Position numbers and translations under genes: made by a program
From: Catellatospora coxensis
GTDB taxonomy: Bacteria > Actinomycetota > Actinomycetes > Mycobacteriales > Micromonosporaceae
Reading direction: 5' to 3'
Assembly (NCBI RefSeq): GCF_016862635.1
Contig: NZ_BONI01000072.1
Coordinates: forward strand, 1-48,863
Length of the DNA stretch: 48,863 nucleotides
The notes under the pieces: model-generated
Told to the model about the DNA's origin: nothing
The model's input: only the letters and a program-made list of their open reading frames with translations
Database searches by the model: none
Shown here: positions 1 to 48,863 of the stretch, piece by piece
Numbering within the stretch: position 1 is the first letter of the stretch
How the letters are laid out: the number at the start of each line of letters is the position of its first letter

Positions 1-489
1 GCGCTGCTGCTGGCCGCCGGACAGCTGGTTGGGCCGGTGCCCGAGCCGGTCGCCCAGGCCCACGGTGTCGATGACCGTCTTGAACCAGTCCTGGTCCGGT
101 TTGCGCCCGGCGATGGCCAGCGGGAGCAGGATGTTCTCCTGCGCGGTCAGCGTCGGCAGCAGGTTGAACTGCTGGAAGATGAAGCCGATCTTCTCGCGGC
201 GCAGCCGGGTCAGCCCGGCGTCGTTGAGGCCGGTGACCTCGGTGTCGCCGACGTACACCTGCCCGCGGCTGACCGAGTCGAGCCCGGCCAGGCAGTGCAT
301 GAGCGTGGACTTGCCGGAACCGGACGGGCCCATGATGGCGGTGAACCGGCCGCGCTCGAGCTCGACGTCCACCCCGCGCAGGGCCACCACCTGGGCCTCG
401 CCGGAGCCGTACACCTTCCACACCTGCGACGCGCGGGCGGCGGAGGTCTCCACGCGCTGGCGGATCAGGGGCGGGGCTGCTGTTGTCAT
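1..489 (-). CDS. ABC transporter ATP-binding protein (MacB/LolD type), 3' part missing
   Basis: The N-terminal 163 codons of an ABC ATPase; the rest lies beyond base 1. It shows the Walker A motif GPSGSGKST and a Q-loop (FIFQQFNLLP), and the window edge falls just after the signature LSGGQQQR. The start is the ATG at 489. Protein and DNA are close to those of the complete ATPase at 3237-4019, differing mainly at the N-terminus and at scattered codons, so the two are recent tandem duplicates. It lies downstream of the FtsX permease and probably begins a second ATPase/permease pair. By family it energises a lipid, peptide or drug exporter; the substrate cannot be read from the sequence. Confidence 0.93.
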   Translation of the reverse strand, partial: MTTAAPPLIRQRVETSAARASQVWKVYGSGEAQVVALRGVDVELERGRFTAIMGPSGSGKSTLMHCLAGLDSVSRGQVYVGDTEVTGLNDAGLTRLRREKIGFIFQQFNLLPTLTAQENILLPLAIAGRKPDQDWFKTVIDTVGLGDRLGHRPNQLSGGQQQR

Positions 490-648
490 GAGTTCTTCCC
501 TCGGCCGGTCGACGAATGGACCGGCCGGCCGCTGCCAAGGCGGGGCACGCGACCGGCCGGTGTACTCATCGTCGGGGCGGCAAAGGCCCCGTCCCTCGAC
601 CCGCGGGGTGAACCGTCCCGGGTATCGCACGCCGGGAATGCCCCCCAC

Positions 649-678
649 GCCCGGGTCAGGGGCGACCCTGACCCGGGC
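649..678 (-). terminator. Perfect 13-bp hairpin with GNRA-like tetraloop
   Basis: Bases 649-661 (GCCCGGGTCAGGG) pair perfectly with 666-678 around the four-base loop GCGA. It starts 7 bases past the stop codon of the FtsX permease (minus strand) and ahead of the next ATPase gene. It probably terminates or stabilises the 3' end of the exporter mRNA. There is no U-tract. Confidence 0.7.
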
Positions 679-684
679 GGGCGG

Positions 685-3240
685 CTACTCGTACGAGATG
701 GCGTCCAGCACGTTCAGCCGGGCCGCCATCCGGGCCGGGATGACCGCGGCGAGCACCCCGGCCACGACCGCGGCCAGGAGGTACTGCGCCAGTTCCAGCC
801 AGGGGATCGCGATGACCGACGCGAACTCCAGCGTCATCAGCGCCTTGGTGAACGCGGCCCCGAGACCGACCCCGAGGGCCAACCCGAGGAACACCCCGAA
901 CACGGTGATCAGCACCGACTCAACGGTGATCATCCAGACCAGGCCGCCCCGGCTGAGCCCGACCGCGCGGACCAGGCCCAGCTCGCGGGTGCGCTCGACG
1001 ATGCTGAGCACCAGCGTGTTCAGGATGCCCAGCAGCGCGATGACCAGCGCCACCAGCAGCAGGATCTGCACCGCGATCAACAGGAAGTCGTAGCTCGCGG
1101 TGGCCTGGTCGACGTAGGACTGCCGGTCGCCGACCTGTACGCCCGGGTAGTCCTTCATGATCGTCTCGATCTTCTCGACGACCGGGGCGGCGTCGACGCC
1201 GTCGTTCAGCGAGACGAAGCCCTGGAACGCCAGCGGCCCGGGGAAGTCCGCGATCGCGGGCTCGCCGACCAGGATGCCCTGGATGATCGGCGTCGCTTGG
1301 TACACGCCGACGACGGTGTAGTCGCGGGTCACCCCGCCGATCACCACCGGGGTCCGGTCGCCCGCCTTGAGCTTGAGCGTCTCGGCGGTGTTGCCGTCGA
1401 GCACCAGCTCCTGCGCGGCCAGGGTGCGGATCTCGCCGCCGGTCGCGTCGAACGGGAACATGCGCGCGGCCTGGCCGACGTCGGTGGCGAAGACGCCGAA
1501 CGCCTGCGGCTGCCCCGCGACGCTCACCCCGAGCGCGTCGAAGTGCCAGGCCGCGGCCTCCTTCACGCCGGGGATGGCGCGCACCTGGTCCAGCGCCTTC
1601 GGGTTGAAGCCCTGCCGGCCGTCCGGGGCGGCGGTGACGGCCGCCTGGATCATCACCTCCACGCCGATGTTCTCGCCCATGATGTCCTCCAGGCTGGTCT
1701 TGAAGGACTGGACCACGGTCGCGGTCATGCCGATCACGGTGACGCCGATGATGATCGCGGCGGCGGTGACGGCGGTGCGGCGCGGGTTGCGGGCCGCGTT
1801 GCGCACCCCGAGGTCGCCCGCCGAGCCCCGGCCGATGAGCGCGCCCAGACCGCGCACGATCGGACGTGCCAGCAGCGGCGACAGCAGCAGCGTGCCGACG
1901 AACAGCAGCAGCGCGCCGAACAGCAGGATCAGGAACGCGGTGCCGCCGAGGTCGGCGAACGCGCCCAGCGCCACCAGGCCTATGCCCAGCAGGGCGAAGA
2001 CCGCGCCGACGATGGACAGGGCCTTGAGTGACTTGTCGGGGCGCACCACGTCGCGCATCGCGGCCACCGGCGGCACCGACGAGGCGCGCACCGCGGGCAC
2101 GAACGCGGCCACCAGCGTCACCACCACGCCCAGCAGGTACGACAGGAGCACCGTGAGCGGCGCGACGACCAGGTCGACGGGCGGCAGCGGGACCTCGCCC
2201 ATCAGGTACTGCTCCGCGGCCGCCGCCACGCCGACACCGGCCGCCAGCCCCAGCGTCGCCCCGACCACGCCGACCACCAGCGCCTCCAGCAGCACCGAAC
2301 CGGCGACCTGGCCCCAGCCGGCACCCAGCGCCCGCAGCAGGGCCAGCTCGCGGGTGCGCTGCGCGACGATGATGTTGAAGGTGTTGAAGATCAGGAAGAT
2401 GCCGACGATGCCCGCGACCACCGCGAACCCGACCAGGATGTACTTGAACACGTCGATGATCACGCCGCCCGACAGCGCCGCCCGGTCCTCGCTGCTCTCC
2501 TCCGCGGTCAGCGCCTTGAACCCGGCGGGCAGCCGCTGCTCGATCCGCTGCTTCAGCTCGATGTCGCTGACCCCAGGCTCGGCCGCGAACGACGCGCCGC
2601 CGAACCGCCCGGTCTCGCCGTAGAAGGTCCGCTGCGCGAACGCCTGCTGGAACATGACGACGACCTCGCCGGCCAGGCTGTCCCGGCCGCCGGAGTACCC
2701 GGCCACGCCCACCACGGTGAACGAGCGCGGCTCGTTGAGCACCGGCAGGTACACCTTGAGCTGCTCGCCCCGCTTGACCTTGGCGAGCTCGGCGGTGTGC
2801 GCGGTGATCGCGACCTCGTTCTCGGCGGTGGGCCAGCGGCCCTCCCTCAGCTCGACCAGGCCCAGCGGGTCGTCGTTGCCGTCGACGCCGAAGCCGAGGG
2901 CCGCGTCGGCGCTGACCGGCTCGCCGTCGGTGGCCCGGAACGGCGTCGCGCCCTGCACGCTCACGTCCGGCGAGACGACGCGTACGCCGTCCACCTCGGA
3001 CAGGGTGCGCAGCTGCGCCTCGGTCAGCCGGGCCGGCTCGACCGCCTGCGGGTCCTTCGGCTGCACGACCACCGCGACGTTCTGGTTCACCGTGGTGAAC
3101 AGCGCGGTGAAGCGGGCGCTCAGGGTGTCCGACAGCACCATGCTGCCGGCGAGGAACGCCACCGACAGCACGATGGCGAAGACGGCCAGCGACAGGCGCA
3201 GTTTGCGCTGCAGCAGGCCGCGGAGGCTGGCCTTGATCAT
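685..3240 (-). CDS. FtsX-like (MacB/LolCE type) ABC transporter permease
   Basis: An 851-residue permease with the usual actinobacterial double-FtsX layout. A first membrane segment lies at about residues 17-38, followed by a large extracytoplasmic domain, an FtsX module at about 260-390, further membrane segments, a second extracytoplasmic domain, and a terminal FtsX module at about 725-845. Both FtsX modules carry the conserved QRTRELALLRALG/ERTRELGLVRAVG motif after a membrane helix. The start ATG (3240) overlaps the TGA of the upstream ATPase as ATGA, indicating translational coupling. It works with the ATPase at 3237-4019 and is probably controlled by the adjacent two-component system. 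Substrate unknown; by family export of lipids, peptides or antibiotics, or cell-envelope signalling. Confidence 0.93.
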   Translation of the reverse strand: MIKASLRGLLQRKLRLSLAVFAIVLSVAFLAGSMVLSDTLSARFTALFTTVNQNVAVVVQPKDPQAVEPARLTEAQLRTLSEVDGVRVVSPDVSVQGATPFRATDGEPVSADAALGFGVDGNDDPLGLVELREGRWPTAENEVAITAHTAELAKVKRGEQLKVYLPVLNEPRSFTVVGVAGYSGGRDSLAGEVVVMFQQAFAQRTFYGETGRFGGASFAAEPGVSDIELKQRIEQRLPAGFKALTAEESSEDRAALSGGVIIDVFKYILVGFAVVAGIVGIFLIFNTFNIIVAQRTRELALLRALGAGWGQVAGSVLLEALVVGVVGATLGLAAGVGVAAAAEQYLMGEVPLPPVDLVVAPLTVLLSYLLGVVVTLVAAFVPAVRASSVPPVAAMRDVVRPDKSLKALSIVGAVFALLGIGLVALGAFADLGGTAFLILLFGALLLFVGTLLLSPLLARPIVRGLGALIGRGSAGDLGVRNAARNPRRTAVTAAAIIIGVTVIGMTATVVQSFKTSLEDIMGENIGVEVMIQAAVTAAPDGRQGFNPKALDQVRAIPGVKEAAAWHFDALGVSVAGQPQAFGVFATDVGQAARMFPFDATGGEIRTLAAQELVLDGNTAETLKLKAGDRTPVVIGGVTRDYTVVGVYQATPIIQGILVGEPAIADFPGPLAFQGFVSLNDGVDAAPVVEKIETIMKDYPGVQVGDRQSYVDQATASYDFLLIAVQILLLVALVIALLGILNTLVLSIVERTRELGLVRAVGLSRGGLVWMITVESVLITVFGVFLGLALGVGLGAAFTKALMTLEFASVIAIPWLELAQYLLAAVVAGVLAAVIPARMAARLNVLDAISYE

Positions 3241-4019
3241 TCCGGGGCCCCCGTGGACACGACGTCGAGGCGCTTGATGCGGTCGAGCACCGCGTCGGCC
3301 GTCGGCTCGGTCAGCTCGTCGACGATCTGCCCGTCGGCCAGGAAGATGACCCGGCCGGCGTAGCTCGCGGCGTTCGCGTCGTGGGTGACCATGACGATGG
3401 TCTGCCCGTGCTCGGTCACGCTGCGGCGCAGGAAGCCAAGGATCTCCGCGCCGGAGCGGCTGTCCAGGTTGCCGGTCGGCTCGTCGGCGAAGATGACCTC
3501 CGGCCGGGCCACCAGCGCGCGGGCGCAGGCGACCCGCTGCTGCTGGCCGCCGGACAGCTGGTTGGGCCGGTGCCCGAGCCGGTCGCCCAGGCCGACCGTG
3601 TCGACGACCGTCCTGAACCAGCCCGGGTCCGGCTTGCGCCCGGCGATGGCCAGCGGGAGCAGGATGTTCTCCTCCGCGGTCAGCGTCGGCAGCAGGTTGA
3701 ACTGCTGGAAGATGAAGCCCACCTTCTCCCGGCGCAGCCGGGTCAGTCCCGCGTCGCCCAGCCCGTTCAGGGCCGTGTCGCCGATGGCGAGCTGCCCGCG
3801 GGTGGCCGAGTCCAGGCCCGCCATGCAGTGCATGAGGGTGGACTTGCCGCTGCCGGACGGGCCCATGATGGCCGTGAACCGGCCGCGTTCGAGCTCGACG
3901 TTCACCCCGCGCAGGGCGATCACCTGCGCCTCGCCCGAGCCGTACACCTTCCAGAGATCTGTCGCGCGGGCAGCGGCGCCGGCGCCCGCGGCGGGCCTTT
4001 CGGTAACCGGAGAAGTCAT
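3237..4019 (-). CDS. ABC transporter ATP-binding protein (MacB/LolD type)
   Basis: A 260-residue ATPase with Walker A GPSGSGKST, Q-loop FQQFNLLP, signature LSGGQQQR, Walker B VIFADEPTGNLD and H-loop VTHD, all intact. It pairs with the FtsX permease, whose start codon overlaps its stop. It starts at the ATG at 4019, 74 bases downstream of the response regulator, so kinase, regulator, ATPase and permease can form one minus-strand transcript. Such units usually sense and answer envelope-active compounds; this is family knowledge, not seen here. The near-identical partial copy at 1-489 implies duplication of the module. Confidence 0.95.
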   Translation of the reverse strand: MTSPVTERPAAGAGAAARATDLWKVYGSGEAQVIALRGVNVELERGRFTAIMGPSGSGKSTLMHCMAGLDSATRGQLAIGDTALNGLGDAGLTRLRREKVGFIFQQFNLLPTLTAEENILLPLAIAGRKPDPGWFRTVVDTVGLGDRLGHRPNQLSGGQQQRVACARALVARPEVIFADEPTGNLDSRSGAEILGFLRRSVTEHGQTIVMVTHDANAASYAGRVIFLADGQIVDELTEPTADAVLDRIKRLDVVSTGAPE

Positions 4020-4093
4020 GCCCCACAGGCTGTCAGCGGCTGCCCACCCCGCCCTCAGACCTGGGAACGGTCTTCCGGGCGGCGGGCTCCTCC

Positions 4094-4765
4094 TCAGGTA
4101 GTAGAGCCGGGTCGTACCAGCCCGGTCTCGTACGCCAGCACCACCGCCTGCACCCGGTCGCGCAGCCCCAGCTTGGTCAGCATGTGCCCGACGTGCGTCT
4201 TGACCGTGGTCTCGCTCACCGTCAGCGCTCGTGCGATCTCGGCATTGGACAGTCCCCGGGCCACGTGCACCAGCACCTCGCGCTCGCGCTCGGTCAGCGT
4301 GCTCAGCGAGTGCGGCACGGTCGCGTCCGGGTCGGGCAGCAGCCCGGCGAAGCGGTCCAGCAGCCGGCGCAGGATGCGCGGCGCGACAACGGCCTCGCCC
4401 GCGGCGACCGTGCGGATCGCGGCGACCAGCTCGTCGGCGGGCACGTCCTTGGCCAGGAAGCCGCTGGCCCCGGCCCGCAGCGCGCCGACCACGTAGTCGT
4501 CGAGGTCGAACGTGGTCAGGATCAGCACGTGCACGGGCAGCTTCGCCGCGGTGATGTCGCGGGTCGCGGCGACCCCGTCGCGGCGCGGCATGCGCACATC
4601 CATCAGCACCACGTCCGGCAGCAGCCGCCGGGCCAGGTCCACGGCCTCCGCGCCGTCGGCGGCCTCGCCGACGATGTCGAGATCGGGCTCGGCGCCCAGC
4701 ACCATGCGGAACCCGCTGCGCAGCAGCGGCTGGTCGTCGGCGAGCAGCACCCGGATCGGCTTCAC
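4094..4765 (-). CDS. NarL/LuxR-family response regulator
   Basis: A 223-residue response regulator. The receiver domain has the acidic pair D10-D11, phospho-acceptor D56 (VVLMDVRMP) and K106 (AKDV). A LuxR-type helix-turn-helix lies at about residues 155-215, starting with LTEREREVL. I chose the GTG at 4765 because the receiver begins immediately there (VKPIRVLLADDQ); longer upstream starts add only arginine-rich non-conserved residues. The start lies 13 bases after the stop of the sensor kinase, so the pair is co-transcribed. It probably regulates the neighbouring exporter genes, as is common for NarL-type pairs next to MacB-like transporters. Confidence 0.93.
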   Translation of the reverse strand: MKPIRVLLADDQPLLRSGFRMVLGAEPDLDIVGEAADGAEAVDLARRLLPDVVLMDVRMPRRDGVAATRDITAAKLPVHVLILTTFDLDDYVVGALRAGASGFLAKDVPADELVAAIRTVAAGEAVVAPRILRRLLDRFAGLLPDPDATVPHSLSTLTEREREVLVHVARGLSNAEIARALTVSETTVKTHVGHMLTKLGLRDRVQAVVLAYETGLVRPGSTT

Positions 4766-4778
4766 CGCGAAACCACCG

Positions 4779-6080
4779 TCACCCTGCGACCTCCGCTTCC
4801 GTGTCCGGGGCCGGCGCGCCCGCCGTCCCCGCCTGTTCGAGCGGGATCCGCGCGTGCACCCGGAACCCGCCGCCCGGACGGGGGCCGGTGCGCAGGGTGC
4901 CGCCGTACACCGCGACACGCTCGCGCATGCCGAGCAGGCCGTGGCCGGTGACCGCGCCGATGGTGATCCCGTCTGCGGAGAGGGTACGCGCGTACGGTCC
5001 CCGCCCGGTGTCGAACACCTCGATGCTCAGCAGCCGGCCGTCGACGGCCAGCCGCACCTCGGCGCGCGCCGGCCCGGCGTGCTTGAGCGCGTTGGTCAGC
5101 GCCTCCTGCACGATCCGGTACGCCGTCAGCGCCACACCCGGGTCGACCTCGCCCAGCTCGCCGTCCACCCGCAGCGACGTGGACAGCCCCGCCTCGCACA
5201 CCTGCTCCACCAGGGTGCGCAGCGCGGCCAGGCCAGGCTGCGGGCTGCGGTCGAAGTCGTCGTCAGGGGCGCTCTCCGAGCGCAGCACGAACAGCAGCCG
5301 GCGCAGCTCGCGCAGGGTGGTGCGGCTGGTCTGCTCGATGGTCGCCAGGGCCTCGTCGGCGGCGGCCGGGTCGCGGTGCAGCATGCGCCGCGCGCCGGTG
5401 GACATCACGCCGATGACGCTGACGTGGTGGGCGACCACGTCGTGCAGCTCCCGGGCGATGCGCCGGCGCTCCTCGGCGACGGCCTGCTCGGCGTGCGCCT
5501 GCCGGCTGCTCTCGGCGGCCAGGGCCCGCTCGGCGAGCGCCGTCGACGCCTCCCGGCGCGCCCGCACGGTGCGGCCGATCAGGAAGGTGATCACCATCAC
5601 CACGAGGTTGACGACCATCCCCGCCGACATGGAGATCATCTCCGCGCCGGTGGCGTCGACGATCACGTCGTTGCGGTACGCCCACACCCACATCAGGTCG
5701 TTGACCAGCCACAGCGCGGCCGTGGCCAGCACGGCCCGCCACCACCGCTCGTACGCGGCCGCCGTGTACGCCAGCACCCACAGCGCGACGCCCTGCCCGC
5801 CCATCAGCGACTGCGGCCACAGCAGGCCGACCGCGGTGAACGCCGCCGTCGCGGCGACGCCCAGCCACAGGTGGGTGCGCCGCAGCACCACCGGCAGCAG
5901 CGTCACCGCGCACCACAGCAGCGTGGCCGCGCTGGTCCGCATGCCCCAGCCCGGCTCGGCGTACGCCAGGCTGACCTGCACCACGAACAGCCCGGCGGCC
6001 AGCGCGGCGTCCGCGCGCAGCGGCGTCCACCAGGCGGGCTTCCACCAGCTCAAGCGCCGGGTCAGGGGGGTGAGGGGCAC
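4779..6080 (-). CDS. Membrane sensor histidine kinase (HisKA_3 type)
   Basis: A 433-residue kinase with about five hydrophobic segments in residues 25-170. The dimerisation/phosphoacceptor helix has its histidine at H213 (ARELHDVVAHH). The C-terminal HATPase domain shows an N-box (EALTNALKHA) and G-boxes (DTGRG, GHGLLGMRERV). This is the NarL-type kinase class that partners LuxR-type regulators, in line with the regulator encoded next. The start is a GTG at 6080, only 22 bases after the RecB-like gene, so read-through from that gene is possible. The large membrane part with little extracellular sequence suggests sensing within the membrane. Confidence 0.93.
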   Translation of the reverse strand: MPLTPLTRRLSWWKPAWWTPLRADAALAAGLFVVQVSLAYAEPGWGMRTSAATLLWCAVTLLPVVLRRTHLWLGVAATAAFTAVGLLWPQSLMGGQGVALWVLAYTAAAYERWWRAVLATAALWLVNDLMWVWAYRNDVIVDATGAEMISMSAGMVVNLVVMVITFLIGRTVRARREASTALAERALAAESSRQAHAEQAVAEERRRIARELHDVVAHHVSVIGVMSTGARRMLHRDPAAADEALATIEQTSRTTLRELRRLLFVLRSESAPDDDFDRSPQPGLAALRTLVEQVCEAGLSTSLRVDGELGEVDPGVALTAYRIVQEALTNALKHAGPARAEVRLAVDGRLLSIEVFDTGRGPYARTLSADGITIGAVTGHGLLGMRERVAVYGGTLRTGPRPGGGFRVHARIPLEQAGTAGAPAPDTEAEVAG

Positions 6081-6102
6081 CCGGGCAGGCTACCCGGTCG
6101 GC

Positions 6103-6987
6103 TCACCCCTCGGGCTGGGCCGCGGCCAGCCGGGCCTGCCTGCTGTCCACCGTCTGCGCCGTCACCTGCTGCGGGAACGGCGGCATGGTGCCCCCGAACT
6201 CCGGGCAGCGCTGCTGGTGGCTGCACCACGCGCACAGCTTGCTCGGCTTGGGCCGGAAGTCCTGCGCGGCGGTCGCCGTCTCGATCGCCTTCCACAGCGC
6301 GAACAGCGTCTTCTCGAACCGGGTCAGCTCCTCGGCGTCGGGGGTGTAGTCGCACACCTCGGCGTCCTTGAGGTAGAGCAGCCGCAGCACCCGCGGCACC
6401 ACGCCCCGGGTGCGCCACAGCACCAGTGCGTAGAACTTCAGCTGGAACAGCGCCCGCGCCTCGAACGCCTCCCGGGGCGCGCCGCCGGTCTTGTAGTCGA
6501 CCACCCGGATCGCGCCGTCGGGGGACACGTCGAGCCGGTCGATGTAGCCGCGGATCAGCAGCTGCTGCTCGCCCTGCGCGCCCAGCACCGCCTCGATCAG
6601 CTGCTCGCGCTCGGCGGGCTCCAGCCGCCGCGGGTCCTCCACGGCGAAGTAGCCGCCGAGCAGGTCGGTGGCCGAGGACAGGAACTCCTCGCGGCTCATC
6701 GCCTCCTCCGCGTCGAACAGCGTGGCCAGCTCGGGCTGCTCCTCGACCAGCCGCTCCCACTGCGGGGTGACCATCTCGTCCGCGACCGCGCGGGTGCGGT
6801 CGGCGGCGGGGGAGTCGAACAGCTTCTCCAGCACCGCGTGCACCAGCGTGCCGCGCACCTGCTCCGGGGTCGGCTGCTCGGGGATGCGGTCGATGCTGCG
6901 GAAACGGTAGAGCAGGGGACAGGTCTTGAAGTCGGCCGCCCGGGACGGCGACAGCGAGGGGAGGGGGACACTTGCCTGCTCGGTCAT
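6103..6987 (-). CDS. RecB-family PD-(D/E)XK exonuclease with Fe-S cysteines
   Basis: A 294-residue single-domain nuclease of the PD-(D/E)XK superfamily, homologous to the C-terminal nuclease of RecB/AddB. Visible motifs are GTLVHAVLEKLF (the GxxxHxxLE motif), an acidic strand near IDRLDVSPDG, and VVDYKTG with the catalytic D and K. One N-terminal cysteine (KTCPLLYRFR) plus C-terminal CAWC and C form the AddB-like 4Fe-4S pattern. The same gene sits next to trmI in mycobacteria. I chose the ATG at 6987, which follows a -10 box by 7 bases and precedes the conserved SPSRAADFKTCP segment. Role in DNA end processing is inferred from family. Confidence 0.9.
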   Translation of the reverse strand: MTEQASVPLPSLSPSRAADFKTCPLLYRFRSIDRIPEQPTPEQVRGTLVHAVLEKLFDSPAADRTRAVADEMVTPQWERLVEEQPELATLFDAEEAMSREEFLSSATDLLGGYFAVEDPRRLEPAEREQLIEAVLGAQGEQQLLIRGYIDRLDVSPDGAIRVVDYKTGGAPREAFEARALFQLKFYALVLWRTRGVVPRVLRLLYLKDAEVCDYTPDAEELTRFEKTLFALWKAIETATAAQDFRPKPSKLCAWCSHQQRCPEFGGTMPPFPQQVTAQTVDSRQARLAAAQPEG

Positions 6988-6994
6988 GACCCAC

Positions 6995-7000
6995 AGGTTA
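6995..7000 (-). promoter_or_regulatory. -10 box of a leaderless promoter for the RecB-like gene
   Basis: On the minus strand TAACCT is followed by 7 bases and the ATG at 6987, so transcription should begin at or next to the start codon. No -35 was assigned. Confidence 0.5.
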
Positions 7001-7066
7001 GGCGAGCGGTACGACGGGGTCCCGCACGCCGCCACGACATAGCATGGTCACGATGGAGACGACGTC

Positions 7067-8227
7067 GTGAGCGATTCGACACCAAAGTCCGCTTCGCAGG
7101 GCGAGCGGAAATCCGGCTTCCAGGTCGGCCGCATCCTCGGGTTTCCGCTGCGTCTGAGCGCCTCGTGGGTGGTCATGTCGCTGCTGATCACCTGGTGGTA
7201 CGGCGACCGCCTCGGCGACACCCTCCACCTCGACGGCGCGGCCCGCTACCTGGCCGGGCTCGGCTTCGTCGCCTGCCTGCTGCTGTCGGTGTTGTTACAC
7301 GAGCTCGGCCACGCGCTCACCGCCCGCCACTACGGCATCGGCGTCAAGGGCATCACGCTGGACCTGCTCGGCGGCTACACCGAGTTCGAGCACGACTCGC
7401 CGCGCCACGGCGTCGAGCTGGCCACCGCGCTGGCCGGCCCCGGTGTGTCCGCGCTGCTCGGCGTCGGTTCGGTGATCGCCACGGTGCTGCTGCCCAACGG
7501 CACCATCGTCGACCAGATCGCCTTCCAGCTCGCCCTGTGCAACATCATCGTGGCGATCTACAACGCGCTGCCCGGCTGGCCGCTGGACGGCGGCCGGGCG
7601 CTGCGCGCCGTCGTCTGGGGCATCAAGGGCGACAAGGACGCGGGCCTGCTGTTCGCGGGCTGGTCGGGCCGGGTCGTCGCGGTCGCCACCGCGCTGATCT
7701 CGCTGTGGCTGTACTACACCGGCTGGTACCAGCTGGTCGGCGTGGTGTTCGGCATGTTCGTCGCGTTCAGCATCTGGCAGGGCGCGGCCGGCGCGGTGAT
7801 GACCGCGCGGGTGCGCTCGCGCTACCCGCTGGTCGACCCGGTGCGCCTGGCCCGGCCGCTGTTCACGGTGCCGACCGGCACCTCACTGGCGGAGGCGACC
7901 CGGCGGGCGAACGAGGCCGGGCACCGGGCCTCGGTGCTGGGCGTGGCCGACCCGGACGGGCGGCTGATCGCGCTGGTGGTGCCCGAGGCCGCGGCGGCCG
8001 TGCCGGAGCAGCGCCGGCCCTGGGTGACCGTGGAGACGCTGGCCCGCGGCATCGACGCGGTGGCGGTCATCCCGTCGGCCGCCCGCGGCGCCGACGTGAT
8101 CAAGCTCCTCCGGGGGGACCCGGCCACTCCTTACCTCGTGGTCGACGGGGACAATGTGGTGGGCGTGCTCACCGTCATGGACGTGGTGCAGGTGCTCGAC
8201 CCCGCGGCGCTCAAGGCCGCAAGCTGA
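7067..8227 (+). CDS. Site-2 protease family protein (M50 metalloprotease with CBS domains)
   Basis: A 386-residue intramembrane zinc metalloprotease. The metal site HELGH spans residues 78-82 in a membrane helix, and the third ligand is in the NALPGWPLDGG motif (D175). About six membrane segments precede a cytoplasmic C-terminal pair of CBS-like repeats (about residues 258-380). It is of the bacterial Rip3/SpoIVFB-like class. The GTG start at 7067 has GGAG 8 bases upstream. It is divergent from the RecB-like gene and 23 bases upstream of trmI, with which it is probably co-transcribed. Substrates unknown; relatives cut membrane-bound anti-sigma factors or other regulators. Confidence 0.93.
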   Translation: MSDSTPKSASQGERKSGFQVGRILGFPLRLSASWVVMSLLITWWYGDRLGDTLHLDGAARYLAGLGFVACLLLSVLLHELGHALTARHYGIGVKGITLDLLGGYTEFEHDSPRHGVELATALAGPGVSALLGVGSVIATVLLPNGTIVDQIAFQLALCNIIVAIYNALPGWPLDGGRALRAVVWGIKGDKDAGLLFAGWSGRVVAVATALISLWLYYTGWYQLVGVVFGMFVAFSIWQGAAGAVMTARVRSRYPLVDPVRLARPLFTVPTGTSLAEATRRANEAGHRASVLGVADPDGRLIALVVPEAAAAVPEQRRPWVTVETLARGIDAVAVIPSAARGADVIKLLRGDPATPYLVVDGDNVVGVLTVMDVVQVLDPAALKAAS

Positions 8228-8244
8228 CTGAGACAGGAACCTGA

Positions 8245-9210
<966 letters not shown>

Positions 9211-9221
9211 GAGAGACACCC

Positions 9222-9782
9222 GTGAACGTGCCCCCGGCCGTGTTCCCCGACTGGTCGCCGTACCCGGACCTGGACAGCGCCGCCCGGGCCTACCTGCGTG
9301 ATCCGGAGGTCGCGCTGGACGCCCTGGAAGGCGTCCTGCGCGGCACCCAGGTGCTCGGGTTCACGCTGGAGCGTTTCGTCAACGAGTTCAACGGCGTGTG
9401 GCAGGAGGTCGTCGTCTGCGACGGCTCCCGGCTGCTGCTGTGGCACGGCGAGGACACCGCCCCCGGGGACGGCCCCGCGGGCTCGATGATCTCGTCGCTG
9501 CGGGTGGTGCCGCTGTCGGTGATCACCGAGGTGGGCTGCCGCCGCCGGCTCAGCCGCACCGCCGGCAACCACCTGCGCGTCGACAGCGTCGACGTGTACC
9601 TGCTGCTCAGCTCGCTGGACGAGTCCAGCAACGGACACCCGCTCGACGACCCGCAGCACGTGGTGCGGCAGGACGCGCTGCGCTTCGGCAAAACGCTCGA
9701 AGACGGCGGATCCGGACAGATCGCCCGGCTGGAGGAGTTCGCTCAGCTCGTGGCGTCGCTCGCCGGGCGCCCCATGCTCTGA
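9222..9782 (+). CDS. Conserved hypothetical protein (unrecognised actinobacterial family)
   Basis: A 186-residue soluble protein starting at the GTG at 9222, 11 bases after trmI, with GGAGAG upstream, so it is in the trmI operon. Visible features are an N-terminal stretch rich in aromatics and acids (residues 1-30), then alternating beta strands (QVLGFTLERF, WQEVVVCDGSRLLLWHGED) ending in a helical tail. There are no signal peptide, membrane helix or cysteine pairs. It could belong to the DUF5998 group, but I am not certain. The ordinary codon use and the spacing support a real gene. Confidence 0.8.
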   Translation: MNVPPAVFPDWSPYPDLDSAARAYLRDPEVALDALEGVLRGTQVLGFTLERFVNEFNGVWQEVVVCDGSRLLLWHGEDTAPGDGPAGSMISSLRVVPLSVITEVGCRRRLSRTAGNHLRVDSVDVYLLLSSLDESSNGHPLDDPQHVVRQDALRFGKTLEDGGSGQIARLEEFAQLVASLAGRPML

Positions 9783-9824
9783 CGGCGGGGCCCCCGGTGT
9801 CCGGATGGTGGGACGCGGGGAAGG

Positions 9825-10109
9825 TCAGCGCAGCGCGGCGCGTTCTTCCTCGGACAGGGGTTCCCCGTCGTGGGTGCGCTGGATGTGGATGCACTCACCC
9901 GGGCACTCCTGCGCGGCATCGATGACCTCCAGGCGCAGATGCGCCGGGATCTCGACGGTCGCACCCGGGGCCACCAGCAGTTCCCCGTCGTCGCCCTTGA
10001 CGTACGCCAGGCCGTCGACGTCGAACTCGAACACCTCGGGGGCGTACTGCACGCACAGGCCGTCGCCCGTGCAGAGGTCCTGATCTACTCGCACCCTCAG
10101 CTCACTCAC
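9825..10109 (-). CDS. Ferredoxin
   Basis: A 94-residue acidic ferredoxin of the actinobacterial P450-partner type. Cysteines are C13 and C19 (CTGDGLC, the C-x5-C spacing of a 3Fe-4S site), followed by YAPEVFEFD, with C69 and C73 (CPGEC) near the C-terminus. I chose the GTG at 10109, which precedes the conserved LRVRVDQDLC; an ATG at 10136 would add nine residues. It is convergent with the trmI operon and divergent from arc. It carries electrons, probably to a P450 or another oxygenase, but no partner gene is adjacent. Confidence 0.9.
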   Translation of the reverse strand: MSELRVRVDQDLCTGDGLCVQYAPEVFEFDVDGLAYVKGDDGELLVAPGATVEIPAHLRLEVIDAAQECPGECIHIQRTHDGEPLSEEERAALR

Positions 10110-10207
10110 GTGTCCGACCCTAGCGCCCCGCTCCACACGGGCCCGGGGGAGGTCGGCCGACAGGGCAGATTCTCGATCTTCTTCCGGGTACGGGGGTGTC
10201 GGGAGGG

Positions 10208-10249
10208 TTCAACTGAGGCGATCAGCCGCTAGTGTTAGGAGCACCCTAA
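10208..10249 (+). promoter_or_regulatory. arc promoter with inverted repeat at the predicted start site
   Basis: TTCAAC (10208-10213) and TAGTGT (10230-10235) are spaced 16 bases and resemble -35 and -10 boxes. The inverted repeat TTAGG-N5-CCTAA (10235-10249) begins at the last base of the -10 and covers the predicted start of transcription, a position suited to a repressor operator. The bound protein is unknown. Confidence 0.45.
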
Positions 10250-10303
10250 ACGTCGGCCGAACGAGGTAGGACCGGCGGGAGGACACCCCCGGGGAGGTGG
10301 GAC

Positions 10304-12070
10304 GTGGCAAAGAGCGACGACGCGGATGCGCGCGCCGCGCGGTGGGAGAAGGAAGCCAACGATCTCTCCACTCAGGTCGCGTTCCTGCAAGAGGAGCTCG
10401 CCCTGTTGCGGCGCAAGTTGAGTGAGAGCCCGCGGCACGTCAGGCAGCTGGAGGAGCGGCTCGCCGCTACCCAGGCCCAGCTGTCGCGGCTCACGGAGAA
10501 CAACGAGCGGTTGGTGGCCACGCTCAAGGAGGCGCGCGCCCAGATCGTGACGCTCAAGGAGGAGATCGACCGGCTGGCGCAACCGCCCAGCGGGTACGGC
10601 GTCTTCCTCGCGCGGCACGAGGACGGCACGGTGGACGTCTTCACGGGCGGGCGCAAGCTGAGGGTGGCAGTGTCGCCGTCGCTTGACGTCGACGCGCTGC
10701 AACGGGGACAGGAGGTGCTGCTCAACGACGCCCTCAACATCGTCGACGCGCTCGGTTTCGAGCGGGCCGGCGAGGTGGTCATGCTCAAGGAGATCCTCGA
10801 CGGCGGGGACCGCGCACTGGTGGTCTCGCACGCCGACGAGGAGCGGATCGTCTTCCTCGCGGAGGGCCTGATCGGCGGGCTGCTGCGGTCCGGCGACTCC
10901 CTCATGATCGAGCCCCGGTCCGCGTACGCCTACGAGCGCATCCCCAAGAGCGAGGTCGAGGACCTCGTCCTGGAGGAGGTGCCCGACGTCGACTACCACG
11001 ACATCGGTGGCCTGGTGCACCAGATCGAGCAGATCCGCGACGCCGTGGAGCTGCCCTTCCTGCACGCGGAGCTGTTCCGCGAGCACCAGCTGCGCCCGCC
11101 GAAGGGCGTGCTGCTCTACGGTCCTCCCGGCTGCGGCAAGACGCTGATCGCCAAGGCGGTCGCGAACTCCCTGGCCAAGAAGATCGCCGAGCGGCGCGGC
11201 GAGGAGAAGAAGACCAGCTACTTCCTCAACATCAAGGGTCCGGAGCTGCTCAACAAGTACGTCGGCGAGACCGAGCGGCACATCCGGCTGATCTTCCAGC
11301 GGGCCCGGGAGAAGGCCTCGGAAGGCACCCCGGTGATCGTGTTCTTCGACGAGATGGACTCGATCTTCCGTACCCGCGGCTCCGGTGTCTCCTCCGACGT
11401 GGAGAACACCATCGTTCCCCAGCTGCTCAGCGAGATCGACGGTGTCGAGGGCCTGGAGAACGTCATCATCATCGGCGCCTCGAACCGCGAGGACATGATC
11501 GATCCGGCGATCCTGCGCCCGGGCCGGCTCGACGTCAAAATCAAGATCGAGCGTCCGGACGCCGAAGCGGCCAAGGACATCTTCAGCAAGTACATCCTGA
11601 CCGGCCTGCCGTTGTCCCCGGACGACCTGGCCGAGCACGGTGGCAACGCCGAGGCGTGCGTGCACGCGATGATCAATTCGGTGGTGCTGCGGATGTACTC
11701 GGAGACCGAGGAGAACCGCTTCCTGGAGGTCACCTACGCCAACGGTGACAAGGAGGTCCTGTACTTCAAGGACTTCAACTCCGGCGCCATGATCCAGAAC
11801 ATCGTGGACCGCGGCAAGAAGATGGCGATCAAGGAGTTCCTGTCCTCCGGCAAGAAGGGCCTGCGCCTGCAGCACCTGCTGGACGCCTGCCTGGACGAGT
11901 TCCGCGAGAACGAGGACCTGCCGAACACCACCAACCCCGACGACTGGGCACGAATCTCCGGCAAGAAGGGCGAGCGGATCGTCTACATCCGCACCCTGGT
12001 CTCCGGAGGCAAGGGCACCGAGTCGGGCCGGTCCATCGAGACCGCCAGCAACACCGGCCAGTACCTGTAA
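10304..12070 (+). CDS. arc: Proteasomal AAA ATPase Arc/Mpa
   Basis: A 588-residue ring ATPase that binds pupylated proteins, unfolds them and feeds the 20S core. An N-terminal coiled coil (residues about 12-95) that captures Pup is followed by tandem OB-fold domains. The AAA module has Walker A GPPGCGKT near residue 274 and Walker [13 protein letters not shown] near residue 347. The C-terminus ends in GQYL, the motif that docks into the alpha-ring of the core particle and opens its gate. The GTG start at 10304 is preceded by GGGGAGGTGG, a strong ribosome binding site. A hairpin terminator follows at 12084. Identification is certain. Confidence 0.98.
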
Positions 12071-12083
12071 CAGGCACTACGAA

Positions 12084-12119
12084 GACGGCGCCCGTCCCCG
12101 CCAGGGGGCGGGCGCCGTC
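12084..12119. terminator. Bidirectional GC hairpin between arc and the glycosyltransferase
   Basis: GACGGCGCCCG (12084-12094) pairs perfectly with 12109-12119, and the loop itself contains a CCCC/GGGG inner stem. It lies between convergent stop codons at 12070 and 12124 and can end both transcripts. Confidence 0.75.
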
Positions 12120-12123
12120 CTCG

Positions 12124-13086
12124 TCAGCGGACGCCGGCAGCGGCCTGCTCGGCCGTCTCCGCCGAGTCGTAACCCACGATGTACGTCGGGCGGCCCTTGA
12201 CCTCCACGAACACCCGGCCCAGGTACTCGCCCAGCAGGCCCAGGCACAGCAGCTGAACCCCGCCCAGGAACAGGATCGCCGTGAACAGCGACGTCCAGCC
12301 GCTGACCGTCGCCCCGGCCACGAACCGCACCAGGCTGTAGCAGCCGAGCACGAAACACAGGAAGAAACTCGCCAGCCCCGACCACGTCGCCAGGCGCAGC
12401 GGCGCGGCCGAGAAGTCCGTGACGCTGTCGACCGCCAGCCGGACCATCTTGCTCAGCGGATACTTCGTGCTGCCCGCCGCCCGCGCCTCCCGGCGGTAGG
12501 CCACCTCGCCGCTCGGGAAACCCAGCCACGGCACCAGCAGCCGGTACACCGGCTGGCGCTCCGGCATCGCCCGCAGCGCCTCCACCGCCGCCCGGCTCAG
12601 CAGCCGGAAATCGCCCGCGTTGTGCGGCACCTTCTTGCCGACCAGCCGGCGCATCAGCCGGTAGTACACCTGCGCCGTGTGCCGCTTGAAGGGCGTGTCC
12701 GTCGTCCGGTCGTCGCGCACCCCGTACACGATGTCCAGCGATTCCGCCCGCGCCAGCGCGAGCATCTCCAGGATCTTCTCCGGCGGGTCCTGCAGGTCCG
12801 CGTCGATGCTCGCCACGAACTCGCCCCGCGCCCGGTGCAGACCCGCCGTCAGCGCCGCCTGGTGGCCGCTGTTGCGCCGCAGCCGGACCACCCGCAGCTG
12901 CGCCCACTCCCGGCAGGCCAGCAGCAGCATCGGCGCGGTCGCGTCCGCGCTGCCGTCGTCGACCGCCACCACCTCGTAGTCGAGCCCCGCGCCGTCCAGC
13001 AGCGGGCGCAGCCGCGCGACGAGCAGGGGCAGCACCTCCTGCTCGTTGTACATGGGGATCACGACAGACAATGCGGGCGGGGTCAT
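12124..13086 (-). CDS. GT2 family glycosyltransferase (DPM1/GtrB-like)
   Basis: A 320-residue polyprenyl-phosphate glycosyltransferase. The GT-A domain starts with SVVIPMYNEQE and has the metal-binding segment SIDADLQDP. Two C-terminal membrane helices lie at about residues 235-295. Such enzymes move a sugar from a nucleotide or other donor to a lipid phosphate carrier for wall or protein glycosylation. The ATG at 13086 was chosen because the fold begins directly after it; longer starts add non-conserved sequence. It is inserted on the opposite strand between arc and dop, divergent from dop, and is not part of the proteasome machinery. Confidence 0.92.
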   Translation of the reverse strand: MTPPALSVVIPMYNEQEVLPLLVARLRPLLDGAGLDYEVVAVDDGSADATAPMLLLACREWAQLRVVRLRRNSGHQAALTAGLHRARGEFVASIDADLQDPPEKILEMLALARAESLDIVYGVRDDRTTDTPFKRHTAQVYYRLMRRLVGKKVPHNAGDFRLLSRAAVEALRAMPERQPVYRLLVPWLGFPSGEVAYRREARAAGSTKYPLSKMVRLAVDSVTDFSAAPLRLATWSGLASFFLCFVLGCYSLVRFVAGATVSGWTSLFTAILFLGGVQLLCLGLLGEYLGRVFVEVKGRPTYIVGYDSAETAEQAAAGVR

Positions 13087-13252
13087 CTCGCGGGATCCTT
13101 CATCGAGCAGTGCCAGGTCCAGAACGGGGATGGTATCCCCGTCCGCCGATCCACGCCCGGACGGCACCGGCATGCGGGTGTACGAAAGGCGCTGAACCTC
13201 CCAGGCTGGCCCGAACACGGATGCTCTCCTCGTCTCACCGGTGACGGTGTGA

Positions 13253-13258
13253 GAGGCT
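13253..13258 (+). promoter_or_regulatory. -10-like box of a leaderless dop promoter
   Basis: GAGGCT is followed by 7 bases and the ATG of dop at 13266. The first base departs from the TANNNT consensus, so support is moderate. No ribosome binding site is evident before the start. Confidence 0.4.
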
Positions 13259-13265
13259 TCATTCC

Positions 13266-14783
13266 ATGAGCGTGCGGCGGATCATGGGTACCGAGGTCGA
13301 GTACGGGATCTCCGTGCCGGGACAGCCCGGGGCCAACCCGATGGTGACCTCCTCCCAGGTCGTGAACGCCTACGGGGCCCGGCCCGAGCTGGCCCGGGGC
13401 GGACGTGCCCGCTGGGACTACGAGGAGGAGTCGCCGCTGCGCGACGCCCGGGGCTTCAGCTACACCGGCGCGGCGTACGACCCGGCGGAGGCGCTCGCCG
13501 ACGAGGACCTCGGCCTGGCCAACGTCATCCTGACCAACGGCGCCCGGCTCTACGTCGACCACGCCCACCCGGAGTACTCCACCCCCGAGGTGACCAACCC
13601 GCTGGACGTGGTGCGCTGGGACAAGGCCGGCGAGCAGGTCATGGCCGAGGGCGCGCGGCGCGCCGCGACGATCCCGGGCAGCCACCCGATCCACCTCTAC
13701 AAGAACAACACCGACAACAAGGGCGCCTCGTACGGCGCGCACGAGAACTACCTCATGCGCCGGCAGACCCCCTTCGCGGACATCGTCACCTACCTCACCC
13801 CGTTCTTCGTGACGCGGCAGATCTTCTGCGGCGCCGGACGGGTGGGCATCGGCCAGGACGGCAGCCAGGCCGGCTTCCAGATCACCCAGCGCGCCGACTT
13901 CTTCGAGGTCGAGGTCGGCCTGGAGACCACGCTCAAGCGGCCCATCATCAACACCCGCGACGAGCCGCACGCCGACGCCGACAAGTACCGCCGCCTGCAC
14001 GTGATCATCGGTGACGCGAACCTGTCCGAGATCTCGACCTACCTCAAGGTCGGCACCACCGCGCTGATCCTCACCATGATCGAGGAGAAGGCGCTCACCG
14101 CCGACCTCGGCATCGCCGACCCGGTCGCCGAACTGCGCGCCGTCAGCCACGACCCGACCCTCAAGCACACCATGCGGCTGCGTGACGGCCGCCGGCTCAC
14201 CGCGCTCGACCTGCAGTGGGCCTTCTTCGAGCGGGCCCACGCGTTCGTCGAGGCGCGCACCGGCGCCGACACCGACGCCCAGACCCGCGACGTGCTCGAC
14301 CGCTGGGAGAGCGTGCTGAGCCGGCTCGGCGACGACCCGATGCAGCTCGCCGACGAGCTGGACTGGGTGGCCAAGCTGCGCCTGCTGGAGGGCTACCGCG
14401 AGCGGGAGAACCTGGGCTGGGCGTCGTCCAAGCTCCAGCTGGTCGACCTGCAGTACAGCGACGTGCGCCCGGAGAAGGGCCTCTACCACCGCCTGGTCGC
14501 CCGCGGCGCGATGAAGACGCTGCTCGACCCGGAGTCGACCCGCGCCGCGATGACCGACCCGCCGGACGACACGCGGGCGTACTTCCGCGGCCGGTGCCTG
14601 GGCAAGTACGCGTCCGAAGTGGTCGCCGCGAGCTGGGACTCGGTCATCTTCGACGTGGGCCGGGAGGCCCTGGTCAGGGTGCCGATGATGGAGCCGGAGC
14701 GCGGCACGAAGAAACACGTCGGCGCGCTCTTCGACCGTTGCCCCAGCGCAAAGGATCTTCTGGAAGTGATCACCGCGGGGTGA
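13266..14783 (+). CDS. dop: Depupylase / Pup deamidase
   Basis: A 505-residue member of the Dop/PafA carboxylate-amine ligase-like family. It removes Pup from substrates and, where needed, deamidates the C-terminal glutamine of Pup. Visible features are the N-terminal GTEVEYGI motif (acidic active-site residues), [29 protein letters not shown] and the [11 protein letters not shown] segment. It has the Dop-specific extra loop at about residues 37-79, absent from PafA. The start ATG at 13266 gives the conserved [15 protein letters not shown]-terminus. It is followed by pup after 61 bases. Because Pup here already ends in glutamate, depupylation is probably its main task. Confidence 0.97.
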
Positions 14784-14812
14784 TCGCTTTCGTCGGTCCC
14801 GCGCGCTACGTT
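14784..14812 (+). promoter_or_regulatory. Candidate promoter for pup-prcBA
   Basis: TACGTT (14807-14812) looks like a -10 box, with a weak TCGCTT -35 17 bases upstream. It lies between dop and pup and would allow pup, the nuclease, prcB and prcA to be transcribed without dop. Confidence 0.35.
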
Positions 14813-14844
14813 TAAGGCCCACAGGCGACGTCAGGGAGGCGCAG

Positions 14845-15057
14845 ATGGCCACGCAGGACGGTGGACAGTCACAGTCGGGCCGCTCTCGGAACGAGCAGGA
14901 AGCCGAGTCGGTCGCGCCCGAGGTGAACCCCGAGGTTGCCGAGCGCGTCGAGAAGATCGGCGAGGACGTCGACGACATCCTCGACGAGATCGACGCCGTC
15001 CTCGAGGAGAACGCCGAGGAGTTCATTAGGGGTTACGTACAGAAAGGGGGGGAGTGA
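14845..15057 (+). CDS. pup: Prokaryotic ubiquitin-like protein Pup
   Basis: A 70-residue, mostly disordered, acidic tag that PafA attaches to substrate lysines through its C-terminal glutamate. The C-terminal half has the Arc-binding helix (VEKIGEDVDDILDEIDAVLE) and ends in YVQKGGE. The final residue is glutamate, encoded directly by GAG, rather than the glutamine of mycobacterial Pup, so no deamidation is needed before ligation. GGGAGG lies 5 bases before the ATG. The endonuclease VII-like gene starts 8 bases after the stop, and its ribosome binding site is formed by the last codons of pup. Confidence 0.98.
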   Translation: MATQDGGQSQSGRSRNEQEAESVAPEVNPEVAERVEKIGEDVDDILDEIDAVLEENAEEFIRGYVQKGGE

Positions 15058-15064
15058 TCCCGGT

Positions 15065-15736
15065 ATGTCCGATTTTTCCCCGGACGACTGGAAGAACTGC
15101 CCCCAGTGTGATCGGCGCTTGCCCTTGACCGACTTCTACAACAACAAGAGCCGCAAGGACGGGCGGAGTTTCTACTGTCGTTCGTGCACGCGGAGTCGGC
15201 TTGAGGCAGACCGTCGCAAGCGAGGGGTGGCACCGGCGAAGAGGGCTGCCGTGGCCATCCCTGACGGCATGAAATGGTGCCCCCAATGCGACGAAGTCAA
15301 GCCCAAAGATGACTTCGCCCGCGCCAAAGCCAAAGCGGGTGGCCTTCATGCCTACTGCTTGCCATGCCACAACAAGCGCAGCGCCGAGGCGAAGCAAAGG
15401 CTCTACGGCGGAAACCGTGAGTACCACCTGCGGCGTCGTTACGGGATGACGCAGGAGGACTTCGAGGCGCTGCTTGCGGGGCAGGGCGGCGTGTGCGCCA
15501 TCTGCGGCGCACCGGGCCCCGAGCACGTTGACCATGACCATGAATTCGGTAACGTACGTGGCATCCTGTGCCTCAACTGCAACGGCGGCCTTGGACAGTT
15601 CAAGGACGATCGGCAAAACCTCGCCAGGGCGATCGAGTATCTGAAGGAGACAGCGTGGCAGCGGGTCTTGGTTCACCCGGGCGTCTACCAGCTAGTTTCA
15701 CCACGCCGGGAACGTCGTCTTTCACGGACTTCCTGA
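15065..15736 (+). CDS. Endonuclease VII-like (HNH/zinc) nuclease inside the proteasome operon
   Basis: A 223-residue protein with two N-terminal copies of a roughly 45-residue zinc-knuckle unit (CPQCDRRLP...YCRSC and CPQCDEVKP...YCLPC). The C-terminal domain resembles phage recombination endonuclease [22 protein letters not shown], then [19 protein letters not shown] with zinc cysteines and the catalytic histidines, then GLGQFKDD. It starts at the ATG at 15065, 7 bases after pup. The last 27 codons (15655-15736) overlap prcB in another frame, and the prcB ribosome binding site lies within its codons. Codon choice looks less GC-biased than in its neighbours, which may mean later acquisition. 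Role in the proteasome pathway unknown. Confidence 0.9.
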
Positions 15737-16497
15737 CGCAGGTCGCGCCGGAGCTGCTGCCCGGCCGCCGCCCCCTGCCCGCCGGCATGAACGCCGACCT
15801 GGCCCCGCACGCCACCACCATCGTCGCGATCAGCACCGACGAGGGTGTGGTGATGGCCGGTGACCGCCGCGCGACCATGGGCAACCTCATCGCGAGCCGC
15901 GACATCGAGAAGGTGCACCCCGCCGACCCGTACTCGCTGATCGGCATCGCGGGCACGGCCGGCGTCGGCATCGAGCTGATGCGGCTGTTCCAGGTGGAGC
16001 TGCAGCACTACGAGAAGATCGAGGGCGCGATGCTCTCGCTCGACGGCAAGGCCAACCGCCTGGCCACGATGATCCGGCAGAACCTCGGCGCGGCCATGCA
16101 GGGCCTGGCCGTGATCCCGCTGTTCGCCGGGTTCGATCTCGACGCGAAGACGCCCGGCAAGGTGGGGCGCATCTTCAGTTTCGACATCGCGGGCGGCCTG
16201 TACGAGGAGCACGGCGGCTATGACGCGATCGGCTCGGGTTCGCTGTTCGCGAAGTCGTCGCTGAAGAAGCGCTACAAGCGCGGCCTCAGCATCGCCGAGG
16301 CGTCGCAGCTGGCCGTGGAGGCCCTCTACGACGCGGCCGACGACGACACCGCCACCGGTGGCCCGGACGTCATCCGCAAGATCTTCCCTGTGGTGATGAC
16401 CGCGACCGCCGAGGGCACGCAGCGCCTGACCGACGAGGAGACCGCGGCCCTGGCCGAGGTCGTCATCGCGGCGCGGGCGCAGCAGCCGGGCGCCTGA
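15655..16497 (+). CDS. prcB: Proteasome beta subunit
   Basis: A 280-residue precursor of the catalytic subunit of the 20S proteasome. The propeptide covers residues 1-53, and autocleavage before T54 ([10 protein letters not shown]) exposes the catalytic threonine. D70-R72 of AGDRRA and the SGS-like segment [12 protein letters not shown] are conserved. In most relatives I remember, glycine precedes the catalytic threonine; here it is alanine. The GTG at 15655 has AAGGAG 6 bases upstream, which fixes the start even though it lies inside the preceding nuclease gene. prcA follows after 42 bases. It forms the inner rings that degrade proteins delivered by Arc. Confidence 0.96.
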
Positions 16498-16539
16498 TCC
16501 CATCCGCTCTCCCGAAACGCCATAAGGAGAAGACACGCC

Positions 16540-17322
16540 GTGGCCATGCAGTTCTACGCCTCGCCTGAGCAGATCATGCGGGACCGCTCGGAGTACGCCC
16601 GCAAGGGCATCGCCCGCGGTCGCAGCGTGGTCGTGCTGACGTACGCCGGTGGTGTGCTGTTCGTGGCGGAGAACCTCTCCACCACGCTGCACAAGGTGAG
16701 CGAGATCTACGACCGGATCGGGTTCGCGGCCGTGGGCCGCTACAACGAGTTCGAGAACCTCCGCAACGCCGGTGTGCGCATGGCCGACCTGCGGGGTTAC
16801 TCCTATGACCGCCGGGACGTCACCGGGCGGGCGCTGGCCAGCGCGTACGCGCAGACCCTGGGCGCGATCTTCAGCGAGCAGGGCAAGCCGTACGAGGTGG
16901 AGATCTGCGTCGCCGAGGTGGGCGCGACGCCGGAGCACGACGAGCTGTACCGGCTGACCTATGACGGTTCGGTGCAGGACGAGCCGGGTTTCATGGCGAT
17001 GGGCGGGCAGGCCGAGGCGATCGCCGGGGTGCTGCGTGCCGAGCACAGCGAGTCGCACACGCTGGGCGAGGCGCTGAAGCTGGCGGTGAAGGCGCTGAGC
17101 AGCGTCGGTGGCGAGGGCGGCGCGGCGCGCACGCTGGCCCCCGAGCAGCTGGAGGTCGCGGTGCTGGAGCGGGCCCGGCCGGGCCGCAAGTTCCGGCGCG
17201 TGGTCGGCGCGGCGCTGGCCGCCCTGGTGAGCCCGGCGAAGGCCGAGCCGGCCAAGGCCGCCGCGCCCAAGTCGGAGGCCCCGAAACCGGCCCCTGAGAC
17301 CGACACACCTGCGGCGGAGTGA
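16540..17322 (+). CDS. prcA: Proteasome alpha subunit
   Basis: A 260-residue subunit of the outer, gating rings of the 20S proteasome. The N-terminus ([20 protein letters not shown]) carries the gate-forming segment and helix H0, followed by [14 protein letters not shown] typical of actinobacterial alpha subunits. The C-terminal 40 residues are rich in Ala, Lys, Pro and Glu and are probably disordered. The GTG at 16540 is preceded by AAGGAG with 10 bases of spacing; ATG 16546 is an in-frame alternative. The gene ends 26 bases before the palindromic element at 17349, and rmlB lies beyond on the other strand. Confidence 0.96.
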
Positions 17323-17348
17323 CTCGCCCCGTCCCGCCCCGTTTTTGA

Positions 17349-17413
17349 ATAGACGTTGGCCTATCTCATCGAATCCGAGCCGCGGATTTTCGATGAGATA
17401 GGCCAACGTCTAT
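17349..17413. repeat. Dispersed 65-bp palindromic element, copy A
   Basis: A perfect 25-bp inverted repeat (17349-17373 and 17389-17413) surrounds a 15-base centre that can itself pair partly (TCCG/CGGA). The arms begin ATAGACGTTGGCCTATCTC. It lies between the convergent stop codons of prcA and the rmlB-like gene. T-rich sequence precedes and A-rich sequence follows the arms, which is opposite to an intrinsic terminator. Copies B, C and D lie at 26691, 29790 and 41151. Confidence 0.92.
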
Positions 17414-17475
17414 AAAATTCCGGGCGGGTGTGGCGCAGGGGTCGGGCGTCCGGCAGGTGGTTCGGCGACGGCGGT

Positions 17476-18450
17476 TCAGTGGTGGCGGGCGGTCAGGGGT
17501 TCCCACCAGGCGCGGTTGGCGCGGTACCAGGCGACGGTGGCGGCCAGCCCGTCGGTGAGCGCGACGGTGGGCCGGTAGCCGAGCTCCTCGGTGGCCTTCG
17601 TGCTGTCCAGGGCGTACCGGTGGTCGTGGCCGGGGCGGTCGGCGACGTGGTGGACCAGTTCCGGGCCGCGGTCGGTGAGCTTCAGCAGCAGGGCGGTGAG
17701 GTCGCTGTTGGCGAGTTCGTCGTGCCCGCCGAGGTGGTAGACCTCGCCGGCGCGCCCGTGGCGCAGGGCCAGCTCGACGCCGGCGCAGTGGTCGGTGACG
17801 TGCAGCCATTCGCGGCGGTGCGAGCCGTCGCCGTAGAGCGGCACGGGCAGCCCGTCGAGCAGGTTGGTGGTGAACAGCGGGATGATCTTTTCGGGGTACT
17901 GGTAGGGCCCGTAGGTGTTGCCCGAACGGGTGACCACGACGTCGAGGCCGTGGGTGGTGTGCGCGGCGAGCGCGAGCAGGTCGGCGCCGGCCTTGGACGC
18001 GGCGTAGGGCGAGCGCGGGGCGAGCGGCTGGTGTTCGGTCCAGCTGCCGGTGTCGGTGGAGCCGTAGACCTCGTCGGTGGAGACGTGCACGAAGCGGCCG
18101 GTGCGGTGGCGTGCGGCGGCGTCGAGCAGGATCTGGGTGCCGAGCATGTTGGTGCGGGCGAACTCGGCGGCGGCGGTGATGGACCGGTCGACGTGTGATT
18201 CGGCGGCGAAGTGGATCACCGCGTCGTGCCCGGCGACGAGGTCGTCGACCAGGTGCGGGTCGCAGATGTCGCCTTCGACGAAGGTGAGCCGGGGGTCGGC
18301 GGCGACGGGGGCGAGGTTGTCGCGGTTGCCGGCGTAGGTGAGCCGGTCGAGCACGGTGATCCGGTCGGTGGGGTGGCCCGGTGCGGCGAGCCGGGTGCGT
18401 ACGTAGTGGGAGCCGATGAAGCCCGCGCCGCCGGTGACCAGAAGTTTCAT
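17476..18450 (-). CDS. rmlB: dTDP-glucose 4,6-dehydratase family protein
   Basis: A 324-residue short-chain dehydrogenase/reductase of the extended RmlB type. The NAD motif GGAGFIG is at residues 7-13, followed by HFAAESHVDRS, the STDEVYG segment with the catalytic T-D-E, and the YAASK pair (Y/K). Further RmlB hallmarks are TRSGNTYGPYQYPEKIIP and REWLHVTDHC. The enzyme makes dTDP-4-keto-6-deoxyglucose for rhamnose or other deoxysugars. It stands alone, without rmlA, rmlC or rmlD, on the opposite strand between prcA and pafA, so it is an insertion in the proteasome block. A secondary-metabolism dehydratase acting on another sugar nucleotide cannot be excluded. Confidence 0.9.
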   Translation of the reverse strand: MKLLVTGGAGFIGSHYVRTRLAAPGHPTDRITVLDRLTYAGNRDNLAPVAADPRLTFVEGDICDPHLVDDLVAGHDAVIHFAAESHVDRSITAAAEFARTNMLGTQILLDAAARHRTGRFVHVSTDEVYGSTDTGSWTEHQPLAPRSPYAASKAGADLLALAAHTTHGLDVVVTRSGNTYGPYQYPEKIIPLFTTNLLDGLPVPLYGDGSHRREWLHVTDHCAGVELALRHGRAGEVYHLGGHDELANSDLTALLLKLTDRGPELVHHVADRPGHDHRYALDSTKATEELGYRPTVALTDGLAATVAWYRANRAWWEPLTARHH

Positions 18451-18559
18451 GACAACGGAAGTTTATGTCACGTTCCGTGGCGCGCCGTGCGCGACCTGCG
18501 GTTGCGGGGGCGGTCGGGGATCCGTCGCGATTACACCGGCGGCGTCAGGTCGTACGAGA

Positions 18560-18588
18560 GTGACCTTGGGCGTTTGGGCGGCTAGTGT
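18560..18588 (+). promoter_or_regulatory. Leaderless promoter of pafA
   Basis: GTGACC (18560-18565) and TAGTGT (18583-18588) are spaced 17 bases. The ATG of pafA follows the -10 by 6 bases, so the transcript should start at or beside the start codon. No ribosome binding site is visible. Confidence 0.6.
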
Positions 18589-18594
18589 CTGTGT

Positions 18595-19953
18595 ATGGAC
18601 CGACGAATCTTCGGACTGGAGACCGAGTACGGCGTCACCTGCACCTATCGGGGCCAGCGGCGGCTGTCTCCCGACGAGGTGGCGCGCTACCTCTTCCGCC
18701 GGGTCGTCTCATGGGGACGGTCCAGCAATGTCTTCCTGCGCAACGGCGCACGCCTCTACCTCGACGTCGGTTCCCACCCCGAGTACGCGACCCCCGAGTG
18801 CGATTCGGTGGTCGATCTGGTGGCGCACGACCGGGCGGGCGAGCGGATCCTGGAGGGTCTGCTCGTCGACGCCGAGAAGCGGCTGCACGACGAGGGTATC
18901 GCGGGGGAGATCTACCTCTTCAAGAACAACACCGACTCGGCGGGCAACTCGTACGGCTGCCACGAGAACTACCTGGTCTCGCGGCACGGGGAGTTCGGCA
19001 GGCTGGCGGACGTGCTGATCCCGTTCCTGGTGACGCGGCAGCTGATCTGCGGCGCGGGCAAGGTGCTGCAGACGCCGCGAGGCGCGGTCTACTGCCTGTC
19101 GCAGCGGGCCGAGCACATCTGGGAGGGCGTGTCGTCGGCGACGACCCGGTCCCGGCCGATCATCAACACCCGCGACGAGCCGCACGCGGACGCCGAGCGC
19201 TACCGGCGGCTGCACGTGATCGTCGGCGACTCGAACATGAACGAGGTCACCACGCTGCTGAAGGTGGGCAGCGCGGATCTGGTCCTCCGGATGATCGAGA
19301 CCGGGGTGGCGATGCCGGACCTGGCGCTGGAGAACCCGATCCGGGCGATCCGGGAGGTGTCGCACGACATCACCGGGCGGCGCAAGGTGCGGCTGGCCAG
19401 CGGCAAGGAGGCCAGCGCGCTGGAGATCCAGCGGATCTACCACGAGAAGGCGACGGAGTTCGTGGCGCGCCGCTCGGGTGACCCGTCGGCGCAGCGGGTG
19501 GTCGAGCTGTGGGGCCGGGTGCTCGACGCGGTGGAGTCGGGCAACCTGGGCGATGTGGGCCGGGAGATCGACTGGGTGACCAAGCTGCGGGTGATCGAGG
19601 CGTACCAGCGCAAGCATGATCTGCCGCTGTCGAGCCCGCGGGTGGCGCAGATGGATCTGGCGTACCACGACCTGCGCCGCGGCCGGGGGCTGTACCCGCT
19701 GCTGGAGAAGCGCGGCAAGGTCGACCGGGTGGTGACCGACCTGCGTACGTTCGAGGCGAAGGAGACGCCGCCGCAGACGACGCGGGCGCGGCTGCGGGGC
19801 GAGTTCATCCGGCACGCCCAGGAGAAGCGCCGCGACTTCACGGTCGACTGGGTGCACCTTAAGCTGAACGACCAGGCGCAGCGCACGGTCCTGTGCAAGG
19901 ACCCGTTCCGGGCCCACGACGAGCGCGTAGAACGCCTCATCGCCAGCATGTGA
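18595..19953 (+). CDS. pafA: Pup-protein ligase
   Basis: A 452-residue ligase that uses ATP to join the C-terminal glutamate of Pup to substrate lysines. The glutamine-synthetase-like active site shows [39 protein letters not shown] and [11 protein letters not shown]. It lacks the extra N-terminal loop of Dop, which separates the two paralogues in this window. The C-terminal domain ([25 protein letters not shown] is its end) is the small PafA domain. The ATG at 18595 is leaderless by the promoter described above. Here pafA is separated from prcA by the palindromic element and rmlB, and from pafBC by a small gene and a DUF3866 gene. Confidence 0.97.
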
Positions 19954-19964
19954 CCGCAAGTACA

Positions 19965-20012
19965 AGGAAGGGCACCTTCTTATCGCTTCGCGATGTAGAA
20001 GGTGCCCTTCTT
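19965..20012. repeat. Inverted pair of GAAGGTGCCCTTC repeats; pafA terminator
   Basis: Bases 19967-19980 and 19997-20010 are inverted copies of AGAAGGTGCCCTTC, with an inner stem ATCGC/GCGAT around a TTC loop. Together they form a long hairpin 11 bases after pafA, probably its terminator. The same unit occurs twice more at 20470 and 20501. Confidence 0.8.
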
Positions 20013-20201
20013 AACGCTTGAGGTGCCGCTGGCAGGCGTGATCGCTGTTTCGGGTCGGCGGGTCGGAAACTGCGGTTCGGCCCCGCGTGGTGACCGGAGA
20101 CGGCGATCATGCGACCTGCGCCGGGCCGGAAGTGGCGAGCAGGTGCTCGGGCCGGCGGCCGGTGGTCGAGGGCGGGGCGGGCTGGCTAAGCTCGCAGCAC
20201 T

Positions 20202-20408
20202 ATGAGCGAGCACCACGAGCGGCAGGCCGAACCGGTCGAGCGCACCGGCGAGGAAGTCCGGACCAACTGGGTTCAGCGCCGCCGCGACAAGATCTACAAC
20301 GAGATCTCGGCGAACCGGCGGGGCGAGTACACCGTGCCGACCTGGGTGCTTGCCGCCCTGCTCGGGCTGTTCGTGGCGGGCTGGATCGCGCTGATCGTCT
20401 CCAAGTGA
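20202..20408 (+). CDS. Small C-tail-anchored membrane protein, unrecognised
   Basis: A 68-residue protein. Residues 1-40 are charged and contain the basic patch VQRRRDKIYNEI; residues 47-65 form one hydrophobic helix (TWVLAALLGLFVAGWIALIV) and only SK follows. This looks like a tail anchor with the charged part in the cytoplasm. A TAAGCT -10-like box lies 9 bases before the ATG. The first residues (MSEHHER) resemble the mini-ORF before pafC (MSEHRER), so the true start may be further downstream. The gene is bracketed by pairs of the GAAGGTGCCCTTC repeat. Function unknown. Confidence 0.75.
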   Translation: MSEHHERQAEPVERTGEEVRTNWVQRRRDKIYNEISANRRGEYTVPTWVLAALLGLFVAGWIALIVSK

Positions 20409-20469
20409 GCCGCGCGGCCGCCGACCCGCGCCTGCCCTGCCGAACGCCCAGCTCAGCTGCCATCAGCAG

Positions 20470-20519
20470 TTAAGAAGGTGCCCTTCCTCTACGTATGGCG
20501 TTAAGAAGGTGCCCTTCCT
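20470..20519. repeat. Two direct copies of the TTAAGAAGGTGCCCTTCC repeat
   Basis: Copies start at 20470 and 20501, 31 bases apart. Each contains the 13-base imperfect palindrome GAAGG-TGC-CCTTC. The second copy ends directly at the stop codon (20520-20522) of the DUF3866 gene on the other strand. With the inverted pair at 19965-20012 this makes four copies in about 550 bases. Confidence 0.85.
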
Positions 20520-21602
20520 TCAGGTCGTCAGGGTGGTGGCGTGGCGGCCGGCGGCGGCGCAGGCGAGGAAGTAGGCGTGGTCGCCGTCGAGGTCGCGGCC
20601 CATGGTCGAGAGTTTGACGGGGGACGCGCGCAGGGCTTCGTCGAGGCCGCCGGTGGGGACGGTCACGATCCGGTGGCGGGCGGACAGCGGCGCCAGGGCT
20701 CGGGCCACGTCGGTGGCGAGGGGTTCGGGCAGGTCCGCGGGGACGACGAGGTCGGCGGGGGCGAGTGCGACGCGGCCGAACGAGGTCAGGCTGTGGTGGG
20801 ACACCCCGCGGTGGCGCGCGCGGGGGTCGGCGTCGGAGATGCGCAGGGCCCCGACGGGGCGGCCGCCGAGCACCGCCGCGGCGTTGACCGCCTCGCCGGC
20901 CGCGACGCCGGAGAAACCCCAGGTCGTACCGGTGCCGAGGTTGCCAGGACCCTGGCTGAGGATGGTGATGTCGGCCCGCAGCACGTGCCGGGCGGCGAGC
21001 AGCCCGGTGTGCACGTTGACGGATTCGAGATCGCCGCCCCAGGCCTGGCCGGTGGACACGGTGCCGGCCAGCCGGTCGCGCAGCGCGTCGAGGGTGCGGG
21101 AGAAGCCGGCTGCCAGCGCTCCGCCGTCGGTGAGCAGGTACGCCACCCGGGCCGTCGGCGCGTCGGCGTGGATGCCGGCCAGGATCGCGGGCAGCGCCGA
21201 GTGCAGGTCGGCCACGACGACCGGCATGCCGCCGAGGTCCTGGGCGGCGGCCAGCGTCTCGCGGTGCGGGGAGGCCTCCTCGTCGGCGGCGACCCGGATC
21301 GTCTGCAGCGGGCTGTAGCGGGCCTTGACGATGTGCCCGGGCACGGGCGTGTCCTCGGGCAGCCGTCCCGGCAGCGCGACGACCATGGCGTAGCCGCCGG
21401 TGCCGAGGCCGAGGGCGAGAGCGTTGGTGTTCAGCAGCACCTCGTCGCCGACCTCGGGCCGGCCGACCAGGTCGGGGTAGGCGAGGGCGCGTACCGTCGC
21501 GGGGTCGTCGGGGGTGCGGGCGACCAGGGCGACGGTGAGTTCCTGCGCGCCGTGCCAACTGCGGCCGAGCCGCTCCACCGTGCCTGTACGCCACCGAATC
21601 AC
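20520..21602 (-). CDS. DUF3866 family protein
   Basis: A 360-residue protein that I recognise as the actinobacterial DUF3866 family. It starts with a beta-rich segment (GDEVLLNTNALALGLGTGG) and continues with GHIVKARYSPLQ, VVVADLHSALP and the glycine-rich GPGNLGTGTTWGFSG. The family has no established function known to me; the alternating strands and glycine loops suggest a nucleotide or phospholigand fold, which is inference. The GTG at 21602 is 6 bases from a TAGGGT -10 box on the minus strand, and it is divergent from pafB. Its stop codon abuts a GAAGGTGCCCTTC repeat. Confidence 0.88.
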   Translation of the reverse strand: MIRWRTGTVERLGRSWHGAQELTVALVARTPDDPATVRALAYPDLVGRPEVGDEVLLNTNALALGLGTGGYAMVVALPGRLPEDTPVPGHIVKARYSPLQTIRVAADEEASPHRETLAAAQDLGGMPVVVADLHSALPAILAGIHADAPTARVAYLLTDGGALAAGFSRTLDALRDRLAGTVSTGQAWGGDLESVNVHTGLLAARHVLRADITILSQGPGNLGTGTTWGFSGVAAGEAVNAAAVLGGRPVGALRISDADPRARHRGVSHHSLTSFGRVALAPADLVVPADLPEPLATDVARALAPLSARHRIVTVPTGGLDEALRASPVKLSTMGRDLDGDHAYFLACAAAGRHATTLTT

Positions 21603-21608
21603 GCCCCG

Positions 21609-21614
21609 ACCCTA
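21609..21614 (-). promoter_or_regulatory. -10 box of a leaderless promoter for the DUF3866 gene
   Basis: Read on the minus strand, TAGGGT is followed by 6 bases and the GTG at 21602. Confidence 0.5.
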
Positions 21615-21732
21615 TCGGCCCGCCGGCCGGCCCCCGCCCACGACGCCCGGCACCGCGCCGTGACGGGGTGTGGTGGGGCGGCGGACAGGGCGTGAGCAGG
21701 TGTCGGACTGCGGGTGCGCGGGCGGGGGAACA

Positions 21733-21775
21733 AGCGCTCGCCGGTTACCGTTTCGAGCGCTCGCGCTGCTAGCGT
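21733..21775 (+). promoter_or_regulatory. pafB promoter region with direct repeats
   Basis: TAGCGT (21770-21775) is followed by 7 bases and the GTG of pafB, a leaderless arrangement. Two direct copies of AGCGCTCGC (21733-21741 and 21756-21764) are 23 bases apart, about two helical turns, across the -35 region. They could be a regulator site. Confidence 0.4.
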
Positions 21776-21782
21776 GGCGGTC

Positions 21783-22778
21783 GTGTCGCGCAGTCGAACC
21801 GAACGCCTGGTCAACCTTGTGATCTGTCTGCTGTCCACGCGGCGCTTCCTGACCGCCGCGCAGATCGCCGCCACCGTGCCCGGATACGAGCACAACGCCG
21901 ACGACGCCCGGGAACACGAGGCGTTCCAGCGCAAGTTCGAGCGGGACAAGGCCGAACTCCGCGCGCTCGGCGTGCCGCTGGAGACCGGCACCGCCAGTGT
22001 CTTCGACACCGAGCCCGGTTACCGCATCGCCCGGCGTGACTACGCGCTGCCGGCGATCCCGCTCGCGCCCGACGAGGCCGCCGCGGTCGGCGTCGCGGCC
22101 CGGCTGTGGCGGCACGCGGGTCTGGCCGCCGCCGCCACCTCGGGCCTGGCCAAGCTGCGCGCCGGCGGCGTCGACGTGGACCCGCACGCGACCCTGGGCG
22201 TCGAGCCCGTCGTCGCCGTGGACGCCGCGTTCGAGCCGCTCACCGGGGCGGCCCGGGCCCGCCGCGAGGTGACCTTCCCCTACCGGGTGCCCGAGGACGA
22301 CGCGCCCACCACCCGGCACCTGCAGCCGTGGGGCGTCGTCTGCTGGCGCGGCCGCTGGTACGTCGTCGGCCACGACACGGTCCGCGACGCGCCGCGCTGC
22401 TTCCGGCTGTCGCGCATCGTCGGCCCGGTGCGCCAGGTCGGCGAGGACAAGGCCTTCGAGCCGCCGGCCGACCTCGACCTGATCAGCTACGTGGCCCGCT
22501 GGTCCGGGCCGGTGGAGCGCAATCGCACCACCCGGGTGCTGGTGCGTCCGGGCCGGGCCGCGGGCGTACGCCGCTGGGCGGCCAGCTGCACCGCCACGCC
22601 CGACGGCGACGTCCTGGAGCTGCGCTACGCCGACGCGGACGGCTTCGCCGCCTGGCTCGTCGGCTACGGCGCGGACGTGACGGTCCTGGAGCCCGCCGAG
22701 GTGCGCGAGGCGACCGTCGCCCGGCTGCGCGAGATCGCCGGCGTGACCGCCCCCGCCGAGCTGGCAGAGGTGGCCTGA
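21783..22778 (+). CDS. pafB: WYL-domain transcription regulator PafB
   Basis: A 331-residue protein with an N-terminal winged helix-turn-helix (residues 5-80, SRTERLVNLVICLLSTRRFL), a central WYL domain (CWRGRWYVVGHD and CFRLSRI) and a C-terminal WCX domain. In mycobacteria PafB acts with PafC as activator of DNA-damage genes independent of LexA. The GTG at 21783 was chosen because the conserved SRSRTERLVN directly follows it and a -10 box lies 7 bases before it. A mini-ORF and pafC follow on the same strand, so the partners are co-expressed. Confidence 0.94.
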   Translation: MSRSRTERLVNLVICLLSTRRFLTAAQIAATVPGYEHNADDAREHEAFQRKFERDKAELRALGVPLETGTASVFDTEPGYRIARRDYALPAIPLAPDEAAAVGVAARLWRHAGLAAAATSGLAKLRAGGVDVDPHATLGVEPVVAVDAAFEPLTGAARARREVTFPYRVPEDDAPTTRHLQPWGVVCWRGRWYVVGHDTVRDAPRCFRLSRIVGPVRQVGEDKAFEPPADLDLISYVARWSGPVERNRTTRVLVRPGRAAGVRRWAASCTATPDGDVLELRYADADGFAAWLVGYGADVTVLEPAEVREATVARLREIAGVTAPAELAEVA

Positions 22779-22781
22779 GTC

Positions 22782-22853
22782 ATGAGCGAGCACCGCGAGC
22801 GAAACGGCAGGCTCGGGAATGCCGCCGGCGAGCAGAGCGAGGAGAAGGCATGA
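22782..22853 (+). CDS. Mini-ORF translationally coupled to pafC (23 residues)
   Basis: ATG at 22782, 3 bases after the pafB stop, opens a 23-codon frame that ends in TGA at 22851-22853, overlapping the pafC ATG as ATGA. Its last codons (GAG GAG AAG GCA) hold the pafC ribosome binding site. The peptide ends GEQSEEKA and resembles the ends of the mini-ORFs at 25732 and 28063. A translational coupling leader is more likely than a functional peptide. Confidence 0.5.
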   Translation: MSEHRERNGRLGNAAGEQSEEKA

Positions 22854-23797
22854 GCAGCGCGAAGACGTCGGCGGACCGGCTTGCCCGGCTGCTGAACCTG
22901 GTGCCGTACCTGCTGGCCCGGCCGGGTATCGAGCTGGTCGAAGCCGCCGCCGACCTGGGTGTGTCCGAGCGGCAGCTGCGCGAGGACCTGGAGCTGCTGT
23001 GGGTGTGCGGCCTGCCGGGGTACGGCCCGGGTGACCTCATCGACATGTCGTTCGACGGCGACCGGGTCACCATCACCTACGACGCGGGCATCGACCGGCC
23101 GCTGCGGCTGACCCCCGACGAGGCCACGGCGCTCGTGGTGGCGCTGCGCATGCTGGCCGAGACGCCCGGCGTGGCCGACCGTGACGCGATCCACCGCGCG
23201 CTGACGAAGATCGAGCAGGCCGCGGGCGAGATCGACGCGCCGGTGGCGGTGCGCCTGCCCGGCAACGACGACCGGCTGGCCGACCTGCGCGCGGCCCTGG
23301 AGCGCGGCAGGGCGCTGCGGCTGAGCTATTACTCGGCGGCGCGGGACGTGTCCAGCGAGCGGATCGTCGACCCGATGCGGCTGCTGTCGGTGTCCGGGCG
23401 CTCGTACCTGGAGGCCTGGTGCCGTTCGGCGGGCGCGGTGCGCATGTTCCGGGTGGACCGGATCGACGCGCTGACCGAGCTGGACCTCCCGGCCGCGCCG
23501 CCGGCCGAGGCGCAGTCCGGCGACGTCGCGGAGGGCGTGTTCCAGCCCGACCCGGACGCGCCGACGGTGACGCTGCGGGTCGGCCGGGGCGGCCGCTGGA
23601 TCACCGAGTACTACCCGTGCGAGTCGGTGGTAGAGGTGACGCCGGAGGAGTGGCTGGTCTCGCTGCGCGTCAACGACATGGACTGGGCGCGCCGGCTGGT
23701 GCTCGGCCTCGGTCCGCAGGTCGTCGTGGTCGCCCCCGCCGAACTGGCCGACTCGATCCGCGCCAGCGCCCTGCAGGCGCTCGCGGCGTACGCGTAG
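22850..23797 (+). CDS. pafC: WYL-domain transcription regulator PafC
   Basis: A 315-residue partner of PafB with the same layout: winged HTH (residues 5-60, LARLLNLVPYLLARPG), WYL domain (residues about 140-205, ending MFRVDRID) and a C-terminal WCX-type domain. The pair binds DNA as a heterodimer and responds to DNA damage in mycobacteria. The ATG at 22850 overlaps the stop of the preceding mini-ORF, and GAGGAG lies just upstream. Nothing follows on this strand for about 200 bases, so this ends the pafBC operon. Confidence 0.94.
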   Translation: MSSAKTSADRLARLLNLVPYLLARPGIELVEAAADLGVSERQLREDLELLWVCGLPGYGPGDLIDMSFDGDRVTITYDAGIDRPLRLTPDEATALVVALRMLAETPGVADRDAIHRALTKIEQAAGEIDAPVAVRLPGNDDRLADLRAALERGRALRLSYYSAARDVSSERIVDPMRLLSVSGRSYLEAWCRSAGAVRMFRVDRIDALTELDLPAAPPAEAQSGDVAEGVFQPDPDAPTVTLRVGRGGRWITEYYPCESVVEVTPEEWLVSLRVNDMDWARRLVLGLGPQVVVVAPAELADSIRASALQALAAYA

Positions 23798-23988
23798 GGG
23801 ACTCGCTGCCGCACCCGCGCCGGGCCGGCCTCGATCATCCGACTTGCCCGGCACCTGTACGTATCTTGAGTAGTCAATCGCCTACCTGCCTGGCAAATCG
23901 GTAGACCTTGGTGCGCGATCCGCCCGCCTTGAGCCGCGGTGGCGCGCGGGTCAGCGGCACGGCGGGGCGCGGTGGGCGGGGCAGGGGT

Positions 23989-23994
23989 TAGGCT
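23989..23994 (+). promoter_or_regulatory. -10 box of a leaderless promoter for the 88-residue membrane protein
   Basis: TAGGCT is followed by 6 bases and the GTG at 24001. The 203-base gap before it (23798-24000) holds no gene I can support; it contains a CTACC...GGTAG inverted repeat near 23881-23903. Confidence 0.5.
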
Positions 23995-24000
23995 GCTGGC

Positions 24001-24267
24001 GTGGTGGCGTGGATCGTGCTCGCGGTGGTGTTGCTGAGCCTGGTGTTCCTGGGGCTCGTGCTGCGCGTGGTGCTGTGGCGCCTGGCGGGGCTCAAGGAGG
24101 CTGCGGCGGAGCTGCAGATGGTGGCGGCGCGGGCGCAGGAACTGGCGAAGCTCGCCGAAGGGCTGCAGGCGCACGGCGACTCGCTGAAGATCCGGGCTGA
24201 GCTGGCCCAGGAGCGCATCGAGCTGATCAAGGCGAGCAAGGACTCCCTGAAGATCAAGAAGGCTTGA
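24001..24267 (+). CDS. Small membrane protein with cytoplasmic coiled coil, unrecognised
   Basis: An 88-residue protein. Residues 3-25 form one membrane helix (WIVLAVVLLSLVFLGLVL). Residues 30-88 are almost all helical with heptad-like Leu/Ala spacing, charged, and end in lysine-rich KDSLKIKKA. The GTG at 24001 is fixed by a -10 box six bases before it. It lies between pafC and tatA. The layout is similar to small scaffold or accessory proteins, but I recognise no family and assign no function. Confidence 0.75.
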   Translation: MVAWIVLAVVLLSLVFLGLVLRVVLWRLAGLKEAAAELQMVAARAQELAKLAEGLQAHGDSLKIRAELAQERIELIKASKDSLKIKKA

Positions 24268-24307
24268 TCGCCGTTCATCGGGCCGTCGATCGCTGGTCAC
24301 ACCGGTT

Positions 24308-24383
24308 GCTGCAGGAATCTGCAGCACCTCCCGCATCGCGTTGACGCTGCTTCCGGTGATGGTCGACACTTCACCTGCGGGAG
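24308..24383. other. Nested inverted repeats between the coiled-coil gene and tatA
   Basis: GCTGCAG-GAAT-CTGCAGC (24308-24325) is a perfect 7-bp hairpin, probably the terminator of the gene ending at 24267. CTCCCGCA (24328-24335) can pair with TGCGGGAG (24376-24383) across 40 bases. A TACCAT -10-like box for tatA lies at 24401-24406. Confidence 0.45.
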
Positions 24384-24455
24384 CACCCCGCCGGGCCGCG
24401 TACCATTAGTCCGGAACAAGTTGGTTCAACCCCCTCATCTCTGACTGGAGCAATC

Positions 24456-24725
24456 ATGGGCGCCCTTAAGCCATGGCACCTCATCCTCGTGGTCGCGGTG
24501 CTGGTGATCCTCTTCGGCTCGAAGAAGCTGCCGGACGCGGCCCGTTCGCTCGGTCGCTCGATGCGCATCTTCAAGGCCGAGACCAAGGCGCTGTCCGAGG
24601 ACGGCAAGGACGGCAAGGACGCGACCGCCGAGAAGGCCGACGCCCAGGTGACCGCGCAGCAGCCGCTCGACGGCCAGGCCTCCGCCAAGCCGGTCGTGGA
24701 CCCGGTCCAGCGCCAGCAGTCCTGA
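24456..24725 (+). CDS. tatA: Sec-independent translocase subunit TatA
   Basis: An 89-residue TatA. A short N-terminal membrane helix (residues about 7-20) is followed by the hinge [18 protein letters not shown], an amphipathic helix with the conserved F-G-x-K-K-L-P motif, and a charged disordered tail. Copies of TatA assemble the pore for folded proteins with twin-arginine signals. GGAG lies 6 bases before the ATG at 24456. tatC follows after 22 bases. Location after pafBC is conserved in actinobacteria. Confidence 0.96.
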
Positions 24726-24747
24726 ACCCTTCCCCCGGGCTGAAGAC

Positions 24748-25680
24748 GTGAAGAACCCCCTGGCACGTCGCGGGCCGTCCCAGCAGGAACGCGCTGCGGA
24801 CGGCTCGATGACTCTCATCGAGCACATCCGGGAGCTGCGCAGCCGGCTGTTCAAAGCCTGCCTGGGCATCGTCTTGGGCATGGCCGTCGGCATCTACTTC
24901 GCCGAGCAGATCCAGAACTTCATCAACGCGCCCTACTGCAACTTCAAGGGCACGGCGATCGGCTCGGCGAAGTGCTCGTTCAACTCGGTGTCGCCGGTCG
25001 ACCCGTTCCTGCTGCAGCTCAAGATCGGCCTGTACGCCGGTCTGATCGTCTCCTCGCCGATCTGGCTGTACCAGCTGTGGGCGTTCATCGCCCCGGGTCT
25101 GCACAAGCACGAGAAGCGCTACAGCTACCTGTTCACCGCGATCGCGGTGCCGCTGTTCGCGGCGGGCGCCTTCCTCGCCTTCTTCGTGGTGACCAAGAGC
25201 CTGGTCTTCTTCATCGGGCTGTCCGACAACTACGAGATCAACATCGACCTGACGGGGTACTTCGACTTCGTCACCGGTGTGATGCTGCTGTTCGGGTTCG
25301 GGTTCGAGTTCCCGCTGGTGCTGCTCATGCTCAACGTCGCCGGTCTGGTGACCGGCCGGCGCATGCTGGGCTGGTGGCGGGTGGCCATCTTCCTGATGTT
25401 CCTGTTCGCCGCCATCGTGACGCCGACGCCGGACCCGTTCGGCATGAGCGCGCTCGCGCTGGCCATGGCCGTGCTGTACTTCATCGTCGTCGGCGTGGCC
25501 ATGCTCAACGACAAACGGCGCAACCGCGGCAAGTCGCAGTACGCGAACCTGGGCGACGACGAGACGTCTTCACTCGACGACTACGACACGGATAGCATCA
25601 CGCCCGGCGAGCGCATCGAAGCGGTCGCGCCGGTCGCCTCCGCGGAGCCGATCGAGCGACGCTACGACGACATGACCTGA
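24748..25680 (+). CDS. tatC: Sec-independent translocase subunit TatC
   Basis: A 310-residue TatC with six membrane helices. It begins with the conserved cytoplasmic segment MTLIEHIRELRSRLFKA (residues about 23-39), which binds twin-arginine signal peptides, and contains the FxFxxxF/E-type region GFGFEFPLVLLML. The charged C-terminal tail of about 50 residues after the last helix is longer than in E. coli and is typical of actinobacteria. The GTG at 24748 was used. Together with TatA it forms the minimal actinobacterial Tat system; tatB would be elsewhere. Confidence 0.96.
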   Translation: MKNPLARRGPSQQERAADGSMTLIEHIRELRSRLFKACLGIVLGMAVGIYFAEQIQNFINAPYCNFKGTAIGSAKCSFNSVSPVDPFLLQLKIGLYAGLIVSSPIWLYQLWAFIAPGLHKHEKRYSYLFTAIAVPLFAAGAFLAFFVVTKSLVFFIGLSDNYEINIDLTGYFDFVTGVMLLFGFGFEFPLVLLMLNVAGLVTGRRMLGWWRVAIFLMFLFAAIVTPTPDPFGMSALALAMAVLYFIVVGVAMLNDKRRNRGKSQYANLGDDETSSLDDYDTDSITPGERIEAVAPVASAEPIERRYDDMT

Positions 25681-25731
25681 TCGCGGCGGCTCGTCCCGCG
25701 GCCAGGAGCGGCGGGCACGAGCGAGCCGAGC

Positions 25732-25779
25732 ATGGGCTTGCTGCCCGACCGCGACGAGCGCGTCGAGGAGCGGGCATGA
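25732..25779 (+). CDS. Mini-ORF translationally coupled to the lipid kinase (15 residues)
   Basis: ATG at 25732 opens a 15-codon frame (MGLLPDRDERVEERA) whose TGA overlaps the ATG at 25776 as ATGA. Its codons GAG GAG supply the ribosome binding site of the kinase gene. Same length, ending and coupling as the mini-ORF at 28016-28063 on the other strand. Confidence 0.5.
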   Translation: MGLLPDRDERVEERA

Positions 25780-26669
25780 GCGAGATCGTGGTGCTGCGGA
25801 ACCCCGGCGCCGGCAGAGGCCGGCACCGGGGTTCCTTGCCTGGTGTGCTGGAACGCCTCGGCGCGGCCGGGCTGCCGGTACGCGTGCTGGACGCGGCGTC
25901 GGCCGCCGAGGCCGAGCAGGCCTGCCGCGACGCCGTCGCCGCGGGCGCGGCCGCGCTGGTCGCGATGGGCGGCGACGGCACCGTGCACGTGGCCCAGCAG
26001 GCCGTCGCCGGCACCGCCGTGCCGCTCGGCGTGATCCCCGCCGGCACCGGCAACGACTTCGCCACCAGCGCCGGGGTGCCCGCCGACCTGTACGCGGCCG
26101 CCGACGCCATCGCCGCCGCGCTGCGCGAGGGCCGCACCCGGGCGCTGGACCTGGCCCGCATCACCTGCCTCGACGGGTCGGTGCGCTGGTACGGCGCGGT
26201 GCTCGCGGCCGGGTTCGACGCCATCGTCAACGAGCGCGGCAACCGCATGCGCTGGCCCCGCGGCCCGTTCCGCTACGACCTCGCGGTGTTCCTGGAACTG
26301 GTCCGGCTGCGCCCCCGCCGCTACACCGTCACCGTCGACGGGCAGACCAGCGTGCTGGACGCGGTGCTGCTGGCTGTCGGCAACACCGCGGCGTACGGCG
26401 GCGGCATGCGCATCTGCCCCGACGCCGACGCCACCGACGGCCTGCTCGACATGGTGTGGGCCGAGCCGGTCTCCCGGGCCACCCTGATCCGCATCAAACC
26501 CCGCGTCTACCAGGGCACCCACATCACCCACCCGAAGGTGCGCTCGCTGCGCGCCCGCGAGATCACCCTCGCCGCCGAGGGCATCGTCTGCTACGCCGAC
26601 GGCGAGCGCATCGGCCCGCTGCCCGTCACGGTCACCGCCGTCCCGCAGGCCGTCCAGTTGCTCTCCTGA
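25776..26669 (+). CDS. Diacylglycerol kinase family lipid kinase (YegS/DgkB type)
   Basis: A 297-residue kinase. The N-terminal domain has NPGAGRGR, the ATP-binding GGDGT at residues 65-69 and PAGTGND at 88-94. The C-terminal beta domain includes NTAAYGGGMRICPDADATDGLLD, the conserved region of this family. It phosphorylates diacylglycerol or a related lipid, feeding phospholipid turnover. The ATG at 25776 overlaps the preceding mini-ORF. The palindromic element copy B starts 21 bases after the stop. Confidence 0.93.
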   Translation: MSEIVVLRNPGAGRGRHRGSLPGVLERLGAAGLPVRVLDAASAAEAEQACRDAVAAGAAALVAMGGDGTVHVAQQAVAGTAVPLGVIPAGTGNDFATSAGVPADLYAAADAIAAALREGRTRALDLARITCLDGSVRWYGAVLAAGFDAIVNERGNRMRWPRGPFRYDLAVFLELVRLRPRRYTVTVDGQTSVLDAVLLAVGNTAAYGGGMRICPDADATDGLLDMVWAEPVSRATLIRIKPRVYQGTHITHPKVRSLRAREITLAAEGIVCYADGERIGPLPVTVTAVPQAVQLLS

Positions 26670-26690
26670 CGGCGCGCCCCTGCGCTTCCC

Positions 26691-26755
26691 ATAGACGTTG
26701 GCCTACCTCGGCGAATAAACGTCGACCCGAGTCGACGAGATAGGCCAACGTCTAT
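26691..26755. repeat. Dispersed 65-bp palindromic element, copy B
   Basis: Arms 26691-26714 and 26732-26755 share the family ends ATAGACGTTGGCCTA and TAGGCCAACGTCTAT, with two mismatches nearer the centre. The centre is different from the other copies and contains GTCGAC-CCGA-GTCGAC. It lies between the convergent stop codons of the lipid kinase and the P450, at the edge of the P450 module. Confidence 0.9.
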
Positions 26756-26789
26756 CGGCAGGGGCGCGGGCGGCCGCCGACCGGACGGC

Positions 26790-28019
26790 TCACGCCGGGA
26801 GCACGGCGTCGTAGGCGACCGGCAGGTGGATCGGGCCGCGCAGCACCGGGCTCGGCCGGTACGGCGGCGGGTCCTCGACCAGGCGCGGGTTCTGCAGGCG
26901 CTTGGCGAGCTGGGTCAGGGCGAGCTGGGCTTCGAGGCGGGCCAGCGGCGCGCCGAAGCAGTAGTGGATGCCGTTGCCGAACCCCAGGTGCACGTTGTCG
27001 GGCCGGTCCGGGTCGAACCGGTCCGCGTGCGGGATGCAGCCGGTGTCCCGGTTGCCCGACGCCAGTACCAGCACGATCGGGTGGCCCTTGCGGATCGTCG
27101 TGTCGCCGATCTCGATGTCGGCGACCGCGGTCCGGTTGGGCAGGAAGTGCACCGAACCCTCGTAGCGCAGCAGCTCCTCGACCATCCGGATGGCGAGGTC
27201 CGGCTCCGTGCGCAGCCGCTGCAGCACCTCGGGGTGGCGCTGCAGGGTCAGCCAGCCGTTGGCGATCAGGTTCACCGTGGTCTCGTGGCCGGCGATGAGC
27301 AGCAGGATCAGCGCCGAGAACAGGTCGCCGCCCTCCAGCCGACCGTCCGGGCCGTCGTCGGTGACGAACCCGGAGAGCATGTCGTCGCCCGGGTTGTCCC
27401 GCTTGCTCTGCGCCAGCTGGAACATGTACATGCCGAGCTGCTGGAACGCGTCGGTGCGCCGCTGGGTCAGCTCGGGCGAGTCCTTGCCGGTGGAGTCGAC
27501 GATCGGCCCGACCCACTGGCTGAAACGCGGCTCGTCCTCGGGCGGCACCCCGAGCAGTCCCGTGATCGCCGCGACCGGGAACGGGTACGCGAAGTCGTCG
27601 ACGAGGTCGCACTGCTGCCGGTCGGCGAGGCCGTCGATGAGCTTCGTGACGACGTCCTCCAGCAGCGGTGTCAGCTTTTCGATGCGGTCCGGCCGGTGCG
27701 GCGGCCCGAACTGGCGCATCGCGATGCGGCGCAGCGTGTCGTGGCGCGGCGGGTCGGTGCGGATGAAGCTCGGCGGCAGGCTGCTGCCGGCCTGGGCCAG
27801 CGGTCCGGCCTTGTCGGCGTACTCCGGGAGCAGGTTGGCCGGGTCGGAGCTGATCCGGGGGTCGTGCAGCAGCGAGTAGATCTCCCGGAACGTGCCGACC
27901 ACGAAGGTGCCGTCGGCCTCCTGCCACACCGGCCGGCTGCGCAGCTTCTCGTAGAGCGGCCACGGGTTGGCCCGGTTGCCGAAGTCGGTGATCTCCTGGA
28001 AGAGGCTGGGTTCGGTCAT
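26790..28019 (-). CDS. Cytochrome P450
   Basis: A 409-residue class I bacterial P450. The I-helix oxygen motif AGHET is at residues 243-247, the ExxR pair is E282-R285, and the heme loop FGNGIHYCFG has the cysteine ligand C354. It is soluble with no membrane anchor. Its ATG (28019) overlaps a mini-ORF stop, and the ferredoxin/ferredoxin-reductase fusion gene lies just upstream on the same strand. That fusion probably supplies its electrons. The substrate cannot be read from the sequence; actinobacterial P450s of this class hydroxylate fatty acids, steroids or antibiotics. Confidence 0.95.
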   Translation of the reverse strand: MTEPSLFQEITDFGNRANPWPLYEKLRSRPVWQEADGTFVVGTFREIYSLLHDPRISSDPANLLPEYADKAGPLAQAGSSLPPSFIRTDPPRHDTLRRIAMRQFGPPHRPDRIEKLTPLLEDVVTKLIDGLADRQQCDLVDDFAYPFPVAAITGLLGVPPEDEPRFSQWVGPIVDSTGKDSPELTQRRTDAFQQLGMYMFQLAQSKRDNPGDDMLSGFVTDDGPDGRLEGGDLFSALILLLIAGHETTVNLIANGWLTLQRHPEVLQRLRTEPDLAIRMVEELLRYEGSVHFLPNRTAVADIEIGDTTIRKGHPIVLVLASGNRDTGCIPHADRFDPDRPDNVHLGFGNGIHYCFGAPLARLEAQLALTQLAKRLQNPRLVEDPPPYRPSPVLRGPIHLPVAYDAVLPA

Positions 28020-28063
28020 GACGGCTCCTCGCTACGCTCGTCACCGTCTTGAGCGGTGCTCAT
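28016..28063 (-). CDS. Mini-ORF translationally coupled to the P450 (15 residues)
   Basis: On the minus strand an ATG at 28063 opens a 15-codon frame (MSTAQDGDERSEEPS) that ends in TGA overlapping the P450 ATG as ATGA. Its GCGAGGAG segment is the P450 ribosome binding site. It lies in the 75-base gap after the reductase gene. The ending DERSEEPS parallels DERVEERA at 25732 and GEQSEEKA at 22782. Confidence 0.5.
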   Translation of the reverse strand: MSTAQDGDERSEEPS

Positions 28064-28094
28064 GATTCGCTCACACATCCGTGTCTCTCCTGCT

Positions 28095-29705
28095 TCAGCG
28101 TCGCCGGGACGAGCGGATCAGCACGGCGCGGCGCTCGCTGGGGTCGTGGCCGGTGACCACGACGGTCGCGTCGTGGGCGGGGAACACCCGCTCGGGGAAC
28201 TCCGCCGGGACCGGTGTGCGGTCGGCCGGCGGGTCGGTCATGTCGTACGGCAGCGGGAACGGCGCCGCCTGCTCGATCAGCTGCTGGTAGAAGTCCAGCC
28301 ACTTGCCCTGGTTCCAGCTCACCGCGCCGACCACGCGGCCCTTGTAGCCGTAGGCGGCGACGAACTGCCGGCTCTCCACGGAGCCCTGCGTGATCGCGAT
28401 CTGGTCCGCGATCGGCGGCACGCCCACCGACTTGATGTTGTGGCCGAACTGCAGCGACCAGAACGCGGGCATCTCCAGGTGCGGCCAGCGGTCGGTCTCG
28501 CTGGAGATCATGTTGTGCGCGGCGACCTCGGCCTGGGTGACCGCGTTGCCCCAGTGCTCCATCGCCAGGAACTGGTAGCCGAACATCGGCTGCGGCTGGC
28601 GGGCCACGTCCCCGGCGACGAAGACGTCGTCGGTGACCAGCCCCGCGGCGGTGAACGCGCGGCAGCCGGCGTCGCAGGCCAGACCCCATACGCCCACGGC
28701 CAGGCCGGCGCTCTCCAGCCACTCGACGTTGCGGATGCCGCCCAGCGCCACCACGACCACGTCCACCTCGAGGGTGGTGCCGTCGGACAGCACCGCCCGG
28801 CGCACCCTGCCGTCCTCGCCCTGCAGCGAGTTGACCTTCGTGTGGGTACGCAGGTCCACGCCGTGCTCGCGCATGATGCCCGCCGAGATCCGGCCGATCA
28901 CCCCGCCCAGCGCCCCCGCCAGCGGCGCGGTGCCCGCCTCGGCGACGGTGACGGGGATGCCCAGCTCGACGCAGACCGACGCCATCTCCGAGCCGGTGAA
29001 CCCGGAGCCGATGACCAGCACCCGCTTCGGCTTCGCCAGCAGCCGCTCGCGCAGCCCCGCCGCGTCGCCGCGGGTGCGGATGGTGAACACGCCGTCCAGC
29101 GCGGCCTCCTCCGGCACCGGCCACGGCCGGGCGCGCACCCCGGTCGTGACGAGCAGCCGGTCGAACTCGACCTCCTGCCCGTCGGCCAGCGAGACCCGCT
29201 TGCGTTCCAGGTCCAGGCCGGTGGCAGGCACCCCGAGCCTCCACTCGGCGTCGATGTCGCGCCGGCGCGGCAGCGTGGTGTCGGTCGACGTGACGAAACC
29301 GGTCTGCACCTGCTTCGACAGCGGCGGCCGGTCGTACGGCTCCTCCGGCTCGTCGCCGATCACCGTCAGCGAGCCGGTGAAGCCCTCGGCCCGCAGCTGC
29401 TCAGCGGCCTTCAGCCCGGCCAGGGACGCCCCGACGATCACGATGCGGCCGTCGCGGCGCAGCCGGTCGCCCTTGGCCGCCACGACCTTCTCCTCGGGCG
29501 GCGGATGCGGCAGGTCGGCCACGTCCACCTGCAGCGCCTGCACCGGGCAGGCGGCCGCGGCCCGCAGCACCTTCACCCGCTGCTCGGCCGACGGCGCCGG
29601 GTCGAACATGAGCGCCTCGTCGCCGACCATCCGGAACGCCTCGGGAGCCAGGAACGCGCACTGCGCGTACCCCTGGCACTTGGTCAGATCCACCACCACA
29701 CGCAT
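28095..29705 (-). CDS. Ferredoxin-ferredoxin reductase fusion protein
   Basis: A 536-residue two-domain electron carrier. Residues 1-62 form a 3Fe-4S ferredoxin with C10, C16 (C-x5-C, a tyrosine at the place of a middle cysteine) and C53 in CPVQAL. Residues about 87-480 form an FAD/NAD(P)H reductase of the rubredoxin/putidaredoxin reductase type: FAD motif VGASLAGLKA, second Rossmann motif IGSGFTGSEMA and the C-terminal FVAGDVA segment. The fusion lets one protein pass electrons from NAD(P)H to the P450 encoded downstream. The ATG at 29705 gives the typical MRVVVDLTKC start. The last 50 residues are less conserved. Confidence 0.93.
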   Translation of the reverse strand: MRVVVDLTKCQGYAQCAFLAPEAFRMVGDEALMFDPAPSAEQRVKVLRAAAACPVQALQVDVADLPHPPPEEKVVAAKGDRLRRDGRIVIVGASLAGLKAAEQLRAEGFTGSLTVIGDEPEEPYDRPPLSKQVQTGFVTSTDTTLPRRRDIDAEWRLGVPATGLDLERKRVSLADGQEVEFDRLLVTTGVRARPWPVPEEAALDGVFTIRTRGDAAGLRERLLAKPKRVLVIGSGFTGSEMASVCVELGIPVTVAEAGTAPLAGALGGVIGRISAGIMREHGVDLRTHTKVNSLQGEDGRVRRAVLSDGTTLEVDVVVVALGGIRNVEWLESAGLAVGVWGLACDAGCRAFTAAGLVTDDVFVAGDVARQPQPMFGYQFLAMEHWGNAVTQAEVAAHNMISSETDRWPHLEMPAFWSLQFGHNIKSVGVPPIADQIAITQGSVESRQFVAAYGYKGRVVGAVSWNQGKWLDFYQQLIEQAAPFPLPYDMTDPPADRTPVPAEFPERVFPAHDATVVVTGHDPSERRAVLIRSSRRR

Positions 29706-29789
29706 GGGCTCATTCTTCGCGCCACGCAGCCCGAATCAGCCCGAATCGGCCAATTCTGCGCGCCGACTGCCGGCCCGCGCCGCGCTGTG

Positions 29790-29854
29790 ATCGACGCTGG
29801 CCTATCTCATCGACTTTCGGGAGCCCGTTTTCAATGAGATAGGCCAGTGTCGAT
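29790..29854. repeat. Dispersed 65-bp palindromic element, copy C
   Basis: Arms 29790-29813 and 29831-29854. Relative to the other copies the outer arm reads ATCGACGCTGG and the partner arm CCAGTGTCGAT; two base pairs are changed on both sides so pairing is kept, and one pair is a G-U wobble. It lies 21 bases from the HAD gene stop and about 85 bases upstream of the reductase start, the other edge of the P450 module. Confidence 0.9.
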
Positions 29855-29875
29855 GAAAAAAGGGGGCGGTGGATG

Positions 29876-30631
29876 TCAGGGGGACTTGGGGAGGGCGAGG
29901 GAGAGGGCGCGGTGGAGGCCGTTGGGGCGGCCGGGGGAGGCGGCGGGCACGACCAGGGCGGCGCAGCCGGCGTTCACCGCGCCCGCGTCGGCGGGGGTGT
30001 CGCCGATCATGAGAGCGCGTTCGGGATCGACCGACAGCATGCCGCAGGCCCGCAGGAAGATCTTGGGATCGGGTTTGATGCAGCCCACCTCGTACGACAG
30101 CACCAGCGCGTCGAACAGCGCGGTCAGCCCCCAGGCGTCCAGCATCGGGCGCAGGTCGAAGCCGATGTTGCTGACCAGCGCGGTGCGCACCCCGGCGGCC
30201 CGCAGCGTCGTCAGCGTGTTCGTGACGTCGGGGTACAGCGCCCACCCGGCGGGCGTCAGCACGCGGGCGTAGAGGGCGTCGGGCAGCCCGGGGACGTCGT
30301 TGGGCACGGTCGCCGCCAGGCCGGTGTACACCTCGCGGTGGGCGTGCTCGTAGAGGTCGCGGTCGGCCCAGGCCATGGCCAGCTGCGGAGGCACCCGCAC
30401 CGGGGGCGACACGCCGGGGAGCGCGCCGGCGGTGGCCAGCCGGTCGGCGAGCACCGTGGCCCTGCCCCGGTCCAGCGTGACGCCGCAGTCGGCGGCCGCC
30501 GCGGTGACCCAGGCCACCGGGTCTACGGTCACGGCCAGGGTGCCGTGGAAATCGAAGAGCACGGCGTCGAGGGCGCGGTGACCGTCGATCCGTGCCGGGT
30601 GGGCGTACGGCTGCGGCGGGGACTCGGGCAC
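29876..30631 (-). CDS. HAD-superfamily hydrolase
   Basis: A 251-residue haloacid-dehalogenase-like hydrolase. Motif I is FDFHGT with nucleophile D27; the usual second aspartate (general acid) is H29. Motif II is LVSNIG, motif III has the lysine in CIKPDPKIF, and motif IV is MIGDTPADAG. The cap domain lies between residues about 40 and 130. It probably acts on a phosphorylated metabolite, though the DxH variant may lower phosphatase activity. The GTG at 30631 follows a TATCCT -10 box by 6 bases. It is divergent from helY by 54 bases. Confidence 0.88.
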   Translation of the reverse strand: MPESPPQPYAHPARIDGHRALDAVLFDFHGTLAVTVDPVAWVTAAAADCGVTLDRGRATVLADRLATAGALPGVSPPVRVPPQLAMAWADRDLYEHAHREVYTGLAATVPNDVPGLPDALYARVLTPAGWALYPDVTNTLTTLRAAGVRTALVSNIGFDLRPMLDAWGLTALFDALVLSYEVGCIKPDPKIFLRACGMLSVDPERALMIGDTPADAGAVNAGCAALVVPAASPGRPNGLHRALSLALPKSP

Positions 30632-30637
30632 GTCAGC

Positions 30638-30643
30638 AGGATA
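30638..30643 (-). promoter_or_regulatory. -10 box of a leaderless promoter for the HAD hydrolase
   Basis: TATCCT on the minus strand, 6 bases before the GTG at 30631. It shares the 54-base divergent interval with the helY promoter. Confidence 0.5.
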
Positions 30644-30672
30644 CCGACCTGCGCCGACTGGCCTCTTTCGCC

Positions 30673-30678
30673 TAGCCT
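30673..30678 (+). promoter_or_regulatory. -10 box of a leaderless promoter for helY
   Basis: TAGCCT is followed by 7 bases and the ATG at 30686. No ribosome binding site is evident. Confidence 0.5.
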
Positions 30679-30685
30679 TTGCGGT

Positions 30686-33460
30686 ATGACGAGCCCCGCC
30701 GAGCGGCGACCCGGCACCGGGTCGGACGCCGGAACCGCCCGACCAGCGACCATCTCCCAAGGCCGCAAGTCCCCCGCCGCTCCGATGGTCGACGAGTTCG
30801 CCGCCGGGCTCAGCTTCGCCCTCGACCCGTTCCAGCGGACCGCCTGCGCGGCCCTGGAGCGCGGCAGCGGCGTGCTGGTGTGCGCGCCCACCGGCGCGGG
30901 CAAGACGGTGGTCGGCGAGTTCGCCGTGCACCTGGCCCTGGAGCAGGGCCGCAAGTGCTTCTACACGACGCCGATCAAGGCGCTGTCGAACCAGAAGTTC
31001 CACGACCTGGTGCAGCGCTACGGCGCGGACAAGGTCGGCTTGCTGACCGGCGACAACTCCATCAACGGCGACGCGCCGGTGGTCGTGATGACCACCGAGG
31101 TGCTGCGCAACATGCTCTACGTCGGCTCGTCCGCGCTGGCCGGACTGTCGTACGTGGTCATGGACGAGGTACACTACCTGGCCGACCGGTTCCGCGGCGC
31201 GGTGTGGGAGGAGGTCATCATCCACCTGCCCGCCTCGGTGACACTGGTGTCGCTGTCGGCGACCGTGTCCAACGCCGAGGAGTTCGCCGACTGGCTGGTC
31301 ACCGTACGCGGCAAGACCGAGGTCGTGGTCAGCGAGCACCGGCCGGTGCCGCTGTGGCAGCACATGCTGGTCGGCAAGCGCATGTTCGACCTGTTCCACG
31401 ACTCCGAGGCGGCCCGCGCCCACGAGGTGCACCCGGAGCTGCTGCGGCACACCCGCGAGCTGGCCCGCCGGATGGACGCCGTGGACCTGCGCCGCGGCCG
31501 CGGCGGCCGCGGGCGGCGCGGGCCGGGCCCGAACCGGCCCGAGATCGTCGACAAGCTCGACGGCGAGGGGCTGCTGCCGGCGATCCTGTTCGTGTTCAGC
31601 CGGGCCGGCTGCGACGCGGCCGTGCAGCAGTGCCTGCAGTCGGGCCTGCGGCTGACCTCGCCGGAGGAGCGCGCCGAGATCCGTACGGTGGTGGAGCGGC
31701 GCATCGCCAACATCCCGGGTGAGGACCTGGCCGCCCTGGGCTACTGGGACTGGCTGGACGGGCTGGAGCGGGGCCTGGCGGCCCACCACGCGGGCATGCT
31801 GCCGGCGTTCAAGGAGGTCGTCGAGGAGCTGTTCGTCCGGGGCCTGGTCAAGGCGGTGTTCGCCACGGAGACGCTGGCGCTGGGCATCAACATGCCGGCC
31901 CGGTGCGTGGTGCTGGAGCGGCTGGTCAAGTACAACGGCGAGGCCCACGTCGACCTGACGCCGGGGGAGTACACACAGCTCACCGGCAGGGCCGGGCGGC
32001 GCGGCATCGACGTGGAGGGCCACGCGGTCGTCGTCTGGGGGCCGGAGGTGGACCCGCGCCACGTGGCCGGTCTGGCGTCCACCCGGACGTATCCGCTGCG
32101 GTCGAGCTTCCGGCCGTCGTACAACATGGCGGTGAACCTGGTCGGCTCGGTCGGCGCGGCGCGCGCCCACGACCTGCTGGAGTCGTCGTTCGCGCAGTTC
32201 CAGGCGGACCGCTCGGTGGTCGGCCTGGCCCGCCAGGTGCAGCGCAACAACGAGGTGCTGGCGGTGTACGACACCGAGCTGGCCTGCGAGCACGGCGACT
32301 TCGCCGAGTACTTCGCGCTGCGGGTGGCCATCGCCGACCGGGAGAAGCAGCTCACCCGCAACAGCCAGCAGGAGCGCCGGGCGGCCGCGGTCGAGTCGCT
32401 GGAGCAGCTCAAGGTCGGCGACGTGATCCGCATCCCGTCGGGCAAGCACTCGGGGCTGGCCATCGTGCTCGACCCGGGTGTCGGCGGCTTCGGCGAGCCG
32501 CGCCCGGTGGTGCTGACCGAGGACCGCTGGGCCGGGCGCATCTCGGCCGGGGAGTTCGCCGGCACCGTGGACGTGGTGGGCCGGGTGCGGGTGCCGCGCC
32601 ACTTCAACCACCGGGCGCCCGCCGAGCGCCGTGACCTGGCCGCCTCGCTGCGCAACCTGGACGTGGCCCGCGGCGCCGGACGCCGCCGCCGCGGCGGCAA
32701 CGGCAGCCACGAGGACCGCGAGCTGCTGGCGCTGCGCAAGGCGATGCGGGCGCACCCGTGCCACGCCTGCCCGGAGCGCGAGGACCACGCCCGCTGGGCC
32801 GAGCGGCGGCAGCGGCTGTTCAAGGACACCGAGAACCTGCGCGACAAGGTGAACAACCGCACCGGCTCGCTGGCGCGCACCTTCGACCGGATCTGCGAGC
32901 TGCTCACCGAGCGCGGCTACCTGGGCCCGGACGGCGAGGTCACCGCGCCCGGCCGGATGCTGGCCCGGATCTGGACCGAGGCCGACCTGCTCGTCGCCGA
33001 GTGCCTGCGCACCGGGGTGTGGGAGGGCCTGCAGCCGCACGAGCTGGCCGCCGCCGTCTCGGTGGTGCTGTACGAGGCCCGCCGCGACGTCGACGAGCAG
33101 GCGTCCGTGCCGCGCGGCCCGGTCGCCGGGGCCGTCGACGCGACCGTGCGCACCTTCTACCAGCTGGGCGTCGACGAGCGCCGGCTCGGCCTGGCCCAGA
33201 CCAAGGAGCCGGACCTCGGCTTCGTGTGGCCGATGTACCGCTGGGCCAAGGGCGAGCCGCTCGCGAAGGTGCTCGCGAGCGGGCACAGCTTGGAGGGCGA
33301 CATGCCGGCCGGCGACTTTGTCCGATGGGCGAGACAAGTCATCGATCTTCTCGGACAGATCGCCGACGCGACCGGTGCGCCGTCGTCGCTGCGTGAGACC
33401 GCGCGGACGGCGATGGACGCGGTCAATAGAGGGGTACTTGCGTATACTGCGGCGGTCTGA
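30686..33460 (+). CDS. helY: DEAD/DEAH-box (Ski2-like) RNA helicase HelY
   Basis: A 924-residue superfamily 2 helicase. Walker A APTGAGKT lies at about residue 68, the DEVH box (VMDEVHYL) at about 158, SAT (LSLSATVSN) soon after, and motif VI QLTGRAGRRGID at about 431. The C-terminal half contains an Mtr4/Ski2-like accessory region with a CHACPERE cysteine pair near residue 690. The protein is related to eukaryotic Ski2/Mtr4 and probably remodels RNA. Its place next to tatC in mycobacteria is conserved; here a lipid kinase, the P450 module and a HAD gene intervene. Length is near the usual 900-950 residues. Confidence 0.95.
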   Translation: MTSPAERRPGTGSDAGTARPATISQGRKSPAAPMVDEFAAGLSFALDPFQRTACAALERGSGVLVCAPTGAGKTVVGEFAVHLALEQGRKCFYTTPIKALSNQKFHDLVQRYGADKVGLLTGDNSINGDAPVVVMTTEVLRNMLYVGSSALAGLSYVVMDEVHYLADRFRGAVWEEVIIHLPASVTLVSLSATVSNAEEFADWLVTVRGKTEVVVSEHRPVPLWQHMLVGKRMFDLFHDSEAARAHEVHPELLRHTRELARRMDAVDLRRGRGGRGRRGPGPNRPEIVDKLDGEGLLPAILFVFSRAGCDAAVQQCLQSGLRLTSPEERAEIRTVVERRIANIPGEDLAALGYWDWLDGLERGLAAHHAGMLPAFKEVVEELFVRGLVKAVFATETLALGINMPARCVVLERLVKYNGEAHVDLTPGEYTQLTGRAGRRGIDVEGHAVVVWGPEVDPRHVAGLASTRTYPLRSSFRPSYNMAVNLVGSVGAARAHDLLESSFAQFQADRSVVGLARQVQRNNEVLAVYDTELACEHGDFAEYFALRVAIADREKQLTRNSQQERRAAAVESLEQLKVGDVIRIPSGKHSGLAIVLDPGVGGFGEPRPVVLTEDRWAGRISAGEFAGTVDVVGRVRVPRHFNHRAPAERRDLAASLRNLDVARGAGRRRRGGNGSHEDRELLALRKAMRAHPCHACPEREDHARWAERRQRLFKDTENLRDKVNNRTGSLARTFDRICELLTERGYLGPDGEVTAPGRMLARIWTEADLLVAECLRTGVWEGLQPHELAAAVSVVLYEARRDVDEQASVPRGPVAGAVDATVRTFYQLGVDERRLGLAQTKEPDLGFVWPMYRWAKGEPLAKVLASGHSLEGDMPAGDFVRWARQVIDLLGQIADATGAPSSLRETARTAMDAVNRGVLAYTAAV
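33421..33448 (+). promoter_or_regulatory. Candidate promoter for the MHYT-domain gene
   Basis: GGTCAA (33421-33426), 16 bases, then TATACT (33443-33448), inside the end of helY. It would give a leader of about 90 bases containing an A7 run. Confidence 0.35.
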
Positions 33461-33544
33461 CCGAGTTGCCAGCGCAAACACTCTTCCGGGATCATGCAAA
33501 AAAAGCGAATGTCGCTCGCTGTATGAGCCGAAAGGGTCGACCGC

Positions 33545-34396
33545 ATGGCCGACGTGCATCACTTCACCCACGGCCTCGTCACGCCCGGCGTGGCGTACGG
33601 GCTGTCCATCCTGGGCTCCCTGCTGGGCCTGCTCTGCACGGCCCGCATGCGCACCGCCACCACCGGCAAGCAGCGCTTCTGGTGGATCGTGCTCGCCGCC
33701 TGGGCACTGGGCGGCACGGCGATCTGGGCCATGCACTTCATGGCCATGCTGGGCTTCAGCGTGACCGGGGCGCAGATCCGCTACGACATCCCGCGCACGG
33801 CGCTGAGCGCCCTGGTCGCGATCGTCGTCGTCGGCCTGGGCCTGTGGATCGTCGGATTCGGGCGGCCCAACGTCGGGCGCGTCATCGTCGGCGGCATCTT
33901 CACCGGTGTCGGGGTCGCCGGCATGCACTACCTCGGCATGTTCGCGATGCGGCTGAACGGCGCGGTGGCCTACGACACGGCCCTGGTCGCCGCCTCGGTG
34001 ATCATCGCGGTGGTGGCCGCGACGGTGGCGCTGTGGTTCACCGTCACGCTGACCAAGCCGCTGGTCATCGCGGCCGCGGCGCTGCTGATGGGCGTCGCGG
34101 TGTGCGGCATGCACTACACCGGCATGGCCGCGATGTCGGTGAAGCTGGCCGCCCCGACCCTGGCCGGCGCTGTCGGCGGCGCGTCCGCGGCGAACCTGCT
34201 GGTGCCGATCGGCGTGCTGGTGCTGCTGGTGATCGGCGGCCTGGTCTTCGCGATCGGCGCGGCCCCCACCAAGGAGGACCTGGAGGCCCGCGCCTACCTC
34301 GACCGGGTGCAGGCCGCCCGCGAGGAGGCCACCGCGATCGCTCAGCAGCGCGGCACGGTGCGCCGCCCGACCGCGTTCACCCCGCGCGGCAAGTGA
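33545..34396 (+). CDS. MHYT-domain integral membrane protein
   Basis: A 283-residue protein with about seven membrane helices. Three MHYT-type motifs sit at helix ends: MHFMAML, MHYLGMF and MHYTGMAAM. These His/Met residues are proposed to bind copper, and the domain is thought to sense oxygen, CO or NO. Unlike many relatives it has no GGDEF/EAL output domain; only a short charged cytoplasmic tail (residues about 245-283) follows. It lies 84 bases after helY. Sensing role is family inference; a stand-alone module may act through a partner. Confidence 0.92.
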   Translation: MADVHHFTHGLVTPGVAYGLSILGSLLGLLCTARMRTATTGKQRFWWIVLAAWALGGTAIWAMHFMAMLGFSVTGAQIRYDIPRTALSALVAIVVVGLGLWIVGFGRPNVGRVIVGGIFTGVGVAGMHYLGMFAMRLNGAVAYDTALVAASVIIAVVAATVALWFTVTLTKPLVIAAAALLMGVAVCGMHYTGMAAMSVKLAAPTLAGAVGGASAANLLVPIGVLVLLVIGGLVFAIGAAPTKEDLEARAYLDRVQAAREEATAIAQQRGTVRRPTAFTPRGK

Positions 34397-34417
34397 CCCG
34401 CCGCCCCTGATCCGATC

Positions 34418-34451
34418 GTCCGCCCGTGCCGCTCCGGTGGCACGGGCGGAC
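34418..34451. terminator. 13-bp GC hairpin after the MHYT gene
   Basis: GTCCGCCCGTGCC (34418-34430) pairs perfectly with 34439-34451 around an 8-base loop. It lies 21 bases after the MHYT stop. There is no U-tract, as usual for high-GC actinobacteria. Confidence 0.75.
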
Positions 34452-34482
34452 GCGTCCCGGGGCGGCTGTCCCAGGCCTGTGG

Positions 34483-34488
34483 CAGGCT
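34483..34488 (+). promoter_or_regulatory. -10-like box of a leaderless promoter for the 5'-3' exonuclease
   Basis: CAGGCT is followed by 7 bases and the ATG at 34496. The first base departs from consensus. Confidence 0.4.
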
Positions 34489-34495
34489 GTCAGGC

Positions 34496-35413
34496 ATGAC
34501 CGGACCCCTGCTCGCCATCGACGCGCCGAGCCTGTACTTCCGCGCCTTCCACGGTGTGCCCGCCAAGGCGGCGATGGCCCCGAACGGCACCCCCGTCAAC
34601 GCGGTGCGCGGCTTCCTGGACATGGTCACCACGCTGGTCAAGGGCCGCCGGCCGGACCGGCTGGTGTGCGCGCTGGACTACGACTGGCGGCCGGCGTGGC
34701 GGGTGGCGCTGATCGGCACGTACAAGACTCACCGGGTCGCCCCCGCGGGCGGCGAGGAGGTGCCCGACGAGCTGGTGCCGCAGGTGGACCTGCTGCTGGA
34801 GGTGCTCGACGCGTTCGGCATCGTGGCGTACGGGGTGGACGGCAACGAGGCCGACGACGTGCTCGGCACGCTCGCGGCGACGCAGGCCGCGCCCGTCGAG
34901 GTGGTCTCCGGCGACCGCGACCTGTTCCAGCTGGTCGACGACGCGCGCGGGGTGCGGCTGCTCTACGTCGGCCGCGGCGTGGCCAAGCTCGAGGACTGCG
35001 ACGAGGCCGCGGTGCTGGCCAAGTACGGCGTCCCGGCGGGCGGCTACGCCGACTTCGCGGCGCTGCGCGGCGACCCGAGCGACGGCCTGCCCGGCGTGGC
35101 GGGCGTGGGGGAGAAGACCGCCGCCCGGCTGATCGAGCGCTACGGCAGCCTGGACGCGATCGTCGCGGCAGTGGGCGACCCTGCGTCGGACTTCGCCCCC
35201 GGCCTGCGCACCAAGCTGGAGGCCGCCTCGGACTACCTGGCCGTGGCGCCGAAGGTGGTGCGGGTGGCCACCGACCTGAAGCTGCCCGAGCACGACCTGA
35301 CCCTGCCCAGGGTGCCGCGCGATCCGGAGCGCCTGTTCGACCTGGCCGAGCAGTGGAACCTGGCGAGCCCGTGCCGCCGGCTGGTGGACGCCCTGGCGGA
35401 GAACGCCGCCTGA
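34496..35413 (+). CDS. 5'-3' exonuclease (DNA polymerase I N-domain type)
   Basis: A 305-residue stand-alone FEN-like nuclease homologous to the N-terminal domain of DNA polymerase I. Metal-binding acidic residues are visible in LLAIDAPSLYFRAFHG, VCALDYD, DGNEADDVLGTLA and VVSGDRDLFQLVDD. A helix-hairpin-helix segment follows (DGLPGVAGVGEKTAARLI). It removes RNA primers or 5' flaps. Mycobacteria carry the same gene beside helY. The following DUF6328 gene is on the same strand 63 bases on. Confidence 0.94.
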   Translation: MTGPLLAIDAPSLYFRAFHGVPAKAAMAPNGTPVNAVRGFLDMVTTLVKGRRPDRLVCALDYDWRPAWRVALIGTYKTHRVAPAGGEEVPDELVPQVDLLLEVLDAFGIVAYGVDGNEADDVLGTLAATQAAPVEVVSGDRDLFQLVDDARGVRLLYVGRGVAKLEDCDEAAVLAKYGVPAGGYADFAALRGDPSDGLPGVAGVGEKTAARLIERYGSLDAIVAAVGDPASDFAPGLRTKLEAASDYLAVAPKVVRVATDLKLPEHDLTLPRVPRDPERLFDLAEQWNLASPCRRLVDALAENAA

Positions 35414-35476
35414 GCCCGTCCGAGTCGGCATGATCTCCGCTGCCCCGGGCATACCCTGGGGATGCGGAGGCTGACA

Positions 35477-35968
35477 GTGACTGACATCGACGGCGACCGG
35501 CGGCAGGAGTCGGCGGAGGACCCGGACGAGCGCTGGAATCGCAACTACTCGGAGCTGCTGCAGGAGCTGCGGGTGGCGCAGACCGGCGTGCAGATCCTGT
35601 TCGCGTTCCTGCTGACGCTGCCGTTCTCGGTCGGCTTCGGGAAGATCAACGGCACCGAGCGGGTGCTGTACGTCGTTACGTTCATCTGCAGCGCGCTCGC
35701 GGCGTCCCTGCTCATCGCCCCGGTCAGCTACCACCGGCTGGCGTTCCGGGAGGGGCGCAAGCCGCAGATCGTGCGCACCGCGCACGTGCTGGCGCAGTTC
35801 GGCCTGTTCTTCGAGATGGCCGCGATCGTGCTGGCCATCTACCTGGTCGTCGACGTGGTGGCGGGGGTGCGCTGGGCGGGTTTCCTGGGCGGCGGCATGG
35901 CCCTGATCTACATCCTGCTCTGGTACGTGCTGCCGCTGGCCACCAAGCCGTCGCAGCCGGGTGACTGA
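35477..35968 (+). CDS. DUF6328 family membrane protein
   Basis: A 163-residue protein recognised by the RWNRNYSELLQELRVAQTGVQ segment and four membrane helices (about residues 40-60, 66-86, 108-128 and 134-154). Function unknown in the family. I chose the GTG at 35477 because GGAGG lies 6 bases before it; an in-frame ATG at 35462 would add five residues. A TACCCT -10-like box is at 35452-35457. A strong hairpin follows the gene. Confidence 0.85.
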   Translation: MTDIDGDRRQESAEDPDERWNRNYSELLQELRVAQTGVQILFAFLLTLPFSVGFGKINGTERVLYVVTFICSALAASLLIAPVSYHRLAFREGRKPQIVRTAHVLAQFGLFFEMAAIVLAIYLVVDVVAGVRWAGFLGGGMALIYILLWYVLPLATKPSQPGD

Positions 35969-35991
35969 CCGGCCCGACCCCGGACATACGG

Positions 35992-36031
35992 GAAGCCCGG
36001 CTTATCTCACTGGTGAGATCGGTCGGGCTTC
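35992..36031. terminator. Two-stage hairpin between convergent genes
   Basis: Outer stem GAAGCCCG (35992-35999) / CGGGCTTC (36024-36031) and inner stem ATCTCAC (36004-36010) / GTGAGAT (36013-36019). It lies between the DUF6328 gene and the universal stress protein gene and can terminate both. Confidence 0.75.
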
Positions 36032-36079
36032 ACTTCTCACGTTAGACCGGCATATCCGGCATGTCAATCCTTGGCCCGA

Positions 36080-36976
36080 TTATTTCTTGGCCTCGCCGCG
36101 CCGGTGCGCGACGATCACCGGGCACCCGGCGTGGTGGATCAACGCCTGGCTGACCGAGCCCAGCAGCAGGCCGGTGAACCCGCCCAGGCCCCGGCAGCCG
36201 ACCACCACCAGCAGCGCGCCCATGGACTGCTCGGTCAGCGCGGCCGCCGCCGACGACTCCATGGTGATCCGCTGCAGGTCGATGTGCGGGTAGCGGTCGT
36301 GCCAGCCCGCCACCGCCGTCTCCAGCACCGACTCCTCCTGGGCGCGCAGCGTGTCGATGTCGTACACGAACGGCATGCCCGCCGCGCCCGTGGTGATCGG
36401 CCCCAGCCAGGCGTGCACGGCGGTGATGCCGCAGCCGCGCCGGTCGGCCTCGTCGAAGGCGAACGCCAGCGCGTCGCCCGACTGCGGCGAGCCGTCCACC
36501 CCGACCACGATCCGGCCCACCGCGCCCACGCCGGCGCGGTCCGGGGCGGCCGGCGGGCGCACCACCGCCACCGGGCACCGGGCGTGCATCGACACCTGCA
36601 GGCTCGTCGAGCCGAGCATCAGGTCGTGGAAGCCGCCGTGGCCCCGGCTGCCGACGACGACCAGCGCCGCCGCCTCCGACTCCCGGATCAGGCCGTGCGC
36701 GGGGTCGTCGCGCAGCACCTCGCTGGTGAGCGTGATGTCCGGCCGCATCGCCCGGACCTCGGTCATCGCGTGCTCGGTCACCGTGTGCCCGGCAGACGAG
36801 ATCGCCGCCTCCGCGACGCCGTCGCCGAGCCTCGGCCCCGGGTCCTCGCTCACGTGGACGATCCGCAGGGGCAGCCCGCGCAGCGCGGCCTCGTCGGCAG
36901 CCCAGCGCAGCGCCGTCGTGGCGGCCGGCGAGCCGTCCACGCCCACCACCACCGGCCCGGTCAGCCCGACGCTCAT
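36080..36976 (-). CDS. Universal stress protein with two UspA domains
   Basis: A 298-residue tandem UspA protein. Domain 1 covers residues about 8-145 and ends in the ATP-binding motif VGSRGHGGFHDLMLGSTS; domain 2 covers about 155-295 and has VGCRGLGGFTGLLLGSVS. Both fit the G-2x-G-9x-G-S pattern, so ATP binding is likely. VVVGVDGSP marks the start of each domain (IVVGVDGSP in the second). Such proteins aid survival in starvation or hypoxia in actinobacteria. It is divergent from the membrane protein at 37053. Confidence 0.94.
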   Translation of the reverse strand: MSVGLTGPVVVGVDGSPAATTALRWAADEAALRGLPLRIVHVSEDPGPRLGDGVAEAAISSAGHTVTEHAMTEVRAMRPDITLTSEVLRDDPAHGLIRESEAAALVVVGSRGHGGFHDLMLGSTSLQVSMHARCPVAVVRPPAAPDRAGVGAVGRIVVGVDGSPQSGDALAFAFDEADRRGCGITAVHAWLGPITTGAAGMPFVYDIDTLRAQEESVLETAVAGWHDRYPHIDLQRITMESSAAAALTEQSMGALLVVVGCRGLGGFTGLLLGSVSQALIHHAGCPVIVAHRRGEAKK

Positions 36977-37052
36977 GGCCCGCCTCCCTGCTCAGCTCAC
37001 TTCCACTATGTCCTTTCCCGGCCCCCTCCGGTGGGAAACGGGCGGTATATAA

Positions 37053-37658
37053 ATGCTGGTCAGGGCTTTGCGCCGAGCGGCTGCCCGGCTACGGTGGCGC
37101 GTGCTCTTCGTCAAGGACCTCCTCATCGGCCTCGCGCTGATCATCGGCGCGGCCTGGGGCATCCGGGCCCTGTGGCGACCGGTCCCGCCGATCTGGAGCG
37201 GCACGCGGCGGCACGTGCCGTTCCGGGGCGGCCGGGTCTACCTGATCCACCCCCGCAGCTACCTGACCGGGATCCTGCCGCTGACCGCCCTGCTCGCCTC
37301 GCTCATCGCGCTGGGCCTGCAGTTCCTGGTGCACGGCTGCGCGCGGCTGGATCCGGCTCTCTACTCGCTGGGTCCGGCCCGCGCGTTCGTGCTGCTGGGC
37401 GCGCTCGCCGTGCCGTTGACGGTGCTGCAGTGGGTGGTCAACGCGGTCAACCGCCCTGCCCGGCTGGTGCCGCCGGGGCTGCGCGACGAGCCTGGCTGGG
37501 TCGCGCGGCGGTGGCGGCCGGCCGAGGTGACGAGGATCCGCAACATGCGCCACAAGGCCGATCGTCGCGCCCGGCGCCGGCGGCGACAGAACCGGAACGA
37601 GCCGGGTGCGGTCGTGCGGCGGCAGGCTGGCCAGGCGCGGACACCTAACGTTCGTTAA
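37053..37658 (+). CDS. Membrane protein with basic tail, unrecognised
   Basis: A 201-residue protein with three hydrophobic segments (about residues 20-40, 72-93 and 108-131) and a very basic C-terminus (RRRRRQNRN). I recognise no family. The ATG at 37053 follows a TATATAA stretch. A GTG at 37101, in frame, is 5 bases after TACGGT (37090-37095) with TTTGCG 17 bases before it, so a shorter leaderless start is possible and would remove 16 basic residues. The end overlaps the palindrome upstream of the acyl-CoA dehydrogenase. Confidence 0.75.
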   Translation: MLVRALRRAAARLRWRVLFVKDLLIGLALIIGAAWGIRALWRPVPPIWSGTRRHVPFRGGRVYLIHPRSYLTGILPLTALLASLIALGLQFLVHGCARLDPALYSLGPARAFVLLGALAVPLTVLQWVVNAVNRPARLVPPGLRDEPGWVARRWRPAEVTRIRNMRHKADRRARRRRRQNRNEPGAVVRRQAGQARTPNVR

Positions 37659-37661
37659 GCT
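37646..37661 (+). promoter_or_regulatory. Palindromic operator and leaderless -10 for acyl-CoA dehydrogenase
   Basis: TAACG-TT-CGTTA (37646-37657) is a perfect 5-2-5 palindrome. It overlaps the -10-like TAAGCT (37656-37661), which is 6 bases before the ATG at 37668. Such a site beside a fatty-acid gene suggests a TetR-family repressor. Confidence 0.45.
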
Positions 37662-37667
37662 GGCTGC

Positions 37668-38816
37668 ATGCCCAGCGTTACCCGACTGCTTCCCACCCCC
37701 GAAGCACACGACCTGCTCGAGCTCACCCGCGAGATCGCGGACAAGGAACTCGCGCCGCACGCCGACGACTTCGAGGCGCGCGGGGAGTTCCCCCGCGAGC
37801 TGATCCGCACCCTGGGCCGCTCCGGCCTGCTCGGCCTGCCCTACTCCGCCGAGTACGGCGGCGCGGAGCAGCCGTACGAGGTCTACCTGCAGGTGCTGGA
37901 GATCCTCGCCAGCCGGTGGGTCGGCATCGCGGAGACGGTCAGCGTGCACACCCTGGCCTGCTACCCGCTGGCCCATCACGGCACCGCGGAGCAGCGCGAG
38001 CGCTGGCTGCCCGACATGATCGGCGGCGACCTGCTCGGCGCGTACTGCCTGTCCGAGCCCGCCGGCGGATCCGACGCCGCCAACCTCGCCACGAAGGCCG
38101 TCCGCGACGGCGAGGGGTACCGGGTGAGCGGCACCAAGGCGTGGATCACCCACGCGGGCGTGGCCGACTTCTACAACGTCTTCTGCCGCACCGGCGGCCC
38201 CGGCCCGAAGGGCATCTCCTGCCTGCTGGCACCGGCGGACACGCCCGGCCTGAACCCGCAGGCGCGGGAGAAGACCATGGGCCTGCGCTCCTCGCCGGTC
38301 GCCCAGATCGCGCTCGACGACGCGGTGGTGCCCGCCGAGCGGCTGATCGGCGGCGAGGGCGAGGGCTTCCGGATCGCGATGGGCGCGCTGGACTCGGGCC
38401 GGCTCGGCATCGCGGCCTGCGCGATCGGCCTGGCCCAGGGCGCGCTGGACTACGCGGTGAACTACGCCCGGGAGCGGGTGCAGTTCGGCAAGCCGATCAT
38501 CGACCTGCAGGGTCTGGGCTTCATGCTGGCCGACGCGTCGACGCAGATCACCGCGGCGCGGGCGCTGATGCTGCACGCGGCCCGGCTGCGCGACGCTGGC
38601 CTGCCGTACTCGATCGAGGCGGCCAAGACCAAGCTGTTCGCCACGGACATGGCCATGCAGGTCGCCACGGACGCGGTGCAGGTGCTGGGCGGGGCGGGCT
38701 ACGTCGCCGACCACCCGGTCGAGCGCTACTTCCGCGAGGCCAAGGTGCTGCAGATCGTCGAGGGCACCAACCAGATCCAGCGCATGGTGATCGCCCGGTC
38801 GCTGGCCAAGGACTGA
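37668..38816 (+). CDS. Acyl-CoA dehydrogenase
   Basis: A 382-residue flavoprotein of the medium/short-chain class. Visible are LGLPYSAEYGG, the substrate/FAD segment YCLSEPAGGSDAAN, GTKAWITHAG, RVQFGKPI and the C-terminal catalytic-region RYFREAKVLQIVEGTNQIQ; the glutamate before GTNQIQ is the usual catalytic base. It oxidises an acyl-CoA to enoyl-CoA using FAD. It starts at ATG 37668 and is followed by a terminator, so it is transcribed alone. No electron-transfer flavoprotein or thiolase gene is nearby. Confidence 0.95.
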   Translation: MPSVTRLLPTPEAHDLLELTREIADKELAPHADDFEARGEFPRELIRTLGRSGLLGLPYSAEYGGAEQPYEVYLQVLEILASRWVGIAETVSVHTLACYPLAHHGTAEQRERWLPDMIGGDLLGAYCLSEPAGGSDAANLATKAVRDGEGYRVSGTKAWITHAGVADFYNVFCRTGGPGPKGISCLLAPADTPGLNPQAREKTMGLRSSPVAQIALDDAVVPAERLIGGEGEGFRIAMGALDSGRLGIAACAIGLAQGALDYAVNYARERVQFGKPIIDLQGLGFMLADASTQITAARALMLHAARLRDAGLPYSIEAAKTKLFATDMAMQVATDAVQVLGGAGYVADHPVERYFREAKVLQIVEGTNQIQRMVIARSLAKD

Positions 38817-38830
38817 CCCCTTCCGCCGTA

Positions 38831-38873
38831 CGCCGACCCGGATCCGTGGCCCGCGCCACGATCCGGATCGGCG
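38831..38873 (+). terminator. Hairpin terminator of the acyl-CoA dehydrogenase gene
   Basis: The arm at 38831-38849 (CGCCGACCCGGATCCGTGG) pairs, with one mismatch and one bulge, with 38856-38873, followed by TTT. Confidence 0.75.
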
Positions 38874-38880
38874 TTTCCTG

Positions 38881-38929
38881 TTGTGCCCCGGCCTGCCTGG
38901 TGATGTAATTCCTACAAAGCCGCTAGGAA
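38881..38929 (+). promoter_or_regulatory. Promoter with inverted repeat for the cysteine dioxygenase operon
   Basis: TTGTGC (38881-38886), 17 bases, then TGTAAT (38904-38909). TTCCTA (38909-38914) and TAGGAA (38924-38929) form a 6-9-6 inverted repeat over the expected start of transcription. Rrf2-type sulfur regulators or persulfide sensors are possible binders, by inference. Confidence 0.5.
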
Positions 38930-38935
38930 AAGCAG

Positions 38936-39418
38936 GTGATCCGAATGATCGTCCACACCGGGGTCCGGGCCGACCATCTGAGCACGGCCCGCCGCCTGGC
39001 CGCCGACCCCGGCGCCTGGCCCGTCGCGCCCCGCTTCGACCCGGAGCGACGCTGGTATCACCGGCTGCTGGGCGAACCCGGGGTCGAGGCGTGGCTGCTC
39101 ACCTGGCTGCCCGGCCAGCAGACCGACCTGCACGACCACGGGGGCAGCGCGGGCGCGTTCGTGGTCGTCTCCGGCACGCTGACCGAACGCACCGTGACCG
39201 GCCCGGACGGCGCGACTCGGCTCACCGGCCGGGTGCTGCCCGCCGGGGCGGCCCGCCAGTTCGGCGAGCACCACCTGCACCAGATCGTCAACGAGGGCGG
39301 CGAGCCCGCCGTGAGCGTGCACGTGTACGGCCCCGAGCTGACGACCATGACCCGCTACCGGCTCCAGGGCGGACGGCTGCGGGTGGCTGCCGTCGACCGG
39401 GCGGGAGCACAGTGGTGA
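38936..39418 (+). CDS. Cysteine dioxygenase-family cupin protein
   Basis: A 160-residue cupin similar to bacterial cysteine dioxygenases. The iron-binding histidines correspond to H66 and H68 (LHDHGGSAGAFVVVSG) and H129 (VSVHVYGPEL). It oxidises L-cysteine or another thiol to the sulfinate. AGGA lies 7 bases before the GTG at 38936; an ATG at 38945 is an alternative. The stop overlaps the rhodanese start (GTGA), so the two are coupled. Other thiol dioxygenase substrates, such as 3-mercaptopropionate, cannot be excluded. Confidence 0.9.
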   Translation: MIRMIVHTGVRADHLSTARRLAADPGAWPVAPRFDPERRWYHRLLGEPGVEAWLLTWLPGQQTDLHDHGGSAGAFVVVSGTLTERTVTGPDGATRLTGRVLPAGAARQFGEHHLHQIVNEGGEPAVSVHVYGPELTTMTRYRLQGGRLRVAAVDRAGAQW

Positions 39419-39828
39419 GCGTGCACCCCGACCCCGCCCCGCCCGTGGGCTCGCGCGGCATCGACGAGATCCTCGCCGCGGCGCGCTCGCGGCTGACCCG
39501 CCTCGACGCACCGGCCGCGGCGGCCGCCCAGCGCGACGGGGCGCTGCTGGTCGATATCCGGCCGGTGGCCCAGCGGGCCGCGCACGGCGGCATCCCCGGC
39601 GCGCTGATCGTCGAGCGCAACGTCCTCGAATGGCGCTTCGACCCGCGCAGCGACGCCCGGCTTCCGCAGGCCGGCCGGTACGACCTGCCGGTGGTGGTGT
39701 TCTGCCAGGAGGGGTACACGTCCTCGCTGGCCGCTGCCGCGCTCCAGGAGCTCGGCCTGCACCGGGCCACCGACCTCACGGGCGGCTACGCCGCCTGGCA
39801 GGCCGCGGGCCTGCCCGTCACCGCCTGA
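39415..39828 (+). CDS. Rhodanese-like sulfurtransferase
   Basis: A 137-residue single rhodanese domain with the active-site cysteine C97 in the loop CQEGYTSS. It moves sulfane sulfur to a nucleophile through a persulfide. It is preceded by about 35 residues of Ala/Pro-rich leader. Translation is coupled to the cysteine dioxygenase. Together the two suggest control of cysteine and persulfide levels. The GTG at 39415 was chosen over the adjacent in-frame GTG at 39412 because of the GTGA overlap. Confidence 0.9.
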   Translation: MSVHPDPAPPVGSRGIDEILAAARSRLTRLDAPAAAAAQRDGALLVDIRPVAQRAAHGGIPGALIVERNVLEWRFDPRSDARLPQAGRYDLPVVVFCQEGYTSSLAAAALQELGLHRATDLTGGYAAWQAAGLPVTA

Positions 39829-40008
39829 CGCGCCAGGCAGGCCGGACGCCGGGGCCGCCGGCCCGCGGCTCCGTACCGGGCGACGTGGATCGGGTCGGGC
39901 CGGGTCCGGTCACCGACAGCCACCTCGTGGCCACCTCTGCTGATCTTGCAAGAGTGCTGCGGCCGTGGCAGGCTGCCGGGAGCCCCGTCGACGATGAGGA
40001 GGCACGAC

Positions 40009-40800
40009 ATGGCCGTCGACCCCCGGACGCTGGTCGAGGAGTGGGACGCCTGGCGTGCCGCCCGCGAGCAGGAGCTGCGTGCCCCGCACGGGTGGCTGAG
40101 CCTCACCGCGCTGCACTGGCTGCCCGCCGACGAGGTCGCCCTGCCCGGCGTGCCGGGACGCTGGCACGTGCACGCCGACGGTGTACGGCTGCTCGCCGAG
40201 GCGGGTGACGGGTTCAGCCATGCGGGTGAACCCGTCGAGGGCGAGCTGATGCTCAGCCCGGCCGAGGGCGGCATCGGCATCACGCTCGACCACGGCGACC
40301 GGCTCGTCGAGCTCATCCAGCGCGGCGGGGCGTACGCCCTGCGCGTGCGCGACCCCCAGGCGCCGACCCGGACCGGCTTCACCGGCGTGCCCATGTTCAC
40401 GCTCGACGCGCGCTGGGTGCTGGACGCGGTCTTCGAGCCGTACGACACGCCCCGCCCGGTCACCGTCGGCGCGGTCATCCCCGGGCTGACCCACGATCAG
40501 ATCGCCCGGGGCGTGCTGCGCTTCGAGATCGACGGGGCCGCGCAGGCCCTGACGGCCATGGACGCGGCCGACGGCAGCCTGTCCGTGCTGTTCCGCGACG
40601 CGACCAGTGGTGTGACGACGCACGGCGGGGCGCGCTCGCTGACGGTGGCCGAGCCCGGCGTGGACGGCGCGGCGGTCGTCGACTTCAACCGCGCGGTCAA
40701 CATGCCGTGCGCGTTCACCGACTACGGCACGTGCCCGCTGCCGCCGCCGGAGAACCTGCTGGCGGTAGCGGTCGAGGCGGGGGAGCGGACGCCCCGCTGA
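40009..40800 (+). CDS. DUF1684 family protein
   Basis: A 263-residue soluble protein recognised by HGWLSLTALHWLPADE near the N-terminus and DFNRAVNMPCAFTDYGTCPLPPPEN near the C-terminus, both hallmarks of DUF1684. The fold is mostly beta; function is not established. GAGGAGG lies 6 bases before the ATG at 40009. An upstream ATG at 39946 is less likely since it would precede the ribosome binding site. It is convergent with the small membrane protein, one base apart. Confidence 0.9.
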   Translation: MAVDPRTLVEEWDAWRAAREQELRAPHGWLSLTALHWLPADEVALPGVPGRWHVHADGVRLLAEAGDGFSHAGEPVEGELMLSPAEGGIGITLDHGDRLVELIQRGGAYALRVRDPQAPTRTGFTGVPMFTLDARWVLDAVFEPYDTPRPVTVGAVIPGLTHDQIARGVLRFEIDGAAQALTAMDAADGSLSVLFRDATSGVTTHGGARSLTVAEPGVDGAAVVDFNRAVNMPCAFTDYGTCPLPPPENLLAVAVEAGERTPR

Positions 40801-40801
40801 G

Positions 40802-41053
40802 TCACCAGTGCTGGCCGCCGTGGCCGGAGGCCAGTGCCTCGGCGTGCGCGCGGCTCTTCTTGAGCTTGCGCGGCAGCCGCTCCTTCTTGTGCTTGGGCGT
40901 GCTGTCCGGGTGCGTGCTCAGCCCGGCCAGTGCCGTGTAGCTGTCCTCGGTCGCCTGCATCCGCCGGCGCCGGTACGCCATGACGGCGCCGACCCCTGCG
41001 GCCGCCGCGGAGACCACTCCGGCGGTGATCCAGCTGATCTTGCTCGTTGCCAT
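40802..41053 (-). CDS. Small membrane protein, unrecognised
   Basis: An 83-residue protein with an N-terminal membrane helix (residues 6-27, WITAGVVSAAAAGVGAVMAY) followed by RRRR and a basic, disordered tail. AAGGAGAGGG just upstream of the ATG at 41053 is a strong ribosome binding site, which supports a real gene. Positive charges after the helix place the tail in the cytoplasm. Family and function unknown. Confidence 0.75.
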   Translation of the reverse strand: MATSKISWITAGVVSAAAAGVGAVMAYRRRRMQATEDSYTALAGLSTHPDSTPKHKKERLPRKLKKSRAHAEALASGHGGQHW

Positions 41054-41150
41054 CGCCCTCTCCTTCGTTCCGCTGCTCGACCATAGCCCGATGCGAGCGG
41101 ATATGAGGCGTTTTGCCCATTCGGGCTGCACGCGACGGCACCCGTTCTTC

Positions 41151-41215
41151 ATAGACGTTGGCCTATCACGTCGAATCCGAGCCCCGGTTTTTCGATGAGA
41201 TAGGCCAACGTCCAT
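41151..41215. repeat. Dispersed 65-bp palindromic element, copy D
   Basis: Arms 41151-41175 and 41191-41215, with two mismatches and a G-U type pair. The centre (TCCGAGCCCCGG...) is almost the same as in copy A. Flanks TTCTT and AAGAA can extend the stem. It lies 60 bases from the stop of the FKBP gene on the minus strand. Confidence 0.9.
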
Positions 41216-41275
41216 CAAAGAAGACCGCCCCCGGCTGCCAGGCAGGCCGGGGGCGGGGTGTCGCGAAGGAGCGGG

Positions 41276-41968
41276 TCAGGAGGCGGGAGTCGCCGCGAGC
41301 ACGTCGACCACGAAGCGCAGCGGGCCGGGCACCTGCCCGTTGTCGCCGTACGCCAGCTCCGACGGGATGTCGATCTGCACCCGGCTGCCGACCTTGACGC
41401 CGACCATGCCCTGGTCCCAGCCCGGGATGACCTGGCCGACGCCGATCGGCGTGGTGAACGCCTGGCCGCGCTTCCAGGAGGTGTCGAACTCCTGACCGGT
41501 CGTGAGGCTCACGCCCACGTAGTTCACGGTGATGGTGTCGCCGGCCTTGACCGCCGGGCCCTTGCCCGTGATCAGCGGGGTGACCTTCAGCTGCTTGAGC
41601 GACGCGTTGTCCTTGGTGACGACCGGCTTGGTGCCCAGCGCCGGGTCGGCGCCCTCGGGCAGCGGCGGGAACTTCGCGTCCGGCGCGGGAGCGTTCGGGT
41701 CCGCGGCGTTCGGGTCGGCCGCCGAGCCTGCCCCGGCGCCGGCACTGGCCGAGGCGTCGGGCTGCGCGCCCGTGTCCTCGCCGCCGCCGTCCTTGAACAC
41801 CACGAAGGCAAATACGATCATCAAGGCCGTGCCGACGAACGTGCCGAGCGTGCCGTACAGGATCTTCCTGCGCTTGGCCGCCCTCGCCGCGGCGATGCGG
41901 GCATCACGCCGCTCCGCCTTGGTCGCCCGCCGGGTGCTGTCCGCCCGGTCCTTCACCTGTCCGCTCAC
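41276..41968 (-). CDS. Membrane-anchored FKBP-type peptidyl-prolyl isomerase
   Basis: A 230-residue protein. A charged cytoplasmic N-terminus (residues 1-36) precedes a membrane helix (about 37-59), a low-complexity Ala/Asp/Pro linker (about 60-100) and a C-terminal FKBP domain with NYVGVSLTTGQEFDTSWKRG, GVGQVIPGWDQGMVGVKVG and IPSELAYG. These contain the usual isomerase-site residues. It folds extracytoplasmic proteins by turning prolyl bonds. The GTG at 41968 is preceded by GAGGAC. Copy D of the palindromic element follows its 3' end. Confidence 0.93.
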   Translation of the reverse strand: MSGQVKDRADSTRRATKAERRDARIAAARAAKRRKILYGTLGTFVGTALMIVFAFVVFKDGGGEDTGAQPDASASAGAGAGSAADPNAADPNAPAPDAKFPPLPEGADPALGTKPVVTKDNASLKQLKVTPLITGKGPAVKAGDTITVNYVGVSLTTGQEFDTSWKRGQAFTTPIGVGQVIPGWDQGMVGVKVGSRVQIDIPSELAYGDNGQVPGPLRFVVDVLAATPAS

Positions 41969-42003
41969 GAGTCCTCGAATCTCCGCCGACCGTCATGACA
42001 TCT

Positions 42004-42017
42004 GTGGCACCTGCCAC
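42004..42017. promoter_or_regulatory. Palindrome GTGGCA-CC-TGCCAC upstream of the FKBP gene
   Basis: A perfect 6-2-6 palindrome 36 bases upstream of the FKBP start, in the 91-base gap after the aldo/keto reductase gene. It sits where a promoter of the FKBP gene would be. The binding protein is unknown. Confidence 0.3.
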
Positions 42018-42059
42018 GGCTGGGCACACGCTACCGGTTCCCGCGCCGGTCCGCGCGGG

Positions 42060-43037
42060 TCACTGCCCGGCGATCCGGTGCGGCTCGTACGGTTTCTCCA
42101 GCGCGGCGACCTCGTCCGCGCTCAGGGTGAGCTCCAGCGCGGCCACCGCGTCCTCCAGGTGCTGCGGTTTCGTCGCGCCGACGATGGGCGCGACCACGCC
42201 CGGCCGGCTCGCCACCCAGGCCAGCGCGACCTGTGCCCGGGGCACCCCCCGCTCGCGGGCGATCCGGCCCACCTCGGCGATGACCGCCTGGTCGGCCGCC
42301 TCGGTCGAGGCGTACAGGCCTTCGCCGAAGGCGTCGTCCTTGGTGCGGGCGGTCACCGTGTCGGGCTCGCGGGTGAGCCGGCCGCGGGCCAGCGGGCTCC
42401 ACGGGATCACCCCGACGCCCTCGTCGAGGCAGAGCGGCAGCATCTCCCGCTCCTCCTCGCGGTAGATCAGGTTGTAGTGGTTCTGCATGGTCACGAACCG
42501 GGTCCAGCCGTGCGCGTCGGCCATGTGCAGCGCCTTGGCGAACTGCCACGCGTACATCGAGGACGCGCCCAGGTAGCGGGCCTTGCCGGCCTTGACGACG
42601 TCGTGCAGCGCCTCCAGGGTCTCCTCCAGCGGCGTGTACGGATCGAACCGGTGGATCTGGTACAGGTCCACGTAGTCCGTGCCGAGCCGGCGCAGGCTCT
42701 GGTCGATCTCGGTCATGATCGCCTTGCGGGACAGGCCGCGGCCGTTGGGCCGGTCGCGCATCACGCCCCACACCTTGGTGGCGATGACGACCTCGTCGCG
42801 GTCGGCGAAGTCGCGCAGCGCCCGGCCCACGATCTCCTCGCTGCTGCCCAGCGAGTACACGTTGGCGGTGTCGAAGAAGTTGACCCCGAGCTCCAGCGCC
42901 CGCTTGATGAAGGGCCGGGACTCGTCCTCGGGCAGCGTCCAGGTGTGGCTGCCCAGGCTCGGCTCGCCGTAGCTCATGCAGCCCAGGCTCAGCCGCGACA
43001 CGTCGAGGCCGGTGCGGCCCAGTTTCACGTACTCCAT
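42060..43037 (-). CDS. Aldo/keto reductase
   Basis: A 325-residue TIM-barrel oxidoreductase. The catalytic tetrad is visible as D56 and Y61 (FFDTANVYSLGSSEE), K88 (ATKVWG) and H129 (YQIHRFD). The C-terminal NADPH-binding segment is VAPIVGATKPQHLEDA. It reduces aldehydes or ketones; the substrate is unknown. It follows aroA after 13 bases on the minus strand and is probably co-transcribed, but no link to the shikimate pathway is known to me. Confidence 0.94.
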   Translation of the reverse strand: MEYVKLGRTGLDVSRLSLGCMSYGEPSLGSHTWTLPEDESRPFIKRALELGVNFFDTANVYSLGSSEEIVGRALRDFADRDEVVIATKVWGVMRDRPNGRGLSRKAIMTEIDQSLRRLGTDYVDLYQIHRFDPYTPLEETLEALHDVVKAGKARYLGASSMYAWQFAKALHMADAHGWTRFVTMQNHYNLIYREEEREMLPLCLDEGVGVIPWSPLARGRLTREPDTVTARTKDDAFGEGLYASTEAADQAVIAEVGRIARERGVPRAQVALAWVASRPGVVAPIVGATKPQHLEDAVAALELTLSADEVAALEKPYEPHRIAGQ

Positions 43038-43050
43038 AGGGCTTGATCCT

Positions 43051-44331
43051 TCACGCTCGGGCGGTGGCCCGCGAGAGGTCGGCGAAGAATTCCGGGTACG
43101 TCTTCGCGACGCACCGCGGGTTGTCGATCTCGATGCCGGGCGAGCGCAGGCTCAGCAGCGACAGGCTCATCGCCATGCGGTGGTCGCCGTACGTGTCGAA
43201 CCGCGTCGGCGCGGGCCGCCCCGGCCGGATCGTGAAGCCGTCCTCGTGCTCCTCGGCGTCGATGCCCGCCCGGCGCAGCTCGGTGACGACCGCGGCCAGC
43301 CGGTCGGTCTCCTTCCGGCGGATGAAGCCGATGCCGCGCACCCGGGTCGGGCCGTCGGCGTGCACCGCGACCGCGGCCAGGGTCTGCGCCGTGTCGGAGA
43401 TGTCGGCCATGTCGACGTCGACGCCGCGCAGCGGCTCGCCGCCGGACACGGTGATCCCGTCGGCGTCGCGCGACACCCGCGCGCCCATGCGCTCCAGCAC
43501 GTCGGCGAAGCGTACGTCGCCCTGCAGGCTGCCCGTGCCCAGCCCGGCGACGGTGATGCGTCCGCCGGTGATCGCCGCCGCGGCCAGGAAGTACGACGCC
43601 GCGCTCGCGTCGGGCTCGACCGCGTACCCGGTCGCGCGGTAGCGGCCGGGGGCGACCCCGAGCCCGTCGGCGGGCACGCCGAACGCGGTCATCACCGCGG
43701 CGGTCATCGTCACGTACGGCACCGAGACCAGCGGCGAGGTCAGCTCGACGGCCAGCCCGTCGCGCATCAGCGGCCCGGCCATCAGCAGCCCGGACAGGAA
43801 CTGGCTGGACAGGTGCCCCGGCAGCGGGACCCGGCCGCCGTGCACCGGCCCGGTCACGGCCAGCGGCAGGCGGCCCGCCTCGGCCGGCTCCTCGACCCGC
43901 GCGCCGAGCGTGCGCAGCGCCTCGACCAGCGGGCCGAACGGGCGGGCGCGCAGCTGGGCGTCGCCGTCGAGCACGCCGCGCGCCGGGCGCAGCGCCAGCG
44001 CGGGCAGCAGGAACCGGGCGGTGGTGCCGGACTGGTTGGCGAACACCGACACCGGCCCGGTCGCGGCCCGCGGGTCGGTGCCGCGCACCGTCACCGTCGC
44101 GGCGGCCTCGTCGACCGTGACCTGCGCGCCCAGCGCGGTGATCGCGCCCAGCATGGCCCGCGTGTCGTCGGCGAACAGCACCCCGGTCAGCGTGCTCGTC
44201 CCCTCGGCGAGCGCCGCGCACAGCAGCGCCCGGTTGGTGATGCTCTTGGATCCCGGCAGCTGCACGGTGGTGTCCGGCGGCTGCTCCACCGGCGACAGCA
44301 TGATCACAGACGGCAGTGAATTCTCAGACAC
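43051..44331 (-). CDS. aroA: 3-phosphoshikimate 1-carboxyvinyltransferase
   Basis: A 426-residue EPSP synthase. It joins phosphoenolpyruvate to shikimate 3-phosphate on the way to aromatic amino acids. Motifs are LPGSKSITNRAL (K29, S30, R34), SGTTARFL, LSSQFLSGLLMAGPL, IGFIRRKETDRL and DTYGDHRMAM. SGTTARFL has Phe where the E. coli enzyme has P101. The GTG at 44331 is 7 bases after a CATACT -10 box, and the family fold begins soon after. No other shikimate gene lies in the window. Confidence 0.94.
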   Translation of the reverse strand: MSENSLPSVIMLSPVEQPPDTTVQLPGSKSITNRALLCAALAEGTSTLTGVLFADDTRAMLGAITALGAQVTVDEAAATVTVRGTDPRAATGPVSVFANQSGTTARFLLPALALRPARGVLDGDAQLRARPFGPLVEALRTLGARVEEPAEAGRLPLAVTGPVHGGRVPLPGHLSSQFLSGLLMAGPLMRDGLAVELTSPLVSVPYVTMTAAVMTAFGVPADGLGVAPGRYRATGYAVEPDASAASYFLAAAAITGGRITVAGLGTGSLQGDVRFADVLERMGARVSRDADGITVSGGEPLRGVDVDMADISDTAQTLAAVAVHADGPTRVRGIGFIRRKETDRLAAVVTELRRAGIDAEEHEDGFTIRPGRPAPTRFDTYGDHRMAMSLSLLSLRSPGIEIDNPRCVAKTYPEFFADLSRATARA

Positions 44332-44338
44332 GGCCGCC

Positions 44339-44344
44339 AGTATG
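44339..44344 (-). promoter_or_regulatory. -10 box of a leaderless promoter for aroA
   Basis: CATACT on the minus strand, 7 bases before the GTG at 44331. One base departs from the TANNNT pattern. Confidence 0.45.
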
Positions 44345-44398
44345 GCCCGCCCCCCACCCCCACCACGCCCCCTGACCACGCACTGAGATCACCACCCC

Positions 44399-44417
44399 CA
44401 AGATCGTGACGATCTTG
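44399..44417. terminator. Perfect palindrome CAAGATCG-TGA-CGATCTTG
   Basis: An 8-3-8 inverted repeat in the 167-base gap between the adenosylhomocysteinase-like stop (44499) and aroA. It could end that transcript. A further CAAGATCG-like word occurs near 44470. The surrounding 40 bases are less GC-rich than average. Confidence 0.4.
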
Positions 44418-44498
44418 CGCGAACTGTTGCCCTTATGTCGCTTTCGAGCGTGTCATCCCCACAGTCCACGCAAGATCGCCGCGGCGAGGGGGTGGGGG

Positions 44499-45611
44499 TC
44501 AGGGGGTGGCGGGGCGCCAGGCGGTGGTGGGGAGGGGGTGGAGGCCGGGTGGGTAGGTGGAGCCTTCGGTGATGGTCCAGCCCAGTGAGGCGGTCATGAG
44601 GGCGGCGGTGGTGTCGAAGACGTTGAGGCTGTCGCCGTCGCCGGCGACGAGGTTGGCGATGCGGCCGGCGGCGAAGAGGAAGAGTTCGCGGTCGCCGTAG
44701 CGGTGGGCGGTGAGGTGGGGGAGGACGGGGCGGGCGGGGCCGAGGGCGGTCACTTCGATCTCGTCGTCGGAGTGGCCTGCGTTGAGGAGGATGCAGCCGT
44801 CCTTGGCCTGGCCGAGGAGTGGGGCGGGGATCGAGGCGGGGCGGCCGGTCGCGGTGACGGCGATGTCGGCGTCGGCGATCAGCTCGTCGGCGGTGCCGAC
44901 GCGGTAGCCCTCGTAGGAGGCGACGGCGCGCCGGGAGGGGTCGGGTTCGGCGACGAGGATCTGCGCGCCGTACGCGCGGGCCGAGCGGGCCAGGCCCGCG
45001 CCGACCTCGCCGTAGCCGACCACCAGCACGGACTTGGCGTGCAGTGACAGGTTGGTGCGGGCGGCGAGGGTGGCCCAGGTGCTCGTGCCGACGGCGAACC
45101 GGTTGTGCAGGGCCGATTTGAGCGGCACCGCGTCCAGGTCGAACACCGGATGGCCCACCTCGACCCGGAACAGGCGGTCGATGCCGGTGCGGGTGACCTC
45201 GACACCGGCCCGCAGCCCGGGATAGCCGGCCCGGGCGGCCGCGGTCATCACCACCGCGCCCATCTCCAGCGCGTGCGTCGGGGCCCACTCCACACAGGCG
45301 GCGGCCGCCTGCGCCTCGTCCGGGAACCGGGTGAACGCGGTCTCCACGCCCTCGGCGTGCAGCCAGCCGACGACGTCCCACTGCGTGGTGTGCGGGTTGG
45401 CCGGCACGACCGCCACCAGCGCGCCCGCGCGGGCGAACGCCTCGATCGCCAGCAGCATCTTCAGGTCCAGGTGCGCGGTGCAGGCCAGCCGTACGCCGCG
45501 CATCGGCGGCAGCTGCGCCGCGGCGCGCGCGGTCAGTGTCATGGTGCGGCGGGCCCAGGCGATGCGCTCGTCGAGCGGGACGGCCTGCCATGCGGTGGGC
45601 GCCTGGGACAC
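44499..45611 (-). CDS. Adenosylhomocysteinase-like NAD-binding protein with altered active site
   Basis: A 370-residue relative of S-adenosylhomocysteine hydrolase, shorter than the usual 430-490. The NAD motif VVGYGEVGAGLA (residues 197-208) and ILLNAGHSDDEI are kept. The catalytic regions are changed: VEVTRTGIDRL replaces the EETTTGVHRL region (E156 becomes V), and LKSALHNRF replaces TKSKFDNLY (K186 becomes A167, D190 becomes H169; human numbering, aligned by eye). The C-terminal substrate-closing tail is missing. It may oxidise another substrate or be a non-hydrolytic paralogue. It follows the serine hydrolase gene after 4 bases. Confidence 0.85.
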   Translation of the reverse strand: MSQAPTAWQAVPLDERIAWARRTMTLTARAAAQLPPMRGVRLACTAHLDLKMLLAIEAFARAGALVAVVPANPHTTQWDVVGWLHAEGVETAFTRFPDEAQAAAACVEWAPTHALEMGAVVMTAAARAGYPGLRAGVEVTRTGIDRLFRVEVGHPVFDLDAVPLKSALHNRFAVGTSTWATLAARTNLSLHAKSVLVVGYGEVGAGLARSARAYGAQILVAEPDPSRRAVASYEGYRVGTADELIADADIAVTATGRPASIPAPLLGQAKDGCILLNAGHSDDEIEVTALGPARPVLPHLTAHRYGDRELFLFAAGRIANLVAGDGDSLNVFDTTAALMTASLGWTITEGSTYPPGLHPLPTTAWRPATP

Positions 45612-45615
45612 GAGG

Positions 45616-46764
45616 TCACCGGTCCGGGTAGAGGATCTTCGCGAGCTCGCCGAACAGCGGGGTCGCGTGGTCGGTGTCCAGGGACGACCGGTTGACCTCG
45701 ACCACGATGGCCGCCCCGGTCTCGGGCAGGTAGAACATCGCGGTGTTGTAACCGATGATCGTGCCGTTGTGGCCGAGCCAGCCGCCCCAGTCGGCGATGC
45801 CCAGCCCGTACGACACCTCGGCGCCCTGGGCCAGCGGCACGGTCCGCAGCCGTTCGCGCTGCAGGCGTTCGCTGATCAGCGCGCCGTTGGCCAGTTCCGC
45901 GGCCCAGATGCGCAGGTCGTGCAGGTTGGACACCATCGCTCCGGCGGCTCCGGCGTAGCCGGGGTTGGACTCGGTGACGTCCCGCAGCGCCGCGCCGTCG
46001 CCCGGGTCGGGCGTCTCGTCGTAGCCGCGCGCGTACGGCGGCTCCAGCGCTGGCGTGGCCGGGTAGCGGGTCGAGTCCAGCCCGAGCTTGTCGATGATCT
46101 CCTCGGTGATCAGGTCGCCGATCGCCCGTCCGGTGACCCGCTCGACGACGGTCTCCAGCAGGATGTAGTTCGTGTTGGAGTAGTGGAAGCCCTGGCCCGG
46201 CGGGAAGTACGGCTCGTGGTTGCGGGCGATGTCGAGGGCGTCGCGCGGGCCGAAGGAGCCCGCCGGATCCGCCAGGTAGCGCTTTTCGAACTCCGGGTCG
46301 TCGGTGTAGTCGTACACACCAGAGGTCATGTTCAGCAGCTGGCGGATGGTGATCACGTTGCCGTCGGGCCAGTCCACGTACCGGCTCAGCGGCTCGTCCA
46401 GGCCGATCAGCCCCTGGTCGACCAGGCGCAGCACGGCGGTGCCGGTGAACGTCTTGGTGATGCTGCCGACGCGGAACCGGTCGGCGGCGTTCATCGCCCG
46501 GCCGGTCTCCTGATCGGACACGCCGACCACGCAGATCCAGGTGCCGCGGCCGGGCACGAACACCCCGGCGGTGATCCCGGGCGCCTTCGCGTCGGCGCGT
46601 GCCTTGTCGACGGCGGCGCGCATCCGGTCGCGTTCGGAGTCGGAGAATCCGAAGGCCGCCTGTGGGCAGTCGCCCGGGGCCGCCGCGCGGGCCGGGAACA
46701 GCCCGATGGTCAGGGTCAGCACGGCCGCGGCGGCCAGCGCCGCCACCATGTGCCAGGTCTTCAC
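45616..46764 (-). CDS. Secreted serine hydrolase (beta-lactamase/D-Ala-D-Ala carboxypeptidase fold)
   Basis: A 382-residue class C beta-lactamase-like hydrolase. An N-terminal signal peptide (residues 1-28, ending ARAAA) predicts export. The catalytic serine and lysine are S101 and K104 (SITK), the YSN motif is at 194-196, and LGHNGTIIGYN is the third motif. It may act on peptidoglycan peptides, esters or beta-lactams. The downstream adenosylhomocysteinase-like gene is 4 bases away on the same strand. Confidence 0.93.
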   Translation of the reverse strand: MKTWHMVAALAAAAVLTLTIGLFPARAAAPGDCPQAAFGFSDSERDRMRAAVDKARADAKAPGITAGVFVPGRGTWICVVGVSDQETGRAMNAADRFRVGSITKTFTGTAVLRLVDQGLIGLDEPLSRYVDWPDGNVITIRQLLNMTSGVYDYTDDPEFEKRYLADPAGSFGPRDALDIARNHEPYFPPGQGFHYSNTNYILLETVVERVTGRAIGDLITEEIIDKLGLDSTRYPATPALEPPYARGYDETPDPGDGAALRDVTESNPGYAGAAGAMVSNLHDLRIWAAELANGALISERLQRERLRTVPLAQGAEVSYGLGIADWGGWLGHNGTIIGYNTAMFYLPETGAAIVVEVNRSSLDTDHATPLFGELAKILYPDR

Positions 46765-46892
46765 ACCCGTTCCCCCGTCCTGTTCGGGGCGTAGCCCGTC
46801 CGGGGCACAGCGGTCGGGCCCAGTTTACCGGCGACGTATCCCTAACATGGACAAAACGCCAAAGCGGGTACCCGACTCGGCAGCGCGCCGGC

Positions 46893-47501
46893 TCAGTCCG
46901 AGGCGCCGCGCCGCCTCGCGCCGAGCAGCAGCACGACGAGTCCGGCGAGCGCGTCGGCGGTGTGCGCGGCCGGGCGCAGCGGCAGCACGATGTGGCTCAC
47001 CACGAGCCGGATCACGGTCTCGGCGGCGAACGCGAGCTCGTCCGGCTCGACGTCGGGCGCGAACGCCGCGGCCCACTCCAGCAGCGGCACCGCCGCGGCC
47101 GCCAGGACCATGTCGGACCGGGTCGTCAGGTACGGCAGCAGCGGGTCCGCGCCGCCGCGGGAGCTGGTCAGGATGACGCGGACCAGCGGGTTCGCGGCGG
47201 CTTCGTCCAGCGCGAAGCGCACCGCCGCGGCGACGGCGGCCCGCACGTGCGACCCGTGTGCGAACAGGACCGCGCGCACGCCCGCGATGAACAGCTCGAT
47301 CTCGGCGTCGGCCAGCGCGTCGGCGAGCCCGGCCCGGCCGCCGTACTCGTTGTAGACGGTCTGCCGGCTCACCCCGGCCCGCTCGGCGACGCCCGCCATG
47401 CGCACCTCGGCCCAGCCGTGGGTGATGGTCAGCTCGCGGGCGGCGGCGACGATCGCGGCCCGGGTGGCGGCGCGGTCGGGGCGGACGATCGGGGGCATCA
47501 T
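46893..47501 (-). CDS. TetR-family transcription regulator
   Basis: A 202-residue TetR repressor. The HTH lies at about residues 28-56 (MAGVAERAGVSRQTVYNEYGG). The C-terminal ligand domain is helical. It is divergent from alkB, like the AlkX-type regulators often found with actinobacterial alkane monooxygenases, so it probably controls alkB and itself in response to a fatty acid or alkane product; this is inference. The ATG at 47501 was used; a second ATG (MMPP) directly follows. Confidence 0.92.
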   Translation of the reverse strand: MMPPIVRPDRAATRAAIVAAARELTITHGWAEVRMAGVAERAGVSRQTVYNEYGGRAGLADALADAEIELFIAGVRAVLFAHGSHVRAAVAAAVRFALDEAAANPLVRVILTSSRGGADPLLPYLTTRSDMVLAAAAVPLLEWAAAFAPDVEPDELAFAAETVIRLVVSHIVLPLRPAAHTADALAGLVVLLLGARRRGASD

Positions 47502-47525
47502 CCCATGACTTTACAAAATACTCGT

Positions 47526-47539
47526 GATTGTCGACAGTC
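47526..47539. promoter_or_regulatory. Candidate TetR operator between tetR and alkB
   Basis: GATTGTC-GACAGTC is a 14-base palindrome with one mismatched pair, centred on GTCGAC, in the 85-base divergent interval. It lies between an ATCGAC/TATTTT promoter pair for the regulator on the minus strand. Confidence 0.45.
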
Positions 47540-47586
47540 GATGAGCATGGGACTCTCGGCGTACACCCCTCATCGCGGAGGCGACC

Positions 47587-48741
47587 ATGAGCGAAGCGAC
47601 CTGGCGGGACCCCCGCCGCCTGCTGTGGCCGGCGGCCCTGCTCGTGCCCACGCTGCCCTTCCAGGGCCTGGCCCTCGCCGCCGGCGGCCACGAGTGGGGC
47701 TGGTGGCTCACCCCCGTCGTCGTGTTCGGACTGATCCCGGTGGTCGACCTGCTCGTCGGCGACGACCGGGTGAACCCGCCCGAGGAGGCGGCGGCCGCGC
47801 TCCAGCGCTCGCGCTACTACCGCGTGCTCACCTACCTCTACCTGCCCCTGCAGTACGCGGCGCTGGCCGCCTGCTGTGCCGTGTGGGCGCGCGGCGGGCT
47901 GAGCCCGTTCGCGGCGGCCGGGCTGGTGCTCAGCGTCGGGATCGTGAACGGCATCGCCATCAACACCGCGCACGAGCTCGGCCACAAGCGCGAGCGCCTG
48001 GAGCGGTGGCTGTCGAAGATCGCGCTGGCGCCGACGGGTTACGGGCACTTCTACGTCGAGCACAACCGGGGCCACCACGTGCGGGTGGCCACCCCGGAGG
48101 ACCCGGCCAGCGCCCGGCTGGGGGAGAGCTTCTGGGCCTTCCTGCCGCGTACGGTGCTGGGCAGCCTGCGTTCGGCCTGGCGGCTGGAGAGCGCGCGTTT
48201 CCGGCTGCGCGGGCGCACCCCGTGGACGTGGCGCAACGACGTGCTCAACGCGTGGGTCATGACGGTGGCGCTGTGCGCCGCGCTGGCCGCCTGGTTCGGG
48301 CCGGTCGTGCTGCCGCTGCTGGCCGCGCAGGCGGTGGTCGGCTTCGCACTGCTGGAGGTCGTGAACTACCTGGAGCACTACGGGCTGGCCCGCCCCCGCA
48401 ACGCCACCGGCCGCTACGACAAGGTCGATCCGCGGCACAGCTGGAACAGCGACCGGATCGTCACCAACGTCTTCCTGTTCCAGCTGCAGCGGCACAGCGA
48501 CCACCACGCCAACCCGCTGCGCCGATACCAGGTGCTGCGCAGCTTCGACAGCTCGCCGCAGCTGCCCGCCGGGTACGCCACGATGATCGTGGCGGCGCTG
48601 CTGCCGCCGCTGTGGCGGCGCGTCATGGACCGGCGCGTGCTCGCCCACTACGACCAGGACCTAGGCGCGGCGAACGTGCACCCGCCGGCGCTGGCTCGGC
48701 TGCTCGCCCGGTATCCGCTCGCGCTGCCCCCGGCGCGGTGA
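47587..48741 (+). CDS. alkB: Alkane 1-monooxygenase (AlkB)
   Basis: A 384-residue membrane di-iron hydroxylase. The histidine boxes are HELGHK (129-134), EHNRGHH (158-164) and QRHSDHH (301-307), and the AlkB signature NYLEHYGL is at 260-267. About six membrane segments surround them. It inserts oxygen at the terminal carbon of medium or long alkanes, or of fatty acyl chains in some relatives. It needs a rubredoxin or ferredoxin and its reductase; none is adjacent inside the window. GGAGG lies 6 bases before the ATG at 47587. Confidence 0.95.
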   Translation: MSEATWRDPRRLLWPAALLVPTLPFQGLALAAGGHEWGWWLTPVVVFGLIPVVDLLVGDDRVNPPEEAAAALQRSRYYRVLTYLYLPLQYAALAACCAVWARGGLSPFAAAGLVLSVGIVNGIAINTAHELGHKRERLERWLSKIALAPTGYGHFYVEHNRGHHVRVATPEDPASARLGESFWAFLPRTVLGSLRSAWRLESARFRLRGRTPWTWRNDVLNAWVMTVALCAALAAWFGPVVLPLLAAQAVVGFALLEVVNYLEHYGLARPRNATGRYDKVDPRHSWNSDRIVTNVFLFQLQRHSDHHANPLRRYQVLRSFDSSPQLPAGYATMIVAALLPPLWRRVMDRRVLAHYDQDLGAANVHPPALARLLARYPLALPPAR

Positions 48742-48763
48742 CCGCAGACGTCGAAGGAATTCG

Positions 48764-48811
48764 TGCCGTTACGGCATAGTTGCACGTCGTGTAATTTTGC
48801 GCACTGTGCAA
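48764..48811 (+). promoter_or_regulatory. Inverted repeats between alkB and the last start codon
   Basis: TGCCG-TTA-CGGCA (48764-48776) may be an alkB terminator. TTGCGCA-C-TGTGCAA (48797-48811) is a 7-1-7 palindrome with one mismatched pair, in an AT-richer stretch 22 bases before the ATG at 48833, where an operator or promoter would be. Confidence 0.35.
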
Positions 48812-48832
48812 GGTTGTGCGAGGCTCGCTCGC

Positions 48833-48863
48833 ATGAGCACCGTGTCACCACCGGAACGCATGA
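48833..48863 (+). CDS. Possible 5' end of a further gene
   Basis: The ATG at 48833 opens a frame (MSTVSPPERM) that runs out of the window. Nothing more can be said of the product. It follows a palindrome and an AT-richer promoter-like region, which supports it weakly; a later ATG at 48860 is an alternative. Confidence 0.3.
   Translation, partial: MSTVSPPERM

Follow-up and report, generated by a model that had tools for sequence, protein, structure and literature searches.

In REPINs, a short spacer separates two units in inverted orientation, and they form persistent populations within a genome. REPs with a GTAG or CGTC tag are described as short dispersed extragenic palindromes that lie mostly in convergent or tandem gaps near gene 3′ ends, and CGTC families without a dedicated transposase are reported among them (PMC3733652). 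The term Actinobacteria is absent from the text of that paper. The uptake sequences of Neisseriaceae and Pasteurellaceae have a group-specific core with variants between species (PMC3630211, PMC2346458), and paired uptake sequences are reported as terminators (PMC2267715). In Streptomyces, many RNA 3′ ends coincide with stable hairpins that have hardly any U residues or none (PMC8269248, PMC12207403). Template switching between inverted arms is reported to homogenise the arms and to invert the spacers (PMC8604942, PMC8794818).

The window analysed here, the whole stretch of 48,863 nt of contig NZ_BONI01000072.1 of Catellatospora coxensis, contains four copies of a 65-bp palindrome (Table 1), which belongs to a genus-restricted family of REP-like palindromes. 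No description of such a repeat in Catellatospora was found in the open-licence literature by title or abstract. The family is REP-like in copy number and in its 3′-end position, without the REP tag, the monomer hairpin, or the link to RAYT; its function and its mode of spread, as proposed below, are what we infer. As described for REPs in PMC3733652, its members are short dispersed extragenic palindromes near 3′ ends; as in the CGTC families, no dedicated transposase is apparent. Each is, however, a single 65-bp palindrome, whereas tagged REPs are given there as 20–40-bp monomers with stems of 8–9 bp, and CGTC, an unpaired tag in REPs, is present only inside the paired arm (PMC3733652). A tagged REP (GTAG or CGTC) was therefore ruled out: the high-copy extragenic position at convergent and tandem 3′ ends is shared, but CGTC/GACG occupies the paired arm positions 4–7 and single arms fold weakly (−1.0 to −7.4 kcal/mol for five arms folded alone).

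The four palindromes noticed in the initial annotation are all present as 24 + 17 + 24 nt. Their distances to the nearest stop codon, given there as 21–60 nt, were measured as 26, 21, 21, and 60 nt for copies A to D. According to a home-made gene caller, from which all gene contexts reported here are taken, copies A and B are flanked by convergent genes (ends at 17322 (+) and 17476 (−) for copy A and at 26669 (+) and 26790 (−) for copy B), and copies C and D lie between tandem minus-strand genes, the nearest stops being those of the genes at 29876–30631 and 41276–41956, respectively; two convergent and two tandem sites had been proposed. The joint change at two arm positions of copy C was found as described (Table 1), and position 7 of its arm is a G·T wobble. 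The R1 score of copy A is 91 bits. The RNA fold predicted for positions 17323–17440, which include copy A, has −77.8 kcal/mol with a z-score of −11.35. A comparison of the whole window with Rfam 15 gave no match above the gathering score.

Table 1. Positions of the palindrome copies and associated features in the window
Feature	Position	Strand	Description
Copy A	17349..17413	.	24-nt arm, 17-nt loop ATCCGAGCCGCGGATTT, 24-nt arm
Copy A with flanks	17338..17424	.	copy A plus 11-nt loosely conserved complementary flanks; family flank consensus CCCCGCTTTTC ... GAAAAGCGGGG
Copy B	26691..26755	.	two mismatches in the arms
Copy C	29790..29854	.	C-G on both sides at positions 3 and 8 of the arm
Copy D	41151..41215	.	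loop resembles the loop of copy A
GC-rich hairpin	41225..41256	.	separate from the 65-bp family; in the interval from copy D to the end of the gene

The own genome (9.35 Mb in 222 contigs) contains 82 forward and 91 reverse exact matches to the half-arm pattern GATAGGCCANNGTC; the reversed control gave 0 + 0, which excludes a chance origin. If every match sits in a two-armed element, these correspond to 91–112 elements in which one half-arm or both match exactly; a stricter two-arm pattern found 61. Further copies were implied by the initial annotation, and about a hundred are indeed present. The first 100 of the 173 half-arm matches define 59 places, which were fetched. A two-armed element was present in all 59, and one place has two. 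Together with the window, the own-genome set comprises 64 elements, 62 of 65 bp and two of 66 bp. No solo arm was seen in the window or in the 59 fetched stretches, where 108 of 108 exact half-arm matches belong to two-armed elements. A conserved group-specific core in inverted pairs at gene ends, with species variants, is a likeness to the reported uptake sequences (PMC3630211, PMC2346458, PMC2267715); for their motifs, copy numbers of hundreds to thousands are reported (PMC3630211, PMC2346458), compared with about 100 here. No solo copies occur among these 108 matches, unlike a DNA uptake sequence, which would have many, also within genes.

Among 300 genomes of the family to which the genus belongs, the 11 genomes of Catellatospora have 2–121 half-arm matches per strand, and the other 289 have 0–3, the same chance level as the control. 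The initial annotation had proposed a covariance-model search of the genome and its relatives, and the model built from the own-genome copies detected the palindrome in all 11 genus genomes. Counting both strands, at least 150 matches were obtained in four genomes, 125–149 in four more, and 78, 21, and 19 in G129, G051, and G071, respectively, from which roughly 60 or more elements are estimated for eight of the 11 genomes. Among the matches listed, at least 69 stretches are from named genomes, 62 from Catellatospora (C. methionotrophica, C. sichuanensis, C. vulcania, C. bangladeshensis, and C. sp. KI3 among the carriers) and seven from other bacteria. Each of these seven has one arm without a second arm within 65 bases and is therefore read as chance. 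In a sample of 200 genomes, a second, genus-wide model gave one match each in five of the 189 from outside the genus (E-values 3e-9 to 8e-4); these matches may represent ancient relatives or unrelated hairpins. Across the phylum, the two-arm pattern was found in one of 396 genomes, the own one, in a sample that held no other member of the genus.

The dispersed, genus-wide occurrence at gene 3′ ends bears out the initial annotation; the MITE/REP-like label given there applies only in part. A PF01797 (Y1, RAYT-type) transposase was found in six of the 11 genus genomes and was missing in G118, G016, G133, G100, and G051, the first four of which have many copies nevertheless. RAYT mobilisation as a common cause was thus ruled out, in contrast to REPINs, which are reported as mobilised by RAYT (PMC3116915) and from which the elements also differ by their weakly folding single arms. 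The REP-type transposase or insertion sequence with these ends that the initial annotation suggested looking for did not emerge: besides the patchy PF01797 distribution, no larger element or insertion sequence with these ends was present among the 59 fetched places, and hence no agent that spreads the repeats was found in the search of 11 genomes for PF01797 and of 59 places for larger elements. At two loci, L056 in G000 and L314 in G125, a pair of copies is separated by about 1.15 kb, with neighbouring genes common to both loci; between the copies, one gene was called at L314 and none at L056. The family might also be a non-autonomous MITE of an unrecognised transposase with a strong preference for gene 3′ ends. 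The copy number, which varies between species from about 10 to more than 75 elements at least, and the discrete arm subfamilies are in accordance with such a MITE. Not only the results on larger elements and on PF01797, the only transposase family searched, argue against it, but also the loops, which should be alike after a burst and are the most variable part, and the lack of phage or plasmid records that match copy A, so that we regard a MITE as improbable.

For the anatomy of the element, 134 candidates from ten genomes were gathered by requiring that one arm nearly match the core and that 17 of 24 possible pairs form, criteria that are biased toward a conserved core and toward pairing. Two of them (G087b 11619 and G100b 139562) were removed as chance matches, leaving 132. 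Nearly all copies have the 24 + 17 + 24 nt arrangement. In the 132 elements, the core of the arm, GACGyTGGCCTATC, hardly varies, although the required near-match in one arm inflates this conservation. With the same inflation by the core search, positions 10–16 are almost constant in 123 copies of 65 nt (of 131 used), while the loop drifts. Arm positions 19–22 form discrete blocks of the CATC, GGAT, GATC, and AGAG types, which vary between species and of which several coexist within some genomes. The oriented loop is approximately [GC]TTCGATCnnCGAAnnn[GC] and includes a GATC motif and an inner stem that is weaker and has an asymmetric bulge; the five pairs of this stem are kept in 41 to 58 of 82 copies. 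In the flanks, the consensus of the 64 own-genome copies, CCCCG[C/T]TTTTC ... GAAAA[G]CGGGG, is loose and self-complementary. The T-rich left and A-rich right flanks that had been pointed out at the window copies are thus real and a trend across this set. When pairing of the outer flanks was tested position by position, there was no excess over composition, indicating that the outer stem is a consensus trend and does not covary.

Covariation was analysed in 82 of the 132 elements, namely copies from other species that are 65 nt long and one in three of those from the own genome. Pairing was retained in 88.7% of the cells, a value favoured by the search. The covariation score was 0.282, compared with 0.134 for shuffled alignments (0 of 500 shuffles reached the observed value; the shuffles ignore relatedness) and at most 0.068 for slid partners. 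The initial annotation had taken covariation as a sign of a hairpin under selection. The covariation is strong, but selection is not demonstrated by it, since template switching can give the same pattern. On the sense strand of tandem copies, G–U and A–C mismatches were about equally frequent (35:39), which gives no sign of selection on the RNA strand and weighs against a terminator role. The loops of tandem copies are oriented 35 sense to 15 antisense, in gaps that are not independent; after removal of same-gap copies by hand the ratio was 26 to 13 (p = 0.053), which is suggestive only.

Two alternatives bear on these features. A selfish or neutral palindrome without function, tolerated best at 3′ ends, could have its arms maintained by template switching, in which case the covariation would not reflect selection. 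The same recognised inner-arm class in both arms of 123 of the 132 copies is what such a palindrome should display, but the almost fixed core next to a drifting loop (with the bias of the core search) and the constant length of 65 bp are difficult to reconcile with it, and we consider it possible but unlikely. In the second alternative, the palindrome would be the DNA-binding site of a dimeric, sequence-specific protein (a nucleoid, gyrase-type, or transcription-roadblock factor) that contacts the two conserved cores at a fixed spacing. The near-invariant core in both arms, the fixed 17-nt loop, and the mismatches without RNA-strand bias would suit such a site; the species-dependent inner-arm blocks, of which several coexist in some genomes, and the lack of solo half-sites among the exact half-arm matches mentioned above would not, and it appears very unlikely to us.

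The gene context of the 132 elements was convergent in 76, tandem in 50, and divergent in six cases. In the fetched stretches, element-bearing pairs included, 173 convergent, 852 tandem, and 179 divergent gene pairs were counted (1204 in total), corresponding to an odds ratio of 8.1 for convergent gaps (76/132 vs. 173/1204). The preference for convergent gaps even over tandem ones is a further point against a neutral palindrome. The nearest gene 3′ end is at a median distance of 34 nt (10 to 90% range 12 to 70, n = 126). From this position, a putative role of the palindrome as a 3′-end signal is plausible. A stable predicted hairpin shortly past the stop codon, at the median distance just given and with the folding energy calculated for copy A, and a weak or absent U-tract are likenesses to the U-less (I-shaped) terminators of actinomycetes (PMC8269248, PMC12207403). 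The descriptions of these terminators in the two sources do not, in the parts concerned, include one repeated sequence family, and the A- and T-rich flanks of the Catellatospora elements are reversed relative to those of U-less or bidirectional terminators (PMC8269248, PMC12207403); T-rich sequence before and A-rich sequence after the arms, the reverse of a bidirectional terminator, speaks against a terminator role. In addition, the near-invariant core exceeds the needs of a terminator stem. A canonical intrinsic terminator was ruled out, as the scan of copy A, the sole copy scanned, gave no terminator-like site and no U-tract, and the right flank is A-rich over the 64 own-genome copies. Next to copy D, toward the gene end, lies a separate GC-rich hairpin (Table 1), counterparts of which occur in most relatives. 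Copy D is therefore an extra hairpin there and would be redundant as a terminator.

In syntenic stretches of six species, the element was often found in the same gap. At nine orthologous gaps, loop identity was 0.614 (34 pairs of equal length) compared with 0.447 for unrelated gaps, and loop orientation agreed in 37 of 46 between-species pairs. Inner-arm identity, in contrast, was 0.606 in orthologous gaps, 0.615 in unrelated gaps, and 0.811 within the same species. Since loop identity and orientation are kept and arm identity is at the level of unrelated gaps, the elements persist by descent and the inner arms do not carry this descent. At one gap, for instance, G000 and G129 have a rare 18-nt loop in common, yet six of eight inner-arm positions differ. 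Within species, G000, G087, and G125 had a high inner-arm identity and G100, G109, and G129 one of about 0.6, which means that homogeneity of the arms within a species is not general. The loop orientation differed in the remaining nine of the 46 same-gap pairs, as expected for spacer inversion by template switching as reported in PMC8604942; this would also be in line with a neutral palindrome.

At the four window sites, 27 site-by-relative comparisons were readable (4, 7, 8, and 8 for sites A to D), and a type-1 element, that is, a member of the 65-bp family, was missing in 26 of them. The exception is G087 at site B, so that, of the four copies, copy B alone has a counterpart in the corresponding gap of one of the relatives compared; copy D was missing in eight of eight. 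The absence of type 1 from nearly all of these gaps would be expected of a MITE. Insertion borders and target duplications were unreadable, as the gaps are too diverged between species. In G129, G087, and others, some gaps in which sister species carry the element have no long hairpin and at most a short palindrome of two stop codons. The element is thus dispensable there, a point against a terminator role, and gaps devoid of any long hairpin in several relatives are also what a neutral palindrome would leave.

Our preferred reading, to which we give about an even chance on the basis of the sequences, is a family of REP-like 3′-end palindromes that probably act as U-less terminators or 3′-end hairpins and whose palindromy is kept partly by template switching. 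The transcribed palindrome would form a strong U-less hairpin at the 3′ end of the one or two genes reading into it and might act as a bidirectional terminator or as a barrier to exonucleases. The complementarity of the arms would be restored largely by DNA polymerase switching templates between them, a process that may also invert the loop now and then. The joint change of the arms and the inherited loop fit template switching between inverted arms. Template switching alone does not explain the same arm type in many copies of one species, for which exchange between copies, or replacement, may account; arm types may move between copies via ectopic exchange or occasional new insertion, without RAYT.

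The evolution of the arms is the most interesting aspect of the family. A bolder proposal, which we hold to be doubtful, is a genome-wide rewriting of the arms of persistent gene-end palindromes, in which the loop would be an inherited tag of the slot, the arms would be overwritten by the current types of the species via a dedicated enzyme or via template switching plus exchange, and unrelated hairpin families would compete for the slots. As the loop and the arms of one element have separate histories, the family offers a natural case for separating selection from template switching, and because the copies are numerous, genus-wide, and easily scored, mobility, termination, and arm exchange are all testable.

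Gaps without type 1 often contain other hairpins. In 18 of the 26 type-1-free relative gaps at the window sites (flanks included), another inverted repeat with a score of at least 12 was present. The hairpin in place of copy A is of the GTTTCGTGTC type in G100 and G109, that at site B of the GGAAGGGCACCTTC type in G129, G125, and G100, and that at site C of the CAACTCTTAAAGA type in G129, G125, G100, and G109. At site D, a GC-rich hairpin was found in seven of eight relatives, similar in kind to the one beside copy D in the window. Over the fetched stretches, type 1 occupies 23 of 166 convergent, 15 of 707 tandem, and one of 174 divergent gaps; inverted repeats scoring at least 14 occur in 64 of 143 convergent, 108 of 692 tandem, and nine of 173 divergent type-1-free gaps, compared with none in composition shuffles. 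We count the presence of other hairpins at these gene-end sites in favour of our preferred reading. Some of these non-type-1 hairpins group into a few repeated families. Many gene-end hairpins of the genus may thus stem from few interchangeable repeat families, which would bear on the origin of actinomycete terminators. One of the families, GGAAGGGCrCCTTC, has 78 to 417 matches in ten of the 11 genus genomes and four in G016, the genome with the most type-1 matches in the genus. Over the 11 genomes, the counts of type 1 and of GGAAGGGCrCCTTC were negatively correlated (rho −0.71, p = 0.015), with species that are not independent and with G000 high in both; the coefficient was −0.61 (p = 0.06) when G051 was left out.

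The type-1 element, the 65-bp palindrome of the genus-wide Catellatospora family, also occurs in pairs spaced approximately 1.15 kb apart. Such pairs are found at locus L056 of genome G000 (positions 1555 and 2704 within the locus) and at locus L314 of genome G125 (1482 and 2631), with the same neighbouring genes in the two species. The two elements of L314 enclose one called gene.

A distinct type-1 subfamily was observed in genome G118 (loci L300-L305), with the inner arm, which varies between copies together with its partner, reading TAGAGGA and with loops of the kind CGGATC..GGAAATCCG. In the set of copies sampled, this subfamily was confined to G118, apart from one similar copy in G133. 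The gap in stretch C9 of genome G100 that is orthologous to position 102914 of G000 stretch C8 has an element-like start and end (ATAGACGT ... ACGTCTAT). Unusual sequence with a stretch of N lies between them and may reflect an assembly failure at a hairpin.

Within the window, copy D of the type-1 element is adjoined by a GC-rich hairpin, and similar hairpins are present at the same gap in most relatives. Two stretches of a different repeated hairpin family, the GGAAGGGCACCTTC type, lie within approximately 550 bases of sequence; the family core gave 179+185 matches in the genome from which the window comes. A direct repeat of 300 bases shows 89% identity. Three further stretches recur at a spacing of 5.2 kb with 78-82% identity, which suggests two related genes.

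Positions of hairpins and direct repeats in the window
Feature	First stretch	Second stretch
GC-rich hairpin beside copy D	41225-41256	
GGAAGGGCACCTTC-type hairpin family	19964-20015	20469-20520
Direct repeat	2-301	3535-3834
Three repeated stretches	13688-14084	18909-19299
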